A stretch of 64,000 nucleotides of DNA, from the NCBI RefSeq assembly GCF_003473485.1, contig NC_053048.1:47256255-47320254 (forward strand), given 5' to 3'. Shown piece after piece: positions 1 to 64,000 of this stretch. This DNA comes from Medicago truncatula (Eukaryota > Streptophyta > Magnoliopsida > Fabales > Fabaceae). The notes under the pieces were generated by a model that had not been told where the DNA came from, did not search any database, and worked only from the letters and a program-made list of their open reading frames with translations. The translations under genes were made by a program, and so were the position numbers. Position 1 is the first letter of the stretch; every line of letters begins with the position of its first letter.

Positions 1-192
1 TATCCCAGATATTGATTAGTTCTATGTTCGTTTCAGTTACATTTTTTAAACGGATTCTTTGGTATTAGGAAAGATTTAGAGGTTAATGAGTTTGATCCAA
101 ATATGTTTTATGATTGAACCCTATAGCTTAATTTGATCCATGTAGCCGACCCCACTTATACTTAGTGGGATAAGGCTTGGTTGTTGTTGTAA
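1..192 (+). mobile_element. 3' end of a LINE (non-LTR retrotransposon)
   Basis: The plus strand reads RKDLEVNEFDPNMFYD, then a stop, and later LIHVADPT. This is the C-terminal tail of a common plant LINE reverse-transcriptase protein. It is followed by the typical 3' end 'gtagccgaccccactta...gtgggataaggcttggttgttgttgt'-like segment at about 141-192. At least two in-frame stops show the copy is dead. Its 5' part lies outside the window. Confidence 0.8.
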
Positions 193-884
193 TTGTTTGG
201 TATTGGGCGGCTATCCAACATGTTAACAGAAATGCTATATGTTCGAACTACTTGGCACAAAATTATGCCTTGCTTGTAAAGTGACTTACTATACTTAAAT
301 TCTTTAATGACATACAAGTTTCTTAGGGATTCACTGTGATGTTGCTGCCCTTGATTTGTCAATTTTCGCCGCAAGTTTAACACACCATCCCCAAAGAAGA
401 GTTTAACACCTAAATCAATGTTTTTTTTTCTTTCTTTTCCAAAATCAATTTAAAGTTAAAAGTTAGAAACAAGTATGTATCAGTCAAACGGGAATTCAAA
501 CCCTTGCATATGAAGAATGCAAAGTTTATCTTGACGTGTTGTGCCAATTTTAGCTTGTAGTACGAATTTCCATCGGGCTGTGTCTGTTTTTAGTTGAACC
601 TGATCCGTTATCGACTTTATGTCCAAGTATTAGGCTAGGGCAGAATGATCTCTCAGGGTGACATGAGTAAATATAAATTATTAGATTTTTATTACAAATG
701 GACAAAAGTAAAATACAGTCTTGACAAAAAAAATAGTAAGTACCAAGTCAAGTAACATTTTTTTTCTTTTTTAAATTAATAAAACGACAGACAGTTTTTA
801 ATAATGGTCATTTTTTTTAATACTTTTAGAGTGAAGATCAACTTCACTAAATTATGTGTATTTGGATGATAGACAACATATTTC
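193..884. other. Intergenic, no gene seen
   Basis: AT-rich DNA with homopolymer runs. I see no coding exon, RNA gene or clear repeat. Confidence 0.6.
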
Positions 885-1784
885 AAGTATGTATGATTGT
901 ATAGTGTAGGCAAACTATTTTTATCCCCATAAGTCACGTTATATTACACGCCTCACATCACGTGTATTAGGAGAGAATATATTTCAATAACACGCCTCAC
1001 TATTACGTGTATTGGAAGAGAACGTGTTTCACGAGAAGGTTATTCTTAAAATTACAATATTTGTTTTGGATTCTTCAAAATATTGAATTGTCATAAGACC
1101 AAAGATAAACATCATAAGCAAACAATTTTTTTGAGAGGAACCTCATAAGCAAGCATGTTGATGATTATATTTGGAAGTTTGAGATTTGATTCATTAAAAT
1201 CAACCTTGACTACAGCTATGCATCATCAACATTGTTTTACGTAAACCTAATTTTAACCATTAATTTTTATTATATTGTTAAAAAATATTTTTAAAATTTG
1301 TAGACCGATTATGTTCTTATGACAAAGTTATCTAGACTCTTGATTGATCTTCATATTACTAGGGACAATTAAGATTAGAATCTTGATCATGTATCATACG
1401 TGTATGATTATATAGCGTAAGCTAACTCATCTTATCTCATGATCACATTAACGCCACGCCACTATGCGTATTACGAGAGAACACGTTTTCACGAGAAAGT
1501 TAATCTTAAAAGTACAATGTATGTTCTGGATTCTTTAAAATTTTAAACTGTCATATGACCAAAGATTCTCTAAAATGTGCCTCTGACCACGCATTTGGAC
1601 AATCAAGATTTGATTTATTAACAACAATCTTTGCTATATACATGTATCATCAACATTGCTTACGTAAACCTAATTTTAACCATTAATTTATATTATATGG
1701 TTAAAAAAGTATTCTCAAAAACTGTAGACCGGTTACGTTCTTATGCCAAAGTTATGAAGACTATTGACTGATCACCATATTACA
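885..1784. repeat. Diverged tandem duplication, two copies of ~400-470 bp
   Basis: Copy 1 (about 885-1358) and copy 2 (about 1399-1784) share the same order of blocks. Both have a 'gtatgattgtatag' / 'gtatgattatatag' start, a cacgcc...cgtgtatta region, 'catcaacattg' followed by 'acgtaaacctaattttaac', and an end block with gtagaccg and 'gttcttatg'. Neither copy codes. Copy 1 carries a short poly(T) insertion (1122-1142) between two copies of tcataagcaa. Confidence 0.75.
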
Positions 1785-1800
1785 CGGATAAAAGCTACAC

Positions 1801-1940
1801 CCTCCGGTCATTAATATAAGCAAAAATTCACAATTTAGATACATTCAATTAATGATGCATGTGACATATAATAAAGACCATATACATCATTAATTGAATG
1901 TATCTAAAAAGTGAATTTTTGCTTATATTAGTGACCGGAG
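1801..1940. mobile_element. Stowaway-like MITE (foldback)
   Basis: Two 56-bp arms (1802-1857 and 1885-1940) are reverse complements with about three mismatches and a 27-bp loop. The ends read ctccggtca/tgaccggag, like the 'CTCCCTCCG' ends of plant Stowaway (Tc1/mariner) MITEs. A TA target duplication is not clear. Confidence 0.75.
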
Positions 1941-2995
1941 ATTGTTTTCTTAGCTTGCTTCGCACATTCACTCTCACCCATGGTTTGCATTTTCTTCTAG
2001 TCTTGTCCTCGTTGTGTTCCCATTGTATATTGAAATATCATTGAGTTGTATCTAAATAGTAAAATTTGATCAAATGTGTAAAATTATTTTACATTGTCAA
2101 TGAATACAAATTTTTATTTTTAGTTAAGTAACATGCTGATCTCCGATTAAGAAAAATAATAAATGACTTCGAGATTAATATATAAAAAGAAAATAGTCTG
2201 TTTTGGTTCTTTTAAGCCAATTTATTCTCTTTTCAAAATTACGCTCAATTTTCAATACAAATAACACATAACAAATAGATAAGAGTAAATGCAAATATTA
2301 AAATAAAATTGTAACCAACACCATATGAGTATACATATATATGTCATTTGTTTTCCCTTTATCATTTAACAACTTTTCATTAATAACACATACAACTTTA
2401 TCATTATCCCTATTATACCATTAAACAATTTTTTCTATAATAAAAATTGTTCTTGGTGTCATTAAAATATAAAATAAGAATTTAAATTATATTTTTGAGT
2501 TGTTAACCGATGCCCCTGGAGCACTAATTAAGGAACTAAATGTAGAAAGAAAAGTCAAATTTTGCATTGATTTTTTTTTTTTTAACTTTCAAAAAATAGA
2601 AAACACAATTTCCAAAACAATATTTTCTTTTATAATTCCTTAACAAGTGTCACTTCCCAAATAATAATAGAGAAATAATATTTGAACAACTATTTTTTGA
2701 CAATTTTTGTGACAACTTTTTCTATTACTCACATTATGTTTTTACTTTCTTTCTCTATTGCTTTGGTTTTTATGTCAATACCTCACTTTCTTTGTAAAAT
2801 TTTGGTTGTCTCAAAAGTTGTCGTATAAATAGATGTTCAAATAACACAACTCATAATAATATTCATTATAATATCTGCATTTGGAAAAAGGAATATAAGC
2901 CAATATAATGTAATCCAAATGGTAAAAGAGGAGTATAGTTAACTATAGCTTTTTTTTCTTCTTTTCAATTTTATAAATAAATTAATTAAAACAAG
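1941..2995. other. Intergenic, no gene seen
   Basis: AT-rich DNA with no recognisable exon. It forms the distal upstream region of the gene starting at 3163. Confidence 0.6.
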
Positions 2996-3002
2996 GTTTT
3001 CC

Positions 3003-3010
3003 TATAAATA
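3003..3010 (+). promoter_or_regulatory. TATA box of the MAKR-like gene
   Basis: TATAAATA lies 153 bp before the start codon at 3163, in a stretch with no upstream ATG in a long frame. Transcription would start near 3035-3045 and give a leader of about 120 nt. Inferred from motif and position only. Confidence 0.6.
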
Positions 3011-3162
3011 GCACACTGTGGCTACATCTTTCCTCACAAATAACATGAAATAATACATAGCCTCTAGGCTCTTTCCCTTTGGAAATTAAGTTCAATCTCC
3101 CTTAGCCATATATCCATTTTCATAAAAACACAAATAGAGATCAAAATCATCACCCACATGAA

Positions 3163-3711
3163 ATGGCCACAAAGAAAGTACCATTGATTCGTGTAGATGA
3201 AGACTACATTGACATGATAATGAGTCCTTATGACAAATTATCTCCCAAACAACAAACCAGAGGCTTTGCAAGATCACAGTCTTGCAGGTTTAGGGCTGAT
3301 TCAAACCCAACCGAATATCAATTCCAATGTTCCACCAAAGCAAAGGAACATTGGTCAAAGAAGGTGAAATATGCTAAGAAATCCCTGCTGGTTCAAAAGC
3401 TGAAGTCTTACAAAGCTTACTTAAAATCTCTGTTTACCAAAACTGCTTGTTCAGCTGATAAGTCCAATGTAGTAGAAATGAACAAACCAAAATGTCCCCA
3501 TAATGAGGAGGGTAAGAGAAAATCATTTCAGAATATTTATGATGAAAAGAGGAGATCTTCTGCATCTTCATATTTTTCGATCAACTTAGCTGAGAATTAT
3601 AATAGGCTCAGCGTGAATTCTGAGACGGAGGAAGGTTCAATTGCCGAAGCTATCGCTCATTGTAAACAGTCTCAGCAGGGGAATGGTTCAAACAAAGACT
3701 CACATGAATGA
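3163..3711 (+). CDS. Membrane-associated kinase regulator (MAKR/BKI1)-like protein
   Basis: Single-exon frame of 182 aa. The middle is strongly basic (KVKYAKKSLLVQKLKSYKAYLKS, about residues 66-88), as in the MAKR/BKI1 family, whose Lys/Arg-rich stretch binds the plasma membrane. The C-terminus has SIAEAIAHCKQS (about 162-173), matching the conserved C-terminal kinase-docking motif AIAHCK of BKI1 and MAKRs. Family members restrain receptor kinases at the membrane and detach when phosphorylated. The rest is Ser-rich and low in structure, and there is no signal peptide or membrane segment. The first ATG of the frame was used; a TATA box lies 153 bp upstream. Which kinase it acts on cannot be told from the sequence. 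Confidence 0.75.
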   Translation: MATKKVPLIRVDEDYIDMIMSPYDKLSPKQQTRGFARSQSCRFRADSNPTEYQFQCSTKAKEHWSKKVKYAKKSLLVQKLKSYKAYLKSLFTKTACSADKSNVVEMNKPKCPHNEEGKRKSFQNIYDEKRRSSASSYFSINLAENYNRLSVNSETEEGSIAEAIAHCKQSQQGNGSNKDSHE

Positions 3712-5190
3712 TCACAGGGCTTGGTCAAAGTTTGCTTCAAAAGTTGCAGTAAGTGGAAAGTAAGAAATGGACAGAAGTTGGCTCAACATAAGGGGGAGTG
3801 TGTTCAAGAAGAATGATTTTTTATTTGAAAAGATAAAGTTTGTATAATTAATGATGTTTAATGCTGTTATTAATAGAAAAGCTAAAAAATATATTAAAAT
3901 AATAATATAAGATATCAATGTAATGTACCAAAAAAAAAAAGATATCAATGTTAATGTTGAAATTATAATATAATATTTTCTGGATTTCTTTGGTGTTTCA
4001 TCTGCGTGCAATTCAAAGATTAATATTTCCTGTAAGAGTGTGGAGCAGATTTAAAATTGTTTCTTCCAGATTATAATTTTTATAAGCATGAAGTAGGGAA
4101 GATCATGACAGTTTGCAGTTGCAATTTGCCGCATATCACGGACCATTTGATTTTGATCGGACAGTCTGTAATCTGCAATTGCAGAAAATGCGGCAACACG
4201 CAATTGCGTTAAAATCTAAACATGCAGCTAACTATTCGGACCACATCAATTTGATATTTTATCTTGCTTCGTTTGATTGGTCGTGCCTGTACGTTCCGTG
4301 CTATTATAAGAAAAAATGCCTCTATCATTAGCACAGTGGAATGCAATGACTTCAAAATGATGCACTAACATCACAAAGTTCAAGAGAGAACACCATGACA
4401 AAAAAGAGTCATGATATAAGACACCCTTCAAATTTGAAATCGGTGGACAACGACGACATATAACAGCCACCTCAAAATATCACTCCCAGATACCCTAATC
4501 CCATGCTATGACATTAACCCCTTTCCTATGTTTACAAAGTGGTCAATCACTTTGTTTGGTAATGGGTTGGAGCACCCTTGTACTCCATATAATTCTATTT
4601 TGCTTACCAAACATAAAACCTTTGGGATCATGGGTATGCCTCTACAAACATTGTAGAGGGTAAATTAACGACACTTAAGTGACGATAATTTTACACAATT
4701 GTTTGAAAAATTACAGGTATAAACTTGACACACAATATCATTTGATAAATGATAGCACCAAGATCCAAAATTAGATGAATAAAATCTCTCTACCTTTTTT
4801 TCTGGATAGTGGTCACAATCACTTATTTGATGTTAAGGAATATTATACTCTCTTCTAAAGTTCAAAATCTGTTGTTATTAAAACACCAGATATTTGACAA
4901 ATTGCAAAGTTGTTGCCAGCCAAGATAGCTTAAGAAAAGAAAATTGTAATACATACGACAGAGTGAACCAGAAGGTCTGAGTGATGTTCTAATGAGGCTA
5001 GAATTGTGAAAATCAGCATGATCCAATACTTTAATGTAAAATGACATATTTACTTATCATTTGGACTATGATTACATTCTTTGCCTGTGTTTTCCAAAGG
5101 CATGCTACAGAGCAGCAAATAACTTCATCTATGTTAGCATAATTCAGCAAAAAGTGGGAGGAGGGTTTATAAGAAAAGATAAAATCAAAT
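3712..5190. other. Intergenic; one poly(A) micro-insertion
   Basis: No gene recognised between the converging genes at 3711 and 5191. At 3911-3951 the 11-mer gatatcaatgt occurs twice around a 19-bp insert that ends in a run of A (see findings). Confidence 0.6.
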
Positions 5191-8100
5191 TTATATTGCG
5201 TACACTGTTTTATACTCGTTCTCAGAAGCTGACATCCCCGACATAGTCAATGAATGCCTACTGCTCGTCATTGTTCTTTGACTTCGTAATCTGGAGGCTT
5301 CGAGGCGGTGAGCAATCACCCAATAACAGAGAGTTCCTAGAGTAGCTGCCATAATCACTGTTCCTAGAGCTGTGGCTGCAATAGCCAACTCTTTCTGATC
5401 CCCAACAACTATGTATGACATTGCAAGGAATGCCACAGAAATTAACACACATGCTATCCACATTAACTTGTTTATAACAGCCGTCATTTGTTTCTTTGCT
5501 TCCCTTTCAATAACGACCACTGACGTTTGGACAATCACAACAGCCAATGATATGAAGAGGGCCGTAGAATCAAATATTACAAATATCAAGAATTCAATAT
5601 TGGGAGCAATATTGGCTTCCCCGGGAGACATTCCAGGAGCAAGGTTCTTTGTGTTCTGAGGATACTGGCCTGGGACAGTAAATATGGCAGCGAAAGCAAC
5701 AGTTGCAATGAGGACAGCAACTACAGTGTTAGAGTTGATTGCATTGTTTAGCCCCTCAGCCTGCATTTTGTTAATTCGCTTTGCTATGCCTTTCATACGT
5801 CTCTGTGTTTTAAATGTGTGCTCCAGCTGGTTATGAACCCCACTCTTTATGTCACTCACAGTTTGTTTGAGTTCAAGGGCTCTGTTTTTAGAAGGTGACT
5901 TGACGGACCTGGCATTTTGAGCTCCACGATCCTGCAAAAATTTGGCGATGTCCAAGCGACCAGTTCTCTCTGCAATATCCAAAGCCGTTTCTCCAGATTT
6001 ATCAATAACATCAGTGTCTATTTCTTTGCACTCTAGTAGCTTCTGAACAATCTGCAAGAATAGCACAAGAAATCTTAGATAAATTTGCATACTGTGGTTA
6101 CAGGATGCTAGGACCTAATAAACTGCTCAAGCTACTCAACCAGAATTTAAACACGGGACTACTACAAAGTACAAACAGTTGAGGGTATTAAAATTTGGCA
6201 GGAATGTAAGACTTATTTAAAAGTAAAAAACACTACACTTTCTATCAACTATTACATTTACACCATACATTTAACAGACAAGATCACAAGAGTAACCTCA
6301 GATTTACAATTCTAGTAACATACATACAGTGCACACTGTACAGCCACCACAAGTGCTGGAAAACTTTAAAAGTTCACACCTCTTATATATACCAGGCACG
6401 ACACACAGGTATGAATTCCTTTTAAATGTTCTTTCACTTTTTGAATTAATAAAAGGTTTTAACACAGATCTGCTTGTTAATATATGATATAAAAGCAGAT
6501 ATTTTCTGAAGTATCAAAGAACAATAGTATTTTTGGGCTAAAAAGAATATTGAGTTTATGGTGTTCAAGTTTAAGGTCTCTAGTCCAATGTCTAGTAGGA
6601 AAGAACACAAGTTCAGTGCTTCATAAGAAAAAAAGAAGAAGATATTTTTTAAACCTGCAGACGACCCTTCCGGGTTGTTATATGAAGTGCAGTGTTTCCC
6701 TTGGCATCCACCATATTAGCAAAAGACGGGTTCAGTTTCAAAAGCTCATCCACTACCTCCAGATTTTGTCCTTTAACTGCCATATGGAGTGCTGTTTGCC
6801 CCTTCTTATCAACTCTCATTGCAATTTCAGGTTCACTGCCAAGCAGGGCCTTGATGACCTCCACGTGGCCATTTCTTGCAGCAGAATGAAATGCAGTTTT
6901 TCCGTTGCTTTTCGCAATAGTTACGACGCTACTACTTTTCTCTAAGAGAAAATTTACAATTTCAATATGTCCTTGTGACACAGCTGTGTGCAGCGCAGTA
7001 GTGTTTGTCAGATCAACTGTCATTGAAATTTCAGGAAATGCCTCCGTGAGCACCTTCAATATCTCTACAAACCAGAAAACGAGAAAAGGACTCAGACATA
7101 TTCCAAAGATTAAATTGATATCATAACTCACAAGTTTCTAATTGTGTGATCAGTAAAATAAGGGTCAATACATTCCAAAAAAAAAAATTAAAAAAATAAG
7201 GGTCAATAAGAAACCAAGAAAACTGAAAGACATAAATATTTGGCAAATTTGGAAACAAGAATGAGCTCAAATCATACGCAAATAATATATAATCATTATT
7301 GGGTATTAATTCAAGACATAACCAAATTCTTTGCCATATTGAGCAAAGAATTGATATAACCATTCATCAAAATTTAGACAAGCCTATGTTAGGTTCCACA
7401 TTTGGAGCCACCAGAATTGATTATGGAGGTGTGAAGTTGATTCTGACAAGCCTATGTTAGTTGCTCAGGTACTGCAATTTGTAGGAGAGATTTGTCCCGA
7501 GAGATTCACGAAAATTGAGTGAACCAATGACATCTCCGAACTGGCCGGAAATCACGGCAGGTAAGAGGTTGAATTTTGTCAAACATTAAAAAACATGGGT
7601 GAAATTGTTGATCGGGATGCTTTTTTTCGCTAGATTAAAGCATTATCCTTAGTTGCTCTCAAGTAGAATTGATTTTGCCTCAAGAATTGATTCTAACTTG
7701 AAGTTAGGATTTGTGGCTTTTGAGTGTATATGATATTTTTACACCGAAAATTATTGTTCAACTAACTTATACCTAAATGTACTAAATCATAAATTACTTT
7801 ACATTCAACTAACTTTTAAGTAAAATCAATTCATTCGAAATCATTTTTTGTCGGTGCATAACCAAACATACACTAAATCAGATTAAAAGTTCAGTCACAT
7901 GGGTTTATCGAACACTCTAAGAGCTACTCATACAGGAGACCAATGATGTACTAGTATGTACCAAGACACAATCAAGGTTTTAAACTAGGGTTGCTATTTG
8001 TGGTTGCATTAATTGCTGTCTATTCAAAACCATGGATACAATATACTATTAATAGTAATAAAAGATCTAACACCTAAGTATTTCAGACAATTAAAGCTAA

Positions 8101-8401
8101 GAGACATACCCAAGTTTCCATTTTTAGCAGCAACATGAAATGCATCAAATCCATTTCTAGCTTTCAAGCTAGCCAACCCAATATCATGATATTTGATCAA
8201 TTCCTTCACTATATCAAGATGACCATTTTCAGCAGCAATATATAAAGCAGTTTCACTTGAATTATTTTGCTTTGAAAACAACTCCTTTAATTCTTCCCCT
8301 TGATTTTCAGAGATGATTTCCAATACCAATTCCAAATTTCCAACTCGAATTGCAGAGTGCAGGTGTGAATCACCCCTTAAACCTGTTAATTGTTTCTTCA
8401 T
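5191..8401 (-). CDS. Ankyrin-repeat PGG-domain membrane protein (ITN1-like)
   Basis: Three exons on the minus strand: 8110-8401, 6655-7064 and 5191-6051. All introns are GT/AG and the total is 1563 nt, 520 aa. Residues 1 to about 275 hold ankyrin repeats (SETALYIAAENGHLDIVKEL, GKTAFHSAARNGHVEVIKAL, GQTALHMAVKGQNLEVVDEL and others). The C-terminal half is the PGG domain, with the core FAAIFTVPGQY and four hydrophobic segments. This is the architecture of Arabidopsis ITN1 and ACD6-like plasma-membrane proteins, which are linked to salt/ABA responses and defence. Exon 2 is 410 nt, the same as in the paralogue at 22349-24618, and intron phases agree. A 22-bp micro-insertion lies in intron 1. The N-terminus is shorter than in the paralogue. 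Confidence 0.9.
7155..7208. repeat. Micro-insertion with 16-bp target duplication (intron)
   Basis: The 16-mer aaaataagggtcaata occurs at 7155-7170 and 7193-7208. Between them are 22 bp, cattcc followed by an A-rich tail. It looks like a retroposon insertion reduced to its last bases plus poly(A). Confidence 0.75.
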
Positions 8402-10599
8402 TTTCTCTTAGAAAAAGTACCAAGTTATCAAGTTCACATTTCTCTCAAAACAAAAGATCAATATTTATGAAAAAAATCTAAGAAATTGTATTAGGGAACT
8501 GAAACCGTAGTGGATGTTTTGTTGTTGTTAAAGTGGGGTTGTTCCTAAGATCTAGAAAGTGAAGAATTAAGAACCAAAAATCCAATTACTGGAGGCATAA
8601 TCAATATGGTTCATAAAGAGAGAGAGAGAGACCAAAGAATGAAGGAGGAAGTGTTGGTAACGTAAAAAACGAAATGGGACCAAAAGTCAGGTTTTTGGTA
8701 AGTTTGGTAAATGTTCAAGTGTCTTCCATTATTACAAAGGTCCCATTTTCCATTCAATACGACCAAGATCATGACGTTTGCGTGTCAGCTCAAGTTCCGT
8801 CTCCCTTTTCGCTGTGTTTTTGATCTATAATGTCCTTTATTAAATGCCCATTCTTACGTCTCAACCCAGTTGGTATGGACAACACATTTTTACTTGCATA
8901 GCACCATCCATAAATTTATTTTTATCATTAAATCGATAAATCTATTGTTTGATTAGTTAGAATATGATGAAGTTTATTGCTTACTTGCGCATAGCGTGAG
9001 ATAATTTATTTGTGTAAATTAGACCAGCTTCACTACTATTTGTTCATGAAAAAAACATAATCATATTTTATTATTATAAGAGTTTTAAATAGTAAATAAT
9101 ACTAGTAGATGCATAAATGAGCTTACTCGTTCGGTAATGAACGAGTCAAAGATTAAATCATATTGGTAGATAACGGCAACGGAATCTGACCAAAATAGTT
9201 CCGAAAAGGACAATTAATGTACAGAGGATGTGTGTATACGTAAGTTGCTAGATATGTTTTCCCGTACAGCCGCCCAAGACAATGCAATGTTCTACGATCC
9301 AGACGGTCTTGTTCTTGTTGTCATATAATCCAATATACCTGCGGAGTAATAATAATAATATACTATACAGATTCCTTTCATAGTCTAATTTTTTCTTTTC
9401 TTTTCAAAAGACTAATATATACATACATACATAGACACAGCCAACTCGTTCTTGTAAGTTTATCATCTTAAACATTTCGCTCTTATAATCCTCATAATTG
9501 GGGATATATGGACTATCATAAAATTATATTAATCTCGTTCGTATGTATTCCAGCTTGTTCTTGACCCATTCTCCCCTTTTTTTTTTTTTTTTTTTTATTA
9601 AAACTTGATATTCAATTCAAAATCGACTAATTTGAAAGATCAATATCACTGTTGATGTTTCTTACCGGAACAATAGTCTTCATCAAATAATTATATTTTA
9701 GTCATCATTTGAATGCTTCATAAAGTTTACATCAAAAATCTTTTTTTTTTTTTTACCGAAAACAAAGGTTCATGTAATGTCGTGCAACTTCAACACCGGG
9801 CGAAATAATAGAATGCAATGGAGACTAATTAATTTGCATTTTTAAAATATCAAATTAAATCTGTTACACAAAGTATGTTAAGATATTTGTTTTTATAGAG
9901 GAGGTGCCACTGCATCTTTCCGCTCATCAGATGCTCTGCTACTGGATGGGAGGAGGTGATTAAAAAAGAGCAAATAATTAAAAGAGATATATAAAAAATT
10001 AGATAGTGTTGAGATATGTAGTATTGTAGTGGAAGCTGAATCCAAAATAATAGAGAGACACTCATTGCTGTAGGGGTTTTTGAGATTGAGACCTGGTACC
10101 CCACTGCAACTTCCTCGTTTCTTCTTATTACTTATCATTCTCAATCACTTTCACATATCCAATAACCCCTTTTTATGTAGTATTGTTCACACTTGTCCTC
10201 CACTAACCCCTTTTTGACCGTCCTGTATGTAAGGATTTGTCAAATTACGATTCAAGATATACGGAACATGCTAAAATATTTAAAAATATATTCAGTACAT
10301 TAAAACATTTTTGCAATTATTTTTGAACCACAACTCTTAAAGCACAACTTATGAGCATAGAATACACAAAGCTCCATCCTGATGTCTTGTTGCATCTTTG
10401 TGAATGTTGGTTTTGAGGAACGAAAACAAAATATTCACATTAATAACCAAGTCTTATCTCATTAAATGAGATCGATTACATCAAATTATGCTATAATGTT
10501 ATATCATAAATCATATTTCAATGTAAATCATTAATCTCAATTTCTTTTTTAACAGTTTATCTTATAACATTTGTATGTTACCTCTATTGCTATGATTAT
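8402..10599. other. Upstream region of the ankyrin gene and intergenic DNA
   Basis: Includes a short GA run near 8618-8631, probably in the 5' leader or promoter of the minus-strand gene. Long poly(T) runs lie at about 9573-9596 and 9741-9754. No further exon or RNA gene seen. Confidence 0.55.
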
Positions 10600-10890
10600 A
10601 TTCTATCTTATCTTATATCATTTGTATGTCCTCTTTCTGAATGTCCAAAACTCCTAATTTTGTTTTCCACCATCTTTTATATTATAGGAGTTATTCCGGC
10701 TCTTTTTAATTTTGTACTTTTTAGTTTTACCTCACAGTCAAGACAACATCTTCATCTTTACTACATTTATTTTATTCTTGTGCTGGTTCTTAGGTGTCCA
10801 ACACCATGTTTCATACAACATCGTTGTTCTTACATGTCCCATAAAAAATTTCTTCAACTTAAACGATACTTTCGTATCACATAAAATACC
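10600..10890 (-). mobile_element. LINE fragment (end of reverse-transcriptase protein)
   Basis: Minus-strand frames read TTMLYETWCW...KNQHKNKINVVKMKML and, in a shifted frame, KMVENKIRSFGHSERG. These match the conserved tail MLYGTECWAVK...QHENK...AEMRMLRWM and ENRLRWFGHVERR of a widespread plant LINE. Stops and a frame change between the blocks show it is dead. It is the same protein family as the LINE tail at 1-192, but a separate copy on the other strand. Confidence 0.8.
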
Positions 10891-11749
10891 TGAAGATTTT
10901 CTCAATTTCAACTACCCTGTTTAAATACGATTATTTACATCTTTTCTATTTTTTCTTCATTTTATACTATTGACCCAAGATATAAGATTTTTTTTGTATC
11001 ATGAAATCACTTTTAATTTTCCCTGTCGTGAAATCAAACACGCTCTGATGAAAGTGTTCGTAGAGCGGGAATAAGCCTTTCCTCCCCAACCACACACCGC
11101 AACCTTGCACTCATGGCTTTCCGATGACATACGAACTAACTACCAGTCCACCAAATCAGATCAGGTCTGGCAAAAAGGGTTATGAGGATTGAGTTCTGAA
11201 CCAAATGAAGTAGTAACACATCCAATATCCTGTCAGATTTGAGATATTTGTAATTACTAATAGAATTTTTCTTTATCTAGGTGGTCTTTGTTTAATCTCA
11301 TCATGGAGTGTACTTATATTGCAAGGGATAACAAATGCTTGTAGGGGCACAGGGCAGCAAGGTGTTTAGTGGTAGCAGATCAGGGTGGCAGGAAGGCGCG
11401 CGTCAAAAGCGGCACAGAGGCTTGTGTAGCAATTGCCTTTTGAGAATGTTTGGGACTGATATTCTAAGAAAATCTTGCTCGATGTACTTAGCAAGATTTC
11501 TTTTTACAAGATTATCAAAACCGAATCCCGATCATTCAAACATTCCATTTCCAGATGTAATCTAAATATATGGAACTAGATATCTCCATTTCTAAAAGTG
11601 GAGAGAATCCAGATTCGTCGGAAAAATTTCTTCAAGAATTGCAAGAATGTCAAGTGTATTTCAGTTGAGAACCAGTGTTGACAAAAATCACGCATGGTAG
11701 ACAATTGAAAAGAACCAATCACATGCATTATTGAAAAGAACAAAATCTG
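10891..11749. other. Intergenic, no gene seen
   Basis: Mixed composition. A short open frame at 11335-11565 has no recognisable domain and I do not call it. Confidence 0.5.
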
Positions 11750-12520
11750 GATTCTAGGGTGAGGGATCAATTAAGTCCTGTGGACCAGAACAAAAAAAAG
11801 CATTAGATTCAATCAATGGTCAAGATTTATTGAAAATAAAAGCGAGAACATTTAAAAATTGCCACACACAATCTACCCGTCACTTCCCCTTCCCCACCTG
11901 CCAAGCTCACCACAAATCTGCGGAAAATACTTGTTGAAAATCAAAAGAAAGTTGCAAGACGCAGATGTTGGTAGTAGTCGCCTTTACCGGAACAAGAGCA
12001 GCAACAGTCATGATGTTGTCGGTGGGAAGGGATTGAACAAGTGCATTAACGGGGAACGTTTATATTGGTGTTGTGTGATTGTTTTGAAGGGAAGGGAAGG
12101 GATGGTGTTGCAAATTTTGTCAAATGTTGGAAATGGAAGTGATGAGCAGTATCCATGCATCCCTCTTAAATTAGTTAGTTTCTTATTCGCTGTGTTTTGG
12201 TTAAAAGGTAACCGCCACTAATTGAACCCAGAAATTATGTTCTTAGCAAAGCCCATAAACTTTTGAAAACTCTTCTCAATTTTGTGCAGATTCTCTTTTT
12301 CAGCACTGCTACCAAGTTGGAATGGAAGTTGATGATGATGATTACGAAAAATGATGTTTCTGGGTTCAATAAGTGGTGTTGGCGTTGGGGCAAGATTGTG
12401 TATGGGAAATTGTAAATGTTCACACTTTTATTTTCAATAAATCTTGACCGTTATTGAATCTAATGGTATTTTTGTTCTGGTCCACTGGTGAGGGACTTAT
12501 TGATCCCTCACCCTAGAATC
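11750..12520. mobile_element. DNA transposon-like element with ~100-bp terminal inverted repeats
   Basis: The left end (11750 to about 11850) and the reverse complement of the right end (about 12420-12520) match over roughly 100 bp, both starting gattctagggtgagggatca. The body of ~570 bp has no recognised transposase. An open frame on the plus strand (11859-12221) and one on the minus strand (12235-12423) show no known domain. No clean target-site duplication is visible, so the superfamily is unresolved; long inverted ends favour a MULE. Confidence 0.7.
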
Positions 12521-12539
12521 AAGCAAATAATAATGCTAT

Positions 12540-12835
12540 ATAAATGGAAATTAAAGAGAAAATTGGTATGTTTGGCCCATAAATTAACTCATTTACTCTA
12601 CATCGTGAAAAATGCTTTCACATCTCTTGCGGTAAATTGATGCTTTTGGTGTGTATATTGCTTAAGCTATTCATACTTTTTGAACTACACAAATGAATGA
12701 TATGTCAATCATTCCATCAGAGTCAACAATACAGAGGTACTTGCATGATATGTAATCTCATTCCCTTTTGTGTATGTGAATATGGAATCGTTGTTCAATG
12801 TTAATAACTTAATATATGCATAGATGATTGTTTAA
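12540..12835. repeat. Duplicated downstream flank of the ankyrin/PGG paralogue
   Basis: Blocks here recur in order in 20805-21545: gaaattaaagaga, 'cataaattaac', 'gaggtacttgcat'-like, 'gtgaatatggaatcg' and catagatg. The other copy is longer because a MITE (20931-21184) and a SINE (21198-21339) interrupt it. The duplicated unit therefore included DNA beyond the gene. Confidence 0.75.
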
Positions 12836-13888
12836 AGTTGAGCAGCTAAGATATTAATTACCTCTACCCTCTTCTCCCCGGTGGCTACATGCAGCAATGC
12901 AGTGTTTCCAAACTTGTCAGGAAGCATGATTCTTGCAACATCAGCAGCAAGAAGCAACTTCACCACTTCACGGTTAACCCCTTTGACCGCCATATGAAGC
13001 GGAGATTGTCCTTTCTTATCAGTCCTTCGAGCAAGCTGCACGTCCTTCCCTAGCAATATCCTGACAGCATCAACATATCATTGGCGTGCAGCTAAATGGA
13101 GTGCACTCTTTCCATTGGATCTGGCTAACTCCAACTGACTAGGATCGCAAGATAGTAATTCAACAACATATGCATGCCCTCTTGTAGGAGCAGATACAAG
13201 AGGGGTTGCATTTGAGTGTGGAAAAGTCTTGATTAGCTCTGGATCATGGTCTAGCAGCAATTGCACAACATCTGCCACAATTCAAACAATATTTAATAAC
13301 AGTGTCTACAAAGAATTATCAATATCAAAATCATAACCTGACTCTGACTGTTTGGATAAACAACTTAAGCGCCTATTATATAAGTGATTATGGATAAGCA
13401 TTTTCTATAACGAAAAAATAAAATAAAGTTAAATTATTTTCATATAAGCTATAAACTGAAGGCATAAGCTATCCTAAAGAGCTTATGGAAATAAGCTGAA
13501 AACAGTTTATCGGCGTGTCATAAGTCGTATGTATAAGCTTTCCCAGATAGTCTCACAAGTGGTTATGTCAACAGATAAGTTCAAATAATCGAATCCAAAC
13601 AGGCCAATAATACTAAAGTAATCACAGTTATAACTTTTTTGGTAGAAATAATCACAATTATAACTAACATTGAAGAAATGTTTCTAATATATAAAAAAAA
13701 AGCATTATTTTTATATTTATACCTCGACAGTAGTGTAAGGAAGGAGCTCTTAGACGACATCAAAACATCCTTTCTCAGCAGCAGTAAACAAAGCGGTTGC
13801 ACTCAACCCATTGACCTCATTGAGAACGCATGACCATATGTCTGTGACCAACTTCAAACTCAACGCCACTGAGCGTTCCCATCAATTG
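12836..13888 (-). pseudogene. Broken ankyrin/PGG (ITN1-like) duplicate
   Basis: Minus-strand copy of the gene at 22349-24618. The exon-2 equivalent (about 12861-13272) keeps ankyrin repeats almost word for word (LLDHDPELIKTF, TDKKGQSPLHMAVKGVN). It has a TGA in place of the Gly codon after LHLAARQ (near 13078), one codon lost and one gained. Of exon 1 only about 13726-13888 remains; its 3' end and the whole N-terminal half are missing. Exon 3, with the PGG membrane domain, is absent: sequence jumps from the downstream flank straight to the end of exon 2 near 12833. It cannot make a working membrane protein. Confidence 0.88.
13348..13603. mobile_element. hAT-like MITE in the pseudogene's intron
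   Basis: The ends read ctgtttggataaac and, inverted, cctgtttggattcg, typical of a common legume MITE. The body includes 'gagcttatggaaataag'. A diverged copy sits at the same place in the intact paralogue (23856-24073), so the insertion predates the gene duplication. Inside it, 13619-13665 just downstream is a separate poly(T) micro-insertion. Confidence 0.7.
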
Positions 13889-14164
13889 ATCATCAATTAA
13901 TTGAATTAATTTCAAAATAAGTACTCCATAACAAAATAAATTAATTTCAAATACCAATGCCAAAACATTTGATTATAGAATTAAGTTGAATATTCAAACA
14001 GTTCTACGTAGTACACTTATAAGATTCACAAAACATTCCTGTAGAAGTCAAAATGCAGAAAATTAATTGAACTACACAATATCAAAATGCAGAAAATTCC
14101 TTCAAATGTAATGATAGGAGGAGATTCATAATACAGATGCATATACTTTTTAGCTCAAATAGGA

Positions 14165-14952
14165 TCAAGAGGAACTTGCTTCGACAACAGACTCAGCAGG
14201 TAAACCTTTAACTGTGATAGTAATATGACAAGTACGTTTTAGAATCTGGTTAGCCCGTCCTTGAGCTCGTGGTCTTGTTCTTTTCATAGTTCTGCCTTCA
14301 TTAACCTCAGCTTTACTAATAACTAAACTTGATTTGCTTAAACCCAAATTATTACTTGCATTAGCTCCAGCAGAGAACACAATCTTAAGAATGGTTTCGC
14401 AGGCGCGATAAGGCATGAGTTCCAAAATCATAAGTGTTTCTTCGTATGGACGTCCGCGAATTGTGTCGATTACTCTTCGAGCTTTGTCAGCAGACATACG
14501 AATGTGTTTCCCTACAGCAACAGCTTCTGCGTAGGATTTGTTGCTCTCCTGAACTGCATTAAATTAAAATGTATGTTAATTGATTTGCTATCATATGCAT
14601 CTAACTAAACAGATTAATTACTACATTAACAACAAATACATGATGAAATATTTTAACCTATTGTTGATATTTTAATCAAAGTTTGATTAAAATATTGAAT
14701 AGAATATACTAAAAAGCCTAAATAAGAAGAGAGTAAAAGAGTACCTCCGAATTGGGAAGAGGAAACGTGACAAGCGAAAGGGTTGTTGTTGTCGGGGGTA
14801 ACCGTTTTGAGGGAAATGCCATTGAAAGAGGAGGAGGAGGAGGGTATTTTGGGGAATTTGAGTAGGTTGGGGCGGAATTGAAATTGAGAAGCAAGTGCGT
14901 TATCGCGAACAGGAGGAGGAGGAAGGTTAATGGCGGTTAAAGAAAGAGCCAT
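14165..14952 (-). CDS. RPL22: Plastid ribosomal protein L22, nuclear-encoded
   Basis: Two exons, 14745-14952 and 14165-14553, joined GT/AG in phase 1; 597 nt, 198 aa. Residues 1 to about 65 ([13 protein letters not shown]..., Ser/Pro-rich, few acidic residues) are a chloroplast transit peptide. From [20 protein letters not shown] on it is bacterial-type uL22, with the conserved [15 protein letters not shown] and the end-loop motif [22 protein letters not shown]. The protein lines the exit tunnel of the plastid 50S subunit. In legumes rpl22 has left the plastid genome; the known pea gene likewise has an intron between transit-peptide and ribosomal parts, which matches here. Start chosen as the ATG that begins the transit peptide; an upstream in-frame ATG at 15009 would only add residues. 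Confidence 0.95.
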
Positions 14953-15366
14953 TGGAGGAAATTGGGAAGGAAGGAAGAAGATGAATGAAACGCTGAACGA
15001 ACACTTCAACTTTCTCAGCGATAAGATTGGAATTGGATGGATAAATGAAGTGTAGTTTTTTATTTTTTATTTTTTAGGGGAAATCAAGTGTAGTTTTTGA
15101 TTCCTCTCTATTTTCACTCATTCATAAAATTATTCCTTTCTTTTTAAAATACCCACATATTATGACCTTTAAGAAGTGGAATAACCATGAAAATATCAGT
15201 TTAAAAATTCAATTTAAATATAATATATCACAATTTTTAAGTTAAAAAAATATGAAAAAGGAATTAAAACTATGTGATTTTAAAATAGGACGACCAATTT
15301 TTAGGCATTTTTTTTATATAAATAAAATTGTCTCAAATAATAAATTAAGGATTCTTATAAGTTTTA
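14953..15366. other. RPL22 upstream region, no other gene
   Basis: AT-rich DNA between the RPL22 start and the MITE at 15367. No distinct TATA box chosen. Confidence 0.5.
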
Positions 15367-16331
15367 GACTGGTGCTAGTCACACTCCAAAAAAAACAAGT
15401 TACACCCCAGAATGACTAATATACCCCTAAGTTGAACATAAGTAAACTAAATTTACATTAACTTAAATTGAACATAAGTAAACTTAATTTACATTGAACA
15501 TAAGTAAACTAAATTTACATTAACCTAAATTGAATAAGTAAACTGAATTTACATACTGAACATAAGTAAACTTAATTTACATTAACCTAGATTGAGTAAA
15601 CTGAATTTACACTAACCTCTTATATCTAGATTGAATGTAAGTAAACTAAATTTACATTAACCTAGATTGAACATAAGTAAACTAAATTTACATTGACATA
15701 AGTAAACTAAATTTACATTAACCTAAATTGAACATAAGTAAACTGAATTTACATTAACCTAGATTGAACATAAGTAAACTGAATTTACATTAACATTGAA
15801 CATAAGTAAACTTAATTTACATTAACCTAGATTGAGTAAACTGAGTTTACACTAACCTCTTATATACATGTAAACTGAATTTACACTAACCTAGATTGAT
15901 TGAACGTAAAGTTAACTAAATTTACATTAACCTAGATTGAACATAATAAGTAAACTTAATTTACATTGACATAAGTAAACTAAATTTACATTAACCTAAA
16001 TTGAACATAAGTAAACTTAATTTACACTAACCTAAATTGAACATATCTCATACCAAAACAAACAATAAACAAATAGAAACTCATTGAAAATGAAATTCAT
16101 GAAATTCACTAATCTTTATGAATATAGTACAAATCAATAACAAAGATGTTGATTCAAATATTGGTTGCACATCTATGGTGATTTGTGGATGAAAGGGGGT
16201 AAGGGTTCAGAATGATCATAAAAGATGGATTTTTAAAAATTTACATGAAGAGGACAATTTTGGTATTATTGTAAAAATTTAAATAAATTTGGGTGTAACT
16301 AGTTTTTTTTGGGGTGTGACTAGCACCGGTC
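15367..16331. mobile_element. MULE-type MITE with internal minisatellite
   Basis: Terminal inverted repeats of about 43 bp (15367-15409 and 16289-16331) begin gactggtgctagtcacac / gaccggtgctagtcacac. They are flanked by a perfect 9-bp duplication, taagtttta (15358-15366 and 16332-16340), the size used by Mutator-like transposases. About 15430-16050 is a tandem array of roughly 18 units built on the near-palindrome gtaaactnaatttac plus attaacctagattgaacataa, about 36 bp each, with longer higher-order copies. No coding frame. Confidence 0.85.
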
Positions 16332-16340
16332 TAAGTTTTA

Positions 16341-17477
16341 TTTTGCACCATATTTATTTTTGTTTAAGACTTAAATGTGTGTTTGGTTGTCCAATAGATA
16401 GAGTTGATCTTGATAGAATTGATTTTAGTTAAATAATTTTGACTAAAAGTGATTTGTGTTTGAACTTAGCTATTAATTTAAAAATGAAATGAGATTCATA
16501 AAAAAACATCAAACAGATTTCGAATGTACCATAAACAACAACTAAGTTAGAGTAAATGTCATGATAAATCGAGAGTTGAATATAATTTTAATCTCTATAC
16601 AATTATATTTCTCTATAGCTATTGAAGAGATTGAAACGGTCAAAATAAGACGAATACATTTATCGATCAAGGGATAATTTTCTAACATTTTTGTTTTTCT
16701 TACTTTTTGATAAATAGATTTGTTTAAGATGGCTAAAAATATATTATTGAAGTAGCTTAAAATAAAATGCACTCAAATCATTTAAGATAAATAATTTTTT
16801 TTAGTGTAGCCAAAGCTACTCCATCCTCACAAGAGGTTCCGCCATTGCCTTAAAAATTGTCATATACAATAGGCTTAACAAGGTAACGCATCATCATAGT
16901 AACCAAATGCATATGCATATAATCATCATACTAATAAAAATACTTAAATTTTGACATTTTAGATTCCATATATTTGACAGCTCCTCACAAAAATCATGAC
17001 TATCCCGAAAAGATCCTAAGAAGAATGCAGTGGTTAATCAACCAATGAATCATCACCACAATTTTATTTGATAATAATTATTATCAAATAGTCTAAGAAA
17101 ACTTGAAGAAACACAGGACTGTTCCAGAAAATGTTCAGCATGAACATCATACAAGGTTCACCACTTTTCATACTCAAACTTCCATTAAAAACATACAAAA
17201 TCACTCTATAATAGTAAAAGATATCCATGACGATAGCAAAAATCAGAAAAATAAAGAATAAGATGGAGTAAACTTCTGATTCACTACTGTCTCTCTTTGA
17301 CTCGCTCTATAATTTCATTTCAAAATAAATAGATGACAAAAAAAATGGGATGCAAAGACCTATTATCAAAACACAATTAGCAATAGATATGCTTAACATC
17401 AAAGAAGGAAAATTAATCATCCTACGACTAAATCTAGTCATGTTGTCCATTACAACCTTTGGAGAAACAAAAATATC
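16341..17477. other. 3' flank of the DUF674 locus
   Basis: AT-rich DNA; the last few hundred bases are probably the 3' untranslated region of the minus-strand DUF674 gene. No other gene seen. Confidence 0.5.
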
Positions 17478-18388
17478 CTAGACTATTTGTAACATAGGGT
17501 CAATGTAGCATAGCAAACCATTTGTTAGTGCAGAATCTGAAGTCAAAGCGGCCTTCAATATGTTCAAACACTGCACCAACAAAACCATTAGAAATAGGCA
17601 ATAATGCATTCAATTATTATACCAAACACATAACAATGCATTGGTGATAGAGGTTTTGATTTTCTTACCTCTTTTAGCCCAAAAGTGACGGCCTTGTTCT
17701 TCACGTCATTTAGAGGAATCTCCAGAGACATCAAAAACTCGAAATCTGAAATTGGGCAAGATGGTTTGAAGACCAACTCATCTGTAACCAAAAAGGTTCT
17801 ATGTTCCTTTACATAACCTTGAGGATTTCCTTTAGATGGTATGGAATAATCGATTAAGCTCAGTTTTCTAACCTTTTTCTCAAGAATCTTGAATACATCG
17901 GTTATGTAAAATTCTCCATGGCCGATACTTTCTTTGAAGGTATTACCTTGATAATAACAATAATACGGCATCTTTTCTTCAATTTCCGAAATCTGGTTGC
18001 TTAACTTAAATTGACAGCCCATGCGTGGATTAATGAGCCACTTTTTTGAATCCATTGATCTCATATATCTGTCATCCAACTTAAGTATGCTATTGTATAT
18101 CAAATCCATATTTCCTACACAAGATTTCCCTTCTAATAAATGAATAACAGCTCCCAAAGGAAATGAGAGAAGGCTGAGTAAAAAATCAGCAAATTCTTTA
18201 CTCACTAGAGCATACAGAATTTTGTTTACAGATTTTTTTAAGACCAGTGTCACACTAAATTTGATGTCACTATTGTTTTTAACATCACAAGGGAAGAACC
18301 GTGACATTTCGAGGGTTGGTTTGTTTCCTAAAAGCCAATCTGTAAGAGAGGTTTGGGAAACCAAAGCGTGCTTTAGAAGTTCTAGTAC
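17478..18388 (-). CDS. DUF674 family protein, intact C-terminal exons
   Basis: Two exons, 17669-18388 and 17478-17570, with GT/AG borders and phase 0, encode 270 aa. The first starts VLELLKHALVSQTSLTDWLLG directly after an acceptor at 18389-18390. The second gives CLNILKAALTSDSALTNGLL and a stop. The repeated pattern VLELLK...LVS...LTD / LNILKA...LTS...LTN and the segment FADFLLSLLSFPLGAV are hallmarks of plant DUF674 proteins, whose function is unknown. No stop or frameshift interrupts these exons, but the 5' exons of the locus (19068-19815) are broken, so whether this is still expressed as a protein is uncertain. An internal start at Met (18364) is possible. Confidence 0.7.
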
Positions 18389-19067
18389 CTGTACAGCACA
18401 CTAATCAATATGAATTGATGACGAGGAAATTAAAAGAATGGTGTTTGTACGGTTAACACTTACCACCGACTTACTACTAGAATAGAATTTACTAAAGTAT
18501 CATGCTTAGGCATGACAAATAATTTAACAATCGCAACTATCAAACTAGAAAACAATGATGGCAAAACATGTCATGCAATTTTATTGAGCTAGTAGAGTAG
18601 ATAAGTTCGTCAAATTCATAACTCAATCAATTAACATTCAAACAATATTCTATCAATCTATGTTAGCATGCAATCATCACTTAATCAATGTATGTGATCT
18701 CCTGATTCTTCACGGCTAGCAGCAACAGCAAATCATAAAACAACAAACAACAACAACATTTTTCTATTGCAACCAACAATAACATCAACTGTTACATCAG
18801 CGAATAGCAACAACAAATTTTTAAAACAACTAATAGCAACAACAGTTTTCTATATGGCATTATATGAGGAACTCCAATTTAAATTAGACAACAGGACAAC
18901 CAAGATCATATGTGTATTTCCAATTAACACAACTTCATAATGACCCTTACATCCAACTATAACATGATTAATTTCATAATAAACTATATCCGTATATGAT
19001 GTTGGTTTCCTAACCTCATTTGGTCATTCAATTCCAAGTACAATTTTAAACATGTTCACAAGCATAC

Positions 19068-19815
19068 CTCAACGAACAAAAACACATACAATCTCCCTCT
19101 CACATATGAAGTCAAGAAAGTTAAATATTCTGTGGTGAGTGGATAAACAGCCAGATCAGCAGTAATGATAAAAGTGTTACCATCTCGAACAGATTCTTTG
19201 CCTAGATGTTTCGCAGCAACAACTATGATTTGCAGAAGCGCTCAGAAAAAAAGAGCAAGATTCCTTTTCAAGTTTTGAACAAAGAAAGTACTTGTAGGGC
19301 TCATTGTCATGGATATAAAGCTTAAGATAGTCGTGATAACATTGAGTCTCCTCTTTTGATGGAAATATCATTTGTTTGATCGTGTTGGTTGTGAAACACT
19401 CTCTATCTAGAGCTTTGACACTGGCATAAAATGTGTTCAGACAACCAAGTTGAATTGGCCACTCTCTATCAATCTTGCAATTGTTCCTAAAGGCAGCGTT
19501 AGGAAGCTAAAGAGAATGTCAACAAAATCTTTTCCAGCCTCGGCAAATATCACGTTGTTGGTCTCTTTGTCGATAAGAAGTTTCAACTCCACTGTTGCTT
19601 CAGTTGTAACAGCAACACCACCCCGCTTTGGTGTAACAACATCATTGTTATTGTTCTCACCACTTGCTTCAGCTGTAATATGACCCATGATAGAAGCAGC
19701 TATATATAGAAACACAAATTTACTATCAAAACTCAGAAAAATGGTAATAATGTAACATTAGCATTCGGTTGGCATACGACATTTATTAGGTCTATTTTAG
19801 GATACCTTGACCCAT
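19068..19815 (-). pseudogene. DUF674 N-terminal exons with two frameshifts
   Basis: A likely short first exon (ATG GGT CAA G, donor near 19803) is followed by a second (acceptor near 19673). The second reads EATVELKLLIDKETNNVIFAEAGKDFVDILFSFLTLPLGTIARLI, the standard N-terminal DUF674 module. Near 19460 the homology moves to another frame (IQLGCLNTFYASVKALDREC...YKYFLCSK). Near 19215 it moves again (HLGKESVRDGNTFIITADLAVYPLT). The exon ends at a GT donor (19067). With two shifts this part cannot give one protein; assembly errors would be the alternative. It lies 680 bp upstream of the intact C-terminal exons and belongs to the same locus. Confidence 0.75.
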
Positions 19816-20399
19816 AACAGTAACAGCGGCGGTGGATTGGTCCGTGACAAAGCGGCCAGACGGTGATAACGGGTGCTGGTTGGCGGTGATGGGGCGACGG
19901 CGAGAGGTATTTGCAGGATTTTTTAATTGTTTAATTTAGATTAGGGGATTTTAGAATTAATTGTAGGGGGATTGAAGATTTAATTTTCCCATCATGGAAT
20001 GTTGTTGCTTAGAATTTATTTACGTAAACCTATGGCAATATATCATTATTGATTTTGCAATATAAGTCGATTAAAAAGATAACTTAGTATTTTTATTTTT
20101 TATTGAAAGAGACTAGTCAATGTATTATTTGTGATACATCTCCATAGTGAAAAATATTTACACATCAATGAGATGAATTATGTTCAATACAAAAATTAAG
20201 AGTGATGATAACCCAATATAGATTGTGAAAATGCATAAAGAACTTTTCATATGGGTAAGAATAAGTTATTTGTCAATTTGATGAGACACTATCCATTTTA
20301 TTTTTGAGAGTTCATCCCTATGAAGTAGGATAATATATACTACAATGTTGGAGATTGAGTTTATACTATAGCTCGTATATTTAGAGGTTGAGTTCACTC
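19816..20399. other. Upstream of the DUF674 locus, no gene seen
   Basis: A GC-richer block at about 19820-19915 is probably the 5' leader of the DUF674 locus. The rest is AT-rich. Confidence 0.45.
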
Positions 20400-20763
20400 C
20401 CCTTTACTCAGTTGACGTTGGAGAGACTCTGAGTCTTAACTATGCTATTATTTTGGTTCATGATTTACAACTGCAAAATGTTAATTTTGATCATGATTCA
20501 AAGATGGTGGACTACTTTCATAGAGGTCGTAATGACATCGTGAAATTTAGGAGCATTCTTTCTTTGAAAACAAATTTGAGAGCATTCTCAAAGAATGTAA
20601 AATTTATTGTATTTACATCTACAAAACTATTATGTCAAGTTTAATCAAAAACAAGCAAATGAGGCCGCTCAAACTTTAATGTCAGTAGCCACATTATCAT
20701 ATTGCTCTCACCTTATATGGATGTACCACATGTATTAACACTTTGATTTCTAAGAAAATGCGC
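20400..20763 (+). mobile_element. LINE RNase H fragment
   Basis: The plus strand reads VHDLQLQNVNFDHDSKMVDYFHRGRNDIVKF, then in other frames QANEAAQTL and INTLISKKMR. These are blocks of the RNase H-like C-terminal domain of plant LINEs (LQNVNFELDSKMVVDYF, RRQANEVAHTLAR, TLISNEM). Frame changes show it is dead. Confidence 0.75.
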
Positions 20764-20930
20764 ATTTTCTCCTAAAAAATAATAAATAATCACGGTGTGT
20801 AAGTGGAAATTAAAGAGAAGCCGAGTATGTTTGGTGCATAAATTAACACATTTATTCTCTGATTCATGACATTTCACGGTCTTTGTTTTGTCTTTTTTGT
20901 TTTTTTTTATCTTATTGATAAAAATAAAAA

Positions 20931-21184
20931 GGCTTAATTGCACTTTTGGACCCCTATCTTTCTAAAAGTTGCGGTTATGACCCCCTAACTAATTTAAATA
21001 CAAAACAGCCCCCTATGTTTTGATTTTTTGGCAGTTTAGGGGGCCACGTGGCACCTCACTAATGGACTGGGGGTCCAAAACTGCCAAAAAATCAAAACAT
21101 AGGGGGCTGTTTTGTATTTAAATTAGTTAGGGGGCCATAATCGCAACTTTTGGAAAGATAAGGGTCCAAAAATGCAATTAAGCT
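20931..21184. mobile_element. 254-bp foldback MITE, MULE-type
   Basis: Near-perfect inverted halves: ggcttaattgcacttttgga at the left and its counterpart at the right, arms of more than 110 bp. A 9-bp duplication aaataaaaa flanks it (20922-20930 and 21185-21193). No coding. It sits in the downstream flank shared with the 12.5-kb duplicate, which lacks it. Confidence 0.85.
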
Positions 21185-21197
21185 AAATAAAAACGCT

Positions 21198-21339
21198 TGT
21201 TCCCATGATCTTAACTCAGTTGGTGGTAGAAATATTGCATAATATATGCAGAGACCATGGTTCGAACCCCTTACACCCCACTTTATTACATTTAAAATGT
21301 GTGAGCTCCAGCCACTATGTGAATTGATAAAATTAAAAA
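21198..21339 (+). mobile_element. tRNA-derived SINE
   Basis: Polymerase III boxes are visible: cttaactcagttggtgg (A box) and ggttcgaacccc (B box). The tail is A-rich. A 12-bp duplication aataaaaacgct flanks it (21186-21197 and 21340-21351), so it landed on the right-hand duplication of the MITE at 20931-21184 and is younger. Confidence 0.85.
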
Positions 21340-21351
21340 AATAAAAACGCT

Positions 21352-22348
21352 ATCACATCTCGCGTGGTGGATAGATGCTTTTATCCATTCCATAGTCTAA
21401 AATAAATAGGTACTTGCATTATATATATATTCTCATTCCTTCTGTGTGTGTGAATATGGAATCGTCGTTCTTCAAGTGTCCCATGCTAAATGCATGTTAA
21501 TATAGATGTTAATTCTGTGCTGAGGAAATAGGCATAGATGGTTGCTTTTTATTTGGGGTTGTATATAGCCGTATATATAAAATACACTATTTACAAGCCT
21601 AGTTTAGTCATGTAAGCTTTGCATCCAGTAGTGCATCCATACAATCATCATATGATTCAACTTTCATTAGATATAATTGGTTCTTTTTCATTGTGTCTCA
21701 TTTGAATCAACCAGTATCCCTTTATTCCTAGGAAGTGGCTTTGAGCTTTGCGTTCTCAAATTATGTCTGCTTACAAAACTATAAGCCACCCCATAACTAC
21801 TTACTTTATAGCAATTTGATTATTTGATCATCTTTCATCGTAGTTATAAATAATTAGAACGTTTGATGTTTGTCCTTAGGACTATTTATCAGCAATCAAT
21901 AATTTGACATGGTGTAAGTTTCAGAAGGCGTTAAAGGCGAGTTCCTCTTCTAAACAAGAAAGGAGTAGCTAGGAGATCAGGGATGTGGACCTCACTACAA
22001 GTTTCATCTCAACCGAAAGGAGCTAGTTCTTGTCCGGTTATGGCGCTTTCCTCCGCCTTTGACTACATCTGAAGAAACAAGCACAAAATATCAAGTTCAC
22101 AACATAAATGATAAACATTACAACTAACGGCTTGATGGAAAACCAACCTTTTAAGAAAATGTAACTGGCCGATTTGGCTCCCTTAGTTCTTTCGCTTTTA
22201 AACAATACCAAGAAGCCATTTACTTCCATAAAAGCCATCTTTTTTTCTCTATAAACAAAAGAAACCTTAGAGGTCCTTTTCAACGTCCGTCAAATAAAAA
22301 AGCATTGAACAAAAGCATCAAACTTACATTGTAAGTGCAAAGTGACTA
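21352..22348. other. 3' flank of the intact ankyrin/PGG gene
   Basis: Up to about 21545 it matches the flank of the pseudogene at 12.5-12.8 kb. Beyond that, 21546-22348 has no counterpart there. No other gene seen. Confidence 0.55.
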
Positions 22349-24618
22349 TTAAATAGCATAAATTGGATTTACTTCTGATTCCGAATCAGAATTACGCCAT
22401 GAATGTGTTCCATTCCTTGAGATCTTCTCTTTCTTCCTCACTCTTCGGTGACGTTTGGATTTGATAACATAGTATGTCATTGTTCCAAGAACACCACCCA
22501 TTACAATCGCCCCTACAACAGTAACAAGGATTGCAGCCCACAGGCTGCGTCGACCAACTACTATATAAGATGCTGCAACAAATGAAACTGAGGTGCACAC
22601 AGAGGCTAACCACATCATCTTATTGATCACCTCTGTAACCCTTCTCTCAGACTTTATCTCCCCTCTAACAACAGTTATTTGAACCACCACCACAGCCAAC
22701 GAAGTGAAAAGTGCAATAGCATTAGAGATGAAAAAGGTCTTGAAAGATGCAGTGTGAACCATCACAGCCATCCCATTATCATGATCCCCACCAGGGACTG
22801 TGAAAAGTGCTGCAAATGCAACCGTTGCAAATAGCACAGAAACCACAGTTACAGAGTTGGTAGCATTGTTGATTCCTGCTCTGTGCAACTTGCGTAGCTC
22901 CTTGGCAATCCCATTCACATTCTTGTTTGTTTTTCGAGTTTGTTCAAGCTGAAAAGAAACATCTTTCTTAATCTGAGACATGGTTTTCCTCAGCTCGTCC
23001 CTTGGCTGGTTGAGATCATTGGCTTTAACTGCACCATAACGAATAAGTGAGTCCTTGATCTCCAAAATCTCTTCTGATATTGGAAGTGCTTCCGCAAGGT
23101 CAAGAGGTGTTTTGTGGTCTCTTGTAAGGGCATTCGCATTGGTGTCGGGAAGAAGCAGCAACTCATTCACTATCTGCATCAACTCTTGTGTGTCATAACT
23201 AGTTCACTCTTCAAGTTAAAATCAGACATGTTATATTACTCAAAATAAAGGCATCGCTGTAGATGTAAAAACTATGACATATATAACTAGTGAACTCCTC
23301 ATGGTTTTGCAGGTTACACTACTTTATGTATCATATCAATGTTTAGAGTTGAGCAGCTAAGATGTTACCTCTACCCTCTTCTTCCTGGTGGCTACATGCA
23401 ATGCAGTATTGCCAAACTTGTCTGGAAGCATGACACTTGCACCATCAGCAGCAAGAAGCAACTTCACCACTTCACAGTTAACCCCTTTGACCGCCATATG
23501 AAGGGGCGTTTGTCCTTTCTTATCAGTCCTTCGAGCAAGTTGCGGGTCCTTCCCTAACAATATCTTGACAATATCAACATATCCCTGACGTGCAGATAAA
23601 TGAAGTGCATTCTTTCCATTGGATCTAGCTATCTCCAATTGACTAGGATCATAAGATAGTAACAATTCAACAATATCCGCATGCCCTCTTGTAGCTGCAG
23701 ATACAAGAGGAGTTGCATTTGACTGTGCAAATGTCTTGATTAGCTCTGGATCATGGTCTAGCAGCAACTGCACAATCTCTGCCACCATTCACAACAATAT
23801 ATATAACAGTGTCTACAAAGAACAACTAATAATCAATATCAAAATCATAACCTGACTGTTTGGATAAAAACGTTTCTAGCATAAACACTAATCATATAAG
23901 TGCTTATGTATAACAAGTTATTTCTATAACAATTGTTTTCATATATGTTATAAGTTGTTTTCATTAGCTATCCTGAAGAGCTTATGGAAATAAGTTAAAA
24001 ACAGCTTATAGACACGCCACAAATATTTTCTATAAACTATAAAAAAAAATATCTCACAAGTGCTTATGACAATACTCAATGAAGAAATGCATCTGATATA
24101 ATACCTTTGTGACCTTGATTTGCTGCAATATGCAAGGGATCAAAACCAGAGCGGTTTTTGGAAGATAGTCCTTCTTTGGTGGTATAAGGAAGAAGCTCTT
24201 TAACAACATCAAAACGACCTTTCTCAGCAGCGGTAAAAAGCGCGGTTTCACCCAAGTCATTAACTTCATTAACAATGGCAGACCTTATATCCGCAACTTC
24301 AGCATCAAACTCAGCACCACTAAGCGTTCCCATCATTTGATCATCAATCTCAGCCAGAATATTCCTAACAGCAGCAGCATCACCGCGTTGCGCGGCAAGA
24401 TGAAGCTCGGTGTCATTATGACGACCGGTGACCTGTTTAACATATTTTTTCTTGCAGGGTGTCTCGACGAGGCGTTTGCCGGAATTGGAAATGACGAGGG
24501 ATTTGTTGGAGTTTGAGACAAGAAGGGCTTTGCCCGAAGTGGAGAGGAATAGGGTGGGTCTTGGGGTGGTTGGGGTGTTGGGTTCAGAAAGAGGAGCGTG
24601 GCCGCCGGGGTGATCCAT
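22349..24618 (-). CDS. Ankyrin-repeat PGG-domain membrane protein (ITN1-like)
   Basis: Three minus-strand exons, 24105-24618, 23369-23778 and 22349-23173, with GT/AG introns; 1749 nt, 582 aa. Residues 1 to about 60 are Pro/Ser/Thr-rich and probably disordered. About 70-370 are ankyrin repeats (NDTELHLAAQRGDAAAV, GETALFTAAEKGRFDVVKEL, GKNALHLSARQGYVDIVKIL, GQTPLHMAVKGVNCEVVKLL). The C-terminal third is the PGG domain: a coiled segment (QLEQTRKTNKNVNGIAKELR), the core FAALFTVPGGD, and four membrane segments. It resembles Arabidopsis ITN1, a plasma-membrane protein that modulates ABA and salt responses. Intron 1 carries an old MITE shared with the pseudogene at 12.8-13.9 kb, which is a decayed duplicate of this gene. 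Confidence 0.92.
23856..24073. mobile_element. hAT-like MITE in intron 1
   Basis: Starts ctgtttggataaa and contains gagcttatggaaataag, as does the element at 13348-13603 in the same intron of the pseudogene. Its right end is degraded. Confidence 0.6.
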
Positions 24619-24961
24619 GAATGGCCGTCGTGGGAAGGGGGAGTAATGCTACGGAGGGGATTGGATTGGGATTGGGATTGGGATTTGGTGCCCCATTCCT
24701 CAACCCTTCAATCCCTCCTCTGTTTTTGTTGATCTGCACCATTGGCGGAATAACTCCAAACAAATATCGTTGCTTTCTTTGGTCCTCCCTCCTATATCTC
24801 ACAATTTCATATCTTCCCTTTATATATACACACACACATTCTCTTTTTATTATTATCACATCATTCCAAAAAAAAAACCTTACTAGAAAATAACTAAAAA
24901 AATCAGTTTTAATTATAAGTTGAACTCAAAATATTATTTGTTTATTAGAATTGAATAAGTT

Positions 24962-25067
24962 GTTGTCTCCCCGGACTTACCTCAATTGGTGTGTAGAAAA
25001 CATTGCATAATATATGTAATAGTCGAATTCGAACTTCATATACCTTATTTCGAAATGAATTTCTAAA
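24962..25067 (+). mobile_element. tRNA-derived SINE, degraded
   Basis: It has an A box-like cttacctcaattggtgtg and a B box-like attcgaacttc. It is bounded by a perfect 13-bp duplication aattgaataagtt (24949-24961 and 25068-25080). Confidence 0.8.
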
Positions 25068-25080
25068 AATTGAATAAGTT

Positions 25081-25470
25081 ACTTAGATCAAATGAAAGAT
25101 TTCTTAAACACCGCTACTTCATCCACGACATTCAATGGTTTTGCATGTATGCTTGACTTCCAAAAACAAGTTAACCATCAATGAGTGACCTTAGCTACGG
25201 TCGAGGTAGGTTAGAAAAAAACACCTCATTACCATTGTTGATGATGTGTTAAATGTGAGAGTTAAAATCTTATATGGTATGGAAGAGTTGAGATTGAACA
25301 ACAAGTGAGATGACTTATAAGCTAAATGCTTTAAAGTTTTGAATAAAGATGTGATCTCTAATCTCACTTGTGTTGTTGCTCTTAACAATATATCGATTTG
25401 CATTTTTAGTCACTGCAAAAATTGCTTTTAATTTTGGGTCTCAACATATCTCATATTATCAATTTTAGAT
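25081..25470. other. Intergenic, no gene seen
   Basis: No recognisable exon or repeat end between the SINE and the transposon's target duplication. Confidence 0.5.
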
Positions 25471-26000
25471 CTCATTATTGAAAATTGTTTTCTTGACATA
25501 GAAAACTTCATAAAAACACAAGTAAAATACATTTATGCCCCCAGCGGCAGTTAACAACCGTTCAAGAATATGCCGGCAGTTAACTGCCGCTCCCACTAGT
25601 TAGCAGAATCAGTGCAACATGCACTGGTTTTTTCCAGAAAATTTGTCCTGTTTTACCTATAATTTCAAACGGCAATTCAGGAGGAAATCAAACCGAAACA
25701 ACAACATCCAGCAATCACAAACATCAATATTTCATAGTTTATCAATTATTCGGCAACAATACAAAAAACCGATAATGCGTTAACGTTTCACAATTGTTTG
25801 AAATCCGTCAAATTTTCCACATTACACGTAATGTACATTAATTACTAATAAATGCGAAACTCAAATATATATATATATACACACATACCGTTAAAGGTTA
25901 GTTACATATCACCCAAAAAAATTGGTCATTACATTATATATCCCAAAAAATATGTTGGCGCGTATCGACCAAAAAACGGATTAACACCGACCAAAAAGTG

Positions 26001-26820
26001 TCATATTTCATCTAACAAAAGCAAATCATCTAAATGTTCCATAACTTCTTCAAATTCTTCGTTTTCTTTAACCGGAGTGTCATCAAACATAATTGAATTG
26101 TCTTCATTTGTTGGTTTTTTTGGTGGAACTGGTCTCTCTTTGTCCTCAATCTCCATGAGTGCTCGGAAACGATCGCGTTGATCCAAGAATTCATCCTCCC
26201 ATGTTGCCACCTCTTCGCTCCTGTGTAGCTTCCACTCCGTGGATGATGGAGATAATGGACAACCATCTTTCAATGAAAGAATGACAAAATAATTTGGGAT
26301 TAAACCAAGGCAAATCATGTTGCTTTTCGGATTAACCGGAGGCGCACCTCTAAGTGGGAAAAAAGTCTCGGAGAGTCCAATATCAAGGGTAGTCATCTCC
26401 ACCACCGACCTATTGTAACAAGATGCAACGATGTGTCCCATATCCGGCAATGTCAACCATTTGTCGGGAGGTGCAAAGCTACTAGGATTTTTGGGAGGAT
26501 GCAATCCATCCAAAATGTACTTGTAACGGTCCGCGCTCGCATATACCTCAATGTATTTGTTCCTATGCTCTTTCAACTCTTTAATAAGTGCTCTTCGCAC
26601 CATAACATGACTTTCTTCCGTCAAACCCTCGCGTTCGGCAATAGCCCTAAACCCACAATGTTCGTCACCAATAACATCCACAATTCCCTCAATGTATGGT
26701 CTCATGAATTTTGGCATGTAATACATAGGATTCGATGGATCATAATTTCTTGAAACCAAGCTAGACTTAGGAACCGAAACCAGAGAAATGCCAATGCGAG
26801 CGAGCACCTTTTCTTTTAGG
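26001..26820 (-). pseudogene. OTU-like domain of the MULE, catalytic His replaced
   Basis: Reads IGISLVSVPKSSLVSRNYDPSN, then VDVIGDEHCGFRAIAEREGL, the OTU cysteine-protease signature (usually DGNCGFRA), with the Cys kept. Near the end, LIPNYFVILSLKDGCPLSP corresponds to the region where OTU proteins carry the catalytic His (N-H-F-V); here it is Tyr. An acidic tail follows (EENEEFEEVMEHLDD-like). Many plant MULEs carry such a domain fused behind the transposase; its role in transposition is unknown. Here a frameshift separates it from the SWIM part, and the His change suggests the protease activity was lost. Confidence 0.82.
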
Positions 26821-27541
26821 TTGTGAAGATTTTTTTCGTGGTGAAAATTGACTTTCCGGATGTTGAGAATCAATAGTCTCCCACTTAGATGGGATCCTAC
26901 ATGTAGTTTTGATTTTTTTGGGAGCTCCTTTAGTTGGCACCTTTTTTGGAGGTGGTGACAACATTGTGGTCTCTGGAAACGCTAACAACCGCATACCCTC
27001 TGTGATTTCTAGTTTCATTTGGAACGGAACTCTTTCGAGACGTTCTTGGATACCACGCCACTCCTTCGCGACCGAAAGCAAATCTTCATTACTTTCTTCT
27101 TCACCCATATACAACTTATGCCAATGAGGGTGTATCTCATCCAATCGAATGAGCTTGTGGTGACGGATTTTCATAGCAATGAAGCATGCACAAGGTAGGC
27201 CATACGACGTCCTTTGAACACAACCACAAGTTTTCTTCTCGATGCACAAGGTTGTCCTAGCACGCGCTTCTTCCACAAAAATAAAGTTCATGGCTTGTCT
27301 AGACATGTGACCCTCCAACCCAGAGTACAAAGCGACATCTTTGTACCTATGTTCCAAGACCGTAACGCTCCTACCAAACGATGATTGTATCTCCCCAAAT
27401 TGGTTTGCCAACATCTCATCTATTTTGTGCCAACAAGTACCCAAATCACCTTTGGAGGTGGATAAATATTCCTTCACCACACCATGAGCTCCTTCAACTC
27501 TATTTGTGGTCCTACACCCAAGATGTAGAACAAGGTCCATC
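26767..27541 (-). pseudogene. MULE transposase C-terminal part with SWIM zinc finger
   Basis: After the LTR the protein resumes with WMDLVLHLGCRTTNRVEGAHG, which carries the expected third catalytic Glu region. The SWIM-type motif CGCVQRTSYGLPCAC follows. A basic linker (KKVPTKGAPKKIK, SPRKKSSQPKRKGAR) leads towards the OTU part. At the end the frame slips: the 4-bp unit ctcg appears twice in tandem near 26806, so the frame runs into SHWHFSGFGS and stops. The homology continues in the next frame. Confidence 0.85.
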
Positions 27542-27546
27542 CATGC

Positions 27547-29578
27547 TGTAACACCCCGTTTTCCCAACTTAAAAATTTCATAAACATTTATCAGAGTAAA
27601 CAACATATAACGGAATATCACACTTCTTAAAATCTCAAAATAGATAACTAATTATTTATCCTTCAACATAAACTTCAGCATAAAAGCAGCGGAATTAATT
27701 CAACTTCATAAATAGTCTTGGCACGCAGGCCTCATAAAAGTTATCTCATAAATTCAGTTAAGCAACATAAAAACATAGCATGTACGCAAAGGAAAGAGAA
27801 ATAGCCACTAAAGTTCCCCTCTCGTTACATATCAGAGCAACCTAAGACTCAGTGAGGCAAGGCTACTCACGATAGCACAAACAACAACCTACTCTGGATT
27901 ACCTGCAAGTTACTCATACGAAGAGCAACATTTTCAAGCAGAAGGGGTGAAATTTCACAAAACAATAATATTAAGCATACAATTCAACATTATATTTAAC
28001 AACATAAAACATCTTATTAATCAACATTGATAATAATATATCATAAATCACTTCATAATAATCTCAACTTAATCATTTTATCATCATCGACTCGACAAAT
28101 GCAACTATGCAACTTAGACCTCTTATATGCATGTGGTACCAATACAGGGCATCAAGCCCCCATCGCTATTTGAGTATTAATATACTTCCAGGGCATCAAG
28201 CCCCCAACAATGAATGCTAATGCATGGACTCGACCTCTTAAACAACTTAATTCGACAACCTTTTATATTAGTCCAATAATTTGGAATATCATCATCTTCA
28301 ACATCTTAGACCGACTCGTGCAGCTTAGTTAAATAACAAACAGCAACATACGCAGTAAACAAACAGCATGACATAATAATATCAATTTCAATTCATCAAC
28401 ATCTTAGGTATACAAATATTCTTCAAGTAATGCATAAACATTATATCACATCATAATCAACAACGACATATCTTATACAGCTTCACAGATTATAATTAAC
28501 CTCATTGTTAAGTCTTAATCCTACCCAAGGGTTCATCTCTCGACAACTCGTGCAACAAAGGTCGCAAAATCCAATAAGTCACTCTGTTTCTGGGTCACTC
28601 GCGAGGCGAGAGCCTCTGCTCGCCGTGGCGAGTTCAGGTCAGAATCCCACAAGTTAATTCCAGGTTCAATCTCATCCTAAATTCTTTCCTAATCATTATT
28701 AGACATGTTCAGGCACTCAAAAGCATCTAAGGTTCAACTCAAAAGTCAAAAATACGAAATCTTGCATGCTTTCTGGTCTAGCTCGCTAGGCGAGTTCAAG
28801 TGTTCGCCGTGGCGAGCTGCAACGTGCAACTCGCGAGGCGGGGAAAGGTTACTCGCGTGGCGAGCGATGAAGTTCATCATTCGCCATGGCGAGGATCATA
28901 GCTCGGGAGGCGAGCGATGAATGTCGCTACGGGCAGAATGCAGTTTTCACCTAAAAATCATCAACTCTCATGGTTTTAAGCCTAATCTCGATTCCAGAAT
29001 TCATCATAATCATTATCTAGGGTCTAAGGACAGTTTCTACATCTTTTTAACAAGTTTTCACCGTTTAATCATCAATTCTCTCAATTTGACCTAATTTCCG
29101 ATTCTTCTTAAACTCATCCTAATTCATGTTAAATGTAACCATTGATTCATAGACTTAATAAGATTGCAAAGTTAGTCTCACCCTTACTTTAAAGAATGAA
29201 AATCGCAGCCCTCCTTGGTGGTTCTCCCTTCTCTTGGCTTTTTCTCTCTTTTTTCAAAACTGATCGTACGTACGTTATGTTTTTCTAAAACTAGGTTTCC
29301 CTATTTATACCTCCTCCAATTATCTTATCTTATTTCTCTTTCTCCCCCAAAACTCTCTAAAATATCAAAACAACCCCTAAACTCAATATTTATTTTATTT
29401 TCAAATCTTATTTTATTAAACAATAAAATAAGTCACAACTCCTCATAAAATCATATAAACCACCTCAATCATAATAAATCATATAAATCACACGTATATT
29501 ATATAAATATAATATAAACTCATCTAAATAATTTCTAGACTCCATTAAATAATTAAATAATTCGAAACGGACGTTACA
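27547..29578 (-). mobile_element. Solo LTR-like insertion inside the MULE
   Basis: 2032 bp with TG...CA ends (tgtaacacccc at 27547, gttaca at 29573-29578) and a perfect 5-bp duplication catgc on both sides (27542-27546 and 29579-29583). No internal retroviral genes, so it looks like a solo LTR of a family with long LTRs, probably Gypsy-like. A minus-strand TATAAATA near 29306 suggests minus orientation. Internally, short cgaggcgag / cgtggcgag motifs recur at 28595-28920. It is younger than the MULE it sits in. Confidence 0.8.
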
Positions 29579-29583
29579 CATGC

Positions 29584-31002
29584 CCTCACTAGTTTGTCCT
29601 TAAAAGGGTTCAAAATGGTAGTTTCAACATATTCAAGAAACTTTGGATGATCCTTACAAGCATCTTGGAATTCCACTAGATTACCCGCATATACCTCTTG
29701 AGTAGGAGATTCAACCAATTTTTCCCATGCATCAAATATGGTATCAACTAACTTACTATGACTCTCCTTGTCGACAATCTTCTTTTTCCCATCCACCACA
29801 ACAACATTTTGTTTAACTTTGCAATCGGTGATGATTCTTGATCTAACATTTTTGCCAACATGGAAATAACAAAGTATTGCACTACTATCGGGAAGAACAA
29901 TTTTTACGGCCTTCATCATACTCGGGTCCCTGTCGGTCACTACCACCTTAGGCATATCACTATTTGGTTCAAGAAGTTTAAGCAACATTTGCAAAGCCCA
30001 AGTAAAGTTATCCTCCTTCTCCGATGTCATAAATGCAAAACCAACCGAATATGTCAAATAGGTTGAGGTGACTCCAACTATTTCAAACAATGGCATTCTA
30101 TACAAGTTGGTTTTGTACATGGAATCCATTATCAAAACAGTCAGAAAAGTGTTAAACAACTTTACCGATGTTGGATGAGTCCAAAATATGTCTTGAACGG
30201 TTTGACTTTCTGATTTTTCTCTTATGTAATGAACATATCCATTCTCTTCCAACTTTGAGATTAGATATTGCATCTCCGTCAAGTCACCCTTTTTTGCCTT
30301 TTTGAATTTGTGACGTTCATTGTAGACTTGATTGATATTTGTGATGGACTCTTTCCTTTTCTTCTTCAAATTAGTCAAAATATTTTTTGGTTTCACCGAA
30401 GAATCTGTCAAGTCATGTACAATCTTCTTGTCGTCCTCCATTAATCTTCCGGCAAGAAGGTTCCCTGCTACATACCGCACCATCTCATGGTTGTGAACGC
30501 CATTAAGAATAGCCAATTTCCAAGCATTGTTTTCCCTCACGACATATCCACGCACCTTGAACAAACACCCACATTTTCTTGATCCCGTTGCTTCATGCTT
30601 CACTTATGTCTTCGGTAATTTGTGCTCGCCGCTCCGTTCACAAACCAACTCCAACATAGAATTTCTACCTTCACAAGATCTTCTAATGATAACCGTAAAT
30701 CCAGCCCTATTTGCTTATCGACGGACCCAACCAAACAATTCGTCTTTATCTTTCCATGTGTCTCGGGTCGAAAATAAATGAGCCGTGTCCACTTCATTGT
30801 CACGAAGTTTCCACACATCGGAATTGACGCTTGAAGCCTCAACTTTAACGGAAGCTTCGACCTTAGAGGGAGCTTCAACCTTAATGGAATCGACAACTCT
30901 AGGTTTTCGATCACCTGAATCATCACCTGCATTCTCAACCTTATCTATAAATAAACAACATACAATTACTAAACTAATTAATAAGCATGTATCTAATATC
31001 AT
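29584..31002 (-). pseudogene. MULE transposase, N-terminal and DDE part
   Basis: The start of the frame is unclear (about 31002 or upstream). WVRR, a stop, then ANRAGFTVIIRRSCEG, SMLELVCERSGEHK, a second stop, and KHEATGSRKCGCLFKVRG form the FAR1-like zinc-binding module. From 30603 on the frame is open. It covers LIMDSMYKTNLYRMPLFEIVG (first catalytic Asp), KVVVTDRDPSMMKAV (second Asp) and CYFHVGKN (the C2H-type motif of MULEs), and breaks at the LTR (29583) after KLVRAC. The transposase would cut and paste the element by its inverted ends. The two TAA codons disable it. Confidence 0.88.
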
Positions 31003-31619
31003 ATAATAACATAAACAAACAAAAAAAACAAAAGGAAAAAAAAATTAAATTTTTTTTTGGGCAGTAGTTACTGCCATTTGAAAATTTTCTTAGTTACCAG
31101 CGGCAGTTAACAGCCGCTCACACCTAGCGGTGGTTAACTGCCGCTCAAGCTCGTGACAGTACAAAAAACCCAGAAAAATCAATCAAATGTAATGGATTTT
31201 AACGTTGTAATACCTGTTCTTTGATGCATATTGTGTGTAGAAACATCATAGCAATCGATCAACAATGATTTGGAAGCAAGATTTTGACACAATTTTTGAA
31301 ATGAGGATTTTTTTGGGTATGATATTGGTGATGTAAGGTGATGAATGAATAGGAGAGGTAGGGGTTTTCTGGTTTTGGGGGATAAAACCAACGGCAGTTA
31401 ACGACCGCGGGCTCCAGCGGTAGTTAACGACCGTTGGGGGCATAAACGTATTTTACTTGTGTCTTTATGAACTTTTTTATGTGAAAAAAATCAATTTTCC
31501 TCATTATTAACTAGCATATGTCTAGCAGAGGCCCATGTGGTTTGTGGCGGATTCATAATCCTGACTCAGGGGTCCTGAATCAATTATTATAGAATAAATC
31601 TTGTAACAAGAAAGGTAAT

Positions 31620-32430
31620 TTTGCTTTCATAATTTTGATAGGTGTGGGGATTATGGTGAAAATATTTGGCATTTGTTTGTTACATGTCCGATGACTATTG
31701 AAACATTAAGAATTTTGGGACTTTGGAAGATGATATGACATCATTTTATGATTGTTGATAGTGTATTGTTGATCTATTTTTTCACTATTGCAAAGGAAAC
31801 GCCTCTTGTAAAACATATTACGTAATGCACGACCATTTGGAGCCTTTGAAATAATTGTAACCTGAAACTTTGGGAGGTGGACATTGATGAGGTCGTTACA
31901 TCGATATATCAATGTGTTGTCATGTTTTTCCATGGATGGCAGTGGACAAAGTTTCACCAAGCATTAAGGTATGAGTCTCATTCTAAGCAAGATTTAACTA
32001 AGTGGAGGAAATCATTTTTGTTGGAAAATTAAAATGTAACGTTGATGCACCTTTTATAGATAACAAGGTGGACATCAATATGTGCATCAAAGATCATCAC
32101 AGGTTATTTGCCAAAGATAAAACTACACATTAGTCACCTATGATGTCAAAAAAAGAAAGTGAAGCGTATGACCTCTTGCAAGTCATCAAGTGTGTAGTGG
32201 AATGGGTGGGGAGTGGATGAAGTCATTTTTGAGCTTGATGATAAAGTAGTAGTAGTAGATAATTTCAATAATCTTTCAAGGAATTTTTCTTATTTTGGTT
32301 TTATTTTGAATGATTGTATTTCAAGTCTTAAATATTTATGTCCAAACTCAATTGTGGAGTCCACTAAAAGAGTAGTTAATATTGTTTTTTTTTTTTTTTT
32401 GACAAAAGTAGTTAATATTGTTGGCAATGA
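31620..32430 (+). mobile_element. LINE remnant with RNase H domain
   Basis: Plus-strand blocks: CGDYGENIWHLFVTCPMTIETL (zinc-binding end of LINE reverse transcriptase), then KWRKSFL, VKCNVDAPF-like, NKVDINMCIKDHHRLFAK. Then comes VDEVIFELDDKVVV.NFNN.SRNFSYFGFILNDC (RNase H domain). Several frame changes and stops occur. It lies 120 bp right of the MULE's end and has no visible tail because the homology runs out near 32385. Confidence 0.75.
32371..32422. repeat. Micro-insertion with 16-bp target duplication
   Basis: The 16-mer agtagttaatattgtt occurs at 32371-32386 and 32407-32422. Between them lie only poly(T) and gacaaa. On the minus strand this is tttgtc plus poly(A), the same 3' end as the 437-bp retroposon at 61622-62058. 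It sits inside the LINE remnant. Confidence 0.75.
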
Positions 32431-32439
32431 TCTTTTAAA

Positions 32440-33370
32440 TTTCAAAAATACTACGTCCCAAAAGAAAAGTCATGTGACTTTTGTCACGTGGAATTCGAGT
32501 AAATATGTGTCACTAAAATTAACAATGAAGATTACAATTGGTAATGAAAGATGCATGGAGACAAAAAATTGAAAGAAAAAAAAAAGAACAATTATAAGGA
32601 TTAAATGTGAAAATTGATTTATATTTATTTATGAAAGTTAAAAAATATATTTCACCCTGGAATAAATAATGTTTATATATACATTGGGAGCTATAATTTT
32701 TATTTTATTTTATGGAAAACTGTATCAAAAGAGCTTCAATTATAAGATGCATTGAACTAAATCTATATTAGGGGCCATGGTGTTGTATTTCCTTTTTCAT
32801 TCCCACTTATTTTATTTTATCTAGGTTTAATTTTGTAGACTTTAATCGCAGTTTCATGCCGAAACAGATTTCATCCGTTAATCTCAGATCGGAAGGTTCA
32901 AATTATTACTCCATTTTATACATTAAAACGATCTCTACAAGTTATTTTAATCGAATTACTAGCAGGCTAGCAGCTATAACCATATTACACACTTGCAGGA
33001 AATCTCATTCCCCTGTTTCATTTACCGGCTCTAAGTTTTGTTTGTGTGCTATATAATCTCCACAATGTAAGTCTTATCATCATGAATATAAAACGGGACT
33101 ACCAGACTATCCAATTAGAATGACTACGAAGAAGGTAGTGTAAACTTCATTTGATTATATTTTTATTTCAATAATTATACTTTACAATTGCTTTTACCTT
33201 CAATAATTTGTTATAATTTTTAAAATCAATATTTTGAATAAACACCATAAAAGATATTTTGTTAATACAGAAAAGAAATTCGCCATAAAATTAGAAAAGA
33301 AAAAACAGTATTCTTTCTTCTCAAAAGTATACCAGTGTTATAATTAGATAGACACTATTCAAACATCAAG
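32440..33370. other. Intergenic, no gene seen
   Basis: AT-rich DNA with no recognisable exon. Confidence 0.5.
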
Positions 33371-33444
33371 GACCGCATAGCGCAGTGGATTAGCGCGTTT
33401 GACTTCGGATCAAAAGGTCGTGGGTTCGACTCCCACTGTGGTCG
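33371..33444 (+). tRNA. tRNA-Arg (UCG anticodon)
   Basis: The cloverleaf is complete. The acceptor stem GACCGCA pairs with TGTGGTC (one G-U). The A box is TAGCGCAGTGGATTAGCGCG-like. The anticodon arm is TTTGA-CTTCGGA-TCAAA with anticodon TCG, and the T arm GTGGG-TTCGACT-CCCAC matches the B box. The discriminator is G at 33444, with no encoded CCA, as expected for a nuclear gene. A run of eight T from about 33451 is a polymerase III terminator. There is no intron. It would decode CGA/CGG-type arginine codons, mainly CGA. Confidence 0.95.
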
Positions 33445-33450
33445 AAATGT

Positions 33451-33458
33451 TTTTTTTT
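33451..33458 (+). terminator. Poly(T) terminator of the tRNA gene
   Basis: A run of T begins 6 bp after the tRNA, the normal polymerase III stop signal. Confidence 0.75.
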
Positions 33459-33674
33459 AAATATTTTTCAGAGCATTTGAAGGCCATAGAAGCACAACAA
33501 ACGTGTATGTATTCAACAACGCCCACTTTTAAGCACAAATAGTTTTCTTTTTCATAAGTATATTTTTTTTAATGGAATTTCATTATTTTATCTTTCTTTT
33601 AAGCAAGAAACATGATTAGACTTGAATCATTTAAGCAAGAAATAAAAGAATGTGATTCAAATGAGAGATTATAA

Positions 33675-33810
33675 GTCCCTATGAGTTTAACTCGGTTGAT
33701 AGGAATATTGTATAAAATATACATGAATCGAAGTTTGAATCTCATACATCCACTTATTTACTTTAAGACGTATAATTCTAATCATTATTAGATTGGTTGA
33801 AAAAAAAAGG
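33675..33810 (+). mobile_element. tRNA-derived SINE, degraded
   Basis: Same family as the copies at 21198 and 37769: gagtttaactcggttgatag (A box), 'gaagtttgaatctc' (worn B box), 'ccacttatttac', and an A-rich end near 33800. Target duplication not clear. A micro-insertion (33852-33896) follows. Confidence 0.65.
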
Positions 33811-34258
33811 AGTGACTCCACAAAATATGGGTAGTCAAACACTTTGGTAAAGACTCTTTACTCTTTGTACCAAAAAAAAAAAGAAGCTCTCTACTCTTAC
33901 ACGAGAGCAGGTCTTACTTGAGCACAAATACAAATAAAAATTGTTTGGATACACCGACATAAATAGAGAAAAATAAATGAGAGAATTTGGTCGGATCATT
34001 CAATTATTTTCTCTTTTAATTTTTTTTCATTTATGAATGTGTATCTAAACCTTTTATATATGTGTTTGTGATCAAGTAAACATTTCTCTTTGCACATATC
34101 TAAAAATAATGAGAAACATAAGTGTGAAATTATTATACATGTCATTTGCGGAAGATATTATTTTAAAATAAAAAAATAGAAAGAAAAAAAAAAAGATAGA
34201 ACTCTGACTTTGTGTGTGATCAGAGTTTGAACCTCGAACCTTACATATATTATGAATA

Positions 34259-34289
34259 CTAGATTTTTAACCCGTGCCCCGATCGGGTT
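34259..34289 (-). mobile_element. Helitron-like 3' end
   Basis: On the minus strand a hairpin (AACCCG / CGGGTT, 9-nt loop) is followed by six bases and CTAG, then T: the CTRR end with hairpin typical of Helitrons. The other end was not found. If real, the element extends to higher coordinates, into the repeats at 34560-34990. Confidence 0.5.
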
Positions 34290-34559
34290 TATTGTAAAGG
34301 GATTGACATACGAATAATAAAATGCAATATATAATTGATAACGGTGAAAAAATAAGTTGTAAGGTCACATCTTTTCATTTGCAAAGTTCCAAATATCAAA
34401 ATATATGATTTTTGTGTCGTGTGTGAAATTTTTACACGGTTTAGATTTTTTTTTTTTTTAGAGAAACACGTTTAAGGCTCGGTATAAATAACCAAGTTTA
34501 CATGGAAATTAGGGTAGCCGAGTTTGCATGGATATTAGGGTATTCTGCTCGTAAACGTA

Positions 34560-34990
34560 TAAAATAAGTGTAGACAATATTATAAAAAAAAGGCAACATG
34601 ATAGGAATGAAATAAAGGCATGAAATTGGTTAAAAAAAAAGTGTACAAAATATTGTAAAAAAAAAAGCATGAAATTTGTGCGATGAATTTTTCTAGTATT
34701 GTGTACAAAATATTGTAAAAAAAAAAAACAGGCAAGAGGATAGGAATGAAATTGGTGCGATCCATTTTTTTAGTATTAAAGAAGTGTACAAAATATTTCC
34801 TTAAAAAAAGAAAGTGTACAAAAAATTGTCAAAAAAAAAAAATCCAAAAAAACAAGAGTATAAAATAGAAGACATCAAATTTGATCATTGATATGCTCAT
34901 AGTTTCTACAAACGTGCAACATCAAATAAGTGTAGAAAATATTTCCTTAAAAAAAAAAAGGCAAGATGATAGGAATGATATTGTTGCGAT
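34560..34990. repeat. Loose tandem repeats around poly(A) tracts
   Basis: Four or five units contain gtgtacaaaatattgtaaa, a poly(A) run, and 'ggataggaatgaa' followed by 'attggtgcgat'. They probably belong to the Helitron-like element that ends at 34259. Confidence 0.6.
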
Positions 34991-35030
34991 GCATATTTTT
35001 AGAAGAAATTTGTTAGGTTAAATAATTGCA

Positions 35031-36869
35031 AATCTAATAAAGCAAATGAGCACGAATAAATTAGGTTAAATTGCTGCAGACCTAACAAAATTAATAAATA
35101 AGGATGTTCCTACCAAGTGAGCTAAGCTCATAAGGACAACCGTGTTTACTTTAAGGAAACATTTTAAATTTTCATTTTCTAAAATTTGTGTTAATTTACT
35201 TTAAAAAATATTTTGTGTTAATTTTAGCAACAAGGTGATAATAGAAATAAACAATGGTGTGCACGTTTTGCAAACATTCGTAGTCATATTTTCATTTCTC
35301 TCCCTCACAATTGTATATTTCAAGAGTTTATCTTCTTATCAGCTAATAAATATTTCACAAAGTAAACAAGATCTCGGTATCAATGATAATATGTTTTAAT
35401 CGGCCTTTTATAAGTCAAAAAAATTATTTTGAAAAAAGTCAAATTAATCATAAAAAATAATTAAATATGAATAGTGACATAACATCAAATAATGTTCAAA
35501 TGCCTGTAACCAAGCCGGAATTGTTCCTAAAAGATGAGATGATTTTATTGTTTTTGGACTTTTTTTTGAAGAAAACTAGAATAAAGGGGAAAAGAGATAA
35601 GAGAATTTTAGCTATCGTTTAAAAATGGAATAAGCAACGAAAAGTAAAGAGGAAAAGAGAAGGAAGAAAGCTATAGAAGCATCTGATTCTATGGAGCTAT
35701 GGAGGAACATATTTTTGTTCTTAGATGATGATGGAAAGAGAGAAAGAAAGTAGCTTTGCGTCTCATCCATCCACAGGAAAGCAAAATTCCAACTGGCCCG
35801 AATTTGTTCCATTAGAATCTCAATAATGCAGTGTTTTGATTCTCCTCAAGAATGCCTTTATTGTTTTCAAGTTGCATAATTCATGTGCCACTAGGATCAA
35901 ATGTTTATGCTAGCTAGTTTGATGCTTTCCTAGTTTAATTTCCAATGGATAAGGGATATGTCATTTGGAGTTTAAGATGAAAACTAAATAAAGTTGGATC
36001 AACAAAAGTTTGATATATTTGATTTAAAATTTGTATCGGACACATCAACTTTAATAACTCAACTGTGTAGAATGTAACCAAATTTTCAATTCTAAAAAGG
36101 ATTTTAGGACACCTTGGTATACTATCAAGTGGCTTGGTAAGTGCTAGTACTGAATTCATAAGCCATGCCCAACAAGCATGCAGAGTCACAGTGCATAGCC
36201 AAATTCAGTGTTTTGTGCCAGCAATATTTTTATCCTTTCACTTCAAGCCAGCGCTTCAAACGGAAATTCATGTCGCTGGAATTTCACGTCAATCCAAGAC
36301 AAGACATGTCTGCACCCGTATGCATATGTTGCACTCAAAAATAAGAAATCATTACTATATAGTGTTCTGAAATATTTGACAGCAGTAATAATTACAAACA
36401 TTTCACAAATAGTCACCCGTGAAAAATAATAGTACTCTTATGTCGTGGAATATGTATACATTTTTCTATAAATATATATATAAAATTGGGATACAGTTAT
36501 ATGAAAATGAGACAAAAATGTTCACATATTTCCTGTTGTTAGATAGAAATTGAGGAAGACTAAACAGTAAACCTTTTAACCATATGTAAAATAAAGTTCA
36601 CATGTTTTCTAGTGAATAGTGATTGTAATGTTTTTATTTTCTTTCATATAATGGAAACAAATATTGAGTTAAGGTAGGTTCAGTGTAGTTATTTCGCTTA
36701 TGAAAGCAATAAAAGTGTTGGATTTTATTTTTTTAACAAATCAAAATGGATTATATTGTTCAAACGAATAAGTGATTCACCTCAAATAAAGTGTGCTAAA
36801 GTGATAAATCACACAATCTGTTCATACCAGAAGGTTGCCACCACCAACTCAAAACAAAAAGACAAAATT
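35031..36869. other. Intergenic, no gene seen
   Basis: AT-rich DNA. I recognise no exon, RNA gene or element end. Confidence 0.5.
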
Positions 36870-37385
36870 ACATGCCACCCATACGAAGAAATGGATGCCT
36901 CCACTAGTCATGAAAACTAAAAGCTAGCGGAATGCAATTCGAAGAGAGCCAAAGAAAGGAATTGAACTTCACTTTATCAAGGATGCTTTGGGGATCTATT
37001 ACCGCATTTTTGAAGACACAGTTGTTCCGAGCTTTCCAAATTGCACAAATAGAAGCGAGCCAAATCACCTTAAAATAAAAATGGGAAGATCTCGGCATAC
37101 CCGCCAAATTAGTAAACTGTAAAAAGTGATTAGTTACCAATCCTAAAGAAACATATGAGATGCCAAGCCAATTACAAATCAAATACCAAACACTCCCAAA
37201 AATGTTGCAGCCAATGAAAAGATAATCTGCAGGCTCTAAATTTCCACACCCACCGACACACAGGTTGCCGTTCGGTTGTAGAACATGTCTTCTCACAAAA
37301 TTAACTCTTGTTGGAACTCTATCTTGAAGTAGTCGCCATGCAAAAACAGAAACTTTAGAAGGGACTAATTTATCTCATAAAAGTC
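36870..37385 (-). mobile_element. LINE fragment (zinc-binding end of reverse transcriptase)
   Basis: Minus strand reads DKLVPSKVSVFAWRLLQDRVPT, RVNFVRRHVLQPNGNLCVGGCG, then ADYLFIGCNIFGSVWYLI and IWLASICAIWKARNNCVF. This is the reverse-transcriptase zinc-binding domain (C-x2/3-C, H replaced) common at the end of plant LINEs. It is open over about 170 codons but lacks the rest of the element. Confidence 0.8.
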
Positions 37386-37768
37386 ACTCGGTTATGCTCT
37401 GTCTTATCATAAAATTGATGAATTCTACTCTTTTAATAGACTATAACCATTTATTCATGACATTTTTTTTTTCTTTTCTGTATTAATATTCAAATTTTTG
37501 ACCGTTTAACAGTAATGTTGGAGTTGTCATGTTTTTTTTTTGACAGAACAATTGTTATGTATTGACAATTATGTATAATTGGGTATTGCTGTTGGACCTG
37601 AAATAAAGCTATGCACATACACTTGAACATATTTAAAAGCTATGCACATTTAGTATAAACAATTTTTTCAGAGATTAAATAAAAACATATATTATATTGC
37701 TACATCACCATAATTCTTTAATTGCATTTAGAATTAATTGTAAAACATGAATAATAAAAAAGTGGGAT

Positions 37769-37892
37769 GTTCCGGTGAACATAATTCAGTTAGTAGGGAC
37801 ATGAATTATTATATGTAGGGGCCGGAGCTCAAACACCCCACTTATTCACCTTTAAAAAAAAGTAAATTCTAGGCAATAGTCTACTTGAAAAA
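37769..37892 (+). mobile_element. tRNA-derived SINE
   Basis: Carries cataattcagttagtaggg (A box), ggagctcaaacacccc (changed B box), 'ccacttattcacc', and an A-rich tail. The 13-mer aaaaaagtgggat flanks it (37756-37768, and again ending at 37905). Confidence 0.8.
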
Positions 37893-38179
37893 AAAAAAGT
37901 GGGATCAAAATGTAAGTGTAAAACTAATTTACACTTGCCTTAGTACATATGCCAATTAAACTCTACTTAAACAAAGAATCTAAACTGAATTCTGAATTTT
38001 CCACTTCCATACCTATCTCTTTCTGTTTTCTTTCTCTCCATTTCAAGCACTCTTTACAGAAAATCCCAAAGGAATTGAAGTTTAAAAGCATTCACTAGTA
38101 TCAACCATCCTTATATTTTCCTTCACTACAGAATCTCTAACCAAACCATCAATTCTTCTAACTGATCATATTCCAAAAA

Positions 38180-39450
38180 ATGAAAGGCATTGAAATCTTC
38201 TGTGCATCACAAGCCTCAACAGCCATATGTCTTAATACTAATCATGCTTCTTCTTCTTCTTCTTCCAACACCATTAATCACTTTGGTGGTAGAGCCATTG
38301 ATCGCCACAACCCCATCATCACAGATCCAAAAAGAACTCCAGCAAGAGATCTCACTGTCACTGCTCCTAGTTCACCTTCTCCTTTACCCATCAACCCTAA
38401 ACATGTCCATGAAAAGGCCAAGAAAAACACTACTTCAAAGCTTAGCGATAAGAAAAAGAAAAATGCAACAAAGAGTACTCATGATCAGAAGAAGAAAAGT
38501 ACTACTACAACAGAAAAAGTGACTGAACATATTGCAAACAATTACTCTTCAAAACCGGTTGATAGTATTTTAAGAAGGAGTTGGGTTAAGCCAGCTTCTG
38601 ATTTAATCACTCCTCCTACTTCATCAAGATATTTGCTTGGTGACACAGTTTCTTTGGATGGTGTATTAGATTATGAACCTGTTTTGGGTTTAACTAAGGT
38701 TGATGATAACAAAAAGAATGCTCAAGTGCTTCATGAAGATGAAGATAAACATTCATCTAAACAGTATTCAAGCTCCTCTGTTCCAAAGTCTAGTTCTACA
38801 AACCAGGTTAGTATCTCTTTTCTCTCTGTGTGTAAATTATTTCACATGTGTATAAGCAAGTTTTTCATTGTATAGTATAGACAATGGACTTGAGTGTTTC
38901 TTTTGAATGAATTGTGTTGCAGGTTGTGGTGTTGAGGGTTTCTCTGCATTGTAAAGGTTGTGAAGGGAAGGTCAGGAAACATCTCTCCAGAATGCAAGGT
39001 ATGCAAATCATAGCCTCTTTCTTGAAAACCAGTAATTAAAATTCATGTTAATCATCCACCTAGCTATTACAACCATCTAAACCATGGTGTTTGGTTGGAT
39101 ATATATGTAACATTCATGTCATATACTCATATTTATTGAATTTCACTTCACTTTAACACGGGATTTCTCAAAATGAAACAACCATGTTTATGGTCACGTT
39201 TTATTGCTTGATAAAAGTAAACAATAATTCTTTGCATTCAAAAAAGAAAAAACATTCCATAATTATTTTTGTATTGGTAATAAAATGGGCAGGGGTTACG
39301 TCCTTCAACATAGACTTTGCAGCCAAGAAGGTTACAGTAGTTGGTGATGTAACTCCATTGAGCGTAATGGCAAGCATATCAAAGGTGAAGACTGCACAAA
39401 TTTGGCCAGAATCTGCTACTGCTGAAGCAAAGAAAACAAATACGATATAA
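38180..39450 (+). CDS. NaKR1/SPP-like heavy-metal-associated (HMA) domain protein
   Basis: Three exons: 38180-38806, 38923-38998 and 39293-39450, GT/AG borders, 861 nt, 286 aa. It starts MKGIEIFCASQASTAIC, nearly the same as Arabidopsis NaKR1 (SODIUM POTASSIUM ROOT DEFECTIVE 1). A long low-complexity Lys/Ser/Thr region follows. RRSWVKPASDLITPP...SRYLLGD (about 131-155) is the conserved block before the HMA domain. The HMA domain (about 210-275) has the metal-binding CKGC motif in VSLHCKGCEGKVRKHLSRM and ends FNIDFAAKKVTVVGDVTPL. NaKR1 acts in phloem on ion balance and transport of FT. There is no CaaX box at the C-terminus (ends KTNTI), so it is not an isoprenylated HIPP. Intron positions within the HMA domain fit the family. 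Confidence 0.92.
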
Positions 39451-41388
39451 TAGACTGTTGATGATTTTGTATGCTTTGAGTCTGAATTGAATTAGTGTAA
39501 ATGCGAATGTGTAGCTTTTGATGAGATTTTATAGTTTTAATTGGTAGAAACTTTATCTTTGAATAAGGATTGGCCTAATTTCTCCCAAGAGAAAATTTAC
39601 ATTGTATAAATGATGTGACAAAATTAAAGGCAGCTATTTTTATTCGAAAGCAATGTCATTTCTCACCATTTTAAAGTTTAAATCCCAATCTAGAAGTGTT
39701 TGGAAAATCTCAATTATTATCTCTCTTTCTATACTATAATAATAATATGGTGTTGATTATATCGTGCGGGCATAGTTGTTGATAGTATAAAAAATAACTA
39801 TAGAATATGATACAAATAAAATATCACCCGTTTGTTCAGAAGTGATTATTGGTTTAACTTTTTGGAGGCATATATATGCCTTGGTGCTTGCTTTATAACC
39901 GTCCATCTTCTTTTCACCAAAAGTTTAGCTCGCTGTAGCATAGAGCTTCATTGTAAAGATAGAGCAGTGCATATATATATATTCGCCAAGAATATATAAT
40001 AAGTTTAAAGGAGCTAGTTAATTAACATAAGTGAATGCTTGAATGATGATGTTTTAAAGTCAAGCTAGTTCGTGACACTTGACAAAGTGATTCACAAAAG
40101 AAGTTGCGCATGACATAAAACAAATGGCGAATAAGTGATTTGGTACTTATTATATGTTCACAATATCTAAGTCTCATTATTATTGTTGTACGGATAGAGA
40201 CCGATTAGAGGTCAGTACAGTCCTTGTGTGTATGACTGAAAGCACAACATCCTCCTCTTTGGATTTATTAGGACTTCAATTCCTCATTTGAGAGACAACA
40301 AAATTAAGGGTATGCTTGCTTAGATCGAAAGTTTTGGATGATTAAGTTAATATTTTGTTATATATTTGAGATTATTTAAAAATTGAAAGAATAACATTAC
40401 GATGATATGACATTTCAAAAACTTTTTATAGCGTCCTTAATTTAAAAAACAAAAATAAATCCTCGCCTCTTGTGATCCCCTCGGAAATCATCCTTCCAAA
40501 CGTACCTAAGTGGAACATTAAGTGGAGTTTCAAAACTGAACTTATCAGCTCTTTAATTGTATGAAATGAGTATCTGGTTATAAAAAGCCCACATTGCAGG
40601 TTGCAGACATTAAATCCATTAGTTCCCTCAGCAGATTATAGAAAGCAAAAAAGTTTATACCGATGCAAATTTTTGTTGGCACCCCTTCAAATTAAGGGAA
40701 GCCGACACGTTAAATTGAATCACTTCATGCATCCCACCACAGCAAAGACCAACCTTCTCAATAGACAATCGTCTGCGATAAGTCTTCTGGTTCAAGGAAA
40801 ACCTTTATACAACTCCTAAACACATCAACTGTACTCAAAATCGATCATTGATCAATACTGCAGAAATTCAGACACAACACCTAACAAATATGCAGTAAAA
40901 GATTTTGTTTTGAATTTGGAGTTTTTGTTCCATCAACATTCATTGATCAATCAAAATCATACATCCAAAAACAAGTAGAAGAATTTATTCGCGAAGAATC
41001 TAGAATGACAATCTTCTCAGCATGAGCATAATTCCTTAACTGATGGATTCCTCTCAGTTCCCCCTTCCTATTCATGAACGTTATAATCTTTACAATTTTA
41101 GTGAACAGCCGTTGGAAACACGACTTGTTGTATTGCAAGCATATAACTTGCCATGAGCTACCTTAATATACACTTTAGCTTTTCAACTTGAGAAACTTAT
41201 ATATTTCCCTCACCAAAAGCATACTGATAGCAGACCTGGTGAATAGAGAACCGAAGGAACTACTAAATTTGAGCTCAAAGGTACACCTCGAATACAGAAT
41301 CAGTAAAACCATAACTTGAGTTCCTAGGTAGTCCTCAAATACATAACCAATACAGAAAATGGTGTATATGCCTGAACCTTGTTTTGAA
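39451..41388. other. Intergenic, no gene seen
   Basis: 3' flank of the NaKR1-like gene, then AT-rich DNA with no recognised exon or repeat. Confidence 0.5.
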
Positions 41389-41880
41389 TCATTTTGTATG
41401 ACTAGGCAAGGAGAGCACAGCTAAGGGATTTGCTCCAAGACTGGTAATTGCTACCGATGAGAGGAGGGGAGACAAGAATAGCACCAGGATTTTCACCAGG
41501 GTGAAGGTAATACAGAGATGTGACAATGGGACAAGAATCACCATTGTTAGAGTACTGAGAAGTAGTAGAACTCGAAGGATCTTCCATGGAAAAAGGGAAG
41601 AAGAATTAGAAGAAGAGAAAAGAAAGAGAAAAAGGAAATTATGATGAATGCTGAAGAACAATGTTCACTGATACCATATAGAGGAAATTACAAGTATAGA
41701 GAGAAAATGAATCAACATTGTATTGAATGATTACAAAGGGAAGGATTACAAGTATATATACACAGTGTGTGTGAAGGGGAAGTCTCTAACTAACTGTAAC
41801 AACCCTTAACCAATCATAACTAACTGCAACCAGAGTTAGTTTATCAGTTAAGTTTGGTTCGAATGTACAAAATACAGCTG
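41389..41880 (-). mobile_element. Fossil Copia LTR-retrotransposon fragment
   Basis: A short minus-strand piece resembles the Copia gag N-terminal region (YYLHPGENPGAILVSPPL, GSNYQSW). Upstream of it is a primer-binding-like site, tggtatcag (41663-41671), as used by Copia elements with initiator tRNA-Met. Beyond that, 41676-41880 is probably LTR remnant. Broken and largely missing; old. Confidence 0.75.
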
Positions 41881-42466
41881 GCTTGCATATCAAGTAACTA
41901 TGTTAAGGCTTGGTATCTAATAACTTTACTACCTTCCAATACAAAAATGGTTCAATAAACTCATCCGGCAACTGGTTTACCGTTGCTAGCAATTGTTTAT
42001 CACATGAGCCTTATCGAGAATCTTTAATTGTAAATTTTTTAACAATTCATTTTTATGTTTTTAAGTACCAATTTTATCTTCAATACTATACTCTCTCATA
42101 TTCCCTCTCCCAATTTTGCACTTCCAAATGAATAAAAATAATATTTTATTGTTCTGTCACCAAAAAAAATATCACAACAAAAGATATAACACTTCAATTC
42201 ATTTTTATTATCTTTAAAAAAAACATTTTTATTATATGTAATTATCTTTGAGTGGGGATACATTTGTCTTTGAAGATGATAATAGTGTCCAAACATTCAA
42301 ATTTTCAAATCAGTGGGAATAGATGGTTAGTTAACATATAAAGAGGTGTTGAAAAAAATCTCTCTATATAAGTATATCATATCATCCCAATTATTCATTC
42401 ACAGCATACAAACTCTTCTTTGACTTTCTTGATACCCTACCCTCACTCTTACCATCAACAAATTCC
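41881..42466. other. Upstream region of the DUF7086 gene
   Basis: No exon seen. A TATA-like tatataag lies near 42363, about 100 bp before the start codon at 42467. Confidence 0.45.
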
Positions 42467-43525
42467 ATGGAAAGAAAGAAGAAACAACTCATCAGTGATA
42501 ACTCAAAGATGATGAACCATGCTGATCATGCTGCACTTTCATGTGATGAAGATGATGCTCCTCCTCATGACATTATCGACGCATCATCGTCTACACTCTC
42601 ACGACCATCTTCATCACCACCACTCTCTGCTGATACACAAACATTCTTTAATTTAAAGATGATGAAGAAGCATGTGGATCCATCTTGGCTTACACTCTCA
42701 CAGCCATCTTCATCACCACCACTCCATAAGCCTTTACCATCTGAATACACACCATCATCACCCCCTAGACCTCCACCATTTGAATACACGCCATTAACAC
42801 CCTCCACACGCCCTATTGATCCTCAAACATTCTTCTATTCCGAACTCATCACTTCTCTTCCTCGTCCTCCTAATTTTGACTCTAACCCTAATAATCTTGC
42901 CCTAATTCCCAAATTACCATTCCACTATCATCAAGAACAAGAACAAGATCTTTCTCCTCCTACCAATAAGGTGCTGGGACGACGTCAACGTATTCTACCA
43001 AAGCACCAACCTGTGAAAAAGAGACGACTAACTAAGAGCATGGCAGTTCCACCACCATTCCCATGGGCCACTTCGAAACGTGCCATCTTGCACACACTTG
43101 ACCACATGTTATCCGTAGTGAAACTCAATACTATCTCTGGAACTCTTGAATGCAAAGTCTGTAAGTTTCAACAAGACATTCAGTTTGATTTGGTTGAGAA
43201 TTTTGAGAAAGTGACAAGGTTCATAGAGGAAAGAAGGAACGAGATGTGTGATCGTGCACCCGTTGAATGGATGAATCCAGTGATACCAAACTGCAAGAGT
43301 TGTGGACAAGAGAAAGCAATGCATCCATTGATGACAAAGAAGAGAAATATAAATTGGTTGTTCTTGCTGTTGGGTCAAATGATAGGATGTTGCAATCTTG
43401 ATCAATTGAAGTATTTCTGCAAACATGCTGATATACACAGAACAGGTGCCAAAAATAGATTGATTTATTCAACTTATTTTGGTTTATGCAAACAGCTCCA
43501 ACCAAACACGCCCTTCCTTCCATAG
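42467..43525 (+). CDS. DUF7086 domain protein
   Basis: Single exon, 352 aa, with an ATG 45 bp inside a C/T-rich leader. The first half is Pro/Ser-rich and low complexity, with an internal repeat (two LSRPSSSPP / LSQPSSSPP blocks and two EYTP blocks). A basic stretch KKRRLTK (about 184-190) could be a nuclear signal. The C-terminal part from PPFPWAT (about 197) to the end is the plant-specific DUF7086: TLECKVCKFQQ (Cys about 227 and 230), NCKSCGQEKAMHP (about 275 and 278), INWLFLLLGQMIGCCNL, LKYFCKHADIHRTGAKNRLIY. The paired CxxC motifs suggest metal binding. Function unknown. Followed by a ~290-bp tandem duplication. Confidence 0.8.
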   Translation: MERKKKQLISDNSKMMNHADHAALSCDEDDAPPHDIIDASSSTLSRPSSSPPLSADTQTFFNLKMMKKHVDPSWLTLSQPSSSPPLHKPLPSEYTPSSPPRPPPFEYTPLTPSTRPIDPQTFFYSELITSLPRPPNFDSNPNNLALIPKLPFHYHQEQEQDLSPPTNKVLGRRQRILPKHQPVKKRRLTKSMAVPPPFPWATSKRAILHTLDHMLSVVKLNTISGTLECKVCKFQQDIQFDLVENFEKVTRFIEERRNEMCDRAPVEWMNPVIPNCKSCGQEKAMHPLMTKKRNINWLFLLLGQMIGCCNLDQLKYFCKHADIHRTGAKNRLIYSTYFGLCKQLQPNTPFLP

Positions 43526-43554
43526 AGTACTACAAATTAAATATTTTGTTATTT

Positions 43555-44113
43555 TTTTGGTTTGATCTTGATAAGTACGGTATCTCTGATATATGTTAGG
43601 TTTTATTTGAACGGTTTTTCGTATTTTTTTCCTATGTTAATTAGGTTTTATTTTCGCCATTATGTTCTGACAGATTGTTTAATTTCCTGGTTGTGTTAGT
43701 GTGTATTTCAAATTTTAAGTGAACGTTATTACTCTATAATTTTGATGTTGGCATGCAGTACTCAATGTAATTTTGTTTGAAATATCCCAGATACTGAATA
43801 GTAGAGGTATGTAATTGCTTATTTCTTCATAATAATTCAATATTGTTCTTTTGTTGGATTGATCTTGATCAGTACAGTATTTCTGATATATGTTAGGTTT
43901 TATTTGAAGGGTTTTTCTTAAAAAATTTCAAGTTAATTAGGTTTTATTTTCTCTGTTATGTTTAGACAGATTGTTTAATTTGCTGATTGTGTTAGCGTGT
44001 ATTTCAAATTCTCAATGAATGTTTTTACTCTATAATTTTGATGTTGACATGTAGTACTCAATATAATTTCTATTTGGAAATATCACAGTGTGAATTGTTG
44101 GTATGTACAGAGT
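43555..44113. repeat. Tandem duplication of ~290 bp behind the DUF7086 gene
   Basis: Units at about 43555-43853 and 43854-44113 share ctgatatatgttaggtttta, 'agacagattgtttaattt', actctataattttgatgttg and 'agtactcaat' in order, at roughly 85 percent identity. Probably in or near the 3' untranslated region. Confidence 0.8.
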
Positions 44114-44725
44114 TGAACTTGTGACTATCATTCCAACTCCATGTTCTTCCCCCAAACCACTCCAACTCTATCAATTGTTGAATCAATGTTTTACAATTTG
44201 AACTGAGCCATACATTTCAATCTGTCGAAATTTGGGGGAAGGAACCGGGCATTTCAATAAATTATTTTGGCAATTCAACAGTGATTTCCAATTGAACGGT
44301 TTAAGGCGGTTAAATCATGATTCAGAGGTCTTAATCATTTGATTTCCGATTCAAATATTAAAATATGGGAGCGGAGGGGAGGGAATAACTTAAACTTGAT
44401 GTGTTTGGTTCAATTTGTAGAAGGGAAGAGAGGGAAGGGGAGCAAATCTCTTTAAAATTTTATTGCATTGTCATACTTATCCTTAAATTAATTTAAAATC
44501 TCAATATTAACTTTATAACAACTTTTATTATTATTATTATTAGGTTCTATTATCATTGAAACAACATTATTAAAAAAAATAGTATAAATGACAGCCATCA
44601 GATTAAAAAGAAATGGTTGAGATTAAATGCAGTTAATTCACACTCATTGTAGGCAATCAATTATGACCTCCCGCTAGGATCCGTTCACACCAGCTGTAAG
44701 TCTTTAATCTCAACCACTAAATTAA

Positions 44726-45541
44726 GGGGGGTGTATTGGATTAGAATTTTAAAAGACTATTTTAATAAAAAAAAGTCTTTAAGATTTTAAAAGACTGTGA
44801 GATTGTATTTGATTCTGTGAGATTTTAAAAGACTTTTTACGTAAAAGATATTATACACTCAAGATTTTAAAGGATTTATCACACTGACTTTTAAGGATTT
44901 CAAAGGATTTTATGTGATTTTAAAATTTCAAAAGATTCAATGATTTTTAGGGGAAAAGGAACAAACTTACAAGCGTGAATGATAAAAATAATGAAAAAAT
45001 AAATTCTAGCGTTTGAATAAAGAAAAATAAAACCAATAAAAAATTCTTTTACTATTGATTTTCAAATTTTATGAATTTTATAAGATTTTAAGGAACTAAA
45101 AAACACTCTAATACATTATTCTCAATACACATTTTTTATTTGTTAAAAATGTTATTCCCACAAAATTCAATTGTACATGTTTAAAATTATGCCAGCACTT
45201 GCAAATCTTTCAAAAAAAAATATATTGTGTCAGCCATTACAAATCAGTCGAGTTACACGAGTATACTGAGTGTTAACTCAGTCAAACTCGTTAAACCTTC
45301 CAATTTTACCAGAAACCGATTTTACCTCAGAGTTAACACGATTTTTGTACCTAAAAGCGTAAACTCGGTAATCTCGAAGAGTTAACACTCGATTTGCGGA
45401 ACGTTGATTACGACATACTCTCTATCATAATATTCTCAATACAATTTTTTATTTTTTTGAGATAGAGAGAGGGAGAGAGGGGGGATGAGAGATGAGAGAG
45501 AGAGAGAGAGAGAATGGAGAGATAGAGAAACGAAGAGAGAA

Positions 45542-45580
<39 letters not shown>

Positions 45581-45922
45581 ACAAAGAGATAGTAACTTTT
45601 AAAAGAAAAACAATCTCAAGAAATCTCATATTTTCATGAAAGATTTTTTCTTGTTAAAATTACACTACAAAATCCATCAAAATCCAATTTATTAAACAAT
45701 CATTCGAAATTTGAATGATTTTGAATACCACAAGACTTTTTTTAAGTGATGAAAAGTCTTGATTGAATATCTCAAGACTTTTTTAAAATGACAAAGAGTC
45801 TTAATTGAATATCACAAGACATTTTTTAAATTGCAAAAAGTCTTGATTAAATACCACAAAACTTTTTCATAATTAAAAAGTCTTTTAAAATCTCATAGCT
45901 TAATCTAATGGCTCGCATTTAT
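44726..45922. mobile_element. Possible hAT-like foldback element with GA repeat
   Basis: The left part starts ggggggtgtattgg and repeats 'attttaaaagact'; the right part has the inverse, agtcttttaaaat, and ends 'cttaatctaatggct'. An 8-mer taaattaa flanks it (44718-44725 and 45923-45930), but it is low complexity. No coding seen. Confidence 0.5.
45464..45577. repeat. (GA)n-rich microsatellite
   Basis: Interrupted ga/gaga runs, the longest about 30 bp near 45546-45577. Confidence 0.9.
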
Positions 45923-46764
45923 TAAATTAAAAAACATTTAAAGTGAGACACATACAATTCCCTCCATGTTCTCTACGGGCTAATTAAACAAATTCATAGC
46001 TGCTTCCCAAACTTGCTGTGACTCAGTTGGGCTTTCTTTTTTTTTTTCTACCGTAATCATAGCAAAAATTGTAATATTAGAGGGATAGAAAAGTAATTTA
46101 ATTTTAAAATTCCTACCCTTCCTTTGTGAACCCAAACATATATTTGATTAAAATTCCTCATCTCCCCTTCCCTTCCTTTCCCTCCCATCATTTGAACCAA
46201 ACATATATTTAATTGAAATATCTCCCCTTCCCTTTCCCCCTTTCCCTCCCCTCCCCTCCCCTTCGTTGAACCAAACCGACCCTCAGTTGAACTTTTTTTT
46301 TTTTCCTACCGTAATCATAGCAAAAATTATATAGGTGAACCTTTAATCGATGGGATGAAATTAGGCAATCAACTGGGAATTTGTGGACAAGTTCATCTAT
46401 ACTTTTTTTTTTAAGGGGATCATCCTTGAATCTGAGAAATCACTATTCAGAATCGCAACATATTTGTAAGGATGAAAATCTCAATCATGAACGATGTAGT
46501 AATAACCACAAATAGCAAATACGCATACATGCTTTTCGATTAAAAATTTGAATTCATAAAACTAGAATCAATATACCATGATTTCTCATCGATATATAAA
46601 CAAATTATGAAATTGAGAATTTTATCAAAAACATTGATCATGTGCTATGTGCTGAACAACAGAAGAAGGAGATATGTGAAGCAGTGCATTTGATCTTCGG
46701 TGATAATGCAGAGCTACAGTGCAGTGCACGGAAAGGAATTTATTTTTTAATTCATAATATGGAC

Positions 46765-46888
46765 CATAGGATTTATTAATTTTAATGGTTGAGATTTGGT
46801 GTATATATATGCACACGATCTGTTGACATCAGGTGTAACTCTTTTGACTTACACCAAATCTCAACCATTAAAATTAATAAATCCTATG
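46765..46888. repeat. Perfect 38-bp inverted repeat (hairpin)
   Basis: 46765-46802 and 46851-46888 are exact reverse complements around a 48-bp loop. The core aatggttgagatttggtg also occurs in part elsewhere in the window (near 44613). A MITE is the likeliest origin. Confidence 0.85.
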
Positions 46889-46900
46889 AATCCTATAAGG

Positions 46901-46903
<3 letters not shown>

Positions 46904-46945
<42 letters not shown>
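46904..46945. repeat. (TA)n microsatellite
   Basis: About 21 TA units in a row. Confidence 0.95.
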
Positions 46946-46949
<4 letters not shown>

Positions 46950-46993
46950 CTTATAACAACTTTTATTATTATTAAATATATTATCCTTAATTA

Positions 46994-47207
46994 ATTGATC
47001 CATCGGACTGCCTAAGATTTATATTAAGTTAGAGGTAATTTGGTCATCAATTAGGGTTAGTTTACAAAGAAATTTGAATTTAGGTGGGCTAGGGTTTAAG
47101 GGCATAGTTGTCATTAGCAAGTTGATGGAGGGAAAGAAAGATTAGGTTAAGTGATTAAGGTTACAAATTGCTCCATCGGACAGCCTAAGATTTATATTAA
47201 GTTAGAC
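46994..47207. repeat. Direct repeat, 38 bp, 174 bp apart
   Basis: gatccatcggactgcctaag-type and ctccatcggacagcctaag-type copies each continue into 'atttatattaagttaga' (46996-47033 and 47170-47207). The right copy abuts the Helitron-like end. Confidence 0.8.
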
Positions 47208-47238
47208 TAGACCATCGACCCGTGCTAACGCACGGGTC
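47207..47238 (-). mobile_element. Helitron-like 3' end
   Basis: On the minus strand a 9-bp perfect hairpin (GACCCGTGC, loop, GCACGGGTC; 47217-47238) is followed by ATGGT-like spacer and CTAG, then T. This is the classic Helitron terminus. The element would extend to higher coordinates and could include the F-box fragment; its 5' TC end was not identified. Confidence 0.6.
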
Positions 47239-47312
47239 ATATGAAAGGTAATATTTGATGGTAATTGGTAATAAAATAGTTTAGATGAATGTCATGATTA
47301 TCATATAGTATT

Positions 47313-47729
47313 TCATAATATTAAGAAATATAGACGTTGGTACCCGCGATCATAATATGGAAGGTATTTCATAAAATTCAAGAAGAAATTTTTTGCAAAA
47401 CCTTCTTGAGAAAAGTCACCCACGATCAACCAGCCTTCAATTGAGCCAAGACACTCATGAGTGCTCTGCCACAGTAGTGTGTTACGGTGATGTACACTTT
47501 CTGTACTCAAGTTGTAATAAAACCTTGAATTTTTGGACCGAAGGAAAACTAGTGGCAGTTCAGGTAAATGGCAGTAATGTTTGTTTTCAATGACATTAGA
47601 AACAGTTTTCCTGCAAGAACGACATATTGCTCTTAAACCAAGGCAATCTCTAAGGGGCAAACGCTTCAGAATCAACTCAAACACATCGACTGGTAGATTT
47701 GTCAATGTGTGTTTTTCCTTCCATCTCAT
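47313..47729 (-). pseudogene. Truncated F-box (DUF295-type) gene fragment
   Basis: 138-aa frame. Residues about 10-50 (LTNLPVDVFELILKRLPLRDCLGLRAICRSCRKTV) are an F-box, which in full proteins docks substrates to SCF ubiquitin ligases via SKP1. Next comes LLWQSTHECLGSIEGWLIVGDFSQEGFAKNFFLN, the start of the DUF295-type C-terminal region. Homology then ends and the frame closes after about 20 unrelated residues. Relatives are usually 350-400 aa, so about two thirds is missing. It lies just inside the Helitron-like end at 47207-47238, on the same strand, which suggests capture by that element (inference). Confidence 0.7.
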
Positions 47730-48730
47730 AATTTTTTATTTCATTGAGCTACTGCAGAATCATTGCAACTTGCAAATATTAGTGCAATAAAAAGTATAGG
47801 TAGGTTTATTTTGATTGTGATATAAAAGCCTAATTGAAGTGTCTTGACATCACTATATAAGAGAAGGAATTCCAACTATGTCGATACCTCAAAACCTAGT
47901 AATCATACAAGTATAAAAAATAATGAATACTATAGTAGTACATGGTTTTGGACCATTCTTTTAACTTTCAACTATACTCTTAAATAAATTTGTCCATAAG
48001 AATGTTATATTGGTGGTGTCGTGTTATATAACCCAGAACACCAAGGTCTAGGGAGACGCATGTAAGTAACTTGTCATGTTATATTTTTTGACAAAGTTAT
48101 ATGTTATATAAACTGAATATTTTTGTCTTTTGGCCCAAATTTGACTCAAAACCCTAGCTTAACACTAAGAAGAAGTAAGTGTGAAAAATAACATCCACAT
48201 CACTTTGCTCACAACAAGAAGTCCTCATCAATTATGAGAGCATCAATATTGTTCAGATTGGAAGTGGAAGGGGTTTTACAACTTAGAATATGTTGATTGA
48301 TAATTACTTCATAGGGTTAAATCAAATTTGCATAAAGTAAAACCAGAGACGTGTACATAACCATATATAACACTCACACTAAATCAGCAGCGAATAGGCA
48401 TATGCAAGCATATTTCAAAAATCGGAATGAAAAAACTATGAAAGAAAATAACATAAAATCGGAATGAAAAAACAGTAAACTATAACACATACAAGATTTA
48501 CGATGTTCCGTCGTAGGTCCACTGTCAATGCAAAATTCTTGATATCGCTGATTATGAGAAACCCTTGTTCTTTCATATGCTTAAAACTTCACACTGTATT
48601 TTCTCTTTTATACGTTCATATATTTTTGTTTTTGGGTACAACCTTTTATACACTATAGAAAATAGACCCAATTGTTTTATGTGTGATTTGTGAGTCATAC
48701 CCCACTTCTTTTATAAACACCCTCTTATAA
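47730..48730. other. Intergenic, no gene seen
   Basis: AT-rich DNA. A possible micro-insertion lies at 48076-48109 (atgttatat on both sides of poly(T)-gacaaag). Confidence 0.5.
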
Positions 48731-48915
48731 CCTTGGCGCAACCGGTAAAGTTGTTGTCATGTGACTGTAAGGTCACGGGTTCAAGTCATAGAAACAGTCT
48801 CTTGTGTAAAAACTGGGTAAGGCTGCGTATAATACACCAAATGGTGGGACCCCTTCTCGGACCCTGCGTATGCGGGAGCTTCAGTGCACCGAGTTGCCCT
48901 TTTAATCTTTTTTTT
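48731..48915 (+). mobile_element. Au SINE
   Basis: Carries gcgcaaccggtaaagttgtt (A-box region), aggtcacgggttcaagtc (B box), then the diagnostic Au body: aaggctgcgtataatacacc, tggtgggaccccttctcgga, ccctgcgtatgcgggagctt, cagtgcaccgagttgccctt, and a T-rich end. Au is a SINE family spread across angiosperms. Confidence 0.92.
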
Positions 48916-48919
48916 TATA

Positions 48920-50435
48920 CTAAAATATAAAGACAACTTCAAAAATAAATAAATAAATATATCATTTTGGTGACCTGGATGACATGTTGAGATATCTCTT
49001 TCAACTTAATTAGATGTTTTGGATTCGAATCCACGGTTATAAAAATATAACGGTGTTTAATCTTTTAATAAAGAGTTGTGCGTAGAGATATCCAATTAAA
49101 AAAATATCAATTTTTGTAGAGGTCAACCACACATCTGCTGTAAAAAAAAAAAGCACACACATGTATCTTTTTAAAATTTTAAAATATATAACATTATTAT
49201 TGAGATTAACATTTATAAAATTTCAAATAAAATTTAATAATATTTGAGAAAACCACAAAATTCCGCGTCGTCTAATTTCATGGGGTACAGTGAGTTGAAC
49301 TTCATTTTCAAGGATTAGGGTTTGCTGCTGTAGTGAAACAACATAGTTTCACACAGTTTTCAGTTATAGTTATTGGATGGTGTTAGGAAATATCTATCTT
49401 ATGCATAGTTGACTCTCTTTAATGTGTATATATTTACCTTCTCTAATAGTTAACTCTAGTTATTTTCCTTTCAATACACAGTAAATTAGATCCCACTGAT
49501 TGAGGATCATGGATGTCATGACTTAGGATTAGCTTAACATACGTCTGTAAATATATTATATATATGGCCTAGAGGTACATACAGTATAAGACATATATAC
49601 ACAAAATTCTATTCCAAATTGTTCTTCTCATATTCTATATGCCATTTTCATACTGTTGTCTTAAGAGATGGTATTAGTGTAACTTTGTCAAACCCATTCA
49701 ATGGTTGGGATATTAATTGTGTTATTTTTTACGGCACCGATTCCATTTCCCATTTTCAGCATTAGTCCTTATGAATGCGATAGGTTAAAGTCAAATATAG
49801 GATGAAGATTCTTGTGGGCCAAGTTGTTGCTATAATAAGTGAACCAAAGGGAACTTACTCAATTGAGGTTACATTGTCAAACAAGCAAGCATTGTCAAAG
49901 TCAAATATTGTTGGAACATAGAGTACTGTTCCAACTCTAATCAAATAGCCAAAGGTACAGGTACAGGTACTGCAGAAGAGGATGCTGCAAACCAGTACAA
50001 AACACTATGCTTAGGAGTTTCTCTGCCGTGTTGGAACGCCACTTGCAAGAAACACTTGCAAAATTCAATTGGATGGACCTGCCTAACCATGGAACCAACG
50101 TTTTGCAGTTTCTATTTTTTGCCATGAATCATCAATTATGAATCAAAAAAATTGCTCTTCAATAAATATTTATAGAAAAAGAGGAAATACCACCTTAGCT
50201 CTAAATAGAAATAGGAGCAGTTTTGAACACCAAAACGTAGAACAAAATTCTACAAGGTTTTTTTTTTCCGGAACTATCCATATCCTATGAGCTGAGATAA
50301 GATAACACCACAAAAGACCACCCGATATTAACATCTATATAAACCTATATTTTGAAGCATGTTATGACCCCATTAAACAACATATTCGAAATTTTCACCA
50401 GAATATTTTATACCCGCCAAACATTTAGCTCTGTG
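48920..50435. other. Intergenic, no gene seen
   Basis: AT-rich DNA. A possible old tRNA-like SINE lies near 48973-49150 (ttggattcgaatcc as B box, poly(A) at 49142). No exon recognised. Confidence 0.45.
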
Positions 50436-52989
50436 TCATCGCCCCCTCCTGGTTCTAGTAGGAGTACTAGGAGCGAGGCGAGAGTTTTGGACTGTATTGG
50501 GATCGTGTTTTTGCAATGCAAGGTAAGACAAAGCCGTGACAACATCAGCTATAACCGGACGCATGTTAGCTTGTTCCTGAACACACATTGCTGCAACAGC
50601 AAGGGCCTGGTATAGACCTCTTGAAGGATACTGACCTTGAAGCATAGGATCGGCCATTTGTGAAAATTTCCTTCGATCTTTGAACAACGGTCTAGCCTGC
50701 AATTACATCACAATAGTCCACATTCCAAAATTACTACTCAAATAAAGAGCAAAAATCAAACTATATATATCAAACTTCATTGTGAATGAAGTACTTCAAT
50801 AATTAAAGGCCAATTAAAAATATGCCCCTTGAAAAGTTCACCCATCTTTGAATGCTATCTTTAACCATAATAGTAATTTCTTGAGAAATGAATAAAACAT
50901 AGAACAGGATGATAAAAAATCCTAATAAAAGAACAGGATTTCTACCACAAATTCTCAAGTTAAAGACTTTCTTACCCATGCTACAAGATTTTGTTCTGCT
51001 GCGGATTTCGAATAGTCAATTGCTTTCCTTCCTGTAATTATTTCGAGAAGAACTACGCCAAAGCTATAAACATCTGATTTTAGAGTGAGTTGACCAGTCA
51101 TCGCATACTCTGGAGCACAATATCCATAGGTTCCCATAACTCTTGTCGATACATGGGTGTTTTCTCCGACCGGGCCTAGTTTGGCCAAACCAAAATCAGA
51201 TAACTTTGGGTGATACCCTTCACCAAGCAAAATGTTGGAGCACTTCAAATCTCGGTATATGACCGGAGGATTAGCTTTGTCGTGTAGATATTCCAACCCC
51301 TTTGCTGCCCCCGCAGCTATTTTCATTCGTGTGTTCCAGTCAAGCCGTTTCTTGGCAGGAGAAATATCTGCAAATCAAACATATATGATCCATAAATAAC
51401 AACAAGAAGACAACACCGAATTCAAAAAGAGAAAGAGAAAAGGACATTTGCATAGTTGAAATGAAATACCATGCAAGTGATCTTCCAAGCATCCTAATGG
51501 CATATATTCATAAACTAAAAGCCTTTGATCTCCATCGGCGCAATAACCAATAAGGTTGACAAGGTTAGGGTGGTGAAGTAGACTTAACATCAATACTTCA
51601 ACAAGGAATTCCCTATTCCCTTGGAGTCCGTTTCGGTCAAGTTGCTTGATGGCGACAACCTATATCCGATATTAGAAAGTATGAAATACATTACAAACTC
51701 AACCTTTCTGATGAGTTCAATGTTGGCAAAATTCAACCTATTATTTTAGCAGTTAAATGATAAAGTATACTCACCTGATTAATACTTTCCAGATGCCCTT
51801 TGTATACTCTACCAAAGCCTCCCTCCCCCAAAAGACATTCTGCTCGAAAATTTCTAGTTGCAGTTGCTAACTCACGGAATGAGAAAGTTTGTGCTGCAAT
51901 GTGTTCAGTGCTCCCATTTTTAGATGTATCTTTGGAATTTGTTGAAGAATTCCTCTTCAACTTTCCTGCACACAAGTGAGACGAACAATGATTTAACGGG
52001 GGAGAAGCACACTAAAGCATGGTTATCTTTGACTTCTAAGACCAACACATGATATTGCAATCTTTAGGAACCACTGAAATACTACCATATATGTTTCTCC
52101 TTTGAAGCTCCAAAAACAAATAACTAAAGATTATTAGTATAATATGAATCACAAACTGATTTTACAAACATTATGAACCTTTTCAAAATCATCATCTACA
52201 GTACATAAATGAAAATTTAAAGGGTCTAATAGAAAGGACAAGAAATTTTTTCAAGAGTGTTACAGGTGATTTAAGAGGACACAACATTAAGAAGACACAA
52301 CATGATGATTTAAGCCAAGAAAAGTCTCCAATATATTCAGCTTGTTACCTCTTTCATTCTTATATGCAAATTATGGATTGCCTATTCTCCATTCTTATAT
52401 TATATCACTGAGTAATGTCACAGATTTAATGTATAAGTATAACAATTGTCTAACTTTGAGATTTTGTGACTTTGGTGACTTAAGTGTCCTCTCAACAATA
52501 ATTCAATTAACCATTCAAGGTTATAAAAGGGTAAAGCTACATATATGTGGGCAGAACACAAGCCTAATACTTTGTAATCATAACATTTTTATGATCTGTA
52601 TATGGCAAATGTACATGTTCCTCTTGCTGCTAGTTTTGTACAATTTCATACATAAATCGCATCAAATTCCATTTTTGGTCAATCACTAAAAAGATTGGAG
52701 CCATTAACCACATCAAATTTCAGCTAAAAAATTTAATCTTTTTGACTTTTTTCAATAAACCCAAATAAAGCAATAGATAAATTTGTACAAGACACATTTA
52801 AAAACATATTCATCACGTGAAAGCTCAATTATTTACAATAGGGTAACACAAATCAAAACCATAAACAAATAAAAGAAAAATAACAATACCTGGGGTAGCT
52901 TTAATCTGAGGAGCAACACTATCTTGAACTTCCATCTTCACTATCTTCTTCTTAGTTCCTGAATTTCCAGAACATGGAATCCAACCCAT
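50436..52989 (-). CDS. PBS1-like receptor-like cytoplasmic kinase (RLCK VII)
   Basis: Five exons: 52890-52989, 51775-51965, 51470-51659, 50976-51367 and 50436-50696; all GT/AG, 1134 nt, 377 aa. The N-terminus MGWIPC has Gly2 for myristoylation and Cys6 for palmitoylation, so it should sit on the plasma membrane. The kinase domain covers about 73-350: P-loop [11 protein letters not shown] (80-90), VAIKQLD (Lys102), [12 protein letters not shown] (catalytic Asp200, with Tyr in place of His of HRD as usual in PBLs), DFG at 218-220, and activation segment [18 protein letters not shown]. All catalytic residues are present. The C-tail is Ser/Thr/Arg-rich ([10 protein letters not shown]). Family members relay signals from immune and growth receptor kinases. 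It resembles the PBL5/6/7/27 branch; I cannot fix the exact orthologue. Confidence 0.94.
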
Positions 52990-54800
52990 TTTTCTCTCTA
53001 CCCTTTGAAGATTCAACCCGACCCGGAACAAGTTTCTCGGGTTGCAGCAGCTATGGAAACTTGGAAAAGAACCTCTTTTATGTTCTTTGTTATCTCTCTC
53101 TATGGCTATGTCATGTGTTCTAGTGTTTATGTTTTTTTGTCTTTAAAATTTGTGTGTATTTTTAGTTTGAGAGTGAGACCATTAATTTAGTCATTGGTTT
53201 CTTTTTTTGTCGGGGAAACACCATGATTGGTTCTAATGTGCCTCACTGGATCATCTCTAAAACCAACTTCATTTATAAAATAAGTGCTTTTAAATTAAGT
53301 TAATTTATCTAACATGTCATGCCACCCACTACTGTATGCTCCTTACTGTCTCAACCTTAGGAATCTAAAAAAATTAAAATACCTAATGCATTTATTAGAA
53401 GAATAAGTCCTAAACTACAAAGAAAAAATATGTTATGTTATGTCCATTTAATTTATATATTAGAGGCCGTGTATAACTCATTGATGTGATCACAATTTTG
53501 GCCGCCCTTAAAATTCAACTTTATGACAATAATAACTGAACAACCACAACACAACGTACTAAAACAGCTGTAAATTTTAAAGATGTTCCAATAATTATTA
53601 CAAGACATGAGATGGGGCTCAATTTATTTTTCTTTCATTTTCACCTTTCTACCGACTAGTTCCGTTACCCAACTGCATTTAGAAAAGAAAAATTAGAGGG
53701 GAAAATCAAATTATTAGAACAAAGTTTGAATTAGTTTTTTTATACATAGTCACTTAGGTGAAGAATGTGCAATGTGATATAAGGTTGACTTTGTAGTCGG
53801 AAGTGACTACATGAGTCATTTCAGCTCTTGACTTAATTAAAAGTTGCATGTCTCAAAATTTTGTTTTGAATGCTAACCATTTCATAATTTTGTAATTATC
53901 CAAAATTATTTGACCTTATGAATTTAGGATTATGGATTACTATGCGACTATATAAAGTTCATATCAGATAAAGAGTAAAGTGATAAAGGTGATTTTAATG
54001 ATTCTTACAAGTTTTAGTGACATATTAATACTGGTTAAAAAAGTTGAGAGAGGTGTTCAAGTACATTAATAGCATAGAATTCGTTCTATTTATCTATCAT
54101 TCATTTATTGTCTATTTATCAGAAAGATATACATAAATGAAAGATTAACGAGATTCATTTACTTAACTTTTTTTCTTTCTTTCTTTGAAACATTGTTAAA
54201 TTAGCTTTTATTGATCTTTTCTTGTCTCTATTTATAAAGACAATAAATAAAGGTTTGTAAATAGGACAAATTCGATCTCCAAAAGAAAAAGAAAGCGAGT
54301 TTTGCAATTGCAATCTCACCGTCAAAGTTTTAAATCATGAAAAGAAAAAATAATTAAGACCACATCTGATCCTTAAAAAAATAGTGAAAAAGGATAGAGA
54401 CTTTTTTTAGGGAAAAAATGGTTAGAGACTTCGTATTTAAGAAAAACTAATTAACTTAAACACTTGCCATTCCATCAACTGATTTGTGCTCGAAAGATCG
54501 ATCTTAGGAGAGGTTAATGTAATTTTCTCTAATGATCAATGATAATAGCATAAAAGTTATTGAAGGACAATAGTGGCAGTGTTATCAGAATAGTATACGA
54601 AGTTACAAACCAACACCAAATTCCAAGACAGACAGACTGCTGTCATCAAATGTTGCAACAGAAAGTAAATAACCCAGTCTCTGTAGTTACTACATTCCAA
54701 ATTGTCACCATCTATAAGAGGATCCAAAGCATTTAGTCATAATAACTATACTGTTATTGTTAACTAATAAATGAAAATGTAGTGTCAATATGGTTTATCT
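52990..54800. other. Upstream of the kinase gene; intergenic
   Basis: The first ~150 bp are probably the kinase's leader and promoter. The rest is AT-rich. Micro-insertion candidates lie at 53191-53232 and 54392-54431. No gene seen. Confidence 0.5.
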
Positions 54801-57800
54801 TTACTTAAGAGAAGTCGTTGAATCTTTTTCAGATGTCATATTTGTTGTGTTCTTGAGTGGCATCTCATGGTTGTGCTTTCCTTCATATGTAGTCACAAAT
54901 GATTTTGGATCATCTATTGATCTCTCCACATGCTTGCGAACGTTACAGTTGATACTAGTACATCTATAGTAACTTCTGCAAGATAAAAAAAAATACAATT
55001 GTCAGAATAAACAAAATTGAGATTAAAGAAAAAGATACTAGGATCACTAGTCATTTGAATAAAAACTCTAACTTATTGATGTGGCGTCCACATAAAATGT
55101 GTCGTATCATACTCTCTAACAATTGAACTTAACGGATAAATCTTTTGATTGTCATGTTATAATTTCAGGGACAAAATTGCTAATTTGTAAAAGTTACAGA
55201 TGGTTACAATTTCAGGTACAAAATTTCCTACATACTCGATATTTTGGGCCGATGCATAGCAGAATTTAGAACCTTGCGTTATAAGTAATCTTGAAACAAC
55301 TCATTTTAAAAGTTACTTTGAAGAAGAAAAGTATAAACCTGGGATATGGATTTCCCTTCACCACCTTCTGCCCATATTTCCTCCAGCGAAAGCCATCTCC
55401 AAGGACTTCAGAATCCACAGAACTTTGCATAACAATGTGTGGCTCTACTAAACCTTCCTCTGATACTGCCACTTCATTTGATTGATTCTCATTTTTCCTA
55501 AAGAATGAGAAACTTTTAACATAAGTTATCCTTTAATTAAAAATTTATCATGACAAATTAGTTAGTTACCTCAAAAATTATAATTACTAATATGTTACTG
55601 TATAGACAATGCACAAACTTAATTGACTTAATGTGGAAGAAATTATGTCACAAATAACCAATGATTTAAAATAAAAACTCAGACAAGAGATTGAATCAAT
55701 GAAACATCCGAATCATGGTTGAACTGGATGACACAAATAAATAAAAAGTAAAAAAATAAATAAAATGAAAACTGGTTCAACTCTATTTTAATCTGCTTCA
55801 ACCTGACTATAGTATAACCGGAATGAAACCAACCAACGAACTGGCTGGTTCACAGTTGAAGCTGTCTTTTTGATCCAGTTTTTAAAACATTGCAAATTAT
55901 ATGAAGTTATATATTGCAAACTCATGAAGCTATTATGTATAAACTTCAGGCTATAGATTTAGTAAAAAAAAAAGAAAGAAAAAAATCACCTTCTTTTACT
56001 TCTAGAGTCATCTTCCTCTGCCTCAAATCCTTTGCTTCCTTCCTCACATTCCCCACTTAGACCACAAGAAGTTTCTAGAGCAGAATCATCAGGCAGTGAA
56101 GCTTTGACTTGATTCTCTATTCTTCCTTCATTCCTTTCATTCTGATTACTATTATTACTCCATACTTTATCTTGAACCATTCCATCAGAAATCATTCCTG
56201 ATGTTGCTCCCGAGTTTCGCTTTTGATGTTGTGGCTTTCCATGGTTGTGTTCACCTTTATAAACAATTTCTGCAATCTCACCATCTAATGATCTTTCAAC
56301 TTTCTTTTTAACTGGACAATTAGGATATGTGCACTTGTAATAACTTCGAGGATACTCGCTTCCTTTTACTTGCTTCTGTCCATATTTTCTCCAGTTATAT
56401 CCATCATACGAAGGTCTATCAGCATTATTTGTGGATGGTAATGCTTTTTGGTCCTCCTCAATGTTCTGTGGTGCCATCATACAAGATTCTGTGGCCTGAT
56501 ATGTTTCTGTAGGAAGGGTAATGTTCTGATGTAATTTCGAGCTCATGTTAGCTCTAAAGTTGTCATGGTTAAGATGCTGAGGATTGGTCTCCCTTGATTT
56601 CTGTGGTTGTTGCTGATTAGTACTGCAAATTCCCTTCTCCAGAAGAAGAGAAAGGGAGGTAAGTATTAGGGAAAATCCAAGTCTCGTTTGAAAAGAGATA
56701 AAATCTAAAATTAGTTTTATAAAAAGAGGCACCTCTCACTTTACAAGTTGATTTTGTAAGGTTGAGTAACCCAATAAAAAATTCCAATAGTCACTGACAC
56801 AAATGTAGCGGATAATTTATTTTGGAAATTTCTGTTAGAATTTGGTTTTGGAGTTAACTCAACCTCCGAAGTTAGCTCACGGAATGAGGGGTTGTCCCCT
56901 CACTTATAATCATCGTTTATATCATTGCACTAACCAATGTGCTCACATCCAAAACACGACATCTGGAGCGTAAAGTTTACATGCCTAAACATCTGCAGGT
57001 GGTCCAACAAATCTAAGATAGGATTTGATAACATATTTGATTTTTTATTTAGACTTAGCATATAATAAGCGAGTTGCTGTCACTTACAATGTTATTCTTG
57101 CTTAATATGACTGTCAACCATCTCAAAACATCTATATTGCTTGATGAATGAAGAGTAAACTTTCTGAATAAACTCATATCATTGATCAATTGGTTGAACA
57201 AAAAAGATTACAAATGAAGGATTATATATAGGATGAATAATAAAGTAACAAAATATAACAGAAATAAAACTAACTAAGCTAACTCATATGCATGTGAGAA
57301 AGAAGTGTATGATATGTGTGTGTAGATACTGACCATGTTTGCCAACAGAGAGACGGTTGTTTGTGACACAAATTTTGCCATTGGTTTGTAAATGAGAGAT
57401 TGATTGGTATCAGGTTTGGGATCCATGTCAGAAGAACTGCTAAGTGCACCTCCAGAAATATTAACCTGTAATTGGTAAAAACACAACATACATTAGAAAC
57501 CAAGAAGCATTTCAAAACAGTATGGCAATGTTTTAAAAACCAAAACGGACATCAATCCGGCATGACCTCTAGGTCATGATTCAACCGTCTTAAACCGCTC
57601 GAATCGAGACGAAACCAAAATCGAACTGCCAAAATAACCACACCATAGTAGTGGTCCGTTCAAGGTTCACTCGGTTGGAACTTCCAGTTCAGTTTTTAAA
57701 ACACTGCATTATGGTATGTTGCACTGAATGTTCACCTGAGAAGGGGGGATATTCATTGCTGGCTTGAACCTCACTGTCTTTGGCCTAATGGCGGATATTG

Positions 57801-57942
57801 TAGTTTGAGAAGATGCAATTGGAGGAGTGGAATCGATTGCACCTGCTAGAAGTTCTGAGAAAGATTTGTAAGAAGAACAAGTAGGCCTTGAAGCAACTGG
57901 TTTGGCAACAACTACTCTTTCTGCTTCTTCAATATCCATCAT
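54801..57942 (-). CDS. WRKY44: Group I WRKY transcription factor, TTG2/WRKY44 type
   Basis: Five exons: 57736-57942, 57334-57465, 55990-56633, 55339-55497 and 54801-54975; 1317 nt, 438 aa. The start [13 protein letters not shown]...[13 protein letters not shown] and [11 protein letters not shown] match Arabidopsis TTG2 (WRKY44), as does [22 protein letters not shown] domain 1: WRKYGQK at 194-200, zinc ligands C214, C219, H242, H244. WRKY domain 2: WRKYGQK at 366-372, C386, C391, H415, H417. The last intron splits the Arg codon of PYPR|SYY, as in group I genes. SRSKRRKNE (about 322-331) is a likely nuclear signal. TTG2 binds W boxes (TTGAC) and acts below the MYB-bHLH-WD40 complex in trichomes, seed-coat mucilage and tannin. 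The exon 3 acceptor (AG at 56634-56635) was chosen because it keeps frame and homology. Confidence 0.95.
55690..55895. mobile_element. Degraded MITE in WRKY44 intron 3
   Basis: Contains catggttgaactgg, 'gaactggctggttcacagtt', and ends ccagtttttaaaacattgca, the same end as the intron-1 element at 57527-57710. Left end poorly preserved. Confidence 0.5.
57527..57710. mobile_element. Foldback MITE in WRKY44 intron 1
   Basis: The ends are inverted copies: gcaatgttttaaaaaccaaa at the left and tgcagtgttttaaaaactga read inward from the right. Inner parts with aaccgtc, 'aaccgctcgaa' and 'gttcactcggttgg' are GC-richer than the intron. No coding. Confidence 0.65.
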
Positions 57943-59223
57943 GAACTGCTATGTTTCGCAATGTATGATTCTGTTTGCAAGACTTTCACCTTCAAAAACT
58001 AACAAGGGATTTATACTTATCAATGGTAGGTAGGTATAATTAAATAACATTAAAATTTGCAAATTACATACACAAAGGTTTAATAATGGTTCCTAATGCA
58101 ACTGTTTGTATTAAAAGTGTCAACAACTCAAAGTTTCAAAGGACAATAATAGTGCAAACATAATCGTAGACTAAAAAAGTTCTAGTGTAGTCCCAGATAT
58201 AATAGCTTTAAACGATTTAACTAATCCTTCCCATTAAGACATGTGTTAGCATTTTCCTTTTATCATTATCTCACAAATCAATAAATGGTGTTCGTTCCAA
58301 AGACATGAAAGGATGAGCCTGAAAAAAGAAAATTCAAGTAAAATTTGAGGCAAAACCATTTTTTAATGGTGAGGTCTTACTATTATTTTAGAATTTTAAT
58401 CTACTATTGTAGTCCCCACCAAAAAGGGAACTTTTTAGCAGAATGAACAACCTTGAAAGCCTAATAACCAAAGCATAAAAAAAGAGAAGTGGTTATTGAT
58501 ATGCATGTTTGGTATGATTAATTATCTGCTGAAATCATTGCGAGCCACCGTGATATCAAACATGCACGATAATTAGGATCAACAAACTAACCTGCAGAAA
58601 GTCAAGAAAAAGCTGTAACTTAACATGCCAAAGAGTGACAGCTTTGATTCTGTGACTTCTAATTTCCCAAATTGCATGGAACTGAGTTAAATTAACTCCT
58701 CCTGCATTACAAGAAGGGTCAAAATAAATAAATAAAAGTTCCTACAATATATATGACCATAAAAAATTCAAAAAATGATCCATGAAATCTATAATTGGGC
58801 TTGGGAGTTGAGAGAGTGAGAGGGAAACAACTTACGTAAATAAATACTAAATACTATGTACTAGTATTTATTTTATGTGTACATACTAACCATACAGAAA
58901 ATGAATGTAAGAGGGAGGAGATAAGAGAGGAAGTGTTTTGATTCCAAAAGTGAATAAATAAAGTTGGAACTTGGAACACATGCTTGTTACAATCTACAAC
59001 TACTAAAACTATATTGGAAATTAAAAAAAGATGAGAAGCATTGTGGATATTAAGGATTGGTTGTTCCAACCCCCCACATTTGTACGGACAACTAACTGTC
59101 AATATTTCTATCGTTTGACCAGTTGTTGGGGTTCACTGTCACCAACATAATATAGATAAAATACTAGAAAGAAATAAAAGTGAGATTTTGTTTTGTGTGG
59201 AAAAGATTGAGGATGGAAAAATG
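57943..59223. other. WRKY44 upstream region
   Basis: Presumed leader and promoter of WRKY44, possibly with a non-coding first exon that I cannot place. AT-rich beyond about 58700. No other gene seen. Confidence 0.5.
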
Positions 59224-60646
59224 TAGGGGTGGGTATGGTTCGGTTAACCCAAAAAACCGAATCAAATCGAATCGAAATTTTGAAATGGTTCGGGAAAATC
59301 AAACCAAACTGTTTCAGGTTGTGAGCTAACCGAACTGAACCAAAGTTATGGTTTGGTTAACCATTTGCTTACTTATTAACCATACCGAACCGAACCAAAA
59401 CAAATATTATTTATCCAATGAATAAAATCACTTTTATTATAAAAAATAACAAATTAAAATTAAAAGTTAGAATAGTTTATTTCTTCAAAAACAACTTATC
59501 TTATGCAAAACAGTTTATTTTAAAAAGCAGCTTATTCAAAAAAACTTATTTTATGAAAAACAATTTATTATGATCTCTTTTTAAAAATAGCTTATTCAAA
59601 ACCGCTTATTTTGTGCAAAACATCTTATTTTAAAAAATAGCTTATTCAAAACAGCTTATTTTATGAAAATACCTTATTTAAAAAAAAACAGCTTATTTGA
59701 TAAACAACTTATTTTCTGAAAAACAACTTATTTTAAAAACAACTTATTCAAAACAGCTTATTTTATGCAAAACACATTATTTTAAAAAACAGCTTATTTT
59801 ATGAAAAACAACTTATTTTTGAAAACAGCTTATTCAAAACAACTTCTTTTATGAAAAACGGCTTATTCAAAAAAGCTTATTTTATTAAAAATAGCTTGTT
59901 ACGACCTCTTTTTAAAAACAAATTAATCAAAACAACTTATTTTATGCAAAACAACTTATTCAAAACAACTTATTTTATGCAAAACAACTTATTTTAAAAA
60001 ATAGCTTATTTAAAATTGCTTATTTTATGCAAAACACCTTATTTTAAAAAACAGCTTATTCAAACAGCTTATTTTATGAAAACAACTTATTTAAAAAAAA
60101 AAACAGCTTATTCAAAACAACTTATTTTATTCAAAACATGCTTCTAATAAGTTGTTTTTTGAAAATAAGCTGTTTTGAATAAGTTGTTTTTAAAATAAGG
60201 TGTTTTTCATAAAATAAGTTGTTTTTTGAAAATAAGCTGTTTTGAATAAGTTGTTTTTAAAATAAGGTGTTTTTCATAAAATAAGTTGTTTTTTTAAAAT
60301 AAGTTGTTTTTCAAATAAGCTATTTTCCATAAAATTAGCAGTTTTGAATAAGCTGTTTTTTTTTTAATAAGTTGTTTTCATAAAATAAGATGTTTTTAAA
60401 ATAAGGTGTTTTGCATAAAATAAGCTATTTTAGATAAGTTGTATTTTTTTGGAAAGATCCATCAAAGAGTTCAAGTGGTTTCCTTAAAAAAAAAAAACAG
60501 TTTAAGTGGTTTGGTTCGGTTCGGTTCAAGATGGTTCGGTTATGGTTCAAAAACTATTAATAAATTAACGGTTCGGTTATTTTTGGTTCGGTTCAATTAG
60601 GTTCGCGCGGTTCGGTTTGATTCATGGTTCTTTTTGCTCACCCTTA
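59224..60646. mobile_element. Giant hAT-like foldback element
   Basis: Ends taggggtgggtatggttcgg and, inverted, taagggtgagcaaaaagaac, like the short ends of many plant hAT MITEs. Flanking 8-mers gaaaaatg and aataaatg agree at 6 of 8. Outer parts are rich in ggttcgg/ccgaacc. The interior is some 40 short units of aaaacanncttattttatg: about 59400-60130 on one strand and about 60145-60440 as the inverse, so the element folds into one very long hairpin. It carries a micro-insertion near 60468-60512. Confidence 0.8.
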
Positions 60647-61607
60647 AATAAATGTGTTAGTCCATCCACTTATCCCACATTTTTCAAAGTTTTGAACCCG
60701 TCACTAGTAGTTGACTTGGTCCGCTAAGAAAACATATAGGTTGAGGGTGGTTTGGAGTTCAGATATGTTCCATTTAAATAATGTTTCATTTAATCCATTT
60801 AAGTTATGATGCACGACATGTGACAAAGAAACATCTAATGGTTCAAATTTAAACAATCCAGTGTGGTCTTGCAGCTGCCATCAAAAACCAGTTTTTAACA
60901 TCGTTCACCGTCCATTATTATTCTGGTTCCAATTATCCCTTTCCATCTCAATTTGTTCCAACTCAACAAGCCAAACCCATTTGAATTCTCATACTAGAAT
61001 CTGAAACAAATTTAGGGGAAATTAAGAATGGTGAACAATAATAATGATATAGTTGTAAAATTAAGCAATGAATGGGATTGAAGAATTGGGATTAATGCAA
61101 ATTTTGTATATTTCTGTGTTGTTTGTTTTTTCTTCTCAAATCGATCAATGTTTCACTATAATTTCGACGGGTGTGGAAGATGAAAAGAGCGATGCTTGGT
61201 TGGTTTGTGTCGGCTACGACAAGACAAGGCTGTGATGAAGCGGCAGGTGGAGGTTGATGACAACAGACGGTAATGCAAGGAAGAGGATTCTGATTTATTA
61301 CTATTATTATTATTTTATTAAACAAACAAATAATTGTTTTTAAGTTTATATCTCGACTCTTAAATATTATTTTGTCATATGTCGTGCATCCATGAACTAA
61401 ATGGATGGAGCAGACCTAAACTCGGTTCAGCATAGGTCTAAAAAATTTCACTTCTTTTTCATTATAACTTGCAATCTAATTTATATATAATTTCTCCTAT
61501 TTTGACAGAGAATGAACATTAACTTATTTAATTAAATCACTTTGTTTGATGATTTTAGCCTCTTGTTTACAAGAGTTAATCAGTTGATTAATAATTAACA
61601 TCTTATT
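60647..61607. other. Intergenic, no gene seen
   Basis: No convincing exon. A short frame at 61092-61325 (-) shows no known domain. Confidence 0.5.
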
Positions 61608-62072
61608 TTGATTGCCTTGTTATTTCCCTTTTAACTCGTTTTTCTATTTTCCTTTTATTGAAATAAGTTATTTCACATCTATTTCGTTTTTTATTTTGTG
61701 ATTTCGTCGTCTTCGTACAACGTTGGTTGTTCGTCGTCTTTGTGCGACGTTGTTTGTTTTTCTTGTTTCTCTCAGGTATTTGATCACTTCAGATTGTCAG
61801 ATCAGCTTCGATCAAGTGCAGATCCAATCAATGACTTTGACGTCATCCACGTTGTAGATCCGGAAATATGATTATTCCGGAGATTTAAATATAGTAATAT
61901 GTGTAGACATTTGTACTTTGCCGTTTTATGTTATTAACATGGATGTTGTTAGTCTATTCACAGATTCATCCTTTTTGTTTTAAGTGAATTTGCATTATAT
62001 TGATGTTCTCTTTCAATTTGAATGAATGAATATCTTTTATTTTGTCAAAAAAAAAAAATTGATTGCCTTGTT
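61608..62072 (+). mobile_element. 5'-truncated retroposon (LINE 3' end) with target duplication
   Basis: 437 bp (61622-62058) between two copies of ttgattgccttgtt (61608-61621 and 62059-62072). The 3' end reads atcttttattttgtc and then poly(A), as in plant L1-type LINEs. No coding frame, so only the 3' untranslated region was copied. Confidence 0.8.
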
Positions 62073-62610
62073 GGCTACAATTCAAATTGAAAAGAAGTCA
62101 ACATATCTTCACCTCTAGTATAACATAAATTTTTCACCTTTTTCACTTGTCAATATTTTGTCTTGTTTGGAGGGGGTCGAGAAGACATTGTTATCATTTC
62201 TCCAAAGCACCGCCAAAAATGCACAACATTAAGATTTTTGACGCTTTCCTACTTTTAATTAATCAAATAACAAAAATATGCATCTCAACACTTCCAAAAG
62301 AAAATTAATATGCATCGTGACCCTATGAGATAAAAATAACTATCATGCAAAATTTATGACATTTGCATCATTTGATTTAGGAACATAAAATCCCTAAAGA
62401 TTTCTCTTTTTTTTTTTTTTTTGTTTGGTTTCCCAAATGTTTTCTAAACGAAGTTAACCTTATTCAAGACACGGTCTATCACTAAAAGTGATATCTCTTC
62501 CAATATTGATTTGAACCTTGGTTTGGCAAATATGTTACCCTTCCGTTAGAATCAACTACGGTAGATGAAAATCCCTATAGATATAGCTGTGAACATCATA
62601 TTAATTTTTA

Positions 62611-62653
<43 letters not shown>

Positions 62654-63859
62654 ACTGATATCTCGAGTTGAAACTGATATAGCTGATAAAATTCAACTTT
62701 TTACATACTACACTTCCAATGGAACCAATCACTGATGGCCGCCCCAAACTAATATTGAAAAAACAAATACAACAATAATACAAAAATCCAAATTATACTA
62801 TTTTTTATACCCATAAAAGAAATTAACCTTTCTTTAATCAATTGCAACAGACTTCAAACTTAATATAAAACAAAAAACAATATCTGGACGACAACTTCAA
62901 CCACAGAGACAGGACAATAGCTGATTAAGATATGAAGGTCAAGCAAAGAAAAATGTAGAAGGAAAAGGGGCTTAAAGGTGCACAAGGGTGACTAAAAATG
63001 AGCAATATAAAATGTAGGGCACAATCTATCTTGCACCAAGAAAACTTATGCAGTCAAGAGCTGGTACAGTGCTCAGTCTTAGTTTAGCAGCAGTTTAAAC
63101 TTCCTGGTTGGCAAATACTAAAGCCAACCAGCTCGGCCAGCTGCATTGTAATAAAACTCCACCCTATCACAAATTGGATGTGGGAAGAGGATCATTTGAA
63201 TATTTTTTAAAACCATTTATCAACTAATCTTGAAGACAAATAAAATATAAATTATCCAGACAAGAATCAGACATGTGGAATTCACATCACAGAAAAATAA
63301 AAAGAGAATTGCAATAATCTGTACTCACATTGATCCTACAAAAATATGACATTCAAAACAAAGTATAGTATCTTCCTTCAAAAAAAAAAAAAAAAAGTAT
63401 AGTCAATGAAAAGGAGTCATTGGTGACTATTGTGAAATAAGGTTAGTTAAACAGCAGAGGACATCAATGGCAAAAGCCTTTTGTAAATACCTTGAACATA
63501 ATATTAGTTCAATATAATTCAGTTACAACTTACAATAAAGTGATTGTGCCAATCCTGTTGGCATTATTGCTGAAACAGTAAACAAACATTTATGTAAAAA
63601 CTATATCAGAAACTCTGATACCAACATTAAAAAACACTAGTATATAACTGAAATAAAAAAAAATTAAAGAAACAAAAAGAAAATCCAAATAGGATATAAG
63701 TTTGATCAGATTATGACACTTCCTTATAACATTATTTATCAAAATAATACCAATTCGAGAAGCCAACCTTCCCTGGTTCTATTTCCTGCAAAATTGTATA
63801 GCATGCAGTATACACATGCAAAGAATGAAATACATAATTATACGGTACACTTTTATATC
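62073..63859. other. Intergenic, with a long poly(A) tract
   Basis: A run of about 37 A lies at 62616-62652. A micro-insertion lies at 63360-63403 (aaagtatagt twice around atcttccttc plus poly(A)). The last few hundred bases are probably the 3' untranslated region of the gene ending at 63860. Confidence 0.55.
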
Positions 63860-64000
63860 TTATGCTGCAGCAGACTGCTTCTCTTCATCATCTAGATTAA
63901 GAGCATGCAACAACTTTGGCCAAGATTCCGGGATCCCTCCAGGAAGCTCAAACTCCATTAGTTTTCCTCTGCTACGGTAAAATCCCTCCACAGGTTGACT
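63860..64000 (-). CDS. C-terminal end of an unrecognised gene (partial)
   Basis: The last 46 codons of a minus-strand frame run off the window edge: SQPVEGFYRSRGKLMEFELP, then GGIPESWPKLLHALNLDDEE and KQSAAA, stop TAA at 63860-63862. Codon use and a lack of stops in this frame alone support coding. I do not recognise the family. No intron border is seen in this stretch. The upstream exons are outside the window. Confidence 0.7.
   Translation of the reverse strand, partial: SQPVEGFYRSRGKLMEFELPGGIPESWPKLLHALNLDDEEKQSAAA

Follow-up and report, generated by a model that had tools for sequence, protein, structure and literature searches.

The 64,000-nt stretch of Medicago truncatula DNA analysed here (the window) raises the question of what created a scattered set of sites at which a direct repeat encloses little more than a run of A and a few other bases. 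The sequence-only reading listed 11 such sites and took them for LINE/SINE insertions cut off a few bases into reverse transcription. All 11 direct repeats are present in the sequence. Nine of the sites stand as micro-insertions; two, at 48076 and 53191, are weak and doubtful and were missed by a strict scan. Among the nine, the site first given as 1112-1152 is better read with wider limits, on the minus strand and with a longer repeat, and the repeat at 33854 was also corrected. The sites, with the corrections made, are as follows, the body being the bases before the A-run.

1108..1155, minus strand: micro-insertion with a 17-bp target duplication (2 mismatches), body CCTCTC and A7
3909..3951, plus strand: micro-insertion with the 13-bp duplication AAGATATCAATGT, body AATGTACC, which is the GTACC LINE end, and A11
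7155..7208, plus strand: micro-insertion with the 16-bp duplication AAAATAAGGGTCAATA, body CATTCC and A11 plus TTAAA
13619..13665, minus strand: micro-insertion with a 17-bp duplication (1 mismatch), body TTTCTACC and A6
32371..32422, minus strand: micro-insertion with the perfect 16-bp duplication AACAATATTAACTACT, body TTTGTC and A16
33854..33898, plus strand: micro-insertion with a 12-bp duplication (1 mismatch), body TGTACC and A11, then GAAG
35185..35224, plus strand: further candidate, absent from the earlier list, with the perfect 13-bp repeat TTTGTGTTAATTT, body ACTTT and A6 plus TAT
48076..48109, minus strand: weak site with an AT-only 9-bp repeat and TTTGTC-A5
53191..53232, minus strand: weak site with a 9-bp repeat (one mismatch) and 15 nt before A7
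54387..54431, minus strand: older micro-insertion with a duplication of about 17 bp (2 mismatches), body TTCCCT and A7
60464..60512, plus strand: micro-insertion with an 18-bp duplication (2 mismatches), body CCTT and A12
61609..62072, plus strand: non-autonomous retroposon of about 424 bp with the duplication TTGATTGCCTTGTT, ending in TTTTATTTTGTC-A12
63360..63403, plus strand: micro-insertion with the duplication AAAGTATAGT, body ATCTTCCTTC and A14-17

The strict scan of the window, which required an A-run of at least 6, a repeat score of at least 10 and 3-11 nt before the A-run, with tandem copies removed, returned 8 matches at 7 places, with 54387..54431 matching on both strands and counted once. 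Under the same settings 40 dinucleotide shuffles gave a mean of 0.05 matches each (maximum 1), and a mirror control, in which a T-run takes the place of the A-run at that end, found 1 match. Six of the seven places were already on the earlier list (1108, 3909, 13619, 32371, 54387 and 60464) and only 35185-35224 is new. In another scan of the window the site at 7155 scored 16, and those at 33854 and 63360 reached modest scores of 9 and 10.

In a 264-kb sample consisting of the window and 20 random 10-kb stretches (runs of at least 8, duplication score of at least 12, bodies of 3-10 nt), duplications flanked 15 of 243 A-runs versus 2 of 240 T-runs. The mirror was less clean with the tandem filter off (A 15 versus T 5; body 3-11 nt, score of at least 11) and, in tandem-filtered counts, with body length unlimited (A 13 versus T 6; run of at least 8, score of at least 11). 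Because loose settings pick up ordinary tandem repeats, as in the T-run mirror and in tandem arrays, later counts were filtered; part of the T-run mirror matches remains without explanation. In a targeted search of 99 places with a retroposon 3' end before A14, 42 proved to be micro-insertions flanked by target duplications, where a swapped-flank null gave 0.02. The reading of these sites as LINE-type insertions stopped early is thus supported by the shuffle, mirror and swapped-flank controls alike. Each scar measures about 20 bp, and a rough extrapolation puts the genome total at about 24,000.

It is extremely improbable that replication slippage, or end-joining with filler DNA, gave rise to the set instead of retroposition. 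These processes can leave short direct repeats around AT-rich filler, and T-run mirror matches and tandem arrays do exist, but the strand asymmetry (15 versus 2), the retroposon 3' ends, the A-run at the 3' copy, the A-rich target start and the empty paralogues all speak against them; moreover, the inserts are not copied from neighbouring sequence and do have strand polarity. Slippage or filler could still hold at 48076 and 53191. For 5 of the 41 insertions compared, there are paralogues that have neither the insert nor a second copy of the target (20 paralogues read, from 40 candidates scored for each query; L041/L119 and window site 1108 are not counted among the five), and these single-copy empty sites exclude slippage for those five. 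For 63360 the empty site lies in L049 (C3:17303901; 95% identity over 122 bp); the other four insertions are L010:3765, compared with 9 paralogues, L070 with 4, and L036 and L086 with 3 each, the paralogues of these last two being a few bases different at the target. Among nine window sites queried, only the diverged paralogue of 1108 spanned the junction. As empty sites, the paralogue at 1451-1754 for 1108/1112 and that at 23.9-24.3 kb for 13619 were rejected, both being too diverged at the site. The site at 60464/60468 adjoins repeats, and L127 apparently carries the same insertion.

Where do the bodies come from? The two motif groups recognized earlier, gtacc-A(n) and tttgtc-A(n), are the 3' ends of an L1-type LINE and of the family of the retroposon of about 424 bp, respectively. 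The GTACC-A(n) end was read as GGGCTTCGGCCCTCTCTTGTACC-A14 about 1.1 kb downstream of a zf-RVT domain match at C1:7870268. An A-run, read as the tail, was present at 17 of the 20 zf-RVT loci fetched, and the 3' ends at such loci include TTTCCT, TTCCGTC, TTGCTT, CACTTC and TTCCTCTC. GTACC, CCGTC and TGCTT are thus bodies that equal ends read at zf-RVT LINEs, with a match of 5 nt only and with some other bodies unmatched; LINE L101 likewise ends in CCTCTC, the body of window site 1108. Genome-wide, the strings preceding A14 outnumber their reversed forms 4- to 25-fold for these three LINE ends and one retroposon end (GTACC, 285 versus 44; TGCTT, 56 versus 13; CCGTC, 39 versus 9; TTTTGTC, 478 versus 19). 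The source RNAs are thus assigned from as little as 5-8 nt of sequence. The expectation that the bases before the A-run would equal known 3' ends was borne out for several bodies and failed for ACACACAAC, CATTCC and GATGTT, which match none of the LINE ends read; no LINE ending in TTTTGTC was found. The retroposon at 61.6 kb has the 3' end of the TTTGTC micro-insertions, and its relatives show at least 90% identity among the 40 scored of 1992 candidates. No Rfam match was found in 61000-62300, a result still compatible with a SINE; as to the small-RNA-derived head or pol III promoter that marks a SINE, the micro-insertions retain just 5-8 nt.

The diversity of the bodies would also suit an origin of part of the set from mRNA tails, as aborted processed pseudogenes and not from LINE RNA, and L1-like retrocopies are reported for dicots in passages of one study (PMC4838847), but the recurrent bodies are LINE or retroposon 3' ends, and we consider such a contribution distinctly improbable. 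Untemplated addition at the cDNA end, an idea raised by the pyrimidine-rich bodies, was dropped because the same strings are retroposon 3' ends.

The feature that the earlier reading did not contain, and that is new here, is a near-fixed cut-off point 5-6 nt before the poly(A). Among the 42 targeted micro-insertions the body is 5 nt long in 11 and 6 nt in 21 (32 of 42 together), and longer bodies of 12-60 nt accompany duplications at only 4 of the 99 targeted places (16, 21, 29 and 51 nt; 75 nt searched). A search with patterns of 5 and 7 nt is biased towards bodies at least as long as the pattern, so the lower edge rests on the 15 unpatterned insertions of the 264-kb sample, in which bodies of 0-2 nt show no surplus (A 2 versus T mirror 8). 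In 40 micro-insertions the A-runs are 8-26 long and the body measures 6.1 ± 1.3 nt, with no significant relation between the two (rho 0.24, p 0.14, n=40), which makes a constant total insert length a superfluous assumption. The target duplication is 12-19 bp long (median 16, n=40), the score threshold itself leaving out short duplications. At least two As stand ahead of the duplication core in 29 of 40, versus 33% at control positions, an A-rich start partly favoured by the detector, which allows the duplication to begin inside the A-run; T or C directly precedes the duplication in 31 of 40, as at the endonuclease target (T or C)/AA(AA).

Ordinary 5' truncation of LINEs, with random stops along the RNA and these insertions as the shortest class, would employ the same machinery and leave the same signatures, and broad 5' truncation is usual for human L1 (PMC12016303). 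This explanation is already disfavoured, and very unlikely, in view of the concentration of bodies at 5-6 nt, the scarcity of duplications with bodies of 12-60 nt and the lack of anything extra at 0-2 nt. A short template would explain both why the body length is fixed and why a pure-A class is missing: LINE RNA would be cleaved some 6 nt upstream of its tail, and the resulting oligo(A)-tailed 3' fragments would serve in trans and be copied over their whole length. We know of no nuclease that cuts at that distance in many unrelated 3' ends, and we regard this source as unlikely.

It is also possible, though rather improbable, that a hairpin in the LINE 3' end, or the recognition element there with its bound protein, halts the enzyme. 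The mean pairing probability of 19 LINE 3' ends, in a comparison of means with letter-shuffled sequence, is raised over most of the stretch from -12 to -20 and lowered from -2 to -9; the GTACC LINE contains GGGC-TTCG-GCCC; and one monocot L1 lineage has been described as carrying a conserved hairpin at its 3' end (PMC3747384). Against this, the predicted hairpin base lies 9 nt from the tail in the CCGTC LINE (L093) and 11 nt in the GTACC LINE, yet both stop at 6 nt. The test of hairpin distance is a soft one, as the CCGTC and GTACC folds are no stabler than shuffled sequence (z 0.1; 0.7 to 1.1). The TGCTT LINEs fold ambiguously, with hairpin-to-tail distances of 0, 6 and 0 by energy and 13-15 by eye, and TTTTGTC ends disagree in fold stability (z -2.8, 0.0 and 0.4). 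Because the folds are statistically weak, the halt at a hairpin, an idea that the GTACC LINE by itself had made appealing, is weakened, not removed.

The micro-insertions are probably micro-retroposons, products of target-primed reverse transcription (TPRT) in which L1-type LINE machinery aborts about 6 nt past the poly(A). They carry target duplications with the A-run at the 3' copy, an A-rich target start, a near-fixed body length and, for several, retroposon 3' ends and insert-free paralogues. The endonuclease would nick the target at a Y/AAAA-like site, and the freed T-rich end would prime on a LINE RNA, or on another RNA with a LINE tail, at its poly(A). The enzyme would copy the tail and, of the RNA body, just the final 5-6 nt; the first strand would then grow no further and the stub be joined to the staggered top strand, giving a 12-19 bp duplication around a body of about 6 nt and A(n). 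We infer that the fixed length reflects an abort once the poly(A) tail has been cleared and the rA:dT hybrid leaves the grip of the reverse transcriptase, and not a short template or a road-block. A broader and tentative proposal, drawn from genomic scars, is that plant L1-type reverse transcriptases may have an abortive checkpoint, stopping frequently about 6 nt into the body as the rA:dT hybrid exits. The integrated stubs, at the extrapolated number, might then be among the most numerous retroposon insertions here, yielding new poly(A) tracts and small coding disruptions and unseen by repeat annotation.

The closest known products are 5'-truncated L1-clade LINE insertions, which likewise have target duplications of 12-19 bp with the poly(A) at the 3' copy, an A-rich target, a LINE 3' end and empty sites. 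The micro-insertions differ in that their bodies are mostly 5-6 nt instead of broadly spread, and are too short for similarity-based annotation; since the broad spread of truncation points is not seen, we regard them as a variant of the L1-clade TPRT product. A poly(T) insertion in exon 25 of human NF1 is L1 endonuclease-dependent with little beyond the homopolymer, and in its authors' view it may be what severe truncation left of an Alu, an L1 or a processed pseudogene (PMC3219598); it is a single disease allele, and the passages of that paper give no recurrent body length or class, unlike the micro-insertions. Passages on the Arabidopsis Sadhu elements describe poly(A) retroposons with 7-16 bp duplications that start with As, with empty sites in accessions and with abortive retrotransposition invoked, but truncated Sadhu copies still align to the element (PMC2848041). 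Therian tailless retropseudogenes (PMC5322556; described in PMC4838847) are likewise a non-standard product of L1-type TPRT, but have no poly(A). In titles, abstract openings and passages of the open-access literature searched, we found no published description of this class of micro-insertion.

If this reading is true, the reaction often has an outcome that goes uncounted when LINE activity is estimated from annotated copies, and genomes keep a fossil record of the points at which LINE reverse transcriptase fails. That the stop lies at an almost constant distance of about 6 nt from the poly(A) is, moreover, a sharp and testable statement on initiation versus elongation in TPRT. The scars also supply poly(A) tracts and cause small disruptions of coding sequence, as at L070, where the insertion lengthens an NB-ARC-like reading frame by 44 bp and so shifts its frame.

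We show here that the micro-insertion signal, a target duplication around an A-run and a short body of bases directly before it, is real. All 11 direct repeats listed by the sequence-only reading were confirmed as listed in the sequence of the window, C7:47256255-47320254, and nine of these sites stand, those at 48076 and 53191 being recovered by no scan. With dinucleotide shuffles (40), T-runs at the same end as a mirror and flanks swapped between sites as controls, the window scan gave 8 matches at 7 places; the shuffles averaged 0.05, none of them exceeding 1, and the mirror gave 1 match. An unpatterned sample of twenty random 10-kb stretches (264 kb including the window) showed micro-insertions at 15 of 243 A-runs versus 2 of 240 T-runs (run at least 8, duplication score at least 12, body 3-10 nt). 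The difference was less clean without the tandem filter (15 A versus 5 T; body 3-11 nt, score 11); at any body length, filtered counts were 13 versus 6 (run at least 8, score at least 11), and unfiltered counts were 48 versus 18. The random stretches alone held 11 in 200 kb, which extrapolates to about 24,000 in the 430-Mb genome (42 contigs, eight chromosome-sized; Poisson range roughly 12,000-42,000), a figure that covers only runs of at least A8 with well kept duplications. Bodies of 30-499 nt gave 8 A-run versus 6 T-run filtered duplications in the 264 kb, so that longer retroposons hardly exceed the mirror here. Many tandem matches in the scans came from 59487-60364, where a CAGCTTATTTTATG-like unit is densely repeated in both direct and inverted orientation. 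At 34618-34960 a unit that carries an A-run (AAGTGTACAAAATATT...) is repeated in tandem, with TCCTT-A7 in some of the copies; this is possibly an amplified micro-insertion.

Judged by sequence, the bodies are retroposon 3' ends. Whole-genome counts exceeded those of the backwards strings for TTTTGTC-A14 (478 versus 19), GTACC-A14 (285 versus 44), TGCTT-A14 (56 versus 13), CCGTC-A14 (39 versus 9) and six pyrimidines plus A14 (5849 versus 1452). LINE ends were sought at 20 loci (numbered with L) fetched 3' of zf-RVT domains (PF13966; best 150 of 6220 candidates scored), L094 being a duplicate of L093. An A-run was taken as the tail in 17 of the 20, by judgement at L091, L099, L104 and L105; none was found at L103 and L106, and those of L108 lie solely inside a repeat. 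The ends are mostly pyrimidine-rich, among them TTCCGTC, TTGCTT, TTTCCT, CACTTC and TTCCTCTC, with L095 and L099 less so. Two further micro-insertions (TTTGTC-A14, TCTT-A10) were seen by eye just 3' of the LINE end of L092, at 1096 and 1322 of its reverse complement. The proposed match to known LINE or SINE ends held for the gtacc group, whose end lies 3' of a zf-RVT match at C1:7870268, at a distance of about 1.1 kb, and whose 28-nt form (hairpin plus A5) occurs at 26 genome places at no more than 2 mismatches and at 0 backwards. For the tttgtc group no LINE with that end emerged, TTTTGTC being absent from every LINE end read at the zf-RVT loci; it is the end of the retroposon family at 61.6 kb:

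Window 61609-62072: poly(A) retroposon family of about 424 bp; 1992 genome candidates, the best 40 scored being at least 90% identical

No Rfam match was found for this family in a search of 61000-62300.

Micro-insertions (duplication score at least 11, body up to 11 nt, 75 nt searched) were present at 42 of 99 targeted places versus 0.02 per 99 with swapped flanks (maximum 1 in 50). By 3' end, they made up 14/30 for TTTTGTC and 9/20 for GTACC (the first plus-strand chromosome 1 places of 478 and 285), 5/9 for six pyrimidines (the first plus-strand places of 5849), 10/20 for CCGTC (of 39) and 4/20 for TGCTT (of 56), the last two shares being somewhat raised since known LINE places were omitted. 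The CCGTC places were drawn from the first 25 listed, leaving out L093 and L094, one place just 3' of another zf-RVT match and two of a 10-kb series; the TGCTT set leaves out L092's own place. No duplication was found within the 75 nt at 53 of the 99 places, among which L060, L067 and L073 carry a LINE end with hairpin, L037 and L038 are copies of the 424-bp family, and the duplication of L077 lies 310 nt up. Several of L129-L147 look like longer LINE ends, judged from 80 nt. At L030, L035, L040, L045 and L046 similar flanks (ATGACAATTTATGG ... GGTTTGAGGTTTCC) lie on either side of TTTTGTC-A(n), a repeat with an internal run around which no duplication was found.

The feature that needs explanation is the near-fixed stop. 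Of the targeted bodies (n = 42), 21 measured 6 nt and 11 measured 5 nt, with the remaining 10 spread across 3-11 nt; the search patterns require 5 or 7 body bases, so that shorter bodies cannot appear, a bias that leaves the upper edge unaffected. Only 4 longer-body duplications (16, 21, 51 and 29 nt) were met in the 75 nt at the 99 places. The unpatterned 264 kb gave 1, 8, 5 and 1 bodies of 3-4, 5-6, 7-8 and 9-10 nt, no excess at 0-2 nt (A 2 versus T 8), none for A-runs at 11-19 nt and one at 20-29 nt. In a combined set of 15 unpatterned and 25 targeted micro-insertions (n = 40), the body was 6.1 +/- 1.3 nt while A-runs spanned 8-26 (rank correlation 0.24, p 0.14); target duplications were 12-19 bp (median 16), and 29 of the 40 had at least 2 As ahead of the core of the duplication, versus 33% at control positions.

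Our preferred account is an abort on poly(A) clearance, a step that we infer: reverse transcriptase would often abort once it no longer grips the rA:dT hybrid, when about six heteropolymer pairs would have taken the hybrid's place. Alternatively, the enzyme might stop at a hairpin road-block in the LINE 3' end. The predicted hairpin base lies at 9 nt in the CCGTC LINE L093 and at 11 nt in the GTACC LINE, yet the stop is at 6 nt in both, which suggests that its position is set by the distance from the tail. This hairpin test is soft, the L093 and GTACC folds being no stabler than copies with their letters shuffled (z 0.1; 0.7 and 1.1). For the TGCTT LINEs, the energy-based folds leave 0, 6 and 0 nt as the tail, and inner stems picked by eye leave 13-15 nt; three TTTTGTC ends folded discordantly (z -2.8, 0.0, 0.4). 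It may also be that the template itself is short, through cleavage of the RNA about 6 nt upstream of the tail. Abortive retroposition is invoked for partial Sadhu elements of Arabidopsis (PMC2848041), and a human L1-dependent homopolymer-only insertion is described in PMC3219598. The literature searched yielded no description of a class of many insertions whose body measures 5-6 nt.

For 41 distinct insertions (sets of 17 and of 18, plus 9 window sites, three of the 9 repeated) the two flanks were joined with the insert left out and compared with the genome, the best 40 candidates per query being scored. At window 1108 a 76% paralogue crosses the junction, much diverged at the target, and the joined and filled versions align about equally well; for the other eight of the 9 window sites no junction-spanning paralogue was found among the best 40 candidates per query. 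The comparison of L041 with L119 at the insertion is ambiguous. That these are insertions, as the sequence-only reading held, is borne out at window 63360 by an empty site in L049, with a single AAAGTATAGT and no insert (95% identity over 122 bp). The insert at L010:3765 is present in 0 of nine paralogues examined, and L036 and L086 each have three paralogues that all lack the insert of that locus but differ slightly in length at the target. Four paralogues of L070 (94-97%) are without its 44-bp addition, and the translation of one, L109, matches NB-ARC. The 44-bp micro-insertion of L070 itself, TGTACC-A26, lies at about base 505 (C1:38857043) and causes a frameshift in an NB-ARC-like reading frame.
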